Positions 1 through 64,000 of a stretch of 64,000 bases of DNA are shown here, in pieces. The number at the start of each line of letters is the position of its first letter. Positions within the stretch are counted from its first letter, which is position 1. Origin of the DNA: Labia minor (lineage: Eukaryota; Arthropoda; Insecta; Dermaptera; Spongiphoridae); NCBI GenBank assembly GCA_963082975.1, contig OY720345.1, positions 58,758,528-58,822,527 on the forward strand, written 5' to 3'. Made by a program: the position numbers and the translations under genes. A model generated the notes under the pieces. It ran no database searches. It was not told where the DNA came from and saw only the letters and a program-made list of their open reading frames with translations.

Positions 1-34
1 ACTCTACATTTTAATTAGAAATTTTTTTTACAGA

Positions 35-380
35 ATGCCACCGAAAAAATCAAATTTAAGTAAAGTCTCTGGCGCTCCAAAATTTCGCATCTCTGATATA
101 GACAGTGATGAAAATAACTTAAATATCTTATTTAACAACTAGCTGCTCAGAGCAATTAAATTATTTGATTTTTATTTAAATATTTAAATTAGTATTTAAA
201 TTATATATTCATATATATACACAGGCAATAGCCCAAAGATTAGCGCAAGCAACAAATGTCAATAATATTAAACATGAACTTACCGACAAAAGAGATCGTT
301 TTTTTAATTTTTTAATATCCACGACCAGAACAACATCAAAACAAAAATTAAAAAAACCTCCGCTCAAGGCAAATTACTAA
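35..380 (+). pseudogene. Broken coding-like fragment, unrecognised
   Basis: An acceptor-like tract (T-run then CAG) precedes an ATG at 35 that opens 35 codons beginning MPPKKSNLSKV and stops at 140-142. A second open stretch runs from a CAG acceptor near 224 to a stop at 378-380 and reads AIAQRLAQATNVNNI. The two pieces could be exons or one interrupted reading frame. The basic MPPKK start resembles the N-termini of several transposon proteins, but I see no domain. The stretch from about 138 (ctagctgctc) resembles the start of repeat family C, so an insertion may have broken the gene. The function is unknown. Confidence 0.2.
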
Positions 381-1279
381 AAAATGATCATTAGGTATTC
401 GAAAAATATTGTTTTCAAAGAACTATTTAATTAATTGCCACAAGCCACGATAAATTAATTTTAAACTTAGATTGCAAACACCGTTTGCAACGGGTTCAAC
501 TAGTTGTTTAATATAATCAGATAAATCAACCCTTTTCTTTTATATCAAAATTATTTAATAAGAAACATAATAGAAATTTGAAATAATATCTATCTAGTAT
601 AGAAAATCAATCTCGATCTGAAATAAAAAATATTATTTTTATTTGATTCATTTTTGAAAGGATTTTCTAAGATTTACATATTTGTTAAACAAACACATTG
701 ACCCACAGGGGAAATAACTTTCCTAAACTCCACCCCTCTGATTCACTTTATCAGAAAGAAAAAGGATGGATAAAAATAAACTTTTATTCCAATAAAATAA
801 ATATGTAAATAATGTTTGTTTATTTTTTTTTTTTATAAATTCCCTTCTTATAATAAAGATATTTTATTTTCTTCTTTCCCCTGCTGTGAATAGCCATGTT
901 GTTAAATGATTGAGATTTTACAATGCCTATTTTTATTTAGTAATCCATGTGGAAAAACCGTTCGTGAGTTTCTTAAAATTCTTCTTTTCTTTCCTTTTCT
1001 TCATATAATATATTGAGCTTTAAATTTCCCAAATGTCTGATAATGTAATATAATCTAGTCGCCTTCTTTTGAAGCTGACGAAAAATATACCAATCACACC
1101 CTATACATATAACTCTTTATTGGTTATAAATTATCTTATAAAGTTCTTTTTAGTATTAAATTGCTTGTTACTAAATTAATAACTGATAAAAATGTATCAC
1201 ATTTAAAATAAGTAAGTATGGTTAGAAATATTTACTCATATATATTTTTAAGTATAAATTTTAATGATTTCATTCAATA
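381..1279. other. AT-rich intergenic, no gene seen
   Basis: This stretch has poly-A and poly-T runs and no open frame of note. A short GC-richer patch near 705-770 contains ccacccctctgatt, which recurs exactly near 34965. Confidence 0.5.
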
Positions 1280-1769
1280 GTGTCTCGACAGAGAAAAATG
1301 TTTGTGTGTGTGTGTGTATGTGTGTGTTTGACACGAGATTACGCAAAAACAGTTTGTGTAAGAATAATGAAATTTGTTACACGGGCATTATTCAAAACTC
1401 GTAGTTTTCTATCAACTTTTGAGAAATGTTTTGATTTTTTTTTCCTCTAAAGTGACCGTAAAAATAAAGATATATGTTTAATAGTTTTTCACTTGATAGG
1501 GTTAAAAATTGTATAAAAATGGTATATGTAGAATTTCAGCTTGATTGATTCGCTGAAAGTACTGGAATTAATTTTTTAACAAGTTGACTGGCAATCACGC
1601 GCCAGCACGTGACGTGGTATCATCAACAAAAGGCCAAACACGCGCAGGTTTAATAAATATTATTTATTAATTTTAATCTATAATTTAATTAATTAAATTA
1701 AATTTAAATATAATATATGTTATTTAATTCAATTCAAATTTGCGAGGTAGTCGAGTGGAGACACTCCGA
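1280..1769 (-). repeat. Family A element copy A1 (Helentron-like, non-autonomous)
   Basis: This is a near full-length family A copy on the minus strand. Its 5' end is at the high coordinate, where the complement of TCTGGAGTGTCTCCACTCG lies at about 1750-1769. It holds the family landmarks in reverse order: a GT microsatellite (about 1303-1328), the conserved block around aactcgtagttttctatc, the cgcgccagcacgtgacg block (about 1597-1615) and the AT-rich arm. The 3' hairpin end is diverged (agtgtctcgacagag). Confidence 0.7.
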
Positions 1770-3654
1770 ATTTCTTTTTAATGTATTAGCTTAATTTTCT
1801 TTTTTTTTTCTTTTTATATTTATATTATTTTTATTTCTCATTTTTTGTGTTAATTAATTAGTCAAAAAGAAATTAATAATTAGGATTTTAAAAGTATTGA
1901 ATGTTACAATGGATATTTTTTTTTTTTATATAATTTTTTTTTATACAATTAATTTTCACTAAAACCATTATTCTGTTAAAATTACACGTAAAATATTGTA
2001 ACAAAAATAATAAATTCCAAAGAGAGAGAATTTTTTTAGACTAATTTAAATATTAGAGTACTTTAGTTAACATTTTCTATTGACGAGATGTTTTTTTCCA
2101 TAATAATACAAATTTTAATAATTTTTAAAAATCACTTTAAATGTTAATAAGTGGATGAACTATGAAAATTTTTGACAGCACGTGCCTGAAGTAGATACAT
2201 GTATTATTGAAGAAACATTGAATAAGTTAAGATAAAATAAATGAAGATTATAAAGGAATTTTTGAAGTTTTAATAAACGGAATCATAGAAAGATAAGAAT
2301 GATTATATCTTGATTATCAAATATAAAAGAAAGAGTAGTATATTGTCTGATCAGTCAACTTATTAAACATTTAATTATATAAATTAAGTTTACATCTAAC
2401 ACATTTGGTGAAATTCTCAATAATAAAAAATATGTAGCTATATTAAATTTTGAAAAATAAGATAATAAAAATAGGGGGGTTCTTAGCAAAAATTACGAAT
2501 ACGTACGCGTTTAAAATACCTAATAGAAGACAGAGTTGGGATATATATAGATCTATTCTATTAATTTTACAACAAAATTTTTAAAACTTGCAGAAATAAC
2601 TAAATTTAAATTTCCTTTAAATAATTATATGTAAATAAATATGTGTCATTTTTTAAAATTTAATATATTTTGTAAATTCTAAATTGTGATAACTTTAGAT
2701 TTTTTAATTAACCCACAATCAACTCAAAAAGAGTCACATGTGGCTCGGGAGTCATGGTTTGGCCGCCGTTGATATATAATAATCACTTCACTTTCGCTTT
2801 TTTTTGAACATGAATGAATTGAAATGTTGAATTTTGACACATTTCATTTCAATTTTATTTTTACTATTATATACCAACATAGTTTATTTATATAATCTAT
2901 AATTTGGGAAATAATCTTATTGTCCCGTTAGGTGCATAGTTACTTCATAAAATGATGTAAATAAAAAATATTTTATTTTATGATTATTTGTTCTTATAAT
3001 ATTTATTTTGGTTAATTTTTACGATATATTTTATTAAGCAAATTTTACATATTATCCAGAAATACAAGTTTATAAAATAAGTATATTTAAATCCATTGTA
3101 TATCCAAATAAAAAATGATTGTGAGTTAATCCATTGTATACATGATAATGTCACCGATTCTAAACCTCTGGGGAGAAAGTAATATTTAAAAAAATTGATT
3201 AACTGTCTGAAAGGAAAACACACCTACACATAGAAAACTTTTGTTTTGGCAGTTAATTAAAAATAATTTGAAAACAGAATCCAAAATACTCAATAATACA
3301 TTATTGATGTATTTGTATTTTATTGTAAGCGAGGGGAGGGGAGAGGGAGATGGAAATTATGATTAAAAGAGAAAGAAATGTCAGAAAATCTTTATAAAAG
3401 ATAAAAAATAGATAAGAAACGCTGATTTAAATAATAAAATATGAAAAGTTCATTTATAGTTTATTAAATAAATGAAAAGGAAATAAATGGAAACACAAAA
3501 TACTATGTAATCACTTAGGGGGTACAAGAGGCATAATTAGTGCTTTGTAAAAACTTTTTCATTTATAGTTTATATCTTGGTTCTACGTGTATTAATAAAT
3601 ATTTATGATGATGTCCTTAAACCAACTTGATCAAATCAAGTACTCATATATATA
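1770..3654. other. AT-rich intergenic, no gene seen
   Basis: The stretch has homopolymer runs and scattered short frames with no recognisable protein. A short GC-richer patch lies at 2735-2775, and a purine run (gaggggaggggagaggga) is near 3330. I see no RNA gene or transposon terminus. Confidence 0.5.
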
Positions 3655-4112
3655 TGAGAGCAGGTCAATAAGTCTGCGACTTTTTGAATTTCCGTCTTTT
3701 GAATGAAATGGCAATCCTGTCAGTAGGCAACTATCAGCTGACTCTCGCAATTTGAACCAGCTGGGTATTTTAGTTTGTGTTTGACTTAATAGCAGACGAT
3801 TTCTTGATTTGAGAAGAAAATGTAAAAAAGTGAATTTCCATGAAAATCCATGAATTGGGTTACGAATTGCTCCCTCATCCGCCCTATTCTTAAAACATCT
3901 AGCCCCGATTTCTTGTTTCCAAACCTGAAGAAATGACTCGACGAAAAGAGATTTGACTCCAACGATGAAATCTTCTCACAAACAAATACCTATTTTGATG
4001 TCCTCAACAAACCTTATTTTTGGAAGGTATAGATAGGGAAACTACTTAGAAAAATAAAATAATTTTTTATCCAAAAACTGGTTTATTATTCAAAAAATCA
4101 CCAACTTATTTT
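3655..4112 (+). mobile_element. Mariner deletion derivative M1
   Basis: The left end (tgagagcaggtcaataag after TA) is a mutated form of the mariner terminus seen intact at 5287. The right end (ttcaaaaaatcaccaactta) is more decayed. The interior keeps the end of a mariner transposase: a degenerate HPPYSPDLAP catalytic region near 3870-3900, then a LFPNLKKWLDEKRFDSND-like block, broken by stops and frameshifts. Most of the transposase is missing. The junction between the 5' leader and the C-terminal part is shared with the copies at 33944 and 37543, so they descend from one deletion derivative. Confidence 0.75.
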
Positions 4113-5286
4113 TTTACAATTCATAATTTTTGTTTTTTAATAGGCTTACTGTTTCTTAATTTCAGTTTTACTAAACATAAAATAATAAATATATTCATAA
4201 ATATTAAATTCATGAAATTTGATGAAATTTCTAAATATAATTTGACATATTAGGAAAAGATATCCACAATATTCAAAAGAAAAATATATGTTTAAATGGA
4301 GCTGGTTTTTACATTTATATATTGATAAATGATATTTATTTATGAAAAAAAATTATTTTATCTTAATATTTTTTTTATTCATATATGAATCCCAAGAAGA
4401 TTTGATATAATATTATAAATTCCATAACAAAGAGGATACTCTAAATTAGAGTGTCGAGTATTTATTTTGTTATCGTAACACTCGATAATTCTCGACGCCA
4501 GCACAGACAATCTTCCGTTTATTTTGGAATAGATTAAATGAATCGTTTCCTCCAACGGACCAGACCACTTGATTCCTGACCCGGCTCAGTCTTGACTCAT
4601 CCTGACTCATGCGGGCCGGATGTCAGTTTGACGCACCATTTGTTTAATCAACACCTGATAATTGACTTCCAATTCCTTCATTTCCAATCATGAAACTGAC
4701 AAAGTTTTCTACTACTCTGATCATTCCCCCACACGGTACGAGAGAATTTCAATCTATCTCTATCATTTGCTGATTAATTATTCAACCGAGGGGGTGGGAC
4801 AATGTAGAAGGGTTGGAAATATTTCAAGGGTATTTTTTATAATATATTTATAAGTACAAAGGGAATGGATAGGGTGAGCTTGTAGCCACAGGGTCTACTA
4901 GCTTTGAATCTGTTTTGATTGCATTCCATTTCGTGATGTCATCAATGGAGGGGTCACTTTGAACAATGCGTTTGCAGTTCAAGTGGCAAATAAATTTATT
5001 CCAATGGATCAATATATGTATGTATATAAAGATAATTTTTTTTTGTTTTAATTCGCAATAACTAGTGGATGAAAATTCAAGTGAAAAAAAAATGCTCACT
5101 AAAATCAAATAAATATGAATTTTTTGAAATGGAGTTTATAATAACAGTACAGCCCTTAATCAAAATGACAGAGAAATATTACATAGGCTTTTAGTTGGAA
5201 ATTACCAGAGTTAAAAATAATTGAAAATAAATAAATTCTAAATAATCCTTATATCAATTTCATAATAAATCTTTCTATCAGAAATA
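4113..5286. other. Intergenic with a GC-richer unique island
   Basis: The stretch is mostly AT-rich. An island at about 4440-4660 is unlike its surroundings. It contains nested inverted repeats (GTCGAG 4453-4458 with CTCGAC 4491-4496; TTATCG 4470-4475 with CGATAA 4483-4488) and two TGACTCAT sites. No coding gene is evident, and the small frames at 4662-5108 are not recognisable. Confidence 0.4.
4593..4610. promoter_or_regulatory. Two tandem AP-1-like sites
   Basis: TGACTCAT occurs at 4593-4600 and again at 4603-4610, with start points 10 bp apart, about one helical turn. TGACTCA is the consensus site for Jun/Fos bZIP dimers. The pair lies in a GC-richer unique island. A regulatory role is inference, as no gene is seen nearby. 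Confidence 0.3.
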
Positions 5287-5636
5287 CGAGGGTAGGTCAA
5301 TAAGTCCGTGTCTTTTTGAATGAAACAAAGGTTTTTGGAAAAGAAATTATTTTATTTTTCAAAGTAGTCTCCTTTGGGTTCTATACGTTTCTCCAATTTT
5401 TTTTATCCCTTTTGTCGAGGACATCAAGATAGATGATTTCATCGTTGGAGACAAATCTCTTTCCGCCGAGCCATATCTTCAGGTTTGGAAACAAGAAATA
5501 GTTACTAGGGGCTAAATCCGTAGAATATGGCGGATGAGACCCAGTTGGTACAAATATGAGTCAGTTGACAGTTTCCTGCCTTTTTATTTAAGAGACAGGA
5601 AATTCAAAAAGTCACAGACTTATTGACCTACCCTCG
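5287..5636 (-). mobile_element. Mariner deletion derivative M2, both termini present
   Basis: Outer ends cgagggtaggtcaataag (5287 on) and the complementary cttattgacctaccctcg (to 5636) form terminal inverted repeats. The flanks are TA on the left and TG on the right, a one-base decay of the usual TA duplication. At 350 bp it is far shorter than a roughly 1.3 kb mariner. The minus strand keeps the end of the transposase, including a FPNLK-like block and the C-terminal stretch that reads as ...GDYFEK in related copies. Its internal deletion differs from that in M1. Confidence 0.85.
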
Positions 5637-6102
5637 TGCTCACTTTCTATAACTATAGAAACCAAATCTTATTTTATATATTTTCATTTCGTATTTATAT
5701 TAAAAATATTTATTTAAATTTTACCTTAACCCAACTTGGAAATTACACTTATGTTTGTGGGTGTGATTGTTTTGTTTTAAATTTTCTTTGGGTCGTTGTC
5801 TATGATTGTTTTCTTTTTCATAAATAGACCTTATCATCGTGTTTATATAAAATATATTTATTAAATATTTACAAGAAATTCGATATAAAATATATACAAA
5901 TATATATTAATAACAGGTAGCGCGTTACATCAGATTCAATCTTTTTTATCCTTTTTTTATCCTTTTTCGTTTTTCTATTCCGTACATTAAATGAATATTT
6001 ACATACGTAATACATTTTTAAATATCCTATGAGCGTGCAGTGGATTTGGCGCTAAAATTAGGCAGTCGCTCGATTTGATTCTACTAAGAGTATAGAAACT
6101 CA
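5637..6102. other. AT-rich intergenic, no gene seen
   Basis: Nothing recognisable was found apart from a pyrimidine-rich block with repeated ttttttatcc near 5941-5970. Confidence 0.45.
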
Positions 6103-6154
6103 GGGTGGCGTATCTCGTTGCTTAGTGACAAGCCACCCACGCAGCTTGTCACTA
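6103..6154. other. Two overlapping, mutually exclusive hairpins
   Basis: TAGTGACAAGC (6123-6133) pairs perfectly with GCTTGTCACTA (6144-6154) around a 10-nt loop. Separately, GGGTGGC (6103-6109) pairs perfectly with GCCACCC (6132-6138). The two stems share bases 6132-6133 and the second uses the loop of the first, so only one can form. This may be a structured RNA or, more likely, a remnant of a transposon end. Confidence 0.4.
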
Positions 6155-6427
6155 TGAGGCTTGTACCAACAAAAACGCTAAATGGTCCTTTTAAAAGTTC
6201 ACCAACCTTTATCATAATTTAATTTCTATATACTATATATACATAATTAACAAAAATAAAAAAAAAATTATGTATAAAAATAATAATAATAAAAAAAAAT
6301 AATAAAGAAATAGTAACTATATAACTCATCTTAATCCAAGTTGATACTGGAAGTGGAATGAAGCAGGGATTTAAAATTGTTGGTTGTTTAGTTTTTCTAT
6401 TCATAAAAAGTTAACCTCATGCATTTT

Positions 6428-6973
6428 TACTTTCCCGCATACTTCGTATAAGGGAAGTATTGGAATCGTCAAAAATTTCAACTTCGAGATTTCGATAGAT
6501 CTTGACGTTTTAGACCTCCCTGAGTCGGAAAATACCATTTTTCGAATTATGTCTGTGTGTGTGTATGTATGTAATGTTTCTCTGTGAGCAAATTTACTCA
6601 GAAACTAATCAAGCTAGGACTTCGAAATTTGGTATGCCGATATTATTCACAGTTTGTAGATTTCTATCAAAATTTCGTCACTATGGTACTTTACCTACAC
6701 TGATTGCGTTTACCTTTCAAGTAAATATTTGCTTCATATTTTGTATATAGATTTAAAAATATGAAAAAAATTGAGATACCAAATTTCATCATGATCTGAC
6801 TACCGGAAGTGACATTTTACCTATACAAGTAGCGTTAGGTGTAAATTATCAATATATATAATAGTGTTAAACCATTTTACTTTATAATTTAAATTAATAA
6901 GTTTGTTTATTTTTATTGTTGTTAAAACATAATAATAATAACCTAATTACTTATTTATATGCGGGAAAGTTTA
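6428..6973 (+). repeat. Family E inverted-repeat element
   Basis: ACTTTCCCGCATA begins near 6429 and its complement TATGCGGGAAAGT lies near 6958-6970, giving 13-bp inverted ends. The left end also folds on itself (ACTTTCCCGCATAC with GTATAAGGGAAGT), an imperfect hairpin. The interior has a GT/GTAT microsatellite (about 6551-6573) and blocks such as ttcgaaatttggtatgcc and accggaagtgacat. The two frames at 6384-6750 fall inside the repeat and are not genes. I infer a non-autonomous element with a terminal hairpin. Confidence 0.6.
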
Positions 6974-7087
6974 GGGGAGGACACTCCCGATTTTTTAATT
7001 AAGAAACATCACTCGAAACTTATCTTATCGGACTAAATTATAGCATATTTGTGATTAACTGTTAAACAATCTTAGAATATTCTACCG

Positions 7088-7402
7088 GTTGGAGCTAGAA
7101 TAATGAAATTTGATACACGGGCATTATTCAAAATTCGTAGTTTTCTAACAACTTTTGAGAAATGTACCTCATCCGGAAGAGCGTCTTTATCTACCACATT
7201 TTCATTTTTTTCCTCTAAACTGCCCGTAAAAATAACGATATATGTTTGATAGTTTTTCACATTATTAAAAATTGTATAAAACTGCTATTTATATAATTTT
7301 AGCTTGATTGAATCGCTGAAAGTACAGAAATTAATTTTTTAACACGTTGCCAGCACGTGACTTGAGGCCATCAACATTTATTAATTTTAATTTATAATTT
7401 AT
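7088..7402 (-). repeat. Family A copy A2, truncated
   Basis: This is a minus-strand family A copy covering the middle of the element (tcattattc-type block through the cagcacgtgac block). Both the microsatellite/3' hairpin and the 5' AT-rich arm are missing. A fragment resembling the family A 5' tip (ggaggacactcccg) sits at about 6975-6990 on the other side of the copy, so the locus is rearranged. Confidence 0.65.
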
Positions 7403-8925
7403 ATAGTTGTCTAGTAACTATTATCTGAAGTAGGTGGGATGGATTAGGTGTTTCTTGCTTGTCTTTATCAGTTGTCATAAGAAGGAATACTTATTTGATT
7501 CTACTTATTTCAGGTAAGTAATATTAATTTATTAATTAATGTAAATGTATAAAAATGTAAATATTAAAACCTGCTTATTTCAGAATCTTGTGAGAAAACA
7601 TCCTTCCACGTCACCCCTCTTATATATATATATATATATTCTTCGAACTCTCATATATTTTACCCAAATCCTGGTTTCAAATCCTGGTTTTCAAAACATT
7701 TCACAATCTACAATAGTTTTTGCCTTCTCATTGATTTTATACCTAGAAGCAACCCATTTTTTAGATTGTCCTCATTTTTTTTTCTTTTATGCCCTGTTTA
7801 TGACTTTTTGATTAATGATATCTGAGAATAGATAAAGGAAGCTTAGCCTTAATATATATCTAAAATCCCTAAATTCATTTTACAAATGTTTGAAAAAAAA
7901 AACGAAAAACTTTATCTCTAGTAAGTTGTGTTGTAAAACTGTATCGTTGAAGAAGAAAAGTATTCCATTCGAGATGTTCTAAGAACTTGTGCGTTTTTTT
8001 TTTCTTTTTGATAAAAAGTTCAGAGTTTTTTTTCCATAGTTGATCTGATATTATTAATGATTATCATTTTTTTTTATAATTTTACTTCAATTATTGGTTC
8101 CCACTTTGAGTTTAAATCAATTTTATTTGGATTTAATGTCTAATGTCCTCTTAACCTTAAACTTTTGGATTGGTTGGTTCATGAAAAGAACAAAAAGTTG
8201 CTTCCAATGGGGAGGGGGTAACATTTTTGAAATTTTTTTTTTTAATATTTTGCTCCTTTAAAGATATAAATGTAAAATTATAATATGTACTTAAATAAAT
8301 ATTCATAATTTTTATACTAAATAAAATTTTAATTTTTCTCTTATTTAATTTTTTTTTTATATATTTATTTTATTCTAATTTATTCAATTCTATATATAAA
8401 ATAAAAAAAGTGAATAAATATATACACAAAAACAATCTATGAAATAATAACTAAAACGGTATAAAAACTAGAAATTATAATACTTATATAAATATTTGTA
8501 TTTAAGCGTGTCATCTTAAGTAAATTTGCGTGTCCCCTCTGACACGCTGGAGTTCTAAATCAGTTTACTAAAACTCTCTTTTATATTTTTGAATTTGTTT
8601 TGTTTAAGATAAAAAAAATACACGACTACTCAGCTCAATTACAATTTATTAAGTAAGAAGCACTAGTAATTTAAAAATTAACGACTTCACTATCTTAAGA
8701 AATTTGATTAATTTAAAAAACTATATAAATTTTAATTGTAAGTTAGATCAATTCAAATAATTATCTCTCTTTTAAAAGAACCATCAATTTAGATTCATTT
8801 TATCCTTTATAATAGTAATAAACTTTTAAGTTCCTTTGATAAATAGTATATATTTTAAATACCCTTCTTTGAGACTTTGAACGATGATAAACTAGGAAAA
8901 GTTCATTTTAGTATAGTAATATTTT
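7403..8925. other. AT-rich intergenic; short inverted repeat at 8504-8545
   Basis: There is a (TA)n run near 7621-7638 and several homopolymers. AGCGTGTCA near 8504 pairs with TGACACGCT near 8537-8545. GTGTCA-type inverted pairs are seen near some hAT ends, but no full hAT terminus is visible. No gene is seen. Confidence 0.4.
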
Positions 8926-9612
8926 TACTGACCGACGATAGGAGAAGTGAAGGTTTTCACACCAAATTACACATGTGCAGATTTTTACATATCTGGACGA
9001 ATCATGCATTTTGTTTACAGAAAAAAGTATTTTTAGCATAATAGCTGTCCGTCTGTCCGTGTGTCCATTGACCGTATAGACCTGTACAGATTGAACGGCT
9101 TTACGGTTTTTGATAAAATTTGGTTTATTTACTTAATACACCATCACGATGAATTCATTAACTTTTGGTGTATATCCGAAAACCGGAAGTGATAGTTTAC
9201 AAAAAATTCATTGTCAGAAAATATTTCACTTAACTCACCATGAGCGGGGCGGGTATTTGTACCCGTTGCGTGGACTGCCAGTTATAAGCGGGGCGGACGC
9301 TAGCCGCTCATAGTGTGATAATATATATTTTCCCTTGTGTCACTTAAAATTACTTATTTTAAACGATAACTAATATATATCCCTCATATAAGTGGCAACG
9401 GGTATAAATACCCGCCCCGCTTATAAGTGGCAGTCCCCGCAACGGGTACAAATACCCGCCCCGCTCATAGTGTGTTAAAATATAGTAGTCATTAATAATT
9501 GATTAATTAAACTAAAAATAAAAACCAAGATAATATAATTAATATATATTGTTGTTTAAAAATTAATTTATTTCAAATCGTCGGTCGGTTCTGTGCATGG
9601 CCACAGTTCATA
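8926..9612 (+). repeat. Family B copy B1 (long subfamily), Helentron-like
   Basis: The element starts at ctgaccgacgatagg near 8926 and keeps its complementary subterminal repeat tcgtcggtcgg near 9579-9589. The 3' hairpin CTGTG-catggc-CACAG follows at 9591-9606. The middle has the gtccgtctgtccgtgtgtcc block (about 9049) and a ccggaagtgatag block. A 241-bp piggyBac-like MITE interrupts it at 9234-9474. Subterminal inverted repeats plus a 3' hairpin without flush terminal repeats is the Helentron-associated layout. No protein is encoded. Confidence 0.65.
9230..9478. mobile_element. piggyBac-like MITE with TTAA target duplication
   Basis: TTAA lies at 9230-9233 and 9475-9478, flanking a 241-bp element. 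The ends ctcaccatgagcggggcggg (left) and the complement of cccgccccgctcatagtgtg (right) are long inverted repeats of about 55-60 bp. The palindromic GGGTATTTGTACCC is repeated twice at the right end and once at the left, which could be a transposase-binding array. The paralogous B2 copy reads straight through the site (tttcacttaaaatatag near 12894), which confirms a single TTAA at the empty site. TTAA insertion is characteristic of piggyBac. Confidence 0.85.
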
Positions 9613-10489
9613 TTTTGTATTAAGTTTTACTTATCATAAATTATGTAATAACACTTGCCTTATTATTCAATATATAGAAGTAGAAAATCTCATTGAAACT
9701 TCTAAGTGGATTAATCTGTTTAGAATGGTAATTTTTGAGTTAGCAGGAATCGGAGTGGTTCTTGCTAGAAGTGATTATAGCCAGACCCCCCCACCCAAAT
9801 CGACCTCTCCTTTTATCTATGACCAATTACCCGTTAATGGATAATGGAGACCGGCTGTCTCGTTCAGACCCATTTTCATTTGGCACGTGCTGGGCTGGAT
9901 TTTGATTGGCCTGTTTCCGAATGGCACGCGTTCTGTTTTAAAGCTTTAAGATCAAGTCTGGAGTGTGGGGTCAGCTTGTCCGGATGGAGCCCACACGTAG
10001 TCTGTTGGGAATTGTGACGTTCGCCTCCACTCGTCAATAAACTATTGAATGAATCTTTCAAGTGATACTCCCTATCAAAAGGATTTTTTATTTGCTTCTT
10101 ATGGCGGCTGAATTTGATAGATGGACTGAAGCAAAGTAAAAAAATTAAATCAGATGAAAAGTGAAAAAGCCAATTAAGTTTTTTTTTCTTATTTTTATTT
10201 TTCCTTTATATGTAATTTACTACTTTGATAAGAATATAATGAGTATCGATATAATAAACCCATAATGTATAAATTATCGATAGAATTATTTAATTAAGTG
10301 AATTTATCAATAAATTCTAATCAGAATGTAACTCCTCCAATTATGTCACTATAAATCACTAATTCCCAAAATGGGCGGTAACTCCCCCCATGTTGCAGCG
10401 ATCCATAGGAGTGAAGATGGCCACAGGTGGAAAATTGTATTACCTTTCTATTTTGATAAGTAGTTTCAATAATTTCAAACAATATGTTT
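9613..10489. other. Intergenic with GC-richer unique island
   Basis: The block at 9750-10030 is clearly less AT-rich than its surroundings and is not repeated elsewhere in the window. It holds cggcacgtgctggg-like E-box sequence (cacgtg near 9894). Short frames on either strand match nothing I know. It may be a regulatory region or a lost exon. Confidence 0.35.
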
Positions 10490-10599
10490 CTAATTTATAC
10501 CTTTCTTAATTAAATTTTTAGAAAAAGGTAGGATCGTAAATACCTAATTATAATAGTATATCTTTCTGTTTAATTCCAATTAAAATTTATTTAAAAAAA
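10490..10599. repeat. Short duplicated block, copy 1
   Basis: About 110 bp containing atctttctgtttaatt and taaaatttatt, preceded by gaaaaaggtag. It recurs in the same order at 14990-15100. In this copy it runs directly into family A element A3. Confidence 0.5.
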
Positions 10600-11186
10600 T
10601 CTGGAGTGTCTCCACTCGCATATCTCGCAATTTGAATTGGGTTAATTAATACATATATTATATTTAAATTAAATTTAATTAATTATATAAAATATAAATT
10701 AAAATTAATAAATATATATTAAACCAGCGCGTGTTTGGTTCTTTGTTGATGGCACCATTGCGCGTGATTTGCAGTCGGGTTAAGCGATTCAATCAAACTG
10801 AAATTCTATATACATATAGCAGTTTTATACAATTTTTAATAATGTTAAAAACCATCAAACATATATCTTTATTTTTACGGTCACTTTAGAGGAAAAAAAT
10901 CAAAACGTGGTAGGTAACTTCTTCTGAAAGTGCTACATTTCTCAAAAGTGGATAGAAAACTACGAATTTTGAATAATGCCTGTGTACGAAATTTCATTAT
11001 TCTAGCTCAAACCGTTTTTGCGTATTCTTGTCTACATACACACACACACACACATACGCACAGACATTTTTTCCAACCTTACAATTAGTGAAAATGACTC
11101 AGGGACCTTCAAAACGTATAAAAACATCAAAATCTCCACATCGAAAATTTTCGTGTTCGCAATACTAACTCTGACGGGATAGTAAC
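10600..11186 (+). repeat. Family A copy A3, near full length
   Basis: It begins TCTGGAGTGTCTCCACTCG at 10600 (hairpin GAGTG-tctc-CACTC) and then reads atatctcgcaattt. It continues through the AT-rich arm, the cagcgcgtgtttgg block, the ttttacggtcactttagagg block, a CA microsatellite (about 11037-11053) and ctcagggaccttcaaaacg. It ends near aactctgacgggatagtaa at 11186, a mutated form of the 3' hairpin ACTATCTC-TGGC-GAGATAGT found in A6. The minus-strand frame at 11032-11343 is antisense to the repeat and is not a gene. Confidence 0.75.
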
Positions 11187-12424
11187 AATTATTGTTTTCC
11201 AGAGGCAATGAGTAATATTTTTTTTGAGAGGCGGTAGTCCAAATTAGTTTAGCAATCACTGTTTTAGTTGAATAGTTAAAAGATAAAGCACAACTGCATT
11301 CGAAGTCCATTTTCAAATTAACAATGAATTCTTTATGGACCAAGAAAGAAATCGGGTGAGCGTAGATATAATTGAATCAATTCTTATATTGAAGACACAT
11401 TTAAAAATATTACTTAGGACAGTATTGAAGAATTAATCTGCAAAAAAAAAAAATAATTTTGAAAAAAGTTAATTGAAATGAATCTTTTTATTCATAAAAT
11501 ATTAATTAAATACCTTATTTCAAGTATGTTATGTTAAGTGTATATTATATTATTAAGTAAGAATTTTTTTTAAAAAATTAAAATAGAAATACATACCCAA
11601 ATAAAATCTTTTTTAATAAAATTTAAGTGTCTTGTTTTTACATTTCATAATTATGAAATCCCTAGTCTTCCCTCATCTGATTAATACTGTATTTAATGTT
11701 GTTTATAAAAACAACCTGTATTTTACCAAAACTATTTATTAATCAAATTAAATAATTAAATAATAATTATCTTTATAAATAATATCATTGATGCATCTAT
11801 GAAAAAAGTAAAATGATTATATATATTGAAATGTATTTGTGATAAAAATTTATCTTGCCTAAAAATTATCTATTTAACTTGTTATAATTATTTTGAGAAA
11901 GAGTAAACGGAATTTTTGACAAAAAAACTAAAATATTATTTTCTCATATATATAATATAATTTATTGCTTAACTATATTCTCAATTCGAAATTGCTTTTA
12001 GATTTATTTATATTTGAAATTTACCATTTACAAAGTCTTTTCATCAGAAAAATTTATCATTTGACTTATCGTTTTCCATCAAAGTCATTTTAATTAAAGT
12101 AATTAATTAACACAAAATATAATAGCAAAGGATATTAAACTAATTTCAAGCTTTTAAAGTTAATAAACTAGTTTAATAATTAAAGTAGAACCTTTTTGTA
12201 CAGGATAGATATAAGTTATACAAAAATATTCGATAATATATATATAACATTGAAGGAGGTACAGGGGGGAGCCCATTGTTTAGGTGAGAAGAACGTAATA
12301 GTAACAAGTAGAACTGACTAGTATTTATATAATTCATTTGAATTCTTTATTTAAAAAAAAAATTGATAATCCAATTAGTAAAAGAATATTTTTTCTAAAA
12401 GGGGATTATCGACCCTAATTATTA
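11187..12424. other. AT-rich intergenic, no gene seen
   Basis: Long A/T runs and low-complexity sequence. I see no terminus, RNA gene or conserved frame. Confidence 0.5.
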
Positions 12425-12638
12425 TTTAAATAGAATAGTAATATATTTTATCTTTCAGACTTTTGCAAACTATCAGAGTGAGTGAGTATTGTGTTTTTTT
12501 TTGTATTGATTGTATTTGTTTTTGATTACAGTAAACACGTGTGATAGCGGTAAAACACAACGATATCTTCCAAATGAGATTTCTGCCTGCTACATCCCAT
12601 GCAAAGTAAGAATTATCTCTCAACATTTACCCTTTTTT

Positions 12639-13012
12639 ACCGGCCGACGATAGTAAGGGAGGTATTGTTTTCTCACCAAATTTCACACGTGGAGATTTTT
12701 ACCTATCATGCATTTTCTTACCCAAAAAAAAAGTATTTTTAGCATGATGTCTATCCCTCCCTCAGTCCGTATAGATGTGTACAGCTGGAACGGCTCAATG
12801 GATTTTGATAAAATTTGGAATATTTACTTAATGCATCAGTACCATGAATTCATCAACAAAGTATTAATTTTATATTCATTGTCCCAAAATATTTCACTTA
12901 AAATATAGTAGTAATTAATTTTGATTAATTAAACTAAAAATAAAAACTAAGATAATATAATTTAGTCATTTTAATTCAAGCATTAAAAATATTTTTTTTA
13001 TATACTTTATAA

Positions 13013-13049
<37 letters not shown>

Positions 13050-13112
13050 GTTGTTTGGAAATTAATTTATTTCAAATCATCGGTCGGTACTGTGCCTTGT
13101 CACAGCTCATAT
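12639..13112 (+). repeat. Family B copy B2 (long subfamily)
   Basis: The start is accggccgacgatagtaagg (12639). The right subterminal repeat is atcggtcggt near 13080-13088. The 3' hairpin CTGTG-ccttgt-CACAG is at 13090-13105, followed by ctcatat and a T-run. The element sits inside copy 1 of the segmental duplication. Copy 2 lacks it (cctcttttttacg near 44737), which places the insertion in a run of T. The interior includes a (TA)n microsatellite at about 13017-13047. The frame at 12708-12908 is incidental. Confidence 0.75.
13017..13047. repeat. (TA)n microsatellite
   Basis: A dinucleotide tract inside family B copy B2. Helentron-associated elements often carry an internal microsatellite. 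Confidence 0.8.
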
Positions 13113-14989
13113 TTTTTTTCTAATTTAACATTTAATGTCATGTCACACTCGCCAAACAATTCCTAATTCAAAATTGACCAATATCGACCTCAACTCCCAT
13201 TTTTTTTCAGAATATAAAAATTCCAATAACGAACTAAAAAATATTTCAAAAAAATTAAATTTTGTAAAATGCATTTTTATAATTTATATATATATACTTA
13301 TTCTCATTAATTTATTAAAAGTTAAATGAAAATAACATAAACGTTAAGAAAATCAACTATAAAATTTAATTTTCATTAAATATATTTATTTAAGTATTTT
13401 TTTTTATGAAAATCACCTTTAAGATGTTAATATTATTTTCTGAAATATATTTTTATTGTAAAGAATTTTATTAATTTAATATCACAGAAATAAAATAATA
13501 TTTTTAAAACTCAATACAACTTTTGAATCATATATTCAGTAATTTATTTATTTTTATATCTTTTTCATTTCGTTGTTATAAATCTTATCTAATTTTATTT
13601 AATTTCTTATTTATCTAGGAGGGAGAGATGTGATTTCAAGTCTTCGAGTTGGTCTTTTTCTAATCTGCGAAAAATATCAAGCTTTTATTAACTCCGAGGT
13701 CAGTATTTACGTATTATTAATTTGATTTTTAATTCAATTTCGACTTATTTATTTTAAAATTTTATAATTTAATATGTTATTTATACTTTAATTTCATGTT
13801 TCAATTTTCGTTCCTGGTACTGGATGTTGGTTTGAATTCTTAATTATTTTCTCCATTCCATTTATGAAATAATCTGCAACAGCTCACCAAATGTAAGTAA
13901 TCATCGTTAATTAGTATTTAGCATGGCACATTTTAAAATAGGTAAAATTTTATTAATTTCAAAATGTAAATGTAATATTTCAAGTAAAGTTTAAAATTCA
14001 TTATAATAAGTATAATTGAATTTAAATTGATTATATTATGTTTTGTTTTGATAATATTCATTAAGGGATTATAGAGAAATATATTAAACTAATATCATTT
14101 TAAAGAATTTAGTTTGATTAGGGAATTTCAGAGCACATCTGTCAAGAATGGGTATTTATAAGGGAGGTAGAACTGAGAAAGGTAATTAGAATTGTATATT
14201 AGAAGGTAATTAATTTCGATGCGTTACACTGGGTGAGTGGTTAATCTATGGTATATATATTTTGTAGTTAGAGATTTTCAGGATGTTGTCTCTTACATCT
14301 CTCGAGAGATGCATGTTCTCCTCCTACTAATTCATAGATTAGATAAGAATTAATAAATAAAAAAGTGTGGGTGGAAAAACAAGTGCCATGCCATTATGAA
14401 GGGTTGGGTTGCATAAACTTCATGAATTCTGCCTTTTTGTATTGCTGAGAGTGTAGTTGAGGTGGATCGAATGAACTGACTTCGGGAAGGTAATTCAGCA
14501 CAGTTCTGAAATGGAAATAGCCTGAACAGGAACAAAATGTTCGTTACCTTTTGAGCGAAGGGACTTATCGATTACCATGGGCTTTTCAACCCCATTGGTG
14601 GAGACTTTCAGGTTGCCCCTTTATTTTGATTTGATGTTTTACTTCTTTTCATTATGGAAAATATTTCACATGATTATAAAAATATATTGTTATTGAATAA
14701 TATCTATACTCAATAATAAAATTATATATTAATAAAATATCAAATATTTTTCTTTTATATGTAAATCTTATTTGAAGGAATTAATATATAATTGAGCCTA
14801 TAGTCTTATAGAAAAAAAAATAAGTTAATATATAATTTTTTTAAATTCTAAACACCCCCTACATTTTATATAATAAATAACAATTTTTTTTTATTTTGAT
14901 AAATAAGTGATACTCATATATTTACTGATTTACTTAGGGATCTCAACCATCCCGTTTTTAAACTCTCCCCATAGAATGCACCGGTAATT

Positions 14990-15100
14990 TTAATCTACAA
15001 TGTTTCCAATTTACACCATTAATTACTAAATTTTATGAAAAAGGTAGAAACGTTAATACATAATTACATCTTTCTGTTTAATTACTATTAAAATTTATTA
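14990..15100. repeat. Short duplicated block, copy 2
   Basis: It shares gaaaaaggtag, atctttctgtttaatta and taaaatttatta with 10490-10599 in the same order, but here a SINE rather than family A follows. Confidence 0.45.
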
Positions 15101-15185
15101 AAAATGTGCTGAATAATATTTTTTCTGAAAAGGGGACAGTAACTCAAATAAGTTTTGGGACTACTCCGAGAAATAACCAAAATAA

Positions 15186-15468
15186 ATTACCTCTGACTTT
15201 TGTACATCCTACGCAAGAACAACGACTATCAAGTCGGTTATATCAATTAGATATGATCAGGAGAACGGGTCCTATAAACCTTTACCTTGATTTTCTTGAA
15301 CGAAAGCGCTACTTTTTATCAAGTAACTTCCTAATTTTGATCCCGGAGGCTGGGTTGACTCAGTCCCATAGACCCCAGCTAGAGAAATGTCCTTACCAGG
15401 CTCGGGACTTGAATCCGGGACCACGAGAATGTGAGGCAGCTACGTTAGCCTCCCACCCTAAAGTTCAG
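15186..15468 (-). mobile_element. tRNA-derived SINE copy 1
   Basis: On the minus strand the head (about 15468 down to 15410) holds a degenerate A box and a B box reading GGATTCAAGTCCC, the pol III internal promoter of a tRNA. The body shares the gtctatgggactgagtcaac, ggaggctgg-type and atcaaggtaaaggtt blocks with the copies at 52154 and 61168. It ends at tcagaggtaattt. The 137-codon plus-strand frame across this region is the SINE's antisense and not a gene. Confidence 0.8.
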
Positions 15469-15683
15469 CATCAATCACTTAAAAAAAAATTCTCAATACC
15501 AAAAACCATAAACCTCTAATATCTATCCTTCTCTATCCTAAGCGACCTCCAATTAATTTCTTTTCTCTCAAAATTTCTTAATATCCGATTTTATGTATTT
15601 TTTTTTAAAACCACGATTCCAGATTAATTTTAAATTAATTATATATATATTATTATTGTATATGTTATATCTATCTATTTATA

Positions 15684-16142
15684 TGGCTCAAAGATACTCG
15701 AAAGTTCTTGGCCGCAACAACCACATTTCTCCAAGTGTCCCTATCCTGAGCCCTTGTCCCATCTCTCTTACGTTCCTTCCTACGCGTCTTCCAAGCGGAC
15801 GTTTTACAATCGGTCTCCGCACCAATATCTTTTTCCTCTCCCATTCTAGCCACATCCCCTGCCTATCGCAGCTTTTTCGCTTTTATAACCCTAACTATTT
15901 CTGAAGATGCATAGAGGTCATGCAATTCCTTGTTATGCAGTCTCCGCCATCTTTCTTTGGCTGGAATTCTCAAATACTCTGAATCTACTCTCATCTCCCA
16001 GCGTCATAGACCATGCCTCCCACCCATATAATACAACAGGCAAAATAATTGTTTTATATATTTTAATTTTGATTCCTTTTGATAATAATTTTGATGAGAT
16101 AAGCCTCTTTACTGCATGATAACAGGCGTTTCGCGATTGCAA
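15684..16142 (-). pseudogene. Non-LTR retrotransposon (LINE) 3' end, copy L1
   Basis: The minus strand encodes the C-terminal end of a LINE reverse transcriptase. From the high-coordinate side it reads LYKTIILPV-like (IKIYKTIILPVVLYGWEAWS), then LGDESRFRVFEN, then after frame changes VARMGEE and AQDRDTWRNVVVAAKNFRV. This order (thumb, YG.E.W motif, RMGEER, QDR..WR) is typical of LINEs whose 3' ends encode a HVARMGEER tail. Frameshifts break it, and the catalytic domain is absent. The same tail occurs intact at 58957-59249. Confidence 0.8.
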
Positions 16143-16405
16143 CCTCGATTCTTCTCAAATATTATTATCCTTCGTGATTACATTCAATTTTTCTATATAT
16201 TCAAATTCTACATTTTGTATATTTTGTATATACCGTTTTTTTTATTAATATTGATTTAATGTTCAATTGTTTTTGTTTATAGTTTTAAATTACCAAGTGT
16301 CGATTAAGTAAGAAATATCTTTTTTGTTTGTTTCTATGACAGCAAAAAAGTAAACAAATTACATACATACATACATACAAACACTCTCCTTTATATATAT
16401 AGATT
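16143..16405. repeat. Repeat block with (CATA)n shared with 42930-43191
   Basis: It contains caaattctacattttgtat (about 16200) and ctatgacagcaaaaaagtaa, then (CATA)n and actctcctttatatata (16335-16401). The same segments recur after the LINE fragment at 42622-42905. The two loci are therefore copies of one larger composite repeat. Confidence 0.6.
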
Positions 16406-17087
16406 ATATTATATATATATAATATAAAATATAATTCATTAGAAGTTATTTATCTATATTTTTATAGATTATTTCATAAAATTTTTAAATGTTCTGATTC
16501 GATCTAATCATTAATTCTTAAAGATTTATTTATTATTATTTCAGTATTAAAGTATTGGTTTTCAATCTTTCCTCAATAAACTTGGAAACCTGATTAGGTT
16601 TAACATCGAAATAATTATAGAAAATTAATTATCGATCGCGACAATATTAATAGCATCAAATTTCTACGTTAAGGACTAGAAAACACTATACCTATCGTAT
16701 GCTCCCTCATGTACGCAAACATCTAGAGAGAGGATGTAAGCTGAAATTAGTTTGGTCTACAATCTCAGGAAGGGTGATTTCGGAAGTTGTAAATGCTCTT
16801 GTTTAGTTTCTATTATTATATTCCCATTACAAAAGGTTTAATGAACCAGAAATTCTCTGAATGTGTTCATTTAACATAAAATAAAGTAAAACAAATACTA
16901 AATTCTGGTCGTTTATGCAAGATTTATAGTATAAAATAAATTTAATGTATGTTTTCATTAATTTTAATATAATTTATTTGAAAACAAATATAAAAGTTTT
17001 ATTTTTAATGAATTAAATTGTCTCAGAATTTTCTTATAAATTTAATAAATGTATTTATTTAATTTATATCATAATATAAAAATCTTA
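16406..17087. other. AT-rich intergenic, no gene seen
   Basis: There is no recognisable feature. A moderately GC-richer unique patch lies at 16640-16800. Confidence 0.45.
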
Positions 17088-17487
17088 CTTTAGTACATCC
17101 TATGCAAGGACAATGCCTATCAAGCTAGTTGACGCCTAAGAAGGGTATAGTATTTGTATAATGGATCCACTCAACCTTTATCTTGATTTTCATGATCGGA
17201 GGCTGCTACTTTTTATTTCAAGTAGTTAAATATATTTTTTTACTTGTATAGGTATCTCTATAATGATTTCTCCAAGAAACTAATTTTTGACTTTAGACCT
17301 CTTGAACAACTATTTTAAACAGTGCACTCTTTAGAATCAACTATGCTATTATATATTAGAGGTTTTTATTTAATGGGTGGATCTTGTTTCAATAGACCCC
17401 AGCTAAGGAGAAATTCTCTTGTCAAGTTTAGAAATTGAGTCCGAGACCATGAGGAGTGTTACTCCTAGACTGTGTGAGACATCTTTA
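17088..17487 (-). mobile_element. tRNA-derived SINE copy 2, decayed and interrupted
   Basis: The SINE body (gtacatcctatgcaagg at 17093; tgatcggaggctgctact near 17195; atagaccccagctaagg near 17392) is split by about 130 bp of unrelated AT-rich sequence (roughly 17235-17365). The B box region is mutated. This is the most diverged of the five copies. Confidence 0.65.
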
Positions 17488-17685
17488 ATTTATATAATAT
17501 ATAATATTATTAAAAAAAAAATAAACTTAAATTAAGTTTTTATTTATCAAGAACAAATTTTTTTATATACCTAGTGTATCAATTGTCATCATTGAATTTA
17601 AAGATAGTTACAATTATATGATTAAAAATTAAAATTTATTTTCAAATGAAATAAAAGTTTTAAAGATCTCTGTATAGAAAAAAAT

Positions 17686-18000
17686 TTGGAGTGTCTCCTC
17701 CCAACTATTTGAATGGGATTAATTACATATATTATATTTAAATTAAATAATAATTTTTTTAAAATTAATAAATAGTATTTATCAAACGAGCGCGTGTTTG
17801 ACTCTTTGTTGATGACAGCACGTCACGTGCTGACGCGTGATTGGCAGTCAACGTGTTAAAAAATTTAAAAAATTAATTTCGGTACTTTCAGCGATTCAAT
17901 CAAGCTGAAATTCTATATATCAGTTTTATACAATTTTTAATAATGTGAAAAACTATCAAACATGTATCTTTATTTTTACGGTCAGTTTAGAGGGGGAAAC
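17686..18000 (+). repeat. Family A copy A4, 3' truncated
   Basis: It starts ttggagtgtctcctcc and runs through the cagcacgtcacgtgctgacg and ttacggtcagtttagagg blocks, then breaks off into repeat family F. The microsatellite and 3' hairpin are absent. Confidence 0.7.
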
Positions 18001-18017
18001 TTTTTTTATCTCATTTG

Positions 18018-18200
18018 GTCTTCCTACAACAATACAAAATTTAAATAAATTCAAATATTTATATTTTTTTAATTTAATTGATGTAAATTGAAATAGGATT
18101 TAATTTAATCTTATTAATTGATGTACAGAAATATTGAATATTTTTAGCGAGATTAAATTTGATCTAATTTTGTCCGATATTCTCCTAAGATTAGAAAAAA
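18018..18200 (+). repeat. Family F repeat, uninterrupted (empty site)
   Basis: This is the same sequence as 40770-40902 joined to 41707-41765. Landmarks are catttggtcttcctacaa, attcaaatatttatattttt, gatgtacagaaatatt and gtccgatattctcctaagat. It lacks the LINE found in the other copy and so serves as the empty site. Confidence 0.7.
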
Positions 18201-18201
18201 G

Positions 18202-18671
18202 CTGGAGTGTCCACTCGACTATCTCGTAATTTAAATTGGATTAAATAACACATATATTATATTTAAATTAAATTTAATTAATTAAATTATAAATTAAAAT
18301 TAATAAATAATATTTATTAAACCAACGCGTGTTTGGCTCTTCGTTGATGACACCACGACACGTGCTGGAGCGTGATTGCCAGTCAATGTTTTAAAAAATT
18401 AATTCTGATACTTTCAGCCATTCAATCAAACTAAAATTTAGACTGTTTAGAGGAAAAAAATCAAATCGTAGTAGGTAATGACCCTCTTCCGGATGAGCTA
18501 CATTTCTCAAAAGTTGATAGAAAACTACGAATTTTGAATAATGCCCGTATACCAAATTTCATTATTCTCTCATATACACAGACACAATTTTTTGCAACCT
18601 TAGTGAATATGACTCAGGGACCTTCAATACGTATAAAACCATCAACATTTTCGTGTCGCAATACTATCTCT
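18202..18671 (+). repeat. Family A copy A5
   Basis: It starts ctggagtgtccactcgacta and includes ctcttccggatgagctacat (about 18483) and actcagggaccttcaat. It stops in the first arm of the terminal hairpin (actatctc at 18663), so the last bases are lost. Confidence 0.7.
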
Positions 18672-20312
18672 TAAAAAATTAATATTTTAAATTTATTATA
18701 TTAATAATTATAATAGATTCTAGATGAGATCTTGTATTTATTGAATTTTTTAAAAACACTTGCTTATCTGATCTTTCAATAGATAGAAGAAATATTTATT
18801 TTCTAAAATTTACACAAAAATGATAATTGATGATGAGTAGAATACAATAGAGTTTGAAATGTCTTTGTACGATCATCATATAATTTAAGTACCCATTTTA
18901 ATTAAATCTAATTAAGATATTTCCCATCTTTTACAACAAAAGTCGGAATAATAAGAGATAATCCTATTGAGTAACCAAGTTAACGACATTAATAAAGATT
19001 TTTGTATCTCGGTTTCGAAAATTATCTAAGCTGATAGAAATTCAAAGGATGGTTCGACCTAAAGGGGAACGACACCACCAATTGACATTTCAGCGCCGAA
19101 AGAGCTCTGTTCTTATTTAATCAAGATAGAGCAACGCTTCAGTGTAATGAAGGAACCAATATATAAATGGTTAAATAAATACAATAGAACATAACACACA
19201 CACAAAGTCTATTGAATAAATATCGAATTTTTGTTGATGGACATTCTTCTTAATTAACCATAGAAGAAATTATAAAAAATAAAAAAAAAATAATTAATAA
19301 ATAAATCTTTAATTCAAAGTAAAAAAAAAATTGTTAAAAAACTAGATTCTTTTTTAATCTTTGAGTTATATATTGACTTTTTTAAAGGTAAATCGTTTAT
19401 CGGGATTGTAAATATCAATATCAAATACTCTTTGATACATAAATCGAATATTGAAAAAATGACTAACAATAAAGTCGGTACTTTTTAAAAATATTAAAAA
19501 AAAAAAACTCTTTCATTCATTCCTTTAAATTCTTTCAATATTTAAATTAGTTTTGGATACTTTGAATATTTCAACGAGCATCCCTCCATCCCCCTCTTCT
19601 GGTCGATACTTTAAAGCAGATGTCAATAGGTATAAAAAGAAAAAAATATTTTATCTGGCTTATTTCTCCCATTGGATATCGATACTGTAGTCTTAATGAA
19701 CAGCGGATATGAATTTTTATTTCAAGAATCAAGAATCCAAATTCAATTATAAGATTGTTTATGAAATTTTTTTAAATGAAATTAACTTTTAACTAGAAGA
19801 TTGTTTTTTTTTTCTTCAGCTTTTATAGATTAATTATTCGAAGTCGATGTCATTTTTGACAAAATGATGGAGAAAAATGAATTCGCGATGATAATAAATG
19901 GTTGAAGGGATAAAAAGAATGGAATATAAGGAGAAGTTAAACTGCCAAGTCAGGCGAACCAGAAAGAAAATCAATGGAGTCGAAATGAATTTTATAAGGA
20001 TTATGAGTTTGTGTGCGTGTGGAGTTGTGAACATAGAATGATAGAGAGAGAGAGAGTTATGGCAATGAACGAAGGTGTAATAAAGAATTCAAAGTAAATG
20101 AGGCGCTAATGAATATCTGTAAACGTCCCTACTAGTTCTGCTTAGTCCTGTGGAAATAATGGCTTATGAAAGCGGTTCGACACAAACTAACAATGACAAT
20201 ATTTTACAACCAGTAAAATCGATTAATAATTATATATTTACTTCCATTTTGATAAAAAAAATTGATTATTAATTAGTACGATCTTTAGGACTTTGAATTT
20301 TATAATAATAAT
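18672..20312. other. AT-rich intergenic, no gene seen
   Basis: A slightly GC-richer unique patch lies at 19010-19150. The minus-strand frame at 19834-20034 is not recognisable. An (AG)n run lies at 20044-20056. Confidence 0.45.
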
Positions 20313-20460
20313 ACTAGAGGTTGCTCAGATCACCTTCGGCGCTCTTCTCATCTGGCCACGCCTCCTGCACCTCTGTAGTGATATATAGTATTGTTGTACA
20401 GTTTCTATGCAATAGGTTTTCATTTATTTTATTTCAATCAGTATATATATATATATATAT
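20313..20460 (+). repeat. Family C 5' portion, copy C1
   Basis: It starts actagaggttgctcagatca and includes the ccttcggcgctctt hairpin half, a GC-rich stretch and gatatatagtatt, ending in tttcaatcagta and (TA)n. It matches the better preserved start at 42380. Confidence 0.6.
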
Positions 20461-20529
20461 TTGTATATTTTTGAGATATTGGCTCTAAGGATTTTTTTGA
20501 AATTCACACCATAGATAATATTTATAAAG

Positions 20530-20640
20530 AAAATTCAACTCAGGAAAAATCAACTTTATTAGTATTTTCTTAATTTAAAATAGTAAATTTAAATGACGTC
20601 ACTATGTCATCCATATTTAAATTTGCCTCCCGCTTTTTTT
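20530..20640 (+). repeat. Family B short-subfamily internal fragment
   Basis: It contains aaaaatcaactttatta, tcttaatttaaaat and a TGACGTCA palindrome at 20594-20601, as in the interiors of B3-B5. Neither B terminus is present. Confidence 0.5.
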
Positions 20641-20699
20641 TAAATTAATTAATTGTATTAATATTTTTTTAAATTTAAAATATTTTAAAAATTTTTATT

Positions 20700-20775
20700 C
20701 AATTTTAAAATAAAATTAAAAATATTTATTTTAATAATATTTCATAGTCAAATTACGAAATATATTTATTAATCT
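20700..20775. repeat. Sequence shared with the inside of the hAT element
   Basis: The motif caaattacgaaatatattta and the adjoining aaatatttattttaataata appear in inverted form at about 25940-26025, upstream of the transposase. Confidence 0.5.
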
Positions 20776-22663
20776 CTTACCAAAAAAAAAATGAAGTTAA
20801 TAATAAGTCCATAATATCACACAAGAAAGTTTATTTTATTTCATTCATGTTTTAGCAACTAAAATTTGCTTTTATTTACTTATCTATTTTCTTTACTGCT
20901 TTACAATCGCTAAAATTAATTTAATATTTATTTACATTTTATTTTTACACTTTTCTTAATTTTTGATTTTTTTTTTCCTAATAAATCTTTTTATCCTATT
21001 TGTGAAAATTAGCTACTATAAATAGAAAATGTACTTTTAAAACACTATCATCGAGATAAAATAAATAAATAATATTTTTATAGATAGATGTCGTATCAGG
21101 GTGTCGAATTTGTGATTGTTGGGGGGAATAAGTTTTCCAAAAGTAGAAGAGCAACCAACCATCTCCATCCAAATCTTGTCCTCTCTCAATTCCTTCTCCA
21201 TTTTTCCTCTTCCACCTTGGTCTATCAATCAGACATATCCTAAAAAGTCCCCGCTCAATAACTTATCTGCGCCTAATTTAAGCCTTGTGTCCTACTCTGA
21301 TACTAGGATACTACCTGTTTTGATGATAGAGTTCAGCTAATTTTTCATTATTCTAATCACACCATTCCCCAATGATCTCATTTATTGCCACTCGAAGATT
21401 TAATAGTAAAATAATAATAATGATAATATTAAAATTGATGAAGTTAATAGATATAAGCGTATATATTTGTTTGCTGAAAGACAATTTATGTTAATGATTT
21501 TACTACCATAATGTGCATAAACCTAATTAAATCACTTTGAAGTTACACCGAAAATTTAAATTTAAATTATCCCTATTAATTAGATTTGAAACTATAATTT
21601 GTAAATTTTCCTTTAACTCTATTTATAAAAACATGTATGCCTCATTTTCTATTTTCACAATTAATTTTTCTGTCAACAAATGATATCTAATTTCTAAAGT
21701 ATTTCAAAAGTATTTTCCTCCACTGGTTAGACGAAAAACAATTTCTCTCTGTCATTTCATTTGAACAGGACGGAAGCGTGTTGGAAGGATTAGGGTTGGT
21801 TACCACACTATGTCTAGTAGGAAGAAATAGATATTTCATAAAAGGCAACTTTTTTTCTTTTTTTTTTTATGTTATCTCTCTCATTCTACCTCTCTTTTGA
21901 CACAGCCAACCGTCTCCTCGTAAATCTAACAAACAAAAAGAAAAAAGATTTTATAAAAAAAATTATTTATTTATTTATTTATATTTGGACTATTTTTTTT
22001 TTCTTTTTTTATAATAAATTCCAATAATTTTTCTCATTTTCATTAAAACACATTTCACTTATTTCTAATAATTTAATATCTTTTTAATAAGGAATATAAA
22101 TCAATTAAGATAATGAAAGATCATTTTATAAATGTAATATTTATATATAGATATATATAAACATGTATCGATATTTATATATTGCTCAATAAAATCGAGA
22201 AAAAAAATAATGTGATAGAATTTAGTATAATAAATTCTTTTGGAAAGATATTACTCTTATAGAATGAAAATAACAAATTTATTACTATCGGGAGAAAAGA
22301 AAAGTTCTTCATCAAAACAAATAATTAATTAAAAAACTGGATAGATAACAGATAATTCTTCAGAAAAAGTTTAAAAAAAAATTAATGATTTAAATCGATT
22401 TTAAATATAATTTAAGATTTAATTATTATATTTAATTATTAAATGAACAAAATTGACAGATTATTTTATTTATTTATTTTAATCGTATATTTTATGGTAT
22501 AAAGTTATTTATATCTATATTTTTACAAAAATTATAAATTATATATAATTTTATTTCAATTTTTCCACCTTCTCCCTTTAACTTTTTGCACCGTAAAATG
22601 TTCCCCCTAATCCTTGTTTTAATCACATTACATTATTATTTCCAAAATAATAAAAACGTACAA
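20776..22663. other. AT-rich intergenic, no gene seen
   Basis: This is A/T-rich with homopolymers. Complementary short frames at 21037-21340 overlap on both strands and match nothing known. A GC-richer unique patch lies at 21100-21310. Confidence 0.45.
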
Positions 22664-22983
22664 ATCAAGCTGAAATTCTATATATAATTCTATATATAGC
22701 AGTTTTATACAATTTTTAATAAAAAAGTTTACTTTTCTCAAAAGTTGAGAGAAAACTACGAATTTTGAATAATGGCCGTTTCATTATAGTAGCTCAAACC
22801 GTTTTTGCATTATCTTGTCTATAACCACCCCCCCCCCCCACACACAGAGAGAGACAGACAAATACGTACATTTTTTTCAACCTTAGTAAAAATGACTCAG
22901 GGGCCTTCAAAGCGTATAAAAACATTAAAATCTCGTCATCGAAAATTTTCGTGATCGCAATACTATCTCTGGCGAGATAGTAA
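22664..22983 (+). repeat. Family A copy A6, 5' truncated, with intact 3' hairpin
   Basis: It begins at atcaagctgaaattctata. It carries a C-run plus CACACA tract (about 22827-22846) and actcaggggccttcaaagcg. It ends with the cleanest 3' end in the window: ACTATCTC-TGGC-GAGATAGT then AA (about 22961-22983). This is an 8-bp perfect stem with a 4-nt loop. Confidence 0.75.
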
Positions 22984-23061
22984 AAAATAGCTTTAACTTT
23001 TCGCTTTCTAATAAAACTTATTATATCATTGAAAAATTTACATTAAAAACACATTTTTACA

Positions 23062-23097
<36 letters not shown>

Positions 23098-23473
23098 AAA
23101 GTTTTATGTTTCTGATGTTTTCTGTGTACTGCAACCCCTTTCCCCTTTCTACTAATGTAATTAAGAGTTTAATCTCGGCAATTAATATAAATAATATTAA
23201 GAAATGTTATTAAGTAATGTTTGAGATTTCTCAAATAATCATTAAAGCTTGAAAACATTAAATGTGACTTTATTTTTTTTTTTTTCTTAAAAACAAAGTT
23301 TTTACTTGATGAGTGCTAATTAACCTGAGAGAGAAGCTAATTTGTTTAAGTTTGTTTAGTAGAAAGAAAAAAAAACATTCTAACAAGTTTACAAATTAAA
23401 AAAAACCCAAAGATTCTGTTCTTTTTATAATTAATTATAGTATTTCCAAATAAAATATCTATATGTCATAATA
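22984..23473. other. AT-rich spacer with a long poly-A tract
   Basis: A run of about 35 A lies near 23061-23095, and other T-runs follow. There is no gene. Confidence 0.5.
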
Positions 23474-23859
23474 CATAGGTTCTTAAACTTATGTACTCCA
23501 CGGACCCCCACTTGAAAAAATTTTTTTTGACGGACCCCCATCACAACTTTAGGTACTTTACGTCATTTTATTAATTAATTTCTGGCTTACGATCTCATAA
23601 GGACAAGGATATATGATGAATATTTCTAACAGTGATTGGTGAATAACGATTTTTTTGCATATTGTAGAACACATTTTATTAGAAATTCTAATATTGAAGA
23701 AAGAAAATACAAACATTGTCATAGCAACAAATCTCACAAATTATAATGGGTACTTACATTAAATTCATATAAATATTTTATAATTTTTTTCAGAAAATAT
23801 TAAATAAGAAATATTTTAAAAAATAACTGCATCTATCTCATTAAATATAACTTACATAT

Positions 23860-25719
23860 TTAATGAGATGTATGCAGTTGTTTTCTTGAAACAAGAATCT
23901 CAATATCTGGCTTAATATTGGAAACTTTTAATCTAAGATCCGGCTCTACATTTAATTTGTTTCTATATTTAGACTTAATATAAAATAGTACCGAAAAAGC
24001 TTGTTCGCATAAATATGTTGTGCAGAATGGAATCAAGTGTTGAAGTGCTTTATTTGCAAGCGCAGGATAATCTGACCTGAGAAGTAACCAAAAGTTGCTC
24101 AATTCAGTTTTGTTAAATTTTAGTTTATAAGTTGTATCACATGATAATTCCACGAGAATATCTTGTTCAGGTGCAGATAAATGTTTAGCATTTGTAATTT
24201 CCATATTAAATGGATCTCTGATCCAGTTATTGCAAGGATCAGGAGTAGAAAAATACTTCCTGAAGTTGCTTTTCAAAGTAATTAAATGTTCAACAAATAA
24301 TTGACGCGTTTGATTAAGCAATTTTTCACTGGAGCTTTCTATGAAATCATTGAGAGTTGGAAAAGACTCATATACACCGTTCTGGATGCGTTTCGACCAC
24401 AAGTCGATTTTTTTAATCATTGCTTCTATTTTATCTTCAACTTTAAATATATTTACAACAGTACCTTGCAGGCTCAAATTAAGTTCGTTCAATTTTGTAA
24501 AAATATCAGTCAAGTAAGCCACCTTAGCTAACCAGATAAAATCATTGAAACATTCGGTCAGTTCAAAATGCGCATCTATTAAAAACAATCGTATTTCATC
24601 TCGAAGCTCAAAAAGGCGAATGAGTACTTTCCCGCGGGACAACCAACGTACATCTGTATGTAATAATAAATGTGTATGTTGACTACCCATTTCCTCACAC
24701 AAAATTTTAAAAACTCTGGAATTAAGTGGACGAGCCTTAATGAAATTGACAATTTTAACTACTTCGTCTAATGTTCTTTTCAAATCTGGTGACATATTTT
24801 TGGCTGCTAATGATTCTCTGTGAATGCAGCAATGATTCCAAACAACCTGAGGCGCAACATTTTTAATAAGAGCAATCAATCCAGTTCTTGTACCTGACAT
24901 TGCACGAGCACCATCAGTGCAAATTCCAACACATTTTGGCCACTCTATTTCATTTTCGGTTATAAAATTATTCAAACTGTTAAATATGTCATTAGCTGTC
25001 GTTCGTGAAGGTAGTGAATCACAAAACAATACATCTTCTTGTATTTGATTTTCAAACTCATATCTAATGAAAGCTAACAAATTGGCATTATTAGTGACAT
25101 CAGTACTTTCATCCAATTGTAATGAGTAATAGTGACTTTTGCGCACTCTCGATATTAATTCTTCTTTTATATTACATGACATGTCTTCAATCCTATTCTT
25201 AACCGTATCATTTGATAATGAAATCAAATTTATATCGTTTGCTGCTTTAGTTCCTAACATTATATTTGTAATTACTTTTGTAGCAGGAAGAATTAATTGC
25301 TCTGCTATATTATGCGGCTTTCCTGCTTTAGCAATAAGTAGAGCTACTTCATATGATGCCATTACTGCTTTCTTACTCATACCACCAGATCCCGTCTTTA
25401 CCATCAATTTCTGACTTGAATTAAGTTCTTCTTTTTTCATTTTAAAAAATTCGATAGACTTACTAACATGCTCGCTGTGCTTTGTTTGTAAATGACGTCT
25501 GAGATTAGCAGGTTTCATACTTTCATTGGATAAACTTTCCTGACATAGAACGCAGACTGGTCTTTCCACATCATTGTTGCAAATATAAGTAAATCCAAAT
25601 GATAAATAATCATCCGAATATTTTCTAGTTTTGCGTTTCTTGGTAGAGTTTGCTGTTGATGCCTCATCATCTGATTCTTTCCGTTTCTGTGTTGAACCAG
25701 TTTGTAGCCAACGATCCAT
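23860..25719 (-). CDS. hAT-family transposase with BED zinc finger (ZBED5-like)
   Basis: This 619-residue single-exon protein would cut and paste the surrounding hAT element in the nucleus. A basic region (residues 27-33, KKRKTRK) may be a nuclear localisation signal. A BED-type zinc finger lies at about 45-85, with C56, C59, H76 and H81 as ligands. The hAT catalytic core follows: D203 in QLDESTDV, D269 in CTDGARAMSG, and E572 in CEQAFSVL near the C-terminus. CCIH (297-300) and W359 are also conserved hAT features. The C-terminal dimerisation region spans about 530-590. The start MDRWLQTG is typical of this clade. There are no stops or frameshifts, and the length is normal for ZBED5/SCAND3-like transposases. 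Being inside matched ends, it is a transposon gene and not a domesticated host gene. Confidence 0.93.
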   Translation of the reverse strand: MDRWLQTGSTQKRKESDDEASTANSTKKRKTRKYSDDYLSFGFTYICNNDVERPVCVLCQESLSNESMKPANLRRHLQTKHSEHVSKSIEFFKMKKEELNSSQKLMVKTGSGGMSKKAVMASYEVALLIAKAGKPHNIAEQLILPATKVITNIMLGTKAANDINLISLSNDTVKNRIEDMSCNIKEELISRVRKSHYYSLQLDESTDVTNNANLLAFIRYEFENQIQEDVLFCDSLPSRTTANDIFNSLNNFITENEIEWPKCVGICTDGARAMSGTRTGLIALIKNVAPQVVWNHCCIHRESLAAKNMSPDLKRTLDEVVKIVNFIKARPLNSRVFKILCEEMGSQHTHLLLHTDVRWLSRGKVLIRLFELRDEIRLFLIDAHFELTECFNDFIWLAKVAYLTDIFTKLNELNLSLQGTVVNIFKVEDKIEAMIKKIDLWSKRIQNGVYESFPTLNDFIESSSEKLLNQTRQLFVEHLITLKSNFRKYFSTPDPCNNWIRDPFNMEITNAKHLSAPEQDILVELSCDTTYKLKFNKTELSNFWLLLRSDYPALANKALQHLIPFCTTYLCEQAFSVLFYIKSKYRNKLNVEPDLRLKVSNIKPDIEILVSRKQLHTSH

Positions 25720-25809
25720 TTTATGGAGTAATTTATTAACATTGAACTACAATAATATAAATATAATATAAATATAATATAAATATAACGAATTATTATT
25801 TACTAGCTA

Positions 25810-25925
25810 TGTTTTAATATGATTTTAAATGAATGTTTTAATATCATTTTAAATGAATGTTTTAAATCATTTTAATAAATGTTTTAAATCATTTTAAATA
25901 AATGATTTAATATCATTTTAAATGA
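25810..25925. repeat. Imperfect tandem repeat upstream of the transposase
   Basis: Units resembling atcattttaaatgaatgttt, about 18-23 bp long, are repeated five or six times. They lie 100-200 bp upstream of the transposase start, in the element's putative promoter. Confidence 0.65.
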
Positions 25926-25950
25926 ATATTAATTTATATAATAAATATAT

Positions 25951-26010
25951 TTCGTAATTTGATTCTAAAATATTATTAATTTCGTAATTTGATTCTAAAA
26001 TATTATTAAA
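25951..26010. repeat. 30-bp tandem duplication
   Basis: Two adjacent copies begin ttcgtaatttgattctaaaa, at 25951-25980 and 25981-26010. They differ at most at the last base. Confidence 0.85.
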
Positions 26011-26195
26011 ATAAATATTTTTTATTCATAAAACTAACTTATACTTACTCTCAAAAACAGCCTTTCTGGGAAATTGCAAAATGTGTTTAGTGTTTTTATA
26101 AAATAATGATCATGCAAATTACACTAAAAATTAAAAAAAATTATTAGCTATAATAAACTATTATTAGCTATAATTTAATTATAATTAATTAAATT

Positions 26196-26305
26196 AATAA
26201 AAATAATTTAAAGATACAACTCGTTGAGAAATGAACTTATAATTAACATTAATAAAAATAATTTAAAGATACAACTCGTTGAGAAATGAACTTATAATTA
26301 ACATT
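26196..26305. repeat. 55-bp perfect tandem duplication
   Basis: Units 26196-26250 and 26251-26305 are identical. Each contains agatacaactcgttgagaa. Perfect identity implies a recent event inside the hAT element. Confidence 0.9.
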
Positions 26306-26778
26306 TGCTTTAAAACTGTTTAAAACCCCAGAGTGGACGCTGACAATTTGGGTTTTTCCGGGTAAGACTGTCCCCTCCCCTGGTTTTCCCCAATAACAAA
26401 GTGAAAGAAAATTCCCTTATATGCCTCCCCTTCCGAGCCCCTAAGAGGGGTTATTTTAAAGGAACAATCGAAAAATGATTTTAAATGAATGAATGGATGA
26501 AAATTCAAATTTTATATATAGTTTTTTATATATGTTTATTTATTCACAAAAAATTAATTGACATAATTATCAATTTAATAAAATAAAATAGTATTATTAA
26601 TAGTATTAAATTATAGCCGTAATTCTCTAGGAGGATATAGTTACACAATGAACTTTAAATATTTATATATGTATATATTTTTACGATGATTTTTTTCCGA
26701 GGACCGCGGACCCCCAGTAAAGGCTTCGCGGACCCCCAGGGGTCCGCGGACCACAGTTTAAGAACCACTGTCATAATA

Positions 26779-27609
26779 TATAAAAACTACTTAAGAAATT
26801 TCATTGGTTCGAATCGTCCTTTTGATTCACCTCTTCCGTTTCTGATTGGATCTATTTTTTATAGAACATTTTTGATAAAGAAGTTCCTTAATCTTATGGT
26901 CACTGGCAAAACGCGGATCTTTACTTCCGCTCTGCGGTTTCGGATGCCTCGTCAAAAGCATTTATCAATCATATCACCATTGGAAACAATTTTTTTTTTA
27001 TTTTTTGAAAGAAGGGAAATAAATTACATTAGATCAATCACTTTCCAAAAAAAAAGGTTCTTAATGGAATTTTTCTTTAACGTGTTGGCATTCACCAAAG
27101 CTCTTATAAAATTAATTAAATTATTAAAAAAAACAAGGAAATTTAAAATCAATTGAAATAATAAAACTATACAAATTTAAAAGTTTATTCAAAGTTAATA
27201 CTACTAATTTACGAGTATTAATACCACATTAGAAGTATAGAAGTGTATTAAGATTAAATAATAAGAATTTAATATGTGATTTTTTGGAATATGATCAACA
27301 ATAATTGTCAGTCAAATTGTTAAATTCAGAGTAAGAAAATATTAATTTTGAAATAGAAACCTCAATAAATTATAAGCTAAAATAGGTATTTTGATTTTAA
27401 TTTTTATTTCGGACAGTTTCAAAACAAATTCTACCATAACAGGTTTCTAATTATGTATATAAATAATAAATACTATATCTAATATTCAATTTTATATTAT
27501 TTTATATTAGAGAGAGAGAGAGATGAATATCCTGGTAATACAAACTGTGTGTGTGTGTGTGTGTGCTATTTGACGTTACTTCAACATGTTACATTTTTTT
27601 CTAGACCTG
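26779..27609. other. AT-rich intergenic; (AG)n and (GT)n microsatellites
   Basis: The frame at 26686-27156 runs from the hAT end into the flank and is not a gene. (AG)n is near 27511-27522 and (GT)n near 27547-27565. Confidence 0.5.
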
Positions 27610-27649
27610 GTTTTGTAGATACTGTATTTTGGTCTTTGCGCCAATGTTG

Positions 27650-27915
27650 CCTACGTTTTCTTGTTTGGGTGGCATTTCTTGTTTCTAAACCTGAAGAAAA
27701 GGCTTGGCGGAAAAAGATTTAACTCCAACTATGAAATCATCTCATTTGATGTCCTCAACAAATTTTATTTTTTGGAAGGGATAAAAAATTGAAGAATTGT
27801 TAGACGAAGTGTATAGAAAGAACCCAAAGGAGGACTACGTTGAAAAATAAACTTTTTTTTTATACAAAAACCTGAGTTTCATTCGAAAAGTTACGAACTT
27901 ATTGACCTGTCATTG
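27650..27915 (+). pseudogene. Mariner transposase C-terminal remnant M3
   Basis: ttgtttctaaacctgaagaa and gatgtcctcaacaaatttta match the C-terminal part of M1, M4 and M5. The right terminus is a decayed cttattgacctgtcattg. The left end is missing. Frameshifts are present. Confidence 0.7.
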
Positions 27916-27921
27916 TGTATT

Positions 27922-27977
27922 TATTTATGGGCCCAAAAACATTGAATTGAGACTTAATGTTTTTAGGCCCATAAATA
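27922..27977. other. Near-perfect 22-bp-stem hairpin
   Basis: The arms 27922-27943 and 27956-27977 pair at 21 of 22 positions, around a 12-nt loop. The stem includes tttatgggccc/gggcccataaa-type sequence. It begins directly after the mariner terminus. It could be a small palindromic element or a precursor-like small RNA, and nothing in the sequence decides between them. Confidence 0.55.
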
Positions 27978-28139
27978 TACTTACACCAGATTGATAGCAA
28001 TTTTCTTTACTTTCTTTTAATAATAAATTTTTAAATTTATTTTCTGAAACCAAATATTCCACAAATATACTACCTTTTTATGGCTGTCACAAAAGAGAAT
28101 ATAAATATGCTTGAAATCACGAATAACTTTTAGCCAAAA

Positions 28140-28400
28140 AAAAATATTCTCAATATATAACACAGGTCAAGATTCTTTATCTGATTTTGAAGACTGGATT
28201 CCGATATGTAAAGTTTGTCACCAATAATCTTGAACGTCCCTTTTATTTGGTCATTACAAACTTAGTTATCGATTGACCTTCCTGCGAGTGGTTCATCTTT
28301 AACATCAAATTCTCCAGTCCGGAACATGGCTAACCAATTTTGCGATTGTCTGAATTTAACAAACACAAGCTTAACTGAATGAATTTCCCGTCTGTTCAAT
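28140..28400 (-). pseudogene. Mariner transposase N-terminal remnant
   Basis: The minus strand reads WLAMFRTGEFDVKDEPLAGR from about 28345 down. This is the W.. F..G.F...DEP..GRP region of the mariner helix-turn-helix DNA-binding domain. A stop follows (SIDN then stop), then degenerate sequence. It lies in the opposite orientation to the C-terminal remnant at 27650, so the two are not simply one element. Confidence 0.75.
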
Positions 28401-29679
28401 TTAAACGAAACAACAAATATAAATTATCCCATTTTATATTTAATTTAAAATCGAAAGTAAATAAAAATCATAAATCAATATTATTAAAACGATTAATATA
28501 TAATAAACTTTGAGAATTTGTGAAATACAAATTATCCGAATGAAAATGAATGAAAAAATATTTAATTATTAATTAATTAAAATTAAATAAGCTTAGAAAA
28601 GAAAATACATTTTATATATAAATATATATGTTTTGTTTTTAAAATTAAAATTGATTTAATTAATTTTATAATCGATAATTGCAATTAAAATTTCTTTGAT
28701 AAATATAAGCAAATAATATAATTTAATATAATATTTTAATATATTGATTTATATGAATATATTTTTATGAAGCAATAAAAATTATTTTTTATTTGGCTAT
28801 GAAATTAAGATTTTTTTATTTTATTATTATATTTTTATATCTTTTAAATATTTGAATTTAAAAATTTGTTTATTGATAGGTTTGATTGTTAAGAATCATA
28901 AACATTCTTTAAAATTAAAAAAAAAATATGTTGAAGAGATGTCTCAACATTTCTACCCTTAAAGAAATACTCCATAATTTATATTCTTATTATTGCCAGC
29001 ATTAATTTTAAAAGTCATAAACTCTTAGAAGAAATAAAAAGAAATTCGAAATGACAACCAAGGGATTTAGTTGTAATCTCTATTATTATTTTTATAAAAT
29101 TTAAACTCTTGTAATTTATTTGGCCACGTTTATTATAACTATCATTTTCTTTTTTTAATGGTATAAAAAAAAACACAATTATACGGGTGAATTGGTTAAA
29201 AAGTTTAGCCTTAAATTATTATTAATTCTTTGCTTGAAATACCGTCAGAATAATATTTTATTAAATTACTTTTATTTTAAATAGGGCAATGGATATTCTG
29301 AGATTCTTGGTGAATTCTGAATATATAAATATTCTTAATAAAAAAAGAAACTTTCAATAGAATCTTTTTGGGATCAGGCATGGTGCATGCATGTCTATAA
29401 ACTTTTTAATATCTGCTGGAGTCCAATCACTGTACAGTAGAATTACCATAATTCCTTTCAATAAGTAGTATTGATAAATTTAAAGAAAAAAATATTGAAT
29501 AGGATTTTACCTTTTAGAAACTGTTTTTTCGGGTTTATGTTAATAGATTATTATGGAAAAAAAGACAGGATATTGAAATTTGAAATACTATACGTAATAT
29601 CTCATGGGATAAAGAATTTCAATTTTGTTAAAAATCGATGTACTATATATTTTCTCAATAAGCTATCAATCATCGAATT

Positions 29680-29712
<33 letters not shown>

Positions 29713-30320
29713 AGATATAGATTCTCTAAAATCTCAAATAATATTATTTTAAAAAATAAAAATATATCTATAAATGTATTTGAATATATTAAATTCATTC
29801 AATCATTAAAGTCGAATAAGTTAAAAAAAAAATTAATAAATTGTATAGTAAGAGAAAATTCTTTTGTTTTGTGCCATCTTTTTAAAATTATCATTTTGAA
29901 GAACATATCCAAATGTGTGTGTTCAATTTTTCATATTTTTACAAATTTTTAATTAATTCTCAAGGGGAAATTCACAAAATTATTGTATTTCCGCGTGTTC
30001 AAATATAAAAAACCTATTTGAAAACTTTTTTTTTTTATTTAAGCCCCTTTTAGCCATTTTACACATTTATTTGTTAATGTATCACATTATATATTTTTTA
30101 TTAAGTTAGAGAGGTTTAAACATTTCGCATTCAATACTTCAATAATCACTTCAAATTATATTTGGATACTTATTAAATAATTTTTAATTTTTTGATTAAA
30201 TCAGGGCTAGACAACTCTTTTATAATTTGGACAAAATTCTATATAAAAACCAAACTTGACCAATTTTCAGTAAAATTAAGACAAATATTTTATTTATAGA
30301 TTTCGATTTAACATTTAGAA
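28401..30320. other. AT-rich intergenic, no gene seen
   Basis: Mostly low-complexity A/T sequence. A poly-A run lies at 29681-29710. The minus strand near 29370-29460 is open for about 25 codons (SDWTPADIKKFIDMHAP) but matches no family I know. Confidence 0.45.
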
Positions 30321-30729
30321 CAGTGTTGTTCAACCTTTTTTATGCCATACCATGTTAATATTAATATTTTTTAATATTAAAAATTTTTAATTTTTTCTAA
30401 GTAGCTTAAATGATGAACTTCTGACCTCTCATCCCTTTCCCATTGCCTCCCTATGTGAAAAAATAATTTAGAATATTATCATATTGATATAATTTAATAT
30501 AATTTGATTTTGAAAAAAAAATTACAATTATAAAAATATAAATTTAATAAAACTAATAATTGTTTTATTTAATTTTAAAATTTCTAATGAAATTAAATAA
30601 ATTTTTAATATATTACTTTTTAAGTATATTAAAAATTAATATACAAAAACAATATTTTGTTATTTTAATTAAATTAATCAAATGACAGACCGGAAAAAGA
30701 TGTCACTGGCCCGAGGTTGCCGACCTCTG
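30321..30729. mobile_element. Candidate hAT MITE or two abutting hAT ends
   Basis: The left cagtgttgttcaaccttttt and the complement of the right end (cagaggtcggcaacctcggg) both look like hAT termini. They differ from each other, and the flanking 8-mers (atttagaa, aattaaat) match poorly. This could be one decayed MITE or two different truncated elements. Confidence 0.4.
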
Positions 30730-32375
30730 AATTAAATATGAATTGATTATAATTAAAAGAAATAATTCACTAAAATAAAATAATTTTAAAATAATATTTA
30801 AATCTTTTCTCAATGGAATCAAGTAAAATTCAAATTTAATTAAGTAATGAAATATATTTAATATTCATTTTCTAATCAAAATTATATCGGATTGTATTAA
30901 GATATTTTTTAAAGTTTTCTTTGTTTTTCGGATATAAAATTTGATTCTTCTCAATAATTTTTTATTAAGATTTTTTGTTAAAAATGAATGAATATTATAT
31001 ATTGACCAAATATATTTTTGAAAGTTTTATTTGTCACATCGAAATTGAATATTTATCAAAATTTCGAAGGGGAATTAATATTTATATTATTATATTATGA
31101 CCCTAGCCAATGTTATTTGGGAATAATATTGAACATCTTGCCAATTGGAAATGGGAATGAATCTTGTTTATATTAATTGATTGTTTTCAGTATGAGCAAT
31201 ACATTATTATTTTGTTGACATTACAGGGGTTTATACTGTTATTGTTTTGTCCTTGTTCTCCCAATTGAAGGCAAATTAGGAAGTGACTATACTAAAGCCT
31301 GGGAACAGTTTAGGCCTCTCTTACTATAATCAAAAGGAAAGGAAGGAAGGAATACATAGAGTTCGCCCTACGGAAATCGCGGTCCTTATTTGTGCTAATC
31401 AAGTATTTCGCCCTAGAATTGCTAATTATGTATATCAACTAAATTAAAAATACATCTATTTTATCATAAATTTTTTATTTAATAAAAAAAAATGTTCTGT
31501 TGCTTTATGTAATACAATATAACAAAAGTATAAAAATTTTAGTCCTTTTTTTATTATTTGACATAAAATTTTTTAATTCAAAAATTGAATAAAGAAAATA
31601 AAGTAAATTTAGCCCAGAATGTTCATGAATTATTTTCATTTGAACATAAGATATATATGAGTGGCGGAGGCTAAATGACACATTTGTAAAAACTGTGGCT
31701 TAGGGTGAAAACCAGGGGTAACTTCGTTCAACCCATCATTCTGTAACCTAAGGTGGCAACTTTAGTGCTGGTTGGAGTGCTTAACATTGTATATTCATCA
31801 TTGAGGTATATTTCTTTTGTTGTAATCCTCTGTTTTATGAAAACACCGCGCACTTTGAATATGATCTCAATTTTACTAAATGAAACAATCAAAATAAGTC
31901 TCGGATCATACCTTGAAAGTTTCCAAGATATCTTGTACATCTTATTTCCGTAAATGGTAAAGTCCTGATAACATCTGCTCTTTGTACATTGCCAGTTATA
32001 ATAGAAGACCTACAAGGAATTTTAGTTGAAATGTTGTACTTCTAACCATAACCATGGAAGAAAGAGATAAATCTGAAATCATTTTCATAATTAAATAAAT
32101 TTTTTGAGTTCTAGAGAAAAAGCTTCCATTTATCAGTTTGTGATTTATTCATCCCTATATATATGGTTACAATAATACTTTCTTATAACAAATTCTATTT
32201 TATCATAAGTTAGTAATTATATTTTACTATTTTTGTATATAGAGTTTGTGGAAATAAATATTTTTGATTTTCCTTTATGATCATGAATTGACATAAGTTC
32301 CTTTTTCAAATAATTTATTGATGTTGATAAACACAACATATTCTCAAACTCGAAAAATAATATATGATATAAATA
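30730..32375. other. AT-rich intergenic, no gene seen
   Basis: A ggaaaggaaggaagga tract lies near 31335. The overlapping frames at 31728-31953 lie on both strands and are not convincing. Confidence 0.45.
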
Positions 32376-32774
32376 CAGTGAATGTTCTATATAAGCAACC
32401 TCTCTATAAGCAACATTATTTATATGCAACCTCTATACAAGCTATACAAGCTATAAAACTTTTTTAGTTCAACTATTCTATATAAACAACTTATTTTTAT
32501 TAAGCTAAATATTTAAGTAGACAGTAGTTCATATCAACATAACCTCAAATTGTAAAATATTTTGTTATTCGAAATATGTTTGTGTTTTGTACTGCCAGGT
32601 ATTGAAGTTAATTTCTGTTAATTAGAATAGTTACTAGAATTTCTGTTAGTTTCTGTAAATTAATTAATATTTTAGTGCTTTAAACTCAATTGTTCAACTT
32701 CAACTTTTCCCAATAAGAAACATTTTTTATTGAAATTGATTGAAATGAGTTGCTTATATAGAGCGCTCACTGTA
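32374..32774. mobile_element. pogo/Tc1-like MITE with TA target duplication
   Basis: TA at 32374-32375 and 32773-32774 flanks a 397-bp element. The left end cagtgaatgttctatataag and the complement of the right end (cagtgagcgctctatataag) match at 17 of 20 bases and continue into caac. CAGTG ends with a TA duplication are typical of pogo/Tigger-type Tc1-mariner elements. No transposase remains. Confidence 0.85.
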
Positions 32775-33101
32775 TAAACAAATAAAAAATTAAACTTAAA
32801 TATAAACTGTCACTATGTAAATATAATATTCATTTCATTTGGTGTCTGCTACCTATTATATATCTCTATATAGATTTTATTTTTTTCCTAACTTAATTTA
32901 ATTTCAAAAATATTAAAAAAATGAAGTTATTTAATTTAAACTAATCAAGAGCGAGTATGATAAGGAAATGATATTAGTCAATAGGAAAGTACCTTTCATA
33001 ATATCAAAAAAATAAATATTTAAAAGGGCTAATATTGAAAAAAAATAAATAACATAAACAACAAATATGATGTAAATTTGAATGTTATATTAATTATAAC
33101 G
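32775..33101. other. AT-rich intergenic, no gene seen
   Basis: No recognisable feature. Confidence 0.5.
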
Positions 33102-33173
33102 ATGGCTTAATAGTAAAACCAGGTAACTCCATTCTAGCAAAGCAGGAGTTACGTTGTTTTACTATTAAGCCAT
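33102..33173. other. Long hairpin, 29-bp arms, 14-nt loop
   Basis: The arm 33102-33130 pairs with 33145-33173 at 26 of 29 positions, with a small internal mismatch bubble (accagg against acaacg). It contains atggcttaatagtaaaac on one arm and its complement on the other. The size, bubble and loop resemble a microRNA precursor, but a snap-back MITE fits equally well. It does not recur in the window. Confidence 0.5.
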
Positions 33174-33943
33174 TGATAAGAAAGAGATCATTTTTATATT
33201 TATTATAATATTCTACCATTTAATTAATAAGAGTATTAATACTAATAATGTAATATAAGCTAGTATAATAATAATTTTCTTCGGAGATTTTTTATTGAAA
33301 TTAAATCTAGGATTAATTTTTTATTTTTTTAACTAGATATCATATATATATATAGGTGTAAATTGAAGAAGAATTCTAATTAAAAATTCAGAAGGAATAT
33401 TCTTCGCTCCACATGGCTGTTATTAAGGGAGAAGACACCTTAGGCGTTAATCGTAGAATTAATTAGAAAGTTTAAGCAAAAGACTTGAATTAAAATTGTC
33501 TTCAACATAAAGGAAATATTTTGAATGATCTAAACTTTCTATTATAGCTGAATTCAAAACTTTGTCAACCACCTTATTTTGTAAACAGGTTTCAAACAAT
33601 AATTTCAATTCATAGGAATTTTATTTTGCATTTAAATAATATACATATAAAATTAATTTATGTATTGTTTTTTGGAATGGGAGGGGATTTTAATCTAAAA
33701 ACACACCACACATATAGTTGATGCACCAGTAGGATAGTAAAAGGGGATTTGAATGTTGCATACCTTGCATAGTAAGGGATAAATTAATTACATTATAATA
33801 ATTAAAAATTATATTTTTATTAAAATAAAAAATAACAGATGTCCAAACTACCTTTAAAATATTTATATATATATTTATAGATACAAATTGAATTATTTTC
33901 TTTTTTTATTAGTGTGATTTTTCAAAATACAAATTCCATAATA
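33174..33943. other. AT-rich intergenic, no gene seen
   Basis: No recognisable feature. Confidence 0.5.
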
Positions 33944-34454
33944 TGAGATCGTGACTTTTTGAATTTCCCATCTCTTGGATGAAATGGCAACAGTGTTCTT
34001 GTCAGCAGACATATATCAGCCGACTCCTCTCGAAATTTAAACTAGCTGGGTCTTTTAGTTTTTGTTTGGTATCCATTAATAGTAGACTACCTCGTAATTT
34101 GAGAAGAAAATGGAAAAAAATGAACTTTCATGAAGTCAATGAAGTGAGATGCGAATTGTTCCCTCATTCGCCCTATTCTTAAAACATCTAGTCCCGAGTT
34201 ACTATCTCTAGCTTCTAAACCTGAAGAAATGGCTCGGCAAAAAAGATTTAACTCCCCCCCCCAACTATGAAATCATCTCACAAACTAATACCTATTTTGA
34301 TGTCCTCGGTTAATCTTATTTTTTAGAAGGGAAAAAATATTAAAGAAACGTTGGATTGAATAGAACTCAAAGGAGACTACATTGATAAATAAAATAAATT
34401 TTTTTCCAAAAACCTGTCTCATACAAAAAGTCACGGACTTATTGACCTACCCTA
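33944..34454 (+). mobile_element. Mariner deletion derivative M4
   Basis: The right terminus is well kept (acttattgacctaccctag), while the left is shortened (tgagatcgtgactttttgaa). The internal leader (tgagaagaaaatggaaaaaa) is joined to the transposase C-terminal region at the same junction as in M1 and M5. The reading frame is broken by stops and a C-run (near 34255). Confidence 0.8.
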
Positions 34455-36495
34455 GTATATTATTTTTTTTTTTTACAAAACTTCTAAACCTCCCTATTTT
34501 CAATCATAACTACTAATTAGTCATACTTACAAATATTTCATTATATTAAAATATTTTGTATTTATATATATAGATAAAGAAATTTTATTAATTTATTATA
34601 TTTTTCAATTTAATTTGCTTATATTCAAAAATATTAAAAATGGTTATTAGTATATTTATCGAGATTAAAATAACCTTTTTTTTTAAAGAATAATTTTTTT
34701 TTAAAAATAAATTCACGTGTCAGAATGATCGAAAGAAAACATTTCCTTGCAAGTTTTCCCCTCTGTCGAACCCTGGGTGTCATTTACGAATCGTTTCTTT
34801 CACCGAAAACGTCACTGTCGAGGGGTGGCACCTGTCGCCTGAATCCGACAAACGTCCTTGCAGCTATTAATCTTGGTGACAAAATCACCCACCCCTCCCA
34901 TTGTGTTCAGCCCTATAAAGTTGTCTATGTATTGTAGACTGGAACCCTTGCCAAATCCAAATCCACCCCTCTGATTAAACTCGAATTCATTAACGGGGAG
35001 ATAATTTTTTGTATTATATTTATTTTCCTATTGGAACTCATGCAAACGAGACCCTAAGGGAGAGGGAAAATAATTATATATATATATTTACATATATGTA
35101 TATGACATATTCATTCCAGCAAGCAAGCCTCCTATTTATAACATTATACATAATATACAATGAGATTAATAGCCAATTTCGTATACCTCATTCGGAATAT
35201 TATTTATGTGAATAAAATATGTAGTATATATATATATATGTATATATATTGATCCCTAGAATGATTACGAGCAGAGGTTGGTCAGGATAATTAGTTTTGG
35301 GGCGACTTTGGGGGACTCAATTAAAGGCGGCTGCAGGGTTGGTTGCATTCTACAGGCGCTTTTCCTCTGCCTGGTTAACTAAAAGGGAATGAACAAGGAG
35401 AGTGAACAAGCTGCGAGATTCGGTTACAAATTATTAAACCAATTTGTAATGCAATGGAGAATATGATGAAAATATATATTATAAATATCGACTTCTATTA
35501 GAAGACACCAATTTCGTAAATAAATTATTTACATTTTACTAACCATCTTTGCTTAGATATAATAAGAACAACACTAGAGTAATAACCGTTAAATAAAACC
35601 GTTAAAAAAAGATTAATGTATATATACCAATATATTTATAAACTTAATTAAAAGAATAATTTAAAAATGAGAAGGAGAATCAAATTCAGTCAATTCCATA
35701 AGTAAATAAATTTCATAAGCCTGTTTTAATAGAGTGATTAATTCACAAGGTCAATTCATTTTCACTTCTGTTGTTTTATTAACTAGTTTATTTAATTGAT
35801 GTTAATAGTAAAACATATGAGGATATTTTTAAATTTAAGTCCAGACAAAAAGTTATTATTCTTAATGACTCATCCATTAAATATTTGACAGTGACATGAA
35901 ATGATACAACGTTTATTTGGTTGCATAAAATTTAGGCGTTTACGTTAACATTAGAAACTAAATAATTTTCCAATCGTTTTTAATGATTAATTAATAAAGA
36001 ATTTATTTTGTTTATATTAATTTATTTTATATAAAAAATACATTTTTAACTTATATTTATTGTATTTATTTCAAAATTCAATATTTTGTTTTAAAAATAA
36101 AAATTTAAAAAATGCTTAATATTAATTTTCCTACTACTACTATCTACACAACATGTTTTTTTATATATTTTATTATTTATTTATTTTCTAATTATTCATA
36201 TACCTACACGTTTTTATATATTTGATAAACTACTTAAATTATAATAAATATTAAGGAGATTTTATTTATTTCATTTCAATTTGACTTTGATCATTCTGTC
36301 ATAATTAAAATTAATATTTTTGCTTAAAATAAAATAATATAATTTTTATTAATTATAACTTTTTTAGATAACATGATTTAACTTAATATTCAATTTAGAA
36401 ACATACTTATAATAACATAATAATTAATATATAATTATAATATAAATAATTAAATAATCCCAGGAATTATAGTATTTATAAATATTGGATTGTCT

Positions 36496-36540
<45 letters not shown>

Positions 36541-36827
36541 GTATAGAAAAAGAAAAAAAATCATTTAGAGTTTAATAAATTTTCAGATAAAATGAATATG
36601 GTAAATTATTAGAATTTATTTAAATTTAACACGAATAAAATTTATTCTAATTAGATTTACTTATTTAAAAAAATAAAATGATTTTCTTACAAGTAAGAAT
36701 ATCCTTGGAATGGTAGTCTTCAATGTTCTTGGCTCTGAGAAAACAAAAATAGAATTGTATATTGTGGAATTTCATTTAATTCGTTAATTTCGTAGTACAT
36801 AAATTCATACAACTGCCAAAAGAAATT

Positions 36828-36868
<41 letters not shown>

Positions 36869-36914
36869 TATTATTATTTCTATTCATTTGATAACATAAT
36901 TAAATTTTAATACG
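34455..36914. other. Intergenic with GC-richer unique islands
   Basis: Islands at 34730-34990 and 35260-35450 stand out from the A/T background. The first holds a 70-codon frame (34725-34937) of unknown type and ccacccctctgatt, also found near 731. (TA)n runs lie near 36500-36535 and 36831-36861. No gene is recognisable. Confidence 0.4.
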
Positions 36915-37542
36915 GATCCCGCAAGAATCCGGGCTTAGCAGGGGTTTCATTTTACCCATTCGAGACGAGCTCGGAATGAATAGTCGTTAACTCCTCCCAG
37001 GCAATTGCGTTTTCTTATTGGCTTTCAAAAAATGGATAAAGAAAGGAATGCAAGCGAGTAGGGGGAGGAAAAGTTTCCACAATGGAGAGTGGAAAAAGTT
37101 GTCCCTTCACTTGAACCATGTTATTTTGATATTATTTAAGAGATGTGTAATTAGTGTATTGAAGCATATTCTAATTAAATGATGTCGAATTGTATGGAGA
37201 CTTTCAAATACAAAAGATGGTTTAATTATATTTTACTTACGAATAAAAGAAAAATAATAAATTTTATTTACCCCACGTGATAAGATTTCTTACTTTTATT
37301 GATTTCATTCAGTAATTCTTAAACGAAACTCTTTTCTTTCAAACTTATTTTGAATTAAGATTGAAGTAACAATTAATTTATTAAAATCAACAACAATTTA
37401 TTATAATTTCCAATTTAATTAATTAATCACACATAAAATTCTTTTAAATTTCCTAATATTAATGTTATTTAAAAAAAAATATTTTTTAAATATTGTATAA
37501 TAAAGAAGGTTTGTTAATGCATAAGTTTTTATTTGACATCTA
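36915..37542. other. GC-richer unique island then AT-rich spacer
   Basis: The island at 36915-37110 (ggatcccgcaagaatccggg and attcgagacgagctcggaat) is unique in the window and lacks a credible frame. It is a possible conserved non-coding or regulatory sequence. Confidence 0.35.
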
Positions 37543-37866
37543 TTAATAACAGACCACCTCGTGATTTGAGAAGAAAATGGAACAAAGTGAATTTCCATGA
37601 AAATCCATGAATTGGGATACGAATTGCTCCCTCATCCTCCTTATTCTCCGGATTTAGCCTCAGGTGACTATTTATTGTTTCCAAACCTGATGAAATAGCT
37701 CGGCGTAAAGAAATTTGACTCTAATGATGAAATCACAAACAAGGGATAAAAAAATTAGAGAAACGTTTGATATAGCTCAAAGGAGACTACATTGAAAAAT
37801 AAAATAATTTTTTATCCAAAAACCTATATTTCATTTAAAAAGTCACGGACTTATTGATCTGCCCTC
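37543..37866 (+). pseudogene. Mariner deletion derivative M5, left end lost
   Basis: One frame reads KIHELGYELLPHPPYSPDLA, the region containing the last catalytic D of the mariner D,D34D triad, then SGDYLLFPNL before a stop. The right terminus acttattgatctgccctctt is decayed. The leader (tgagaagaaaatgg) shows the shared deletion junction. Confidence 0.8.
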
Positions 37867-39446
37867 TTATACTCTTAACTTATCCATACTATAACCATTA
37901 CATTTATAAAAAATTTAAAATAACCAATGAAGACAATATATTGTATTATATATCAATTAAATAAATTGAAAATTCTTAATGAGATATATTCATATTTCTT
38001 AATTCTAACACAGTCTATTAATTTAATTGAAAAATTTATATGATTCAAAGTACAATTATATTTATTTTTAATTAACAATATGGAATATTTTGAATATTAT
38101 TATATCATTTTTCAATACCATTTTGAAAAAAAAAAATAAAATAATGAAATTATTTCTAAAGAGTTATTCATTTTTTTTTATTAATAAAATTGAAATAAAA
38201 ATAAAAGTTTTATTACCTTATTAAATTGAAATTTTATGATTTTTTTGTATCTTCCAACTTTGCAATATACTAGAAATGGTAGGTAGGTATACATAGAATA
38301 CATAGAATAAATATAAACTATCATCTATTGAACTCACAATGTAAAATTTATATATACAAATACAAATGCTATGCGGTTTTCTATTTAATAGTCATAATCA
38401 TAAAATATATTTTATTATTTTTTTTACAAAATAAAACCTCTATTAAATTTAATAGAGTAAGTTTTAATAGAACAAAAATTATTCGATATTTTCATTTATT
38501 TTTAATTATCTACTTGATAACATAAAATCAGATCTGAATTAATGTAAATTCGGACTATTATCATATTTATTAATATTAGTTTTAATTTAAGAATTAATAA
38601 TATAGTTGAATTTCGAATAAAATAAGAAATCAATTTTTTTATGACTTCTATCAGTTTGATGTTACTGAACTTAAAATTTCTTGATTGCAGCAATCATATT
38701 CCTCCAACTTTACCTATCCTAAAATATAAATCAGAAATAAAAGAATATTTAAAAATTACATATATCAATTTTTATAATTATTTGTGTAAAGTACTTGTTT
38801 TAATTTCTTTATGATTTTATTAAATTTTTTAATTTTAAAATATCTTCAAATCCATCAAATTTTTTATTTTTTTAAAATTCTAATTATAAAAATAAAAAGG
38901 AAAAAAAATTGTTTAAGAAACATTTCTATTTATACAGATTTTTTTTTTATATTTATTTGCAATGAATGTTTTTTTATACATGCCTGAAAATAAAACCTTT
39001 ATTTTCCCGTCCATGAACCTGATGGCTTTTACTTGGTAAAACCTTTTTGGATTGTTACTCTTAACAGTATCCAGTATCAGTAAAAAAAACAAATGTCAAC
39101 CTAACTGCACCATAATCCGTTTTTTGTAATAATCCGTCTTTCATTTTCTTTTAAATCAAGCTTCAAATTGCACGAAACTAATGGGAAAATATTGCTGTCT
39201 ACTTTTTATACCCCTAATTGCTTAATAAAAACAGAATGAAATAAAAGGGTAATGAATAAATGGAAGGAGGAGTCTTTAAATTATCTTTACCCTAAAATGT
39301 GAAGGGTAAAACTAAATATTTATGCCAAGAAAGTTTCCAGTTAGGGTTGGCTACTCAATGGTTTTTATTCCTCCTCCCCTCTAATAAAAACTTTAATAAT
39401 TGTTTTAATTATTTTTTTAAAAAAAAATTATTTCATTCAGATATAA
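37867..39446. other. AT-rich intergenic, no gene seen
   Basis: Low-complexity A/T sequence. Small frames at 38328-38693 are unsupported. A slightly GC-richer patch lies at 39000-39180. Confidence 0.45.
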
Positions 39447-39735
39447 AAACCTCTGGTTTTTGAACATCCTATGAAAGAACAGCATTCATCAAGTCATCAT
39501 ATCGGTTGCCATCTAAGTGGGTTAGAGGTGTTATATGATCAATACAACTGATGCTCTGAATCTAATCTAGTTTGCCTTGATCGGAAGCCAATACTTGTTA
39601 TTTAAGTAGCTTTCCAATACTGACCAAGCAGGCTTAGTGAATCTCCAGAAAGAGAAAATCTCCCCTTGCCAGACTCTGGAAACGGACGCAGAACCACGAG
39701 AAATGCTTTGACATCTAGACTTCCAGATACACAAT
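39447..39735 (-). mobile_element. tRNA-derived SINE copy 3, decayed
   Basis: The 3' end (complement of aaaaacctctggtttttgaa) and body blocks (tatgatcaata; agtagctttccaatac) match the other SINEs. The B box is mutated (gaaacggacgcagaacc). Confidence 0.65.
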
Positions 39736-40769
39736 AAAATTTAATATATTCTTTTATACATCTCCACTATTCTCCTATAAACAATTTGTGATCATTATTT
39801 ATATCATTTGAATTACGATGTCAAGGGACGGTGTTGATAAAAACAAGGAAAGAACTATAGTCTAAGACTTGTCAGTCTTTTGCTAAACTCTGTTCTTAAA
39901 ATTTTTTATTTCTTGAAGTTAATATTATACTTCATATTTTTTATTTAATATTCCAATAAACGTTTTTAAATTTTATTCAAAAAAATTGAATTTCATTCCA
40001 ATCGATTTATTTTTTTCATTTCAATATTCGAACAATGTGCATATTTGGGTCATTTATTTATTCAAATAGAATTTGAAAATAAATGAAAAAAAAATAATGA
40101 AGAAAGTTGATTTGGATTTGCAGGTAGAGAGACGGAAGTGAGTGGATATATAATTGAACAAAATGGATGAAAATAAACGATAAATTATTTTTCAAATGAA
40201 AAATTTGCAACCATTCATTTTATTCATGAAGGTTGTTCAATCCATCAACGAAGTGATTAAAGAAGATAATAAAAGAGTGAAGAGGATGAGGGGTGCCAGC
40301 CCAAACTGCTCTCTTCCCTTTTTTTCCCTCTTACAAGAGTTAATTGCATTCTTTTTTAGAAAGGATTTTTTACTTACGTATAATGAAATTTGATTTACTT
40401 TAGAATAAAGGATATAAATATTTTAATAGACAATTTAAAAGTTTTTGTTTAAAAAAAAAATATTTGTTTTTATTAACAAACTTGGTGAATAAAATATCCA
40501 ATTTTTATTTAAAATAATAATAATATGATTATATTGCCCAGAATCATAATGACAAAAATTATATCTCAAGTATTTTTTATGCCAAGAAAATAATAATATA
40601 TATTGCTAAAAAATTTAAGTTAACCATAATTTTAAAAATATTAGTTGCTTGCATATATTCTGATCATTTTTTTCACTTTAAAAAGGCATTTATTAAGAAA
40701 AATTGGTATAATATATTTTAATCAAAATATTTTAGTTCATTTTCTACAACTTTTACACACTTACTTTTT
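39736..40769. other. AT-rich intergenic, no gene seen
   Basis: The frame at 40196-40393 is not recognisable. Nothing else is seen. Confidence 0.45.
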
Positions 40770-41765
40770 TAATCATTTGGTCTCTCTACAATCAAACAAA
40801 ATTTAAATAAATTCAAATATTTATATTTTTTTTAATTTAATTGATGTAAATGTAAATACGATTTAATTTAGACTTGATGTACAGAAATATTAAATATTTT
40901 TACCCATCTCACAACGTGACTCAGTTAAATACCTTGGACTACACCTAGACAGACGTTTAACCTGGGAGACCCACATTAGATCAAAAAAAAAAAAAACAAG
41001 TTGACTCCAAACTTAGACAACTCTACTGGACCTTAGGACGAAACTCCCAAATGACCCTATCACAAAAACTCCTAATTTACAATTCAATCCTCAAACCAAT
41101 TTGGACATACGGTGTTCAGTTATGGGGCTCCGCTAGTGTTTCTAACATCAACAAAATATAGCGGACCCAAAACAACATCCTACGTTTAATGACCAATGCG
41201 CCTCGGTACCTACCTCTTAGAATACTACATAGAGACCTTAAAGTCCCTACAATAGACGAAGTAATTAAAAACACCTGTAAAAAGTATCGACAGAAATTGA
41301 CAAACCATCAAAACAACAAAGCCAGACAACTATTCATCAATGAGACTAACGGACGAAGACTTAAAAGACTTAAACCAATCGACTTCTTATAGTTCCTACT
41401 CTGAACTCAGCTAGTTCCCTTCGTTTTTCCAACTATTTTCCTTTAATCTGTATATTCAGCAGGTTTTCTTTTACTCTTTCTTTCCTATCCTATTCCCTCC
41501 TCTTTCTTTCACTGAACCCTAAATTGAGAGATGTCGTCCCGTCCTACTCTATCGGGCAAATAGCCGAGCCGAGTACTTCCTAATACTCCCTTATTTCTCC
41601 TTTCCATTATATTGTAAATATTATTGTAAATATATTGTAAACGATTTATTGTTGCCCAAAGAAAGGGCAGATGTAGATTTTAATTGGAAAATAAATAAAA
41701 AAAAAATTTTTTAGGTGATTAGATTTGATCTAATTTTGTCCGATATTCTCCTAAGATTAGAAAAA
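40770..41765 (+). repeat. Family F repeat interrupted by a LINE
   Basis: The left part (40770-40902) and right part (41707-41765) together match the uninterrupted copy at 18018-18200. The split is at the run attttta, just after gtacagaaatattaaat. Confidence 0.75.
40903..41706 (+). pseudogene. Jockey-like LINE, 5'-truncated reverse transcriptase end
   Basis: The frame opens with ISQRDSVKYLGLHLDRRLTW, a Jockey-clade RT motif, and shifts at a 14-A run (about 40983-40997). It continues LRQLYWTLGRNSQ, ILKPIWTYGVQLWGSAS and NAPRYLPLRILHRDLKVPTI, ending KRLKPIDFL with a natural stop near 41390. One in-frame TAG (about 41159) looks like a CAG to TAG change. A 3' UTR of about 310 bp ends in aaataaataaaaaaaaaa. 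A 7-8 bp duplication (attttta) flanks it. Endonuclease and catalytic RT are lost to 5' truncation, the usual fate of target-primed insertion. Only two lesions suggest a recent copy. Confidence 0.88.
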
Positions 41766-42234
41766 ACTTATAGATTGAATCCTACCCAAGTTCAATTCAT
41801 ATTTCCATCCAAGTTTAACGAGTCACCTTAATTTCTAGATTTGACTAGAACACATTTCGTTTTTACCGACTGACAATAGTAAGGGAGGTATTGTTTTCAC
41901 ACCAAATTTTTACATATCTCCACGTATCAAGCATTTTCTTAACAGAAAAAAGTATTTTTAGCATGATGTCTGTCTGTCCGTATAGATGTGTACAGCCTGA
42001 ACGGCTCAACAGATTTTGATTAAATTTGGTATATTTACTTAATGCATCAGTGGGATGAATTGATCAACTTTTGGTGCAAATCCGGAAACCGGAAGCGATC
42101 GACGATAGGAAGGGAAGGGTTATTTTCACACCAAATTTCACATGAGGAGATTTTTTTACATATCACCACGAATGTATTGGTTTTATCCTCGGGAAAAATC
42201 ATCTTCATTATGTTTTTCTTAATTTAAAATTATA

Positions 42235-42262
42235 TGACGTCACCCAGTCCTTTATGACGTCA
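42235..42262. promoter_or_regulatory. Paired CRE palindromes in family B
   Basis: TGACGTCA occurs twice, 20 bp apart start to start. It is the CREB/ATF site. Related positions are 44386-44393 (one intact, second mutated), 48139-48146 (second intact, first mutated) and 20594-20601. Whether they act as enhancers is unknown. Confidence 0.45.
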
Positions 42263-42379
42263 CAGCCTCCGTATTATGATCACGGGCAACGCCGGCTACT
42301 TCAGCTATATATTATAAATAAAATAAAATTAAAAATATTTATGTTCTATCCATATCTGCTTTTTATTACATTAATAGAT

Positions 42380-42525
42380 ACTAGCTGCTCCGAGCGCCAT
42401 CGGCGCTCTTCACACCTAGACGGGGGCTCCGCCCCCTGTACCCCCGAAAGATATATAGTATTTGGTTGAAAGTCTGTATGTAAAAGGTTTTCATCCATTT
42501 TGTTTCAATCAGTATAAGTAGATAA
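42380..42525 (+). repeat. Family C 5' end, copy C2, with two GC-rich hairpins
   Basis: It starts actagctgctc. GAGCGCC (42392-42398) pairs with GGCGCTC (42402-42408) around 3 nt. GGGGGC (42422-42427) pairs with GCCCCC (42431-42436) around 3 nt. It is followed by gatatatagtatttgg and tttcaatcagtata. Copies are at 20313 and, inverted, 48703. No proteins are encoded. Confidence 0.65.
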
Positions 42526-42621
42526 GACATGTATTTGTTTTCTTGTAAAATATATTTTAATTTAATCAGTAAATTAATTATATATTATTATTATATATGT
42601 TATATTTATCTAACTCTGTGT

Positions 42622-42905
42622 CTCTACAGTTTTCGAAAGTTCTTAGCCGCAGCATCCACGTTTCTCTAAGCGTCCCTATCCTGAGCTACAACCAAATCTT
42701 ACCCTGTCCCATCTCTCCCATGTCCCTTCCTTCATTGTCCACCCACCTTGGTCCTTGGTCTTCCACCGGATGTTTCCCAATCGGTTTCTCCCAATTTCTA
42801 GTTTCTCCAATTCCAACCACGTCCCCTTCCCATCCCAGCCTTCTTGATTTTATAACCTTAACTATATCTGGACATTATTTCTCGTTATGCCATCTCCGCC
42901 ATCCC
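42622..42905 (-). pseudogene. LINE 3' end, copy L2, inside a composite repeat
   Basis: It is antisense to the plus strand. The tail block corresponds to the AQDRD..WR..AAKNF region of L1 and L3 but is full of stops and indels. The same flanks as L1 are present on both sides (ttaattatatat and caaattctacattttgtat). The plus-strand frame at 42597-42959 is its antisense. Confidence 0.7.
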
Positions 42906-43126
42906 CCTGTGACCTCATCTTCTTTTATACTTTTTCAAATTCTACATTTTGTATGTTAATTGTATGTAAGTTGTATCCGTATCATAATTCTTGATTTTTT
43001 TTTTTTGTTTAATTACATTTCGGTTGATTTTTCCCCAATTTCTCTAATCACATGTCTCCTCTTCCAGTCCAATTCATTTACCTATCAATGTTGCATAAGG
43101 CATTAAGAGGTTCTAATTATATATAT

Positions 43127-43377
43127 ATCTGTTTCTATGACAGCACAAAAAAGTAAACAAATTACATACATACAAACACTCTCCTTTATATATTTTTCTG
43201 GAAAATGAAACACCCGCAGCTCAGCTCAGGAGTTACCTAAGATTCTAATTTCTTTTTTATTTTTCATCTCATTTGAGGTACCCTTCACCTCAGAAAAATT
43301 TAGTTACCTTACTCCTCGTATTTTAGGCTCTGGAGTTTTTTGCGTACAGACGGACACTGTCGTATTAAATATATAGA
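43127..43377 (+). repeat. (CATA)n block and composite repeat 3' part
   Basis: ctatgacagcacaaaaaagt, ttacatacatacaaacactc and ctcctttatata match 16335-16401. Unrelated GC-richer sequence (to about 43360) follows before family B resumes. Confidence 0.6.
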
Positions 43378-43468
43378 TATTAAAATTATTTGAAATTGTT
43401 TCTGTAGCTGGAAATTAATTTATTTCAAACCGTCGGTCGGTTCGGACCTGGCCACAGGTCAACTTATT

Positions 43469-44246
43469 TTTTAAAATTTAAAATATATATATATATATAA
43501 AAGAGAGAGAGAGAGATTTTAATTATACATATATGAATAGTGTATTATTACTAAATTATTTTGAATTTTTTTTTTATATAAATTTATCAATATCTAATTT
43601 TATTGTAAATATTGTCAAATAATACCTATATTTTAATATTATAATTACATTTTAAAATTTTAAAGTATTATAATTGAGCTCATATTTCAGAATATATTAA
43701 CAAGTTCTTTTTCAAAATTTTATATTTTATTTGCTTATGATTGATTATATATGTTATAATTTAAACAAATTCAAATATTTTATTTTTTAGATTATTAACT
43801 ATTTAATATTTTCTATCCTAAAAAAGAATTTAATAAACATAATAAATAAAAAAATAAACCTTTTAATAAATTATAATGGAATATAATCAATTGGATTTAA
43901 AACAAATTTAATTCAATTACCCAATTTTAAAAAGAAACAAATATTTAAAACAACTCCTTTATATCATTTTTATATAATCAATAAATGATTTTTGCACTTA
44001 AAATATAGAGATAATTAATAATTTAGTAATTAAACTAAAAAAACAAAAACAATCTAATTTAGTCATTTTAATTGGTTTTTTAAAAAATATTTTGACTTGA
44101 TAAAATACATAAAAAATAATTTTTTGTTTTTTTTTTATTAAACTTGGATAAAATTTATACCCTTCACTTTTAAATAGAAAAAAAGAAATATTCAAATCTA
44201 TTTAATTAAACGAGTAGTAGTAAAAATTTATAAGGTAGCCCTTTTT
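43469..44246. other. AT-rich intergenic, no gene seen
   Basis: (TA)n then (GA)n near 43484-43517. Nothing else is seen. Confidence 0.45.
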
Positions 44247-44532
44247 ACCGACCGACGATAGGTATTGTTTTTACACCAAATTTCACATGTGGAGATTTTT
44301 ACATATCACCACGAATCATGCACTTTGTATTGGTTTTATCCTCGAGAAAAATCAACTTTAGTTTTTTTCTTAATTTAAAATTATATGACGTCATCCAACC
44401 ATTCAAGACGCCACAGCCTGGTTTTACATATATATTCTAAATAAAATAAAATTAAAAATATTTATGTTATATCCATATCTGTTTTTATTACATTAATAGA
44501 TATATTAAAATTATTTGAAATTGTTTCTGTTA
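44247..44532 (+). repeat. Family B copy B4 (short subfamily), 3' truncated
   Basis: It starts accgaccgacgataggtatt at 44247. It contains gttttatcctcgagaaaaat, a CRE at 44386 and ttacattaatagatat. It stops at attgtttctgt, so the right subterminal repeat and hairpin are lost. Confidence 0.75.
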
Positions 44533-44944
44533 ATTGGGTATGTAACTAATGTATTACTTACTAAATTTTTTTTAGGATTAAAATAGAAATTCATACTAGA
44601 AAAGAATTGTTTAACGTAATTTGCTAAGAACACAGCAAAGAAAAGCATAACTCATCGATATCTTCGAAATGACATGTAGACTTACTATACCGTATCCCAA
44701 CCAAGATAAGAACAATTCTTTCCATTTACCCTCTTTTTTACGAAATATATTTACATTAAATTAAAATTATATCACATTCGGCAAACAATTTTAAATTTAA
44801 ATTGAACCATTTACATTAATACGCCACCTCCTTGTTTTTTTTTTCAAAATATGATAATTTCATTAATGAATTTCTTACTGATATATTTATATTTTTTTGT
44901 TTTTAAATTTTCACTAAGATCTTTGAATAAAATTAAGCTTATTG

Positions 44945-44977
44945 ATTTAATAGAATTAATAGAATTAATAGAATTAA
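44945..44977. repeat. 9-bp tandem repeat
   Basis: The unit aatagaatt is repeated about four times. Confidence 0.7.
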
Positions 44978-45089
44978 ACTTATTGATTCGATTTAAGATG
45001 TATTCTAAAACACCACTAATTTTAAAAATTAATATTTCTTTATTATAATATTTTATTTTAATATGTATTTTATTTGAAATAATTTGCAG

Positions 45090-45240
45090 TAGAGCGCTCG
45101 CCCCTCTCCATTCCCCTCCACCGCCTGGATTGACCTCCTCTTGCAGGCCGGCTGACTCGAACGCATTTAGTTCCCCTTCTCTGCTGAGTGTAGGACCCTG
45201 AACGGCCTATCCACTGAAATCAACCCCTATTCATCCCTTA
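45090..45240. other. GC-rich insert in duplication copy 2, possible tRNA-like remnant
   Basis: gtagagcgctcgcccc resembles the D-arm region of a tRNA (GGTAGAGCGCTCGC is common in tRNA-Ala). No clear B box or acceptor stem follows. It is absent from copy 1. It may be a truncated SINE head. Confidence 0.25.
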
Positions 45241-47970
45241 ATCAAGAATTAATTGTGATTTTATTATTTATTTTTATTAATTAAAAGGAAGATTTGTGAA
45301 AAAAAAAATATTTCAATAAAAATTAAATTTTATAAAGTGCATTTTTATAATTTTTATTCATATACCCAAATAAATTTATAAATTTTTCATTCAAATCTTT
45401 GAAAAGATTTAATCTTAAATATTCTATCAGATCTCATTACCTCAATTTTATTAAAAGTTAAATTAAAATTATTTAAAAATTAAAAAATCATATACAAAAT
45501 TTTATTTTTCTTTAAATATATTTATTGAAATATTTTTTAAATTTCAATATATATATTAATCCTATTAAAACTTATTTATTTAAAAAATATGATGTTTATT
45601 TTCAAAATTCATATAATATAATTATAAATCAAAAAAATATAAATTTCTTATATTCATATAGGAATATATAATTTTAAATATTCTATATATTCTTTCTAAT
45701 CTCATTATCGCTCACACCGTTCCTTTCAAATCTCATATGAATATTGTTTTGTCAATTTCATATTATTATAACACTTTTGAAAAATGAATAATATTTCTAT
45801 TACCGATATATCAATTAAACAGAATAAAATCTTCGTGAAATTAATAATATAATCATAATTAGTTTTCTGTTGTTTTCTAAGATATTTTTATTATATGTCT
45901 ATTAAATGCGTATTATAACTTATTATAATCATAGTTCTATATAGGATGTAAAATAATTTTTTTTAGTATGTTAATATTACAGAAATAAGATAATATTTTT
46001 AAAAATCTATACACTTTTTTAATCCTATTAATATTATTTATTTATTTATATCTTATTTTTTTATTTCCTGTATATAATATAAATATCTAATCTTAATTAT
46101 TTTTTTCTTTATCGAGGCGAGAGTGATGGACATCCATTCAAGTCTATGAGCTGTTCTTCGAGTTTAATCTGTGAGAAATATCAACCCTTTATTAACTCCG
46201 AGGTCAGTATTTATTATTAATTTTATTTTTAATTCAATTTAAATTTATTGATTATAAACTAATAAGTTATTTTTCTTCTTCTATTTCATGTTTCAATCTT
46301 CGTTCCTGCTACTGAATGTTGATTTGAATTCTTGATTATCTTCTCCATCCTTCATGACGATGTAATGATTTAAATACAGCTCTCCAAATGTAAGTAATAA
46401 TCGTTATTTATTTAGCATGGCGCACTTTAAAATAGGAAATGTAAATATAATATTTAAAGTAAAGTTTAATATAATATAGAAAGTATAATTAAATTACAAT
46501 GATTTTTTGCTTTTGATAATATTCATTAGGAGATTATAGAGAAATATATTAAATTATATGACAGAATTTAGTGAGATTAGGGAATTTCAGAGTACATCTT
46601 TCAAGAAGAAGCATTGATAAAGGAGGCAGAAGAGACAAAGGTATTTTTAGAATTAGTAGGTTTCGATGTGTTATACTGGGAGGGTGACTATTTTTTGATA
46701 TATATATATAGTTGTTAGGAATTTTCAGGTGGTTGCCTCCTACATCCATGCATGTTCTCATCATACTAATTCATAGATTAGATTAGAATTAATAAATAAA
46801 TAAAATGTTGGTGGATAAAACAAATGCCATGCTATTATTTAAGGGATGGATTGCATGAATAACACTCCAGGTCTGAATTGTGAGGTGGATTGGATGAACG
46901 GAAATTCGGGAAGGTAATTCAGCACAGTTCCGAAATGGGATTAGCCTGAACAGGAACAAATTGTTGGTTACCTTTTGAGCGCAGGGCTTTTTCGATTAGC
47001 ATGGGCCTTCCATGCCTATTGATGGAGGCTATGCATTCCCTTACTAGGTAGGTTTTATTTCAGGTTGCCCCGAATGTCGCGATTTCATTTCGAAATCCAA
47101 AAAATCAAAGGCACTCTCAGCTGATTCAAAGAGGCTACAGGCCAAACGCCTTATATTTTTTTTAAGGCAAACTTTTTTTTATTATTACTTTTTCTAAATT
47201 TCGGAAGGCGAGGCTTGGAAGGGCTAATTTATGGGGAAAGGAGGAGGCCCTATTAAATATTCAATTGTTTTTTTTAATTTAATTAATAATAAAAAAATAA
47301 TTGAATATCGCGATTATTTTCTTTAACTTTTTATTTTCATTTTGAAATAAACAATTTCATAATTTAAACTTTGGTATATTTTAAATATTTTACTATAAAG
47401 GTAGAATAAATTATTATTATAATTTCTCAATTTAAAATTAAAATGCAAACATCACAAAATAAAATAATATATATTGTAAAAATATAACTCTTTTTCATTA
47501 TTATTTCTTTTTAACTTACCAAATATAAAAATATTTTTTTTATTATGGAAATTATTTCATATGAATATAAATATATTGTAATCGAATATATCTATATACT
47601 CAATAATAATTTAATATTAATAAATTATCAAATTTTTTTCTTATCATTGTACTGATAAATCATATTTGGAGAGAAATAAAATATAGTTAAGCTTATTTAA
47701 AAAATTAACTTAATGTATAATTTTTGTTAATTATAAACAACTTCTTTTAAATAAATAAATAAAATTAGATCTCCTAAAAAAATTTTTAATTTTGATAGAT
47801 CAAATATTCTTATTCTTTAGCTGACTTACAAATCCCATACGATCATTTTGCTTATTCTTATGTGTATTCTGTCCCAGTGTCCCCACAAAAATTCTCCGGG
47901 AGATAAAAATGTCTCGGTTTACATAAATAATAATATCATCCGTAAATAAACCAAATATTATTCAATTTTT

Positions 47971-48325
47971 ACCGACCGACGATAGTAAGGGGGTATTGTT
48001 TTCACACCAAATTTCACATGTGGAGATTTTTACATATCTCCACGAATCATGCATTTTGTATTGGTTTTATACTCGGGAAAAATCATCTTCATTAGTTTTT
48101 TCTTAATTTTAAATTATAAGACGTCATCCAGCCATTCATGACGTCACAGCCAGCTACTACTTATATATTATAAATATAATAAAATTAAAAATATTTATGT
48201 TCTATCCATATCTGTTTTTTATTGCATTAATAGATATATTTAAATTATTTGAAATTGTTTCTGTAGCTGGAAATTAATTTACTTCAAACCGTCGGTCGCT
48301 TCGGACCTGGCCACAGGTCAACTTA
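47971..48325 (+). repeat. Family B copy B5 (short subfamily), complete
   Basis: This is the best short copy. The start is accgaccgacgatagtaagg (47971), with a CRE at 48139-48146. The right subterminal repeat is accgtcggtcg (about 48288-48298), and the hairpin GACCT-ggccac-AGGTC is at 48304-48319, followed by aactta. It is 355 bp long and uninterrupted. Confidence 0.8.
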
Positions 48326-48529
48326 TTATTTATTTTTATTACATTTTTTTTAGCAAAGATGTCCTATGATGATATAAATTAAACATTGGTTTCATTAAAC
48401 CATGTTCATTTTTCTGAGGACATCTATACAGAAATTTTCATATTTTAAAAGAACGTGTTGTCATTATTAATATGGTATATAAACAATTTAAAAGTTGAAA
48501 AAATATAAACAAACGAGTTATATACACTG
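48326..48529. other. AT-rich spacer, no gene seen
   Basis: gatgtcct near 48359 is the complement of aggacatc near 48418, a weak inverted pair about 60 bp across. Confidence 0.4.
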
Positions 48530-48703
48530 AACCCCATCGTGGATATGAATATTTTAATATTCTCATTGAATTAAAATGAATTAATACCTTTTGCATAAAG
48601 ACTTTCAATCAAATACTATGTATTACATCGGGGGTACAGGGGGCAGACGACAGAGCCCCCTGTGTATGTACTAAGAGCGCTAAAGGCACTCTGAGAAGCT
48701 AGT
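48530..48703 (-). repeat. Family C 5' portion, copy C3, inverted
   Basis: On the minus strand from 48703 it reads actagcttctcagag, a degenerate GC hairpin, ccccctgtacccccg and tagtatttgattgaaag, matching C2. Confidence 0.65.
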
Positions 48704-48896
48704 ATATATTAATAATAAATAAAAAATCATTTAAGATAAATAATATGATCTAAATATTTTATTAAATTAACTAAAATGAGAATTTATAGAATAAATTATT
48801 TAATTGAAATGATATTTGAATATTAGAAATTAAAAAATTATAATCATTCTTTGTGCAAAAATTGCTAGAATTATTAATTTTATATACATTGTCGGA

Positions 48897-49187
48897 AATA
48901 AATCGACTTCTTCATTGACCCTCGAGAGGCTCTGAATAGACAACACGTAGCATTATATAAATTTTACAAATTAATTGCTGCGGTTATTGACTAAAAAAAA
49001 CGAATATAAAAATATTGTGATTTAATTTTATAGTAATCGGTTCAGTCAATTTTTATAACGTCACTGTTTTCCGGACAGACAGACAGACATGAAAAATTCT
49101 AGAGGTCATGAAACGTGACGATATCTAAAAATTTTTAAAATCTAAGCAATGTGCAGTCAAAAATCTTTATATTCTTATATAGATTTA
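48897..49187 (+). repeat. Family D candidate repeat with (CAGA)n
   Basis: tcggttcagtcaatttt, ccggacagacagacagac, catgaaaaattctagagg and ttcttatatagattt look like a non-autonomous element (conserved blocks around a tetranucleotide microsatellite). Only one copy is in this window, so the ends are uncertain. Confidence 0.35.
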
Positions 49188-49272
49188 AATAAATAAATAA
49201 ATATTAATCCCAATTAACCAATAAAAAGAACAAGAAAAACAACAGATAAAAAAATGAACATTATAATTTATT

Positions 49273-50188
49273 GTGGTGTGCTCATGCGACCTTAATTGTA
49301 CAATCGGTACTAAATAAATAACATAAGAGAGAAATTATATAAGAATAATTTATATAAAAAAAGAAGAAAGAAATTTTATTTTATTTAGATATTAATATTA
49401 TAAACAAGATATATATACAAACTTTGATTTATATTACGGTACACATATGTTTATTGTACAATTTAAGATACATGAATGCCTAAGCTTAACTTAGGTTGCT
49501 GGATAGAAACTCATCGGGGGGACCCACTGGTTTTTCAGCTATAATCTCTAATACGAAACACTGAATAGATGAACGTTAATAATATTAAATGTTTATACGA
49601 TACTGTAGTGCTGTAGCGGTACGGAAAGTAGGTGTATTTTCTAGAGACCAAAAGGCATAACGAAAAGCGGTATCCGGAAACGGCGATAACTTAAAACAGA
49701 CGGTAATCCTAAAACAGCAGCTAACCCAAAACTTGCGGTAGCCTAAAAACTGGCGGTAACCTAGAATCTTGCGGTAACCTAGAAACTATAGTAACAAATT
49801 ACTAACAGGTACGGGAATTATGTAAGTGTTTTTCATAAAGATATATATTATAATTCACACTCACCGGTACGATATCTGATAAGGGCGGTATTTATTGCAG
49901 GTAAATATCACAACAATATATATATTTTATTTTTACAGACACTGCGAGAGAGAAATATTTACGGTAGAATTTCCGGTAAATACCATACATTAATTAATTC
50001 GATAGCGAAATTATAATATTTCATCCACTGGACAAGCGAGAATATCTTTCTTTTTACTTCGCCCTACCACTTGGCTATCTCCCCTCCAATCCAGTGATCA
50101 ATCATGTTGATTCCGATAGATGGCACCGGTATGTCCATTTGTGCCTGTACGACTTTTTCTCTACTATTCAATCTGGGCGTTACAGTGG
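49273..50188 (-). mobile_element. Ty3/gypsy-type solo LTR with 4-bp target duplication
   Basis: GTGG at 49273-49276 and 50185-50188 flanks 908 bp (49277-50184). On the minus strand this starts TGTAACGCCCAG and ends ATGAGCACA, the TG...CA form of an LTR. TGTAACG is a common gypsy LTR start. A polyadenylation signal (aataaa, minus strand, near 49458) lies in the second half. No primer-binding site, polypurine tract or gag/pol sequence is next to it, so it is a solo LTR. It contains 18-bp tandem repeats at 49667-49797. Confidence 0.65.
49667..49797 (-). repeat. 18-bp tandem repeats inside the LTR
   Basis: About seven diverged units are present; the clearest are cggtaacctagaatcttg and cggtaacctagaaactat. 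On the LTR's sense strand each gives TAGGTTACCGC or similar. They sit between the LTR start and the polyadenylation signal, where U3 enhancers usually lie. An enhancer role is inference. Confidence 0.7.
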
Positions 50189-52018
50189 GAGAGGTTGAAC
50201 TATCTTCTAAAAAACTCCTTAGACATTTTGAAGATTAAATCTCTTAAGAATCCCAGTTCTTACTTTCTTAAGATAGAATAAATTTACTATAAAATTTGAA
50301 CTTAAATGTAGATATGGTTTAAAACGATCATATACATAAACACACATTCATATATTTTTGTATAATTCAAAAAATATTTCTAAAACTTTTACGTTTCTTA
50401 ATCACAAAATTTTATAGTCGTTTTTTTAAGCAAGATTTTAATATTTTATTTTTAATTTCATTTATAACTCCAGAAAAGTTTAATAGTTGAATCTTTTTAG
50501 TCTATTCTTCATATTAATATTTAATTATCTCTTTAATACTTTTTATGTAATGCTTAATATTGATTATAATCGATTAAAAAGATATTTAGTGGATGTCTAG
50601 ATTCTCCTGATTTTTATATAAAAGAGTTAAATTTTTTTTTTTATTTTATTTTGTGTTTTTATATTTTAAAATGAATTCATTTCATAATCCTGTTTGTTAG
50701 AATATCCTACAATTTAATATAATAACCAGACACGCAATTTGATTCCAGTGTTTAGATGAGATTTTTATATAATCCCATCAAAAATATTAATAATAAAGTA
50801 TTTATGAAATATGATGGATGGCGTTACTTTTTACAATGATTTGAAGGCACTTTCGATTATTAAACCAATGCAAACCGGGCGCCTCACTAACTCGCCTGTT
50901 ATGAATAATATTTGCTGTCGGACGATACGCTGTGAAGATTATCTGAAATTTTCACAAGGCTGGTAAGCAAACCCATCAGAACACCGATTTAAGAACCCCC
51001 ACCTCCAAATGGTATTAGCAAGATGGGACACAGATTAGAAGTGAGTTACGTGGACGTTGTTACTTGGCCTCAGTTAGGCCCAGTCCATTTAAACCCTTTT
51101 CAAGATAATAGTATCATGTGGTATAATATTTAACGAAGATATTTTAACGGAAGGAAGGGGTTTGTTTTAAATAAATTTAATTAAAGTTTAACATTTTTTT
51201 TAAGTGTATATGGCAGAAGAATGATATTAGGATCTTTTTAATACTGATAATGAATAAAGAAGTTTTACTTTATGGTAATAAAACAGAAAGTATTTTTCAA
51301 TTTATACTGGTAGTAAAAACTGTTAAAAAAACGTTATACTAAATTTGGATAATCAAGACAACAAAATGATTTAAAAGAAAAAAATATGAATTTAATTAAT
51401 TTATTATCTTACTTATCTCCCAAAATAAAATCTCGACTCTCAGATTGGCTTATTCAATTTTTAAAATCATGTTTTAGAGAGTTATATAACTTATTTATAA
51501 GCTTGGTAACATTTATAAATTAGACTTTAAACACACCTAGACACGAAAACTTATTTCTTTTTGTTAATATTTAAATTTGGTATTTTGAGAGACAAAATCG
51601 CAGGATGTTGAGAATGGGACGTTTCTGAGATAAGAAAGCCAATTTTCTCAATATTTGGGACTGATTTTAAAATTTTTTATACCAATTAAACAACAATTTA
51701 ATGGAAATAAAAAAAAATAAATTTTCATTAGTTTTCATAACCTTATAATACATAATGACAATAGTAACCATGCTGGTTTCTTGCCTATAAGTACGTCACG
51801 ATATTTTCTTTTATAATTTTAATCAAAATGGTATTTTCTTCTAACCATAATTTATAAAAGAAAAAATTTGAAATTTATCTTATATAAAATATTCTAATTT
51901 CTAAATTTTATTAAGATTATTTTCTTAAAGAAATCATTTCATACAATCTATATATTTTATTTTATAAGTTGAAAAAAAATGTTACAATTTGTTTACGCTG
52001 GCACATACTGAACCAATT
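50189..52018. other. Intergenic with a GC-richer unique island
   Basis: The 50820-51110 block is GC-richer and unique (ccgggcgcctcactaactcg). No open frame of note. The remainder is AT-rich. Confidence 0.4.
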
Positions 52019-52080
52019 ATCAGCTAATCAGTATGACTATTAATTGTCTGTTAGCTAATCAGTATGACTATTAATTGTCT
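52019..52080. repeat. 32-bp tandem duplication abutting family A
   Basis: agctaatcagtatgactatt followed by aattgtctg occurs twice in tandem. The second copy runs directly into the A7 start (tctggagtg). Confidence 0.8.
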
Positions 52081-52864
52081 GGAGTGTCTCCACTCGAATA
52101 TCTCGGAATTTGAATTAGATTAATTAACATATATTAGATTTAAATTAAATTTAAAAAAAACACTGACTTTGTACGTCCTACGCAAGCCGGTTATATCAAT
52201 GAGGTGTCGTATGATCAGTAGAACGGGTCCTCTCAACCTTTACCTTGATTTACTTGATCGGAGGCGCTATCAAGTAGCTTTTCCCCAATGTTGTTCCCGG
52301 AGGCTGGGTTGACTCCGTCCCATAGACCCCAGCTAGGGAAATTCCCTTGCTAGGCCCGGGACTTGAACCCGGGACCATATAAATGTGAGGTAGGTTCGCT
52401 ATCCACACACCCAATGACGCCTTTTTAAATTAAATTTAATTAAATTATAAATTAAATTATAAATTAAAATTAATAAATATCTATTAAACTAGCGCGTGTT
52501 TGGCTCTTTTGTTGATGGCACCCGTCACGTGCTAGCGCGTGATTGCCAGTCAAAGTGTTAAAACATTAATTCCGGTACTTTCAGCGATTCAATCAAACTG
52601 AAATTCTATAAAAAGCAGTTTTATACAATTTTTAATCATGTGAAAAACTATCAAACATACATCTTTATTTTTACGGTCAGTTTAGAGGAAAAAAAATGAA
52701 AACGTGGTAGAGGTAATGACCCTCTTCCGGATGAGCTACATTTTTCAAAAGTTAATAGAAAACTACGAATTTTGAATAATGCCCGTGTACCAAATTTCAT
52801 TATTCTAGCTTACTGTTTTGTCTACATAAACACACACACATACACATATATGGCGAGATAGTAA
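52078..52864 (+). repeat. Family A copy A7, interrupted by a SINE
   Basis: It starts TCTGGAGTGTCTCCACTCG at 52078. The SINE (52154-52424) sits in the AT-rich arm. The element then continues through tagcgcgtgattgccagtc, ttacggtcagtttagagg and ctcttccggatgagctacat to a CA microsatellite (about 52830-52850). It ends tggcgagatagtaa at 52864 with the first hairpin arm deleted. Confidence 0.8.
52140..52438 (-). mobile_element. tRNA-derived SINE copy 4 with 14-bp target duplication
   Basis: TTAAATTAAATTTA at 52140-52153 and 52425-52438 is a perfect 14-bp duplication around the SINE (52154-52424). On the minus strand the head has an A-box-like TTGGGTGTGTGGATAGCG and a perfect pol III B box GGGTTCAAGTCCC inside a CCCGGG...CCCGGG stem. 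The body has atgggacggagtcaaccc and atcaaggtaaaggtt, and the 3' end is caaagtcagtg plus a T-run. This is the best preserved copy and the reference for the family. Confidence 0.9.
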
Positions 52865-55564
52865 TAAAAAAATATATAACTATTTATATAAACTTAGAAT
52901 CCAAAATACAATAGAATATAGAAGAAAAAATATAGAATTGTATGAATATATATTTTCATATCTTTTTGAAGAGTACTTTTTATTAATTTACAATATCTGC
53001 TTTTTTATTTTTAATTTTTTTTTCTTAATTGGTTTGCACAATTACAAAACATACCTCTTAAGAGAAGGGAAAGATTTGGGAAGAAAATTGCGATATGAAT
53101 CTAATGTGAGACGATCTCTGTAACTAGTATTAATTAAATATAGCCAGTTAATCTACCAATTACTAAATTATTAATTAATTAACTGAGTAGGATATTATTT
53201 TCAAACTTTAGAAAAATTGTTCTGAAGTTATAAGACAAGGGGTAATTTATATTTCGGTTTTAGGTAGAAGTTTATAAGATTTCTTGCTTTATACACCAAC
53301 AATTAGGGATTATATTCTATATATTAGTTATATATTTTTATATATAAAGGTGTAATCAAGATGCCGGGCACATCACTCAGATATGACGATCGCCGTAGGC
53401 AGTCTGTATGTCTAGGAATAAATATTTTGTGTTCTGCATTTCTTCATAAAATAATTGAAGTAAAACAATATCTCTATATCTATAGCTATATATTAGAAAT
53501 GCCCTAAGGGCTCAGAGCAATATTATTTCTAGGCAGCAACTTTGAAACAGGGGAATCATATAGCTGTTGGCAATAAGAAGGGGCTGCACTCCCTTGGAAA
53601 ACTTTGCCAAAATAGCATATTGAAGGGGAATCATCGAGCTAGGATGTCATACCGCAAGTTAAGATAATCTCTTTTGAATTATTCAAAGAGTCATTATTAT
53701 TTTCCTCGAAGAACAACTATTTGTATTATCCACGTGCATATTTGTTCTAGATATATATATATATATATATATTAAACGATTAAATTTGTTTTTAAATAGT
53801 ATTCATTTCAAAGGAATTTTTTCTTTCTTTCTATCAAAATTTTAGAGTTACTTGAAATAAAAAGCAGCGTTCTTTGATCAAGTAAGTTTGAAAGAAACTG
53901 TTGTACTGATCATACACCTTTCCTTCTGTCTCCACCGAGTATTATGGAAGTTCACCTGTTAAATTATCATAAAACTATAATCGTAAGAGGATATTCATAA
54001 GATTATATTCAGTTTATAAAATTTAGAGTTATATCAAAATGTAAAAATTTGTAAAATTTATGTTGATCAAACATTTTTTATATATAGGGATATATATACA
54101 GATCGAATAAGACTTATATAAATAGAAATTCTAAACATGTATCAAATTTTGCTTATTTTTGGAATACTATTAATTTTCTAATGAAATTTTAATAAATTTA
54201 AATTGGAAATTTTTTTTATACACTTTTATGGGTTCAATCCACTGTTGTAGTTTGACCTGATCTTCCCCAATGGCCATATATATAGATAAAAGGTCTATTT
54301 ATCTTAATAGCCAAATTAATTTGTCTTTGTAAAGTAACACTCCATTTTAATGGCTTAACTGGGAAAATGTAAGAATTACAAAGGTTTAGATCTTTGTGTG
54401 ATTGATTCATTGAAATAAACAAAGAAAAGAAAGGTTTCTTAAATAAATTGTACTTTTTTTTTTATTTAAAATTTATTACTTACTTAAGTGCTTTATTTGT
54501 GTACATATAGATTAAGACAAAAATTTATTATCGTTTTTGAAATCATTTAAATTAAAAAAAAGAAGGGATTTGAATGTTATTCAACTTGATCTCATCAGTA
54601 AATAAAAGAAAATAATTAATTTACAAAATAATATATATATATATATATATAAAAGAAAATACCTCATGATTGGGAGATTATTGATGATTGTATTGATTAT
54701 ATATGGTACATATATTATTTTTTAAAAATTATTGATACGTTTCATATTAATGTATGAAATGAATACCAAGCGACTAACAGGGTGCATTTGCTCTTCCTCC
54801 TACTTAAACAGAAATAATAATAATTAAATGGTTATACTAGTCAAATGATGATAAAGAAACAAATTTAGGTGTGCATGTCCCTCCCCTCTAGTGTTTATCT
54901 TGACTAGATATTTGGTTTGAATTAAACACACAAAAGGATACAGATGAGTGGTGGGGGATTCACAAGCCCTATGAATGACTGATATCAAAATAATTCCACA
55001 ATATTTCTGAAAAACTTTTCTAATTAATAATAATTATATAATTTTTTAGAAACTATTCAGGTATATAAAAACATATTTTTGTTATTTCTCTAAACTTGAA
55101 CTTTCTTTTTAGAACCATTCTCATTCCCATTTAATAACTATATACAATAGTTATATATCAAAAATATCAACCCTCTTGAGAGAGATAAATTTAATTAAGT
55201 ATTAAACATATAAAAGCCATTTAATCCCTCCTGCAAAGTGGAATTAGGGAAAAAGCCTTATTTGCTAAGGGTGCAGGAAATATCCTATTAATTTAAAAGA
55301 AAGAGTTATAAATATGACAAGAACAGAACTTCATTGTCTTGTGGTTTGAAGAATTACAAAATAACAAATCTAAAACAATTAAATCAATTGAAAATATATG
55401 TTAATATATGATATTATATTGATATGAATAATAAAATTAATTGTACACATTCTAAAAGATGAAAATTATTCAACACATATAATTTCTAGCTGTCTAAACA
55501 GCAATAAAAATACCAAAATTCACAGGTAACTAATTATATAAATACATACGATAGTGAATTTGAA
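52865..55564. other. AT-rich intergenic; one GC-richer patch
   Basis: The 53360-53670 block is GC-richer and unique. It includes atgccctaagggctcagagc (about 53500-53519), with an inverted resemblance to a family C start. (TA)n runs lie at 53751-53772 and 54632-54651. No gene is seen. Confidence 0.4.
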
Positions 55565-55990
55565 TTTTCTCGGGCTGTGTACATTCAATTATCGATTTTT
55601 TTTTGTTATGTTGGTACGCATATGTTTCTCATATTGGCATTATCAGCCATTTTGTATTAGTAGTTTATTTTTGACAACTGAAAAGTCACATTTTGTTTGT
55701 TCTTCGATTTTTTACTTAGAAAAAAAATAAGGAATACTACAAGGAAGTTATGGAACGTTTGCGTGAAGAAATACGGTTCAAACGTTCGGAATTGTGGAAA
55801 GATAAATCATGGATTCTGCATCACTATAATGCACAGTTCACACATTATTGCTTGTTCGTGATTTTTTGAGCAAAAACAACACCGAATTCACCATTTTTGT
55901 GAAGTTCCCATTTTTTATAGTCTAAGGAAGTATGTAAAAAAATCAGAAAATTATTTTGCCCTTTCTAAATTTAGAAAGATTTCAAGTTTA
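55565..55990 (+). pseudogene. Second mariner lineage, broken transposase fragment
   Basis: The frame from about 55735 reads YYKEVMERLREEIRFKRSEL then WILHHYNAQF. The usual mariner motif here is WILHHDNAP, whose D is the second catalytic residue. In this copy it is Y, so it cannot be active. A stop follows at IF then TGA, and frameshifts continue. It differs from the 3.6 kb-type mariners at both protein and DNA level, so it is a separate lineage. Ends were not found. Confidence 0.75.
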
Positions 55991-57274
55991 TAACATTTAC
56001 TCGTAAAACCAAATGATTAATTCCAAGTAATTAACATTAAATAAATAATTGCCTATTTTCTTTAAAAGAACATTTCTTCTATTCATTTGTAATTAGTAAT
56101 GTCAAAGTCACTTTGGAATTAAATGTTTCTTTTAAATTCCAATTGGATTCCCTTTAATATTGAATTAAAATGTTCATTACTTTTGAAATTTTAAAAAAAA
56201 CTAATATATTTTTAATGAGTATATTAAAATGAATTTCCTCCTCTGTGCTTTTATAAAAAAGATTTTTATTAAATATATAATCCTTTATAATGAAACCTAT
56301 CATTTTCATTAAATACAATTTAATTTAGAACGTTTTTATTTGTTTTATTATTATGGTTCTTTTATGTATAAATATACATAGATTCAATTTAATATATAAT
56401 TCTATCGAATGATCTTTAGAGAATGAACAATATATTCAATACCATGAGATGGAATATGACCCTTTTTCAAATTTCCATACCTCTTTCTTAGATCTTCTCT
56501 TGGAAAATGGATCTCGTAAAGTTACCTTGATTTACAGTCGACTTTATTAGGTTCCCTTTAATGTCTCCTTAGATCCCTTCCAGATAGTTGCTTAGAGACA
56601 TTGAGACATTAAATCATTTCAAAGATAAAATAAATAAAATGAGCAAAGGATAATTTCTCTATTTAAATTATAGATACAGTGGATGATTTTAATAAAATGA
56701 ATTAACTAAGATAATTAAATTAAATACTTATTTTCAAAGTATTTTTATACCTTCAAACTAGAAAAAATGTCGTGTAGTTTAAAGTTATTTACCTATATCT
56801 ATTAAGAAATCTGTATATACAAATTTTATTAAAAGAGTTTATAAATTTTTATGATTTCTTCCTCTGAAATTACCTAAATCTTCTCTTAAGCTTGTAATAA
56901 TAATAATAATAATAATAAAGTAAATGGTAGTTTGATTTAAACTACGATTAAAGTTCCTTATATTAAAATAACTTGTGTAGTTTCGCTTAATTGACTCAAT
57001 AAGTAAAAATTATTGAGCCTTTATTAAACAATTCAACAATATATACAATTTCTCTTATTTTGAGAAAATCTACCTCAACAAAAGATGTTATTACAATAAG
57101 GATATTTTTATTTTTTATTAAACAATATAGTTGAGGTAGTATGATTATTATTATATCACTTTTCGTTACTTTTTATTAAAGGAGAAAAATAAAATAAATT
57201 AATGTTATTATTTCTCAAAGGTTATTAAATTTTTTTTATTATTAAAATAAAAATGAAAAATAAAAGTTTTATTA
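55991..57274. other. AT-rich intergenic, no gene seen
   Basis: (ATA)n-type repeat at about 56896-56918. Nothing else is seen. Confidence 0.45.
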
Positions 57275-57571
57275 CTTTAGTGCAGTGATTCTCAACCACT
57301 GTGCCGCGGCACTTTGTGTGCAGCGAGATTTTCAAAATGTGCCGCCAAATTTTACAAATGTTAAGTTCAAATTAAGAAAAAGTACTTATTTAAAAAAGGT
57401 AAAATGTTTTTGCGATCAGGCTCTTAAACATTTTCGACTTTTTCAATTTTTTCAATATAGTAAATAAGTAAATAACTTTTACACTTATCTTTTTCTTTGT
57501 GTGCCGCTATATTTTTAAACCATTAAAAGTGTGCCGCGATAAAAAAAAGGCTGAGAATCTCTTCCTTAGCG
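57275..57571. mobile_element. hAT MITE
   Basis: The left end cagtgattctcaacc (57283) and the complement of the right end (aagagattctcagcc, to 57563) are inverted repeats. The GTGCCGCGGCAC-type sequence near the left and gtgtgccgcgat near the right continue the similarity. Flanking 8-mers ctttagtg and ccttagcg match at 6 of 8, a decayed target duplication. It is 281 bp long. The frame at 57285-57467 lies inside and is not a gene. Confidence 0.8.
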
Positions 57572-57884
57572 TGTAGTTATTTTCTATCTATTGGGAAACT
57601 TGTATTTAAAAATTTTATTAAAATTATTAAAATTTTTTTTTAATATTAATATTAAATATAGTAAATGGTAAAATAAGTTGAGCTAATTTATTAAACTAAC
57701 TGAACACGTATTTTCCATGTCGTTTATGGTCGTTTAATTAACTCAATAAGTAACACTTATTGACCCTTTATTATAATTTTTTTTTTTTTCAAATAAATTT
57801 TTACATCTGCCCATTCTTTGGGTAATAATAAATATCTACAGTATTTACAAAAAATTAACGTATTTATTATAATAAATAACTTAA

Positions 57885-57932
<48 letters not shown>

Positions 57933-58955
57933 TTCTCTTATTCTGTGAAATTCTACCTCAACAAAAATGTCAAAGGGTATTATTGAATATTACAGTATGG
58001 AAAAGTTATTGTATATTATAATACACACACATGGAAAAATATTTTCCCTTGAATTTGAATATTGATAATAATATATTCAATTATTGTATTGAAAAATTAT
58101 TAGATTGATAATGAATTTATAATTTCAGAATAAATTGTACAATAACATTCAATATTTAAATTTAAAAAAATATCTTATTTTTAGTTAGGAATTAGAAAAA
58201 TTGAATGAATATACTATCAATTTTTATTATTTTATTTTTTTATAGTTTAATCTTGAAGAGGAGCAAATGAATATTAAACGAGCAAAAGGTGAAAGGGTAC
58301 AAGTTCCAATTTTCTAGATAACGATTTGCCTCTTTTCCATTGCAGCCTGATCCCCTCGAGCTCTATCATTCTCTAGAGACGTCATTCTACCCTTCTCCTA
58401 CCTCATCCCTTGATAATTTCTCTATGCGCCTATATCTTTATCTTTTGAGACATATTTTTCATCATAGACATAAAATACTCTAGGGTATAGGAAAAGCTTT
58501 TATAGCTTACTCTCTTCTTAAAGAGGTTCATCAATAACAAGTAATCTAATATTTTGCTGAAATTTGGTCTAAATAAATTTCCCAATTTTATTTGTATAAA
58601 ATAAAAATAAATCTATGTCTATCTAGAAACCTAAATATATATGTATTTAGAGGCTAATTAGTTTTGAGCCCTAAGAGAGATCTATATTCGAGTTGAATTG
58701 AATTATTAATGAAATATTAGACCTTTTATTAACTAATTAGAATAATTTGACTGATTTTTTGAATTGTTATTTTATCTCACACATTTTACTAAACTAGTTA
58801 AAAGTAGATAGAAAAATAATGAAGATGGAATGACCTTGAAGCTCATATATTCTCTGTATATATATTCTATACAATATACATTATCTACATTCAAATTCAA
58901 ATTGAAATTACTTAATTAACTTATGTATAATATATTTTGTATGGACCAAAAATAG
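57572..58955. other. AT-rich intergenic, no gene seen
   Basis: (TA)n at 57890-57926. At 58330-58470 an acceptor-like ttttccattgcag precedes a 45-codon open stretch that matches nothing known. Confidence 0.4.
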
Positions 58956-58956
58956 A

Positions 58957-59249
58957 TGAGGTCACCGTTGAATGGGGGAAACGAGAAATTCCATGACCAA
59001 GATGCATCTCTAGACATAGTTAGGGTTATAAAATCACGATGGCTGCACGTGGCTAGAATGGGAGAGGAAAGAATGGCTAAAAATATATTAGTGGGGAGGC
59101 CGATTGGGAAACGTCTGCTTGGAAGACCAAGGACGCGCTGGGTGGACGTGAGAGAGACTGGAGATGGTAGGGGTTGGATAGTTGTTGCTCAGGATAGGGA
59201 CTCTTGGAGAAAAGTAGTTGCTGCAGCCAAGAACTTTCGAGTTCCGTAG
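58957..59249 (+). pseudogene. LINE 3' end, copy L3, open tail frame
   Basis: A 97-codon frame carries the LINE C-terminal tail: VIKSRWLHVARMGEERMAKN, then GRPIGKRLLGRPRTRWVDV and AQDRDSWRKVVAAAKNFRVP, with its stop at 59247-59249. The frame is undamaged from about residue 20, but the RT domain is missing, so this is a 5'-truncated copy. The 3' flank has an ATT-rich tail. It belongs to the same LINE as L1 and L2 and gives the best sequence of that tail. Confidence 0.85.
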
Positions 59250-59250
59250 T

Positions 59251-60489
59251 GCCACATCACATAAATATTATTATTTCTATTATTATAAAAATTAAATTAT
59301 TTATAATCGTTATAATTAAGATTCAAAATTTTATTATTGGTAGGTATAATTAATGTATATAATTAAATATTTTAAATTTTGAATAATAAATTGAATTATG
59401 GATGTGTAAAAATATTTATATATAAATATGTATATATATATAATATATATAAGTATATAATATTAATTTATATCGATGATCTTTAGGTTTTTGTGAAAGT
59501 TTTTATCATTTTGGTGCCATTTTTAAGAATGCTTTTTAGGAGAAAATATTTTGTGATTTTGATTATGAGCCTTGGTCTACCAAAAGAAACGAATTAAGCC
59601 AAATACTGACTAATAAACATTTAATAAAATACCAATAAAATAAATTAGTTTGAAAATAGACTGTGAGAGTTTAAATTTAAATTAATTTTTACTAATTTTA
59701 TTTTTCAAATTTAATTTTCAAATTTAAAATCAAACATTATGTTTCATAGAGTAACTTATTAATTTATTAACTTCACATTATATTCAGACTATAACTAAGT
59801 TTATGACAAATATATATATATATATATATATTGATAAATTATATTAAAATTATTGAATTGTTATGCTATTGATATCAATTAATTGAAATTAAATTATAAT
59901 GTAAAATCAATTAGTTAAAGATAATATTACAAAAAAATGATTATATATATATATAGGAATGTATCTAAATTAATGAAATTTAAACCTATGTTAAAATGTA
60001 TATTCTAATCAAAAATTAAATAAAAAAAGAAAAATAAATAGAAGAAAAAATTGACCGTATTTATAGCAACAAGAAATTCATTAAATGTACTATATTTTAG
60101 CAAACGAGTCATATTTAGGTTTGATGAACTGTAAATAAATTAGAATTCAAACAAATATAAATGAAATTCAAATAATCAGTGGTAGTAGATATATAACATA
60201 TAAAAAAGAGATGGATGAAGAGTAAATTGAAAATATTTTAAATTTTAATTTTAATTTTAACCACGTACTTTTGAAAATGTTTTTCTCTCGCAGATAGTAC
60301 TTATATTATAGATTTTTAAATTTTCTCTCTCTCTGTCTCTTTCTCTCTCATCTCATAGATTTCGAAATTCTTGAAACACTAAAAATAATGAATATTGATA
60401 AATTAAACAATTAATATGTTAAAGAAGCATGGGAGATATTTGCAAAATTATTTTTTTTTTTTTGTAATTTTATAATATACCATATAATT
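59251..60489. other. AT-rich intergenic, no gene seen
   Basis: (TA)n at 59811-59831 and (CT)n near 60322-60350. There is no gene. Confidence 0.45.
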
Positions 60490-60504
60490 AATTAATTAAT
60501 TAAT

Positions 60505-60860
60505 TGCGTATGGGATCACGCAACGCTCCCATAAATTTTTAGAAGCGCATCGCATCCTCATGGTCATGATGCGATTGCTGATGGCATTGACTTCTAATAT
60601 TGAATCGATGATCTTCTTGTTCACAATTAACGCCACGCCCAGAAGTGGTAAACACCTCTTCCAATTCGCTTGGCCGTCTGGCTCTTGAATATGCGATAGT
60701 TCTTATAGCCCATTGTATTTTTCATCCGTGAATCTTGTCTCTCGAAGAGCAATTATCTGGATATTCTATCACGATTCATGGTTGCTTGTTTTGAGGTTAT
60801 CCTGCCGGAGCAGGCTTTGTAGAACCAGGGCTTGTCAGTTCCTGGAGCTGGGGCAGCCGA
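60505..60860 (-). pseudogene. LINE endonuclease fragment, copy L4
   Basis: In minus-strand frames the sequence reads LRETRFTDEKYNG, a match to the ETRW-type motif of LINE AP endonucleases, then VALIVNKKIIDSILEVNAIS and NRIMTMRMRC, the G.G..V...V...V.S.R.M.L.L block. Frameshifts and stops separate the parts. It may be the 5' part of the same LINE whose 3' ends are L1-L3, but nothing here links them physically. Confidence 0.7.
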
Positions 60861-60894
60861 TGTTAAATTGAATTAAATTTTTTATTTTTATTAA

Positions 60895-60982
60895 TTAAAT
60901 AAACATATAATCTTGAGTTCTATGCTGGGATTCCTGTGTAGAAATCTCGTACTCTACCCACTCAGCCATGCTGCCCCCTAAT
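60895..60982 (-). other. tRNA-like sequence, probable SINE head
   Basis: The minus strand reads ggggcagcatggctgagtgg then gtagagtacgagatttc. TGGCTGAGTGG fits the pol III A box. The acceptor stem is not closed and the B box is poor, so this is not a working tRNA gene. It lies about 35 bp upstream, on the same strand, of the LINE endonuclease fragment. Confidence 0.45.
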
Positions 60983-61167
60983 ATACCATATAAATATATA
61001 TGATCTCAAGACGCCCTCTTCCCTTATTTATGATGAATATTTTGAAAACAATTTAAAAATTTAATATATAATTAAAAATTTTAAAAGATATAAAAATATA
61101 GTTATTTTTATAAAAATAAAACATCTTGTAAATTCAGTAATTTATATAATTATTAATTATTTAATTA

Positions 61168-61406
61168 GTGGTCCTGGGCACAAGTCCCGGGCCTGACAAG
61201 GGAAATTCTCTAACTGGAGTCAACCCAGCCTCCGGAATCAAAATTGGGAAGCTACTTAATAAAAAGTAGCGCCTCCGATCTTCTTGATCTTGATCAAGGT
61301 AAAGATTGATTGGATCCGTTCTACTGATCATAGGACACCTAATTGATATAACCGACTTGATAGGCGATGTCCTTGCGTAGAATGTACAAAATCCAGAGGT
61401 TTTTAT
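61168..61406 (+). mobile_element. tRNA-derived SINE copy 5, 5' truncated
   Basis: It opens within the tRNA head (ggtcctgggcacaagtcccg; B box damaged) and lacks the A box. The body blocks ggagtcaacccagcctccgg, atcaaggtaaagattg and cttgcgtagaatgtacaaaa are clear. The end is tccagaggtttttat. Confidence 0.8.
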
Positions 61407-63844
61407 CTTATTAATTATTTAAAATTAACAATCTAAATAATTTTCAAGATAATTAATTAATAATATTGTATAAAATATTTATGAATATAGTGTGCAATAA
61501 AATAAATTGAATATATATATATATATATATATCACAAGGGAAATTCAAAATACTTATACTCTTAATAATTACCAGAGGAATTAAGGTTTGAATGTAAATA
61601 ATAAGAAAAATGATACAGAAAAGGGGAGACCGGCGTATGGTAACGTGGGACGGCTGATTAACCCCTGAAGTTAGACATTCCGCCTTACATGAATCAGAGT
61701 AAGGGGAAGCACAAATGCAGTTGAAATATTGATAAACTTATATCATTTATTAAATTTATATTTTAAATGTTAGTGTTTTTTTTAAAATTAATATACAATA
61801 AGAAAATAAAAGGTTCTATCAAATCGGACAAACCAACAAATTGGAAATAGAAAAATGTATGAATTGTATTCATATATACCACGTTTCTAATAAAAAAAAA
61901 CAAATAAAATAAAAACTATAGGTGCATAAAAAACAATTTAAAGGGAATAAGAAAAGGCATTGGATTTTTAATGAAGAGTTGGAGAAGAGCGTCAAGGGAT
62001 TACCAGTAAAGGATAGAAAAAAAATAAAGAGGGGAAAAAAAGGAAATCCTGGATTCGCCAATAAAACCTACGAGAAGGGTTTTCCAACTTGCTGGTTCAG
62101 CAGGTGAATACGTACGACTGGTTTAGAGTTTAAATCAATATAATATATATAATATTATAAACAACACAGGTTGTCTAGAAATGATGACTAAATATCATCT
62201 ATATCATAGATTTAGTTTTATTATCATTATTATTATTTAAACTATTGTCTAGTGAGAAAGATTATATTTAATTAAATAATAAAATAAATAGGTAAATATG
62301 TATAATTTAATAAAATTAATCTCTTGTTCTTTTTAATAATTTTTGTTCTTCTTAAAAATAAATGATCGTATAATTCTTTTTTTTTCTTCTTCTTTTTCTT
62401 CTTCTTGAATCCTAAGCTCTTCTTCGTATTAAATGGCTCTCTTCTAATTGCCTTGCGTTAGAATTTCGATAAATAATATTTAATGCCGGGATTTCCTAAC
62501 TGAACAAAAACTCCTATAATTTCGTATTCGCTGACAGTGGTGTGGGGATAAAGTATTGTTAATTCGCTTCTCGCCCAATTTTCTTTCTCTGTTTAAAGAA
62601 GAAAGCCTAGAAAGTGAATTGGGACTTCGAAGAAAATTGAAATGTAACCATCTGCGACGGGCACCTCCCCCACCCCCCTTCTTCCCACCCATCGCAATTT
62701 TCCAATCAAACCTCTTTCTTAAATAAACATTTGGCCAACATCCAGAAAATATTATTTTCATATAGCAGTTGTTGATATAATATAATAATTCAAATCAAAT
62801 AAATAAATTTCCATTTTAAATAATAATAATAATAATAATAATAAATGTAGTGACATTTTTTTCTTTTAATTTATTAAAATAAAATATTTTATAAAATTCT
62901 AAAAAATAAATAATTTAAATGATACAATCTTTTTTTATAGTGCTTTTTCATATTTTTCCCTTTAATAAACTACTATATTTTTTAATTTTATTTTATTTTA
63001 TTTTTTTCAAATGAATTCTAATTAAAATTATAAATGAATATTGTATACCTAATAAGATTATGCTCAAGGCTCTAAAAAAAGCTTAATTTAATATTTACTT
63101 TACCTCTAAATTCCAATTTCTAGGTCCCAAATATTTACTAAACATCTTTGCCTAAAGGTTAGAAAATAAATTATTTTCTAAGTCCAAATTTTTTACTGAC
63201 ATATTTTAATCCAAAAAAGTTGGAATTAAATAAAAATATACAATTTTTTTTAGAAATTTTGATATATTTTTGACATTCAAACAAGATACTACACCAATCC
63301 TCCAAATATTGTTTTTATATTAAAGCACAGTCACTAATTACAAGTAAAAAAAGTTAATCTGATTATAATATTTTAATTTATTATATTAAGAGATTGGATA
63401 AATAAACAAAAATAGATAATCATATATACAAATTATGATAAATGAACATAATAAAAAATAATTAAAAACAACCATTAAAGAATACAGAATTAATTTTCTT
63501 TGTTTAATTAAGAAATGTAAGTTAGCATTGAATTTAGTTTGGTTTAGTGTTGTGTATTGCAAACATGTGGACTTGAATTTAACTACTCCAGGAAATCTCC
63601 TGAAATTCCAGGCTTTTTGCTTTCCTTAACTTTGGGAATGAATACTCATTAACAAATGCCGAAGAGTTCCTTTTGAATGAAATTCCAAAGCTAAGTAAAT
63701 TAACTAAAATAGAAACATTTATGGTATTTATTGATCCACATTTATTTCCTTTTATTTCGTTTCTTTGTATATATATATAATATATTTTTTTATCTCTCAA
63801 ATCGCTATATTAAATTGAAATATAAACACTTGAAAAAATCCATA
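61407..63844. other. AT-rich intergenic with GC-richer patches
   Basis: (TA)n at 61518-61541. Unique GC-richer patches lie at 61620-61715 and 62480-62720; the second contains a C-run near 62668-62685. (CTT)n near 62385-62407 and (TAA)n near 62820-62845. Overlapping frames at 61870-62107 on both strands are unsupported. Confidence 0.4.
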
Positions 63845-63851
63845 AAATAAC

Positions 63852-64000
63852 AATCTGGAGTGTTTCTACTCGACTATCTCGCAAATTTGAATTGGATTAA
63901 TTAACACATATATTATATTTAAATTAAATTTAATTAATAATATCTATTAAACCAGCGCGTGTTTGGCTCTTTGTTGATGGCACCTCGTCACATGTTGGCG
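63852..64000 (+). repeat. Family A copy A8, runs off the window
   Basis: It starts tctggagtgtttctactcga and continues actatctcgcaaatttgaat, through the AT-rich arm to the ccagcgcgtgtttggctctt block at the window edge. Confidence 0.75.

Follow-up and report, generated by a model that had tools for sequence, protein, structure and literature searches.

The window, a 64,000-nt stretch of the Labia minor genome, contains five copies of a short, non-coding repeat family, here called family B, all on the forward strand. With up to three mismatches allowed, TTTTTACCGACCGACGATAG was found at five sites (8922, 12634, 41860, 44242 and 47966; shuffle mean 0.00), and the right repeat, taken together with the beginning of the hairpin behind it, at four (9579, 13078, 43431 and 48290; shuffle mean 0.01). 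Rfam gave no matches across the window.

Two copies are of the long type and have both ends. B1 (8927..9610) starts with a left terminal repeat, ACTGACCGACG (8927..8937), immediately 3′ of five T; its right subterminal repeat, CGTCGGTCGGT (9579..9589), precedes the hairpin CTGTG-CATGGC-CACAG (9591..9606), and the copy also carries an extra GC-rich foldback (arms 9230-9296 and 9412-9478). B2 (12639..13109) lies within a T-run and has the hairpin CTGTG-CCTTGT-CACAG (13090..13105). A fragment of long-type body without ends is present at 43992..44111. B5 (47971..48325), a short-type copy with both ends, consists of the outer left end followed by a deletion to the inner body; its right subterminal repeat (48290..48300) has one mismatch, and its hairpin is GACCTG-GCCA-CAGGTC (48304..48319). 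The hairpins of B1, B2 and B5 were read from the sequence and folded. B4 (44247..44530) is of the short type and has no right end; thus, of the five copies originally predicted to share both ends, four (B1, B2, B3 and B5) do.

B3 (41865..43468) had been counted among the short copies. It ends in the same hairpin as B5 (GACCTG-GCCA-CAGGTC, 43445..43460), but is a degraded member of the composite type: a second, inner left end, AGCGATCGACG (42094..42104), is mutated relative to the outer one. The copy is split by a canonical non-autonomous Helitron (TC...CTAG) of 997 bp on the reverse strand (42381..43377), which sits between A and T without a target duplication; the B3 flanks, when joined, restore the family consensus.

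Abundance, ends and target sites of family B

In the AT-rich host genome ACCGACCGACG has 51,043 exact sites, against 92 for the reversed control, and the right end TTCAAAYCGTCGGTCGGT has 19,739, against none for the control; the repeats are real and far above chance. If each exact right end stood for a 624-bp element, the family would take up an estimated 12 Mb, some 2% of the genome. Viral contigs contained 30 stretches matching the 15-letter left end; as an exact copy of the right repeat followed none of them within 3 kb, we regard them as chance matches. In prokaryote genomes there was no match to the 20-letter left end.

The copies sampled outside the window came from several sets: 28 loci (L001-L008 and L045-L064) picked by the exact 11-base terminal repeat, 20 loci picked by the CTGTG arm (L087-L106) and a set picked for absence of TTCGGACC (L107-L116), the last two not being random samples. 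Apart from the window copies, L149 (contig C4) and L033 (contig C5), all sampled copies are on contig C1.

Among 21 full elements the left repeat adjoins the T-run directly, while at the right end similarity persists for 25 nt beyond the repeat, taking in the hairpin and ending at CAACTTA. The layout is therefore a 5′ terminal inverted repeat, a partner repeat set 25 nt in from the 3′ end and then the hairpin; a GTCC/GTCT microsatellite is also carried. This is the arrangement of HINE/DINE-1-like elements, with a terminal 5′ and a subterminal 3′ repeat, the latter separated from the 3′ end by a hairpin, though one with weak folding scores. The 5′ repeat pairs weakly with the 5′ end in B5 and not at all in B1; a separate stem, GTGGAGA/TCTCCAC, lies ∼50 nt from the 5′ end. 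Two other element classes do not fit these ends. A canonical Helitron has 5′-TC and CTRR-3′ ends and inserts between A and T; family B ends are T/ACCG and CTTA/TT. A DDE transposon or MITE has symmetric terminal inverted repeats; here conservation extends 25 nt past the right repeat, and such asymmetry is evidence against a cut-and-paste element.

Targets are T-rich, with no duplication beyond T save for the exceptions given here. The left T-run is at least five long in 18 of the 21 full elements and only two T long at the other 3; at L004 no T follows CTTA. Compared with their empty sites, L001 and L051 have the host T count plus two, and L061 shows two more T than the consensus host; L047 gained one T plus an extra A. 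Some inner bodies have T6, against T7 in the consensus. Because of L047 and the T6 bodies, a rule of two added T is not exact. Insertion of B2 into a T-run, as predicted originally, is borne out by a diverged paralog near 44,715, which reads CATTTACCCTCTTTTTTACG, versus CATTTACCCTTTTTT/ACCGG at B2, although the two are only 64% alike across 223 aligned columns. Judged from sequence alone, duplication of a TT target and T owned by the element are indistinguishable.

Two hairpin types at the 3′ end

The hairpins that had been described after the right repeat are indeed there, CTGTG...CACAG in B1 and B2 and GACCT...AGGTC in B3 and B5. They had been taken for a single covarying structure under selection, a view that further copies from the sampled loci did not bear out. 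Among 26 anchored right ends of the short type (GACCT/AGGTC) there was no double change. There was none in 24 CTGTG-type ends either, yet 19 of these 24 owed their selection to that arm, and a group selected in this way could hardly show covariation. The counts leave out L053, which has no anchor, the right end of L103, lost at the context filter, and six right ends that fit neither class; for the CTGTG class the arms were read off at fixed offsets, where indels count as mismatches. A 9-bp palindrome at L116, considered as a third hairpin type, has one exact genomic copy and was treated as chance.

What distinguishes the two types is instead the register of pairing within nearly the same 3′ sequence: CACAG and AGGTC both lie in CACAGGTC, with a 3-nt shift, and hence the difference is not compensation at matching columns. 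Exact intermediates number 583 genome-wide.

One could suppose that the two types arose by exchange of terminal segments or by drift rather than by selection for a hairpin, and we give this account somewhat less than an even chance. It accords with the lack of compensatory change in the short-type ends, with the intermediates, in which the CTGTG arm is joined to a short-type tail, a product expected of recombination, and with the folding of the three window hairpins, only modestly better than that of shuffled sequences (z from -0.7 to -1.3). On the other hand, a perfect stem of at least 5 bp is kept in most sampled copies of both types: 20 of 27 of the short type and 17 of 24 of the CTGTG type (the latter mostly selected by the arm), compared with 5-7% of mononucleotide shuffles, which keep base content only and are a weaker control than dinucleotide shuffles. 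Moreover, the 5′ arm of the short type and the shifted 3′ arm form an exact pairing. More tentatively still, the 3′ terminator may have been changed by a switch of register, CACAGGTC being paired either by CTGTG (through CACAG) or by GACCT (through AGGTC), with the 583 intermediates able to form either hairpin. If this were true, the protein would read the presence and place of the hairpin and not its letters, and family B would preserve the path by which a terminator was replaced.

Composite elements, Rep genes and probable mode of transposition

Of 21 full elements 19 are composites, which makes this the most frequent form in the sample: they have two left ends, of which the inner is mutated, and a single right end. 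AGC replaces ACC in 22 of 23 inner left ends and, in a separate tally, in 17 of 19 full composites. The pattern with an intact inner end had only 33 matches genome-wide; they are few because the inner end is mutated. L149 presents a head-to-tail array, right end-TT-complete unit-TT-left end, in which both right-end segments have a private base in common; exact TT junctions occur 22 times in the genome. The best account of the dominant composite is insertion of one element into another, after which movement began at the outer left end and finished at whichever right end came first; the inner left end would have decayed in the source copy.

These forms also bear on whether family B could derive from a cut-and-paste (DDE) transposon as a MITE that duplicates a TT target, the way DINE-1 was formerly described. 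Its repeats of 11-13 bp are indeed inverted, and L001 and L051, each with a net two T more than the empty site, are compatible with such duplication. We consider this origin highly improbable, since only the left repeat is terminal and a conserved hairpin follows the right one, and since the TT-joined array and the composites, in which two left ends go with a single right end, better fit rolling-circle transposition.

A helicase-encoding element with the same ends was not found among the Rep loci examined, a part of those in the genome, where the Rep family profile PF14214 has 104 matches. Helentron-type Rep (GSPH motif, DUF6570, PIF1) is present in L039, L042 and L043, and L042 has in addition an endonuclease-like tail, with a match to PF14529 (E 2.8e-4) that falls below the cut-off of that profile. 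No terminal repeat within two mismatches occurred in six 9-10-kb regions around Rep genes (L039-L044), nor one within one mismatch at 20 loci with similarity to the C-terminus of L042; among the 30 PF14214 loci listed of the 104, only L033 had the repeat, and there it belongs to a neighbouring HINE. L039 represents a different Helentron family, as its homology with a second copy starts at about TTTAGTTATACGAGG and not at ACCGACCGACG.

Upstream of the L042 frame (Rep-PIF1-endonuclease-like, 2181 aa) and in its orientation lie ∼560 nt of family B (consensus 1-517) with a composite left end. That L042 is the autonomous partner, with family B as its internal-deletion derivative, is nevertheless improbable: the homology stops at L042rc:167, the ∼3 kb read past the end of the frame contained no right end, and the flank of the left end is duplicated within the L042 leader, so that the copy looks like a truncated HINE inserted in leader repeats. 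A Helentron-type Rep-helicase is a candidate partner of family B.

The non-autonomous Helentron layout proposed originally is well supported. End asymmetry, repeat spacing, the 3′ hairpin, the microsatellite, T-run targets, empty sites and the Helentron-type Rep genes of the genome argue well for family B being a non-coding HINE family, very probably moved in trans by a Helentron (Helitron2-clade) Rep-helicase through rolling-circle transposition. Alongside the observed end anatomy, polarity, T-run targets with their empty sites, composites and TT-junction array, one may picture the following course. Rep would nick at the 5′ terminal repeat beside the T-run and the strand would be displaced 5′ to 3′; the 3′ subterminal repeat and the following hairpin would serve as terminator, and an intermediate with joined ends would insert into a T-run.

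Family B compared with known HINE families

Family B is a further HINE/DINE-1-like family of the kind known from flies, mites and oysters. HINEs of Metaseiulus occidentalis are likewise non-coding, with subterminal inverted repeats, a 3′ palindrome of 5-10 bp and T-rich targets that flank the element with two or more T on either side and show no clear change; their repeats are palindromic and lie 38-60 nt from the 3′ end, whereas those of family B are non-palindromic and the right one lies 25 nt from it, and for the mite elements an autonomous partner sharing their ends was shown, that of family B being only a candidate (PMC4067079). Like family B, DINE-1 of Drosophila has 13-bp repeats, a (CCGT)n(CTGT)n tract, a stem-loop a few bases past the 3′ repeat and TT targets with the same ambiguity between duplicated and element-owned T (PMC2374699). 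Its sequence is different, and its stems, which differ among species, are of 7-11 nt (PMC2374699), versus 5-6 in family B; the stem variation of family B was tested and proved to be a register shift.

In the Helitron2 group, too, the 5′ repeat is 0-2 bp from its end and the 3′ repeat 20-30 bp from the other, before a hairpin, and one Chlamydomonas family inserts after TTTT; the 5′ hairpin of family B is weak by comparison (PMC3627910). Composites with several 5′ ends and one 3′ end are known from FoHeli of Fusarium, where they were explained by self-insertion with a stop at the first 3′ end met; in family B the composite is the commonest sampled form, with a decayed inner 5′ end (PMC5148889). 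Oyster Cg_HINE shares 11-12-bp repeats, a GTCY/GTCC microsatellite, a 3′ palindrome and TT targets, but no satellite-like central array was seen in the family B copies read (PMC7492417).

Family B is a very abundant family of the Helentron type. Its long-type, intermediate, short and composite forms coexist in one genome and offer natural variants for learning what a Helentron terminator needs; they also bear on how self-insertion creates new source elements.

Copies of family B in the genome and in the window

Family B is very abundant: in a search of 604 Mb (71 contigs), we saw its 11-base terminal repeat 25,431 + 25,612 times, against 50 + 42 for the reversed control, and its right end TTCAAAYCGTCGGTCGGT 19,739 times (control, 0). 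We read 28 loci of contig C1 (L001-L008, L045-L064), in which there were 21 elements with both ends; mean identity to their own majority consensus was 95.3%, a value that includes up to 45 bases past the right repeat, partly flank. Nineteen of the 21 full elements were composites, with two left ends and one right end (583-624 bp from the left repeat through the end of the right repeat); only L051 and L054 were single-headed. AGC replaced ACC at the inner left end in 17 of 19 full composites and, in a pattern search for inner ends, in 22 of 23; the source copy therefore probably had an already decayed inner left end. Fusarium Helitrons likewise combine several 5′ ends with a single 3′ end, an arrangement attributed to self-insertion (PMC5148889).

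In the window (G000:C2:58758528-58822527; G+C 23-30% in 4-kb steps), five TTTTTACCGACCGACGATAG left ends (up to three mismatches; shuffle mean 0.00) and four right ends (shuffle mean 0.01) lie between 8,922 and 48,325. The original prediction of five copies sharing their ends thus stands for the left ends; however, B4 has no right end. B1 and B2 are of the long type (right-end hairpin CTGTG...CACAG), B4 and B5 of the short type (GACCT...AGGTC in B5). The sequence that B5 shares with B1 and B2 covers ∼74-95 bases on the left and 54-70 on the right. B3, a composite now degraded, runs from an outer left end through a long-type left half to a second left end at ∼42094 and then a short-type body. 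It contains a non-autonomous canonical Helitron (42381-43377, reverse strand; 997 bp, TC...CTAG), which was inserted between A and T, because the joined flanks restore the family consensus ATTAATAGATATATTAAAATT. The hairpins of this Helitron resemble those found in L040, 3′ of its autonomous Helitron gene. A 67-nt inverted repeat inside AT-rich B1 (9230-9478; 94% complementary, GC-rich part GCGGGGCGGGTA) is probably another insertion. The window also has a hAT-transposase-like open frame of 628 aa (23860-25746, reverse strand; PF05699, E 8.6e-4, a match below the cut-off).

Right-end hairpin and target sites

The hairpin had been proposed to covary between long and short copies. Among 57 right ends collected, 27 started with CGGAC, 26 of them anchorable; GACCT/AGGTC was intact in 20 of the 26, the remainder having single changes (four leave a T-G pair, two break the pair). 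Another 24 started with CTGTG or CTGCG, with CTGTG/CACAG intact in 17; since the CTGTG arm had been used to pick the loci of 19 of the 24, this group is nearly blind to covariation. As no pair was altered on both sides in either the 26 or the 24 ends (the latter nearly blind), covariation was not borne out.

The long- and short-type consensus sequences have the core CTGGCCACAG in common; CTGTG pairs with CACAG in the long type, and GACCTG with CAGGTC, 3 nt further on, in the short type. Intermediates, with a CTGTG arm preceding the short-type tail on some short-type bodies, were seen in 5 of 20 CTGTG-selected loci; the exact intermediate form has 583 genome copies, compared with 15,672 for CGTCGGTCGGTTCGGACC and 1,906 for CGTCGGTCGGTWCTGTG. 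The predicted fold of one intermediate, L105, favours the short-type register. Fold energies of four right ends were only 0.3-1.3 SD better than those of dinucleotide shuffles; the right end of L116 has a 9-bp palindrome unique in the genome, and that of L053 has lost the hairpin. Stems differing between species were previously read as a sign of compensatory mutation in DINE-1 (PMC2374699), and two Helitron2 elements that are related to each other were reported to differ by compensatory changes preserving the features of their ends (PMC3627910). The portions of the literature on Helitron hairpins and compensatory change that we consulted describe no register switch, though such a report may exist.

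The left repeat directly abuts a T-run (at least five T in 18 of 21 full elements, exactly two in the other three). Conserved right-hand sequence stops at CAACTTA; two or more T come next in 20 of 21 elements, and none in L004. Unfilled sites were taken from other copies of the host sequence: L001 (host T6, filled 5 + 3), L051 (T6, 6 + 2) and L061 (consensus T7, 5 + 4) each gained a net two T, with T6 in some host-type copies of L061, which would raise its gain to three. L047 gained one T plus an extra A. The T-run predicted for the B2 site was seen against a diverged paralog near 44,715. Duplication of TT would leave the same product as a single T owned by the element on each side, and sequence alone cannot separate the two; the same ambiguity is on record for DINE-1 (PMC2374699).

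Candidate Rep-helicase partners

Genome-wide, we counted 104 matches to the Helitron Rep family. Among six 9-10-kb regions around Rep genes (L039-L044), L040 and L041 are canonical Helitrons (GLPH motif), and L039, L042 and L043 have the GSPH form, described in PMC4067079 as diagnostic of Helentrons, with DUF6570 and PIF1. The 2181-aa L042 protein ends in endonuclease-like (PF14529, E 2.8e-4) and C48-protease-like (PF02902, E 0.004) stretches, both matches below the cut-off; for the latter, the best PDB phmmer hit was sentrin-specific protease 8 (E 0.013).

A search for a Rep/helicase element with the ends of family B had been suggested as a check; the terminal repeat (up to two mismatches) was absent from all six regions. 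A composite left end lies upstream of L042 in the same orientation. We read it as an inserted non-autonomous Helentron (HINE) rather than as an end of L042 itself, because the sequence flanking it turns up again in the L042 leader and the family B copy there breaks off. Therefore, a Helentron Rep-helicase partner of family B is one that we infer.

Leader repeats of L042 and L085 (the L042 gene leader) are also present upstream of the L039 element. Two Helentron-type gene matches of equal score, 17,731 bp apart (G000:C63:5288-6781 and 23019-24512, reverse strand), are possibly a tandem duplication. One Helentron family, in which a frame of 1785 aa is intact (G000:C9:34495875-34501232, reverse strand, and three further loci, L034-L036), has copies 99.7-99.9% identical over 3.4 kb and, judging by this identity, was probably active recently.

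Head-to-tail copies and affiliation of family B

A right end is joined to a left end by exactly TT at 22 genome sites (raw count). In the array at G000:C4:27918600-27919400, two TT junctions 620 bp apart enclose a complete family B element; the array was probably made by copying of one unit, because the right-end segments on either side have a private base in common. This would be expected for rolling-circle read-through; unequal exchange is also possible. Similar junctions occur in L103 and L112.

The predicted HINE layout fits well: in the parts of the sources that we consulted, the anatomy of HINEs (PMC4067079), DINE-1 (PMC2374699), Helitron2 (PMC3627910) and oyster Cg_HINE (PMC7492417) matches that of family B, even in the GTCC/GTCT tract that the family B consensus carries in its left half. 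Family B is thus of a type already known; the family itself is new.
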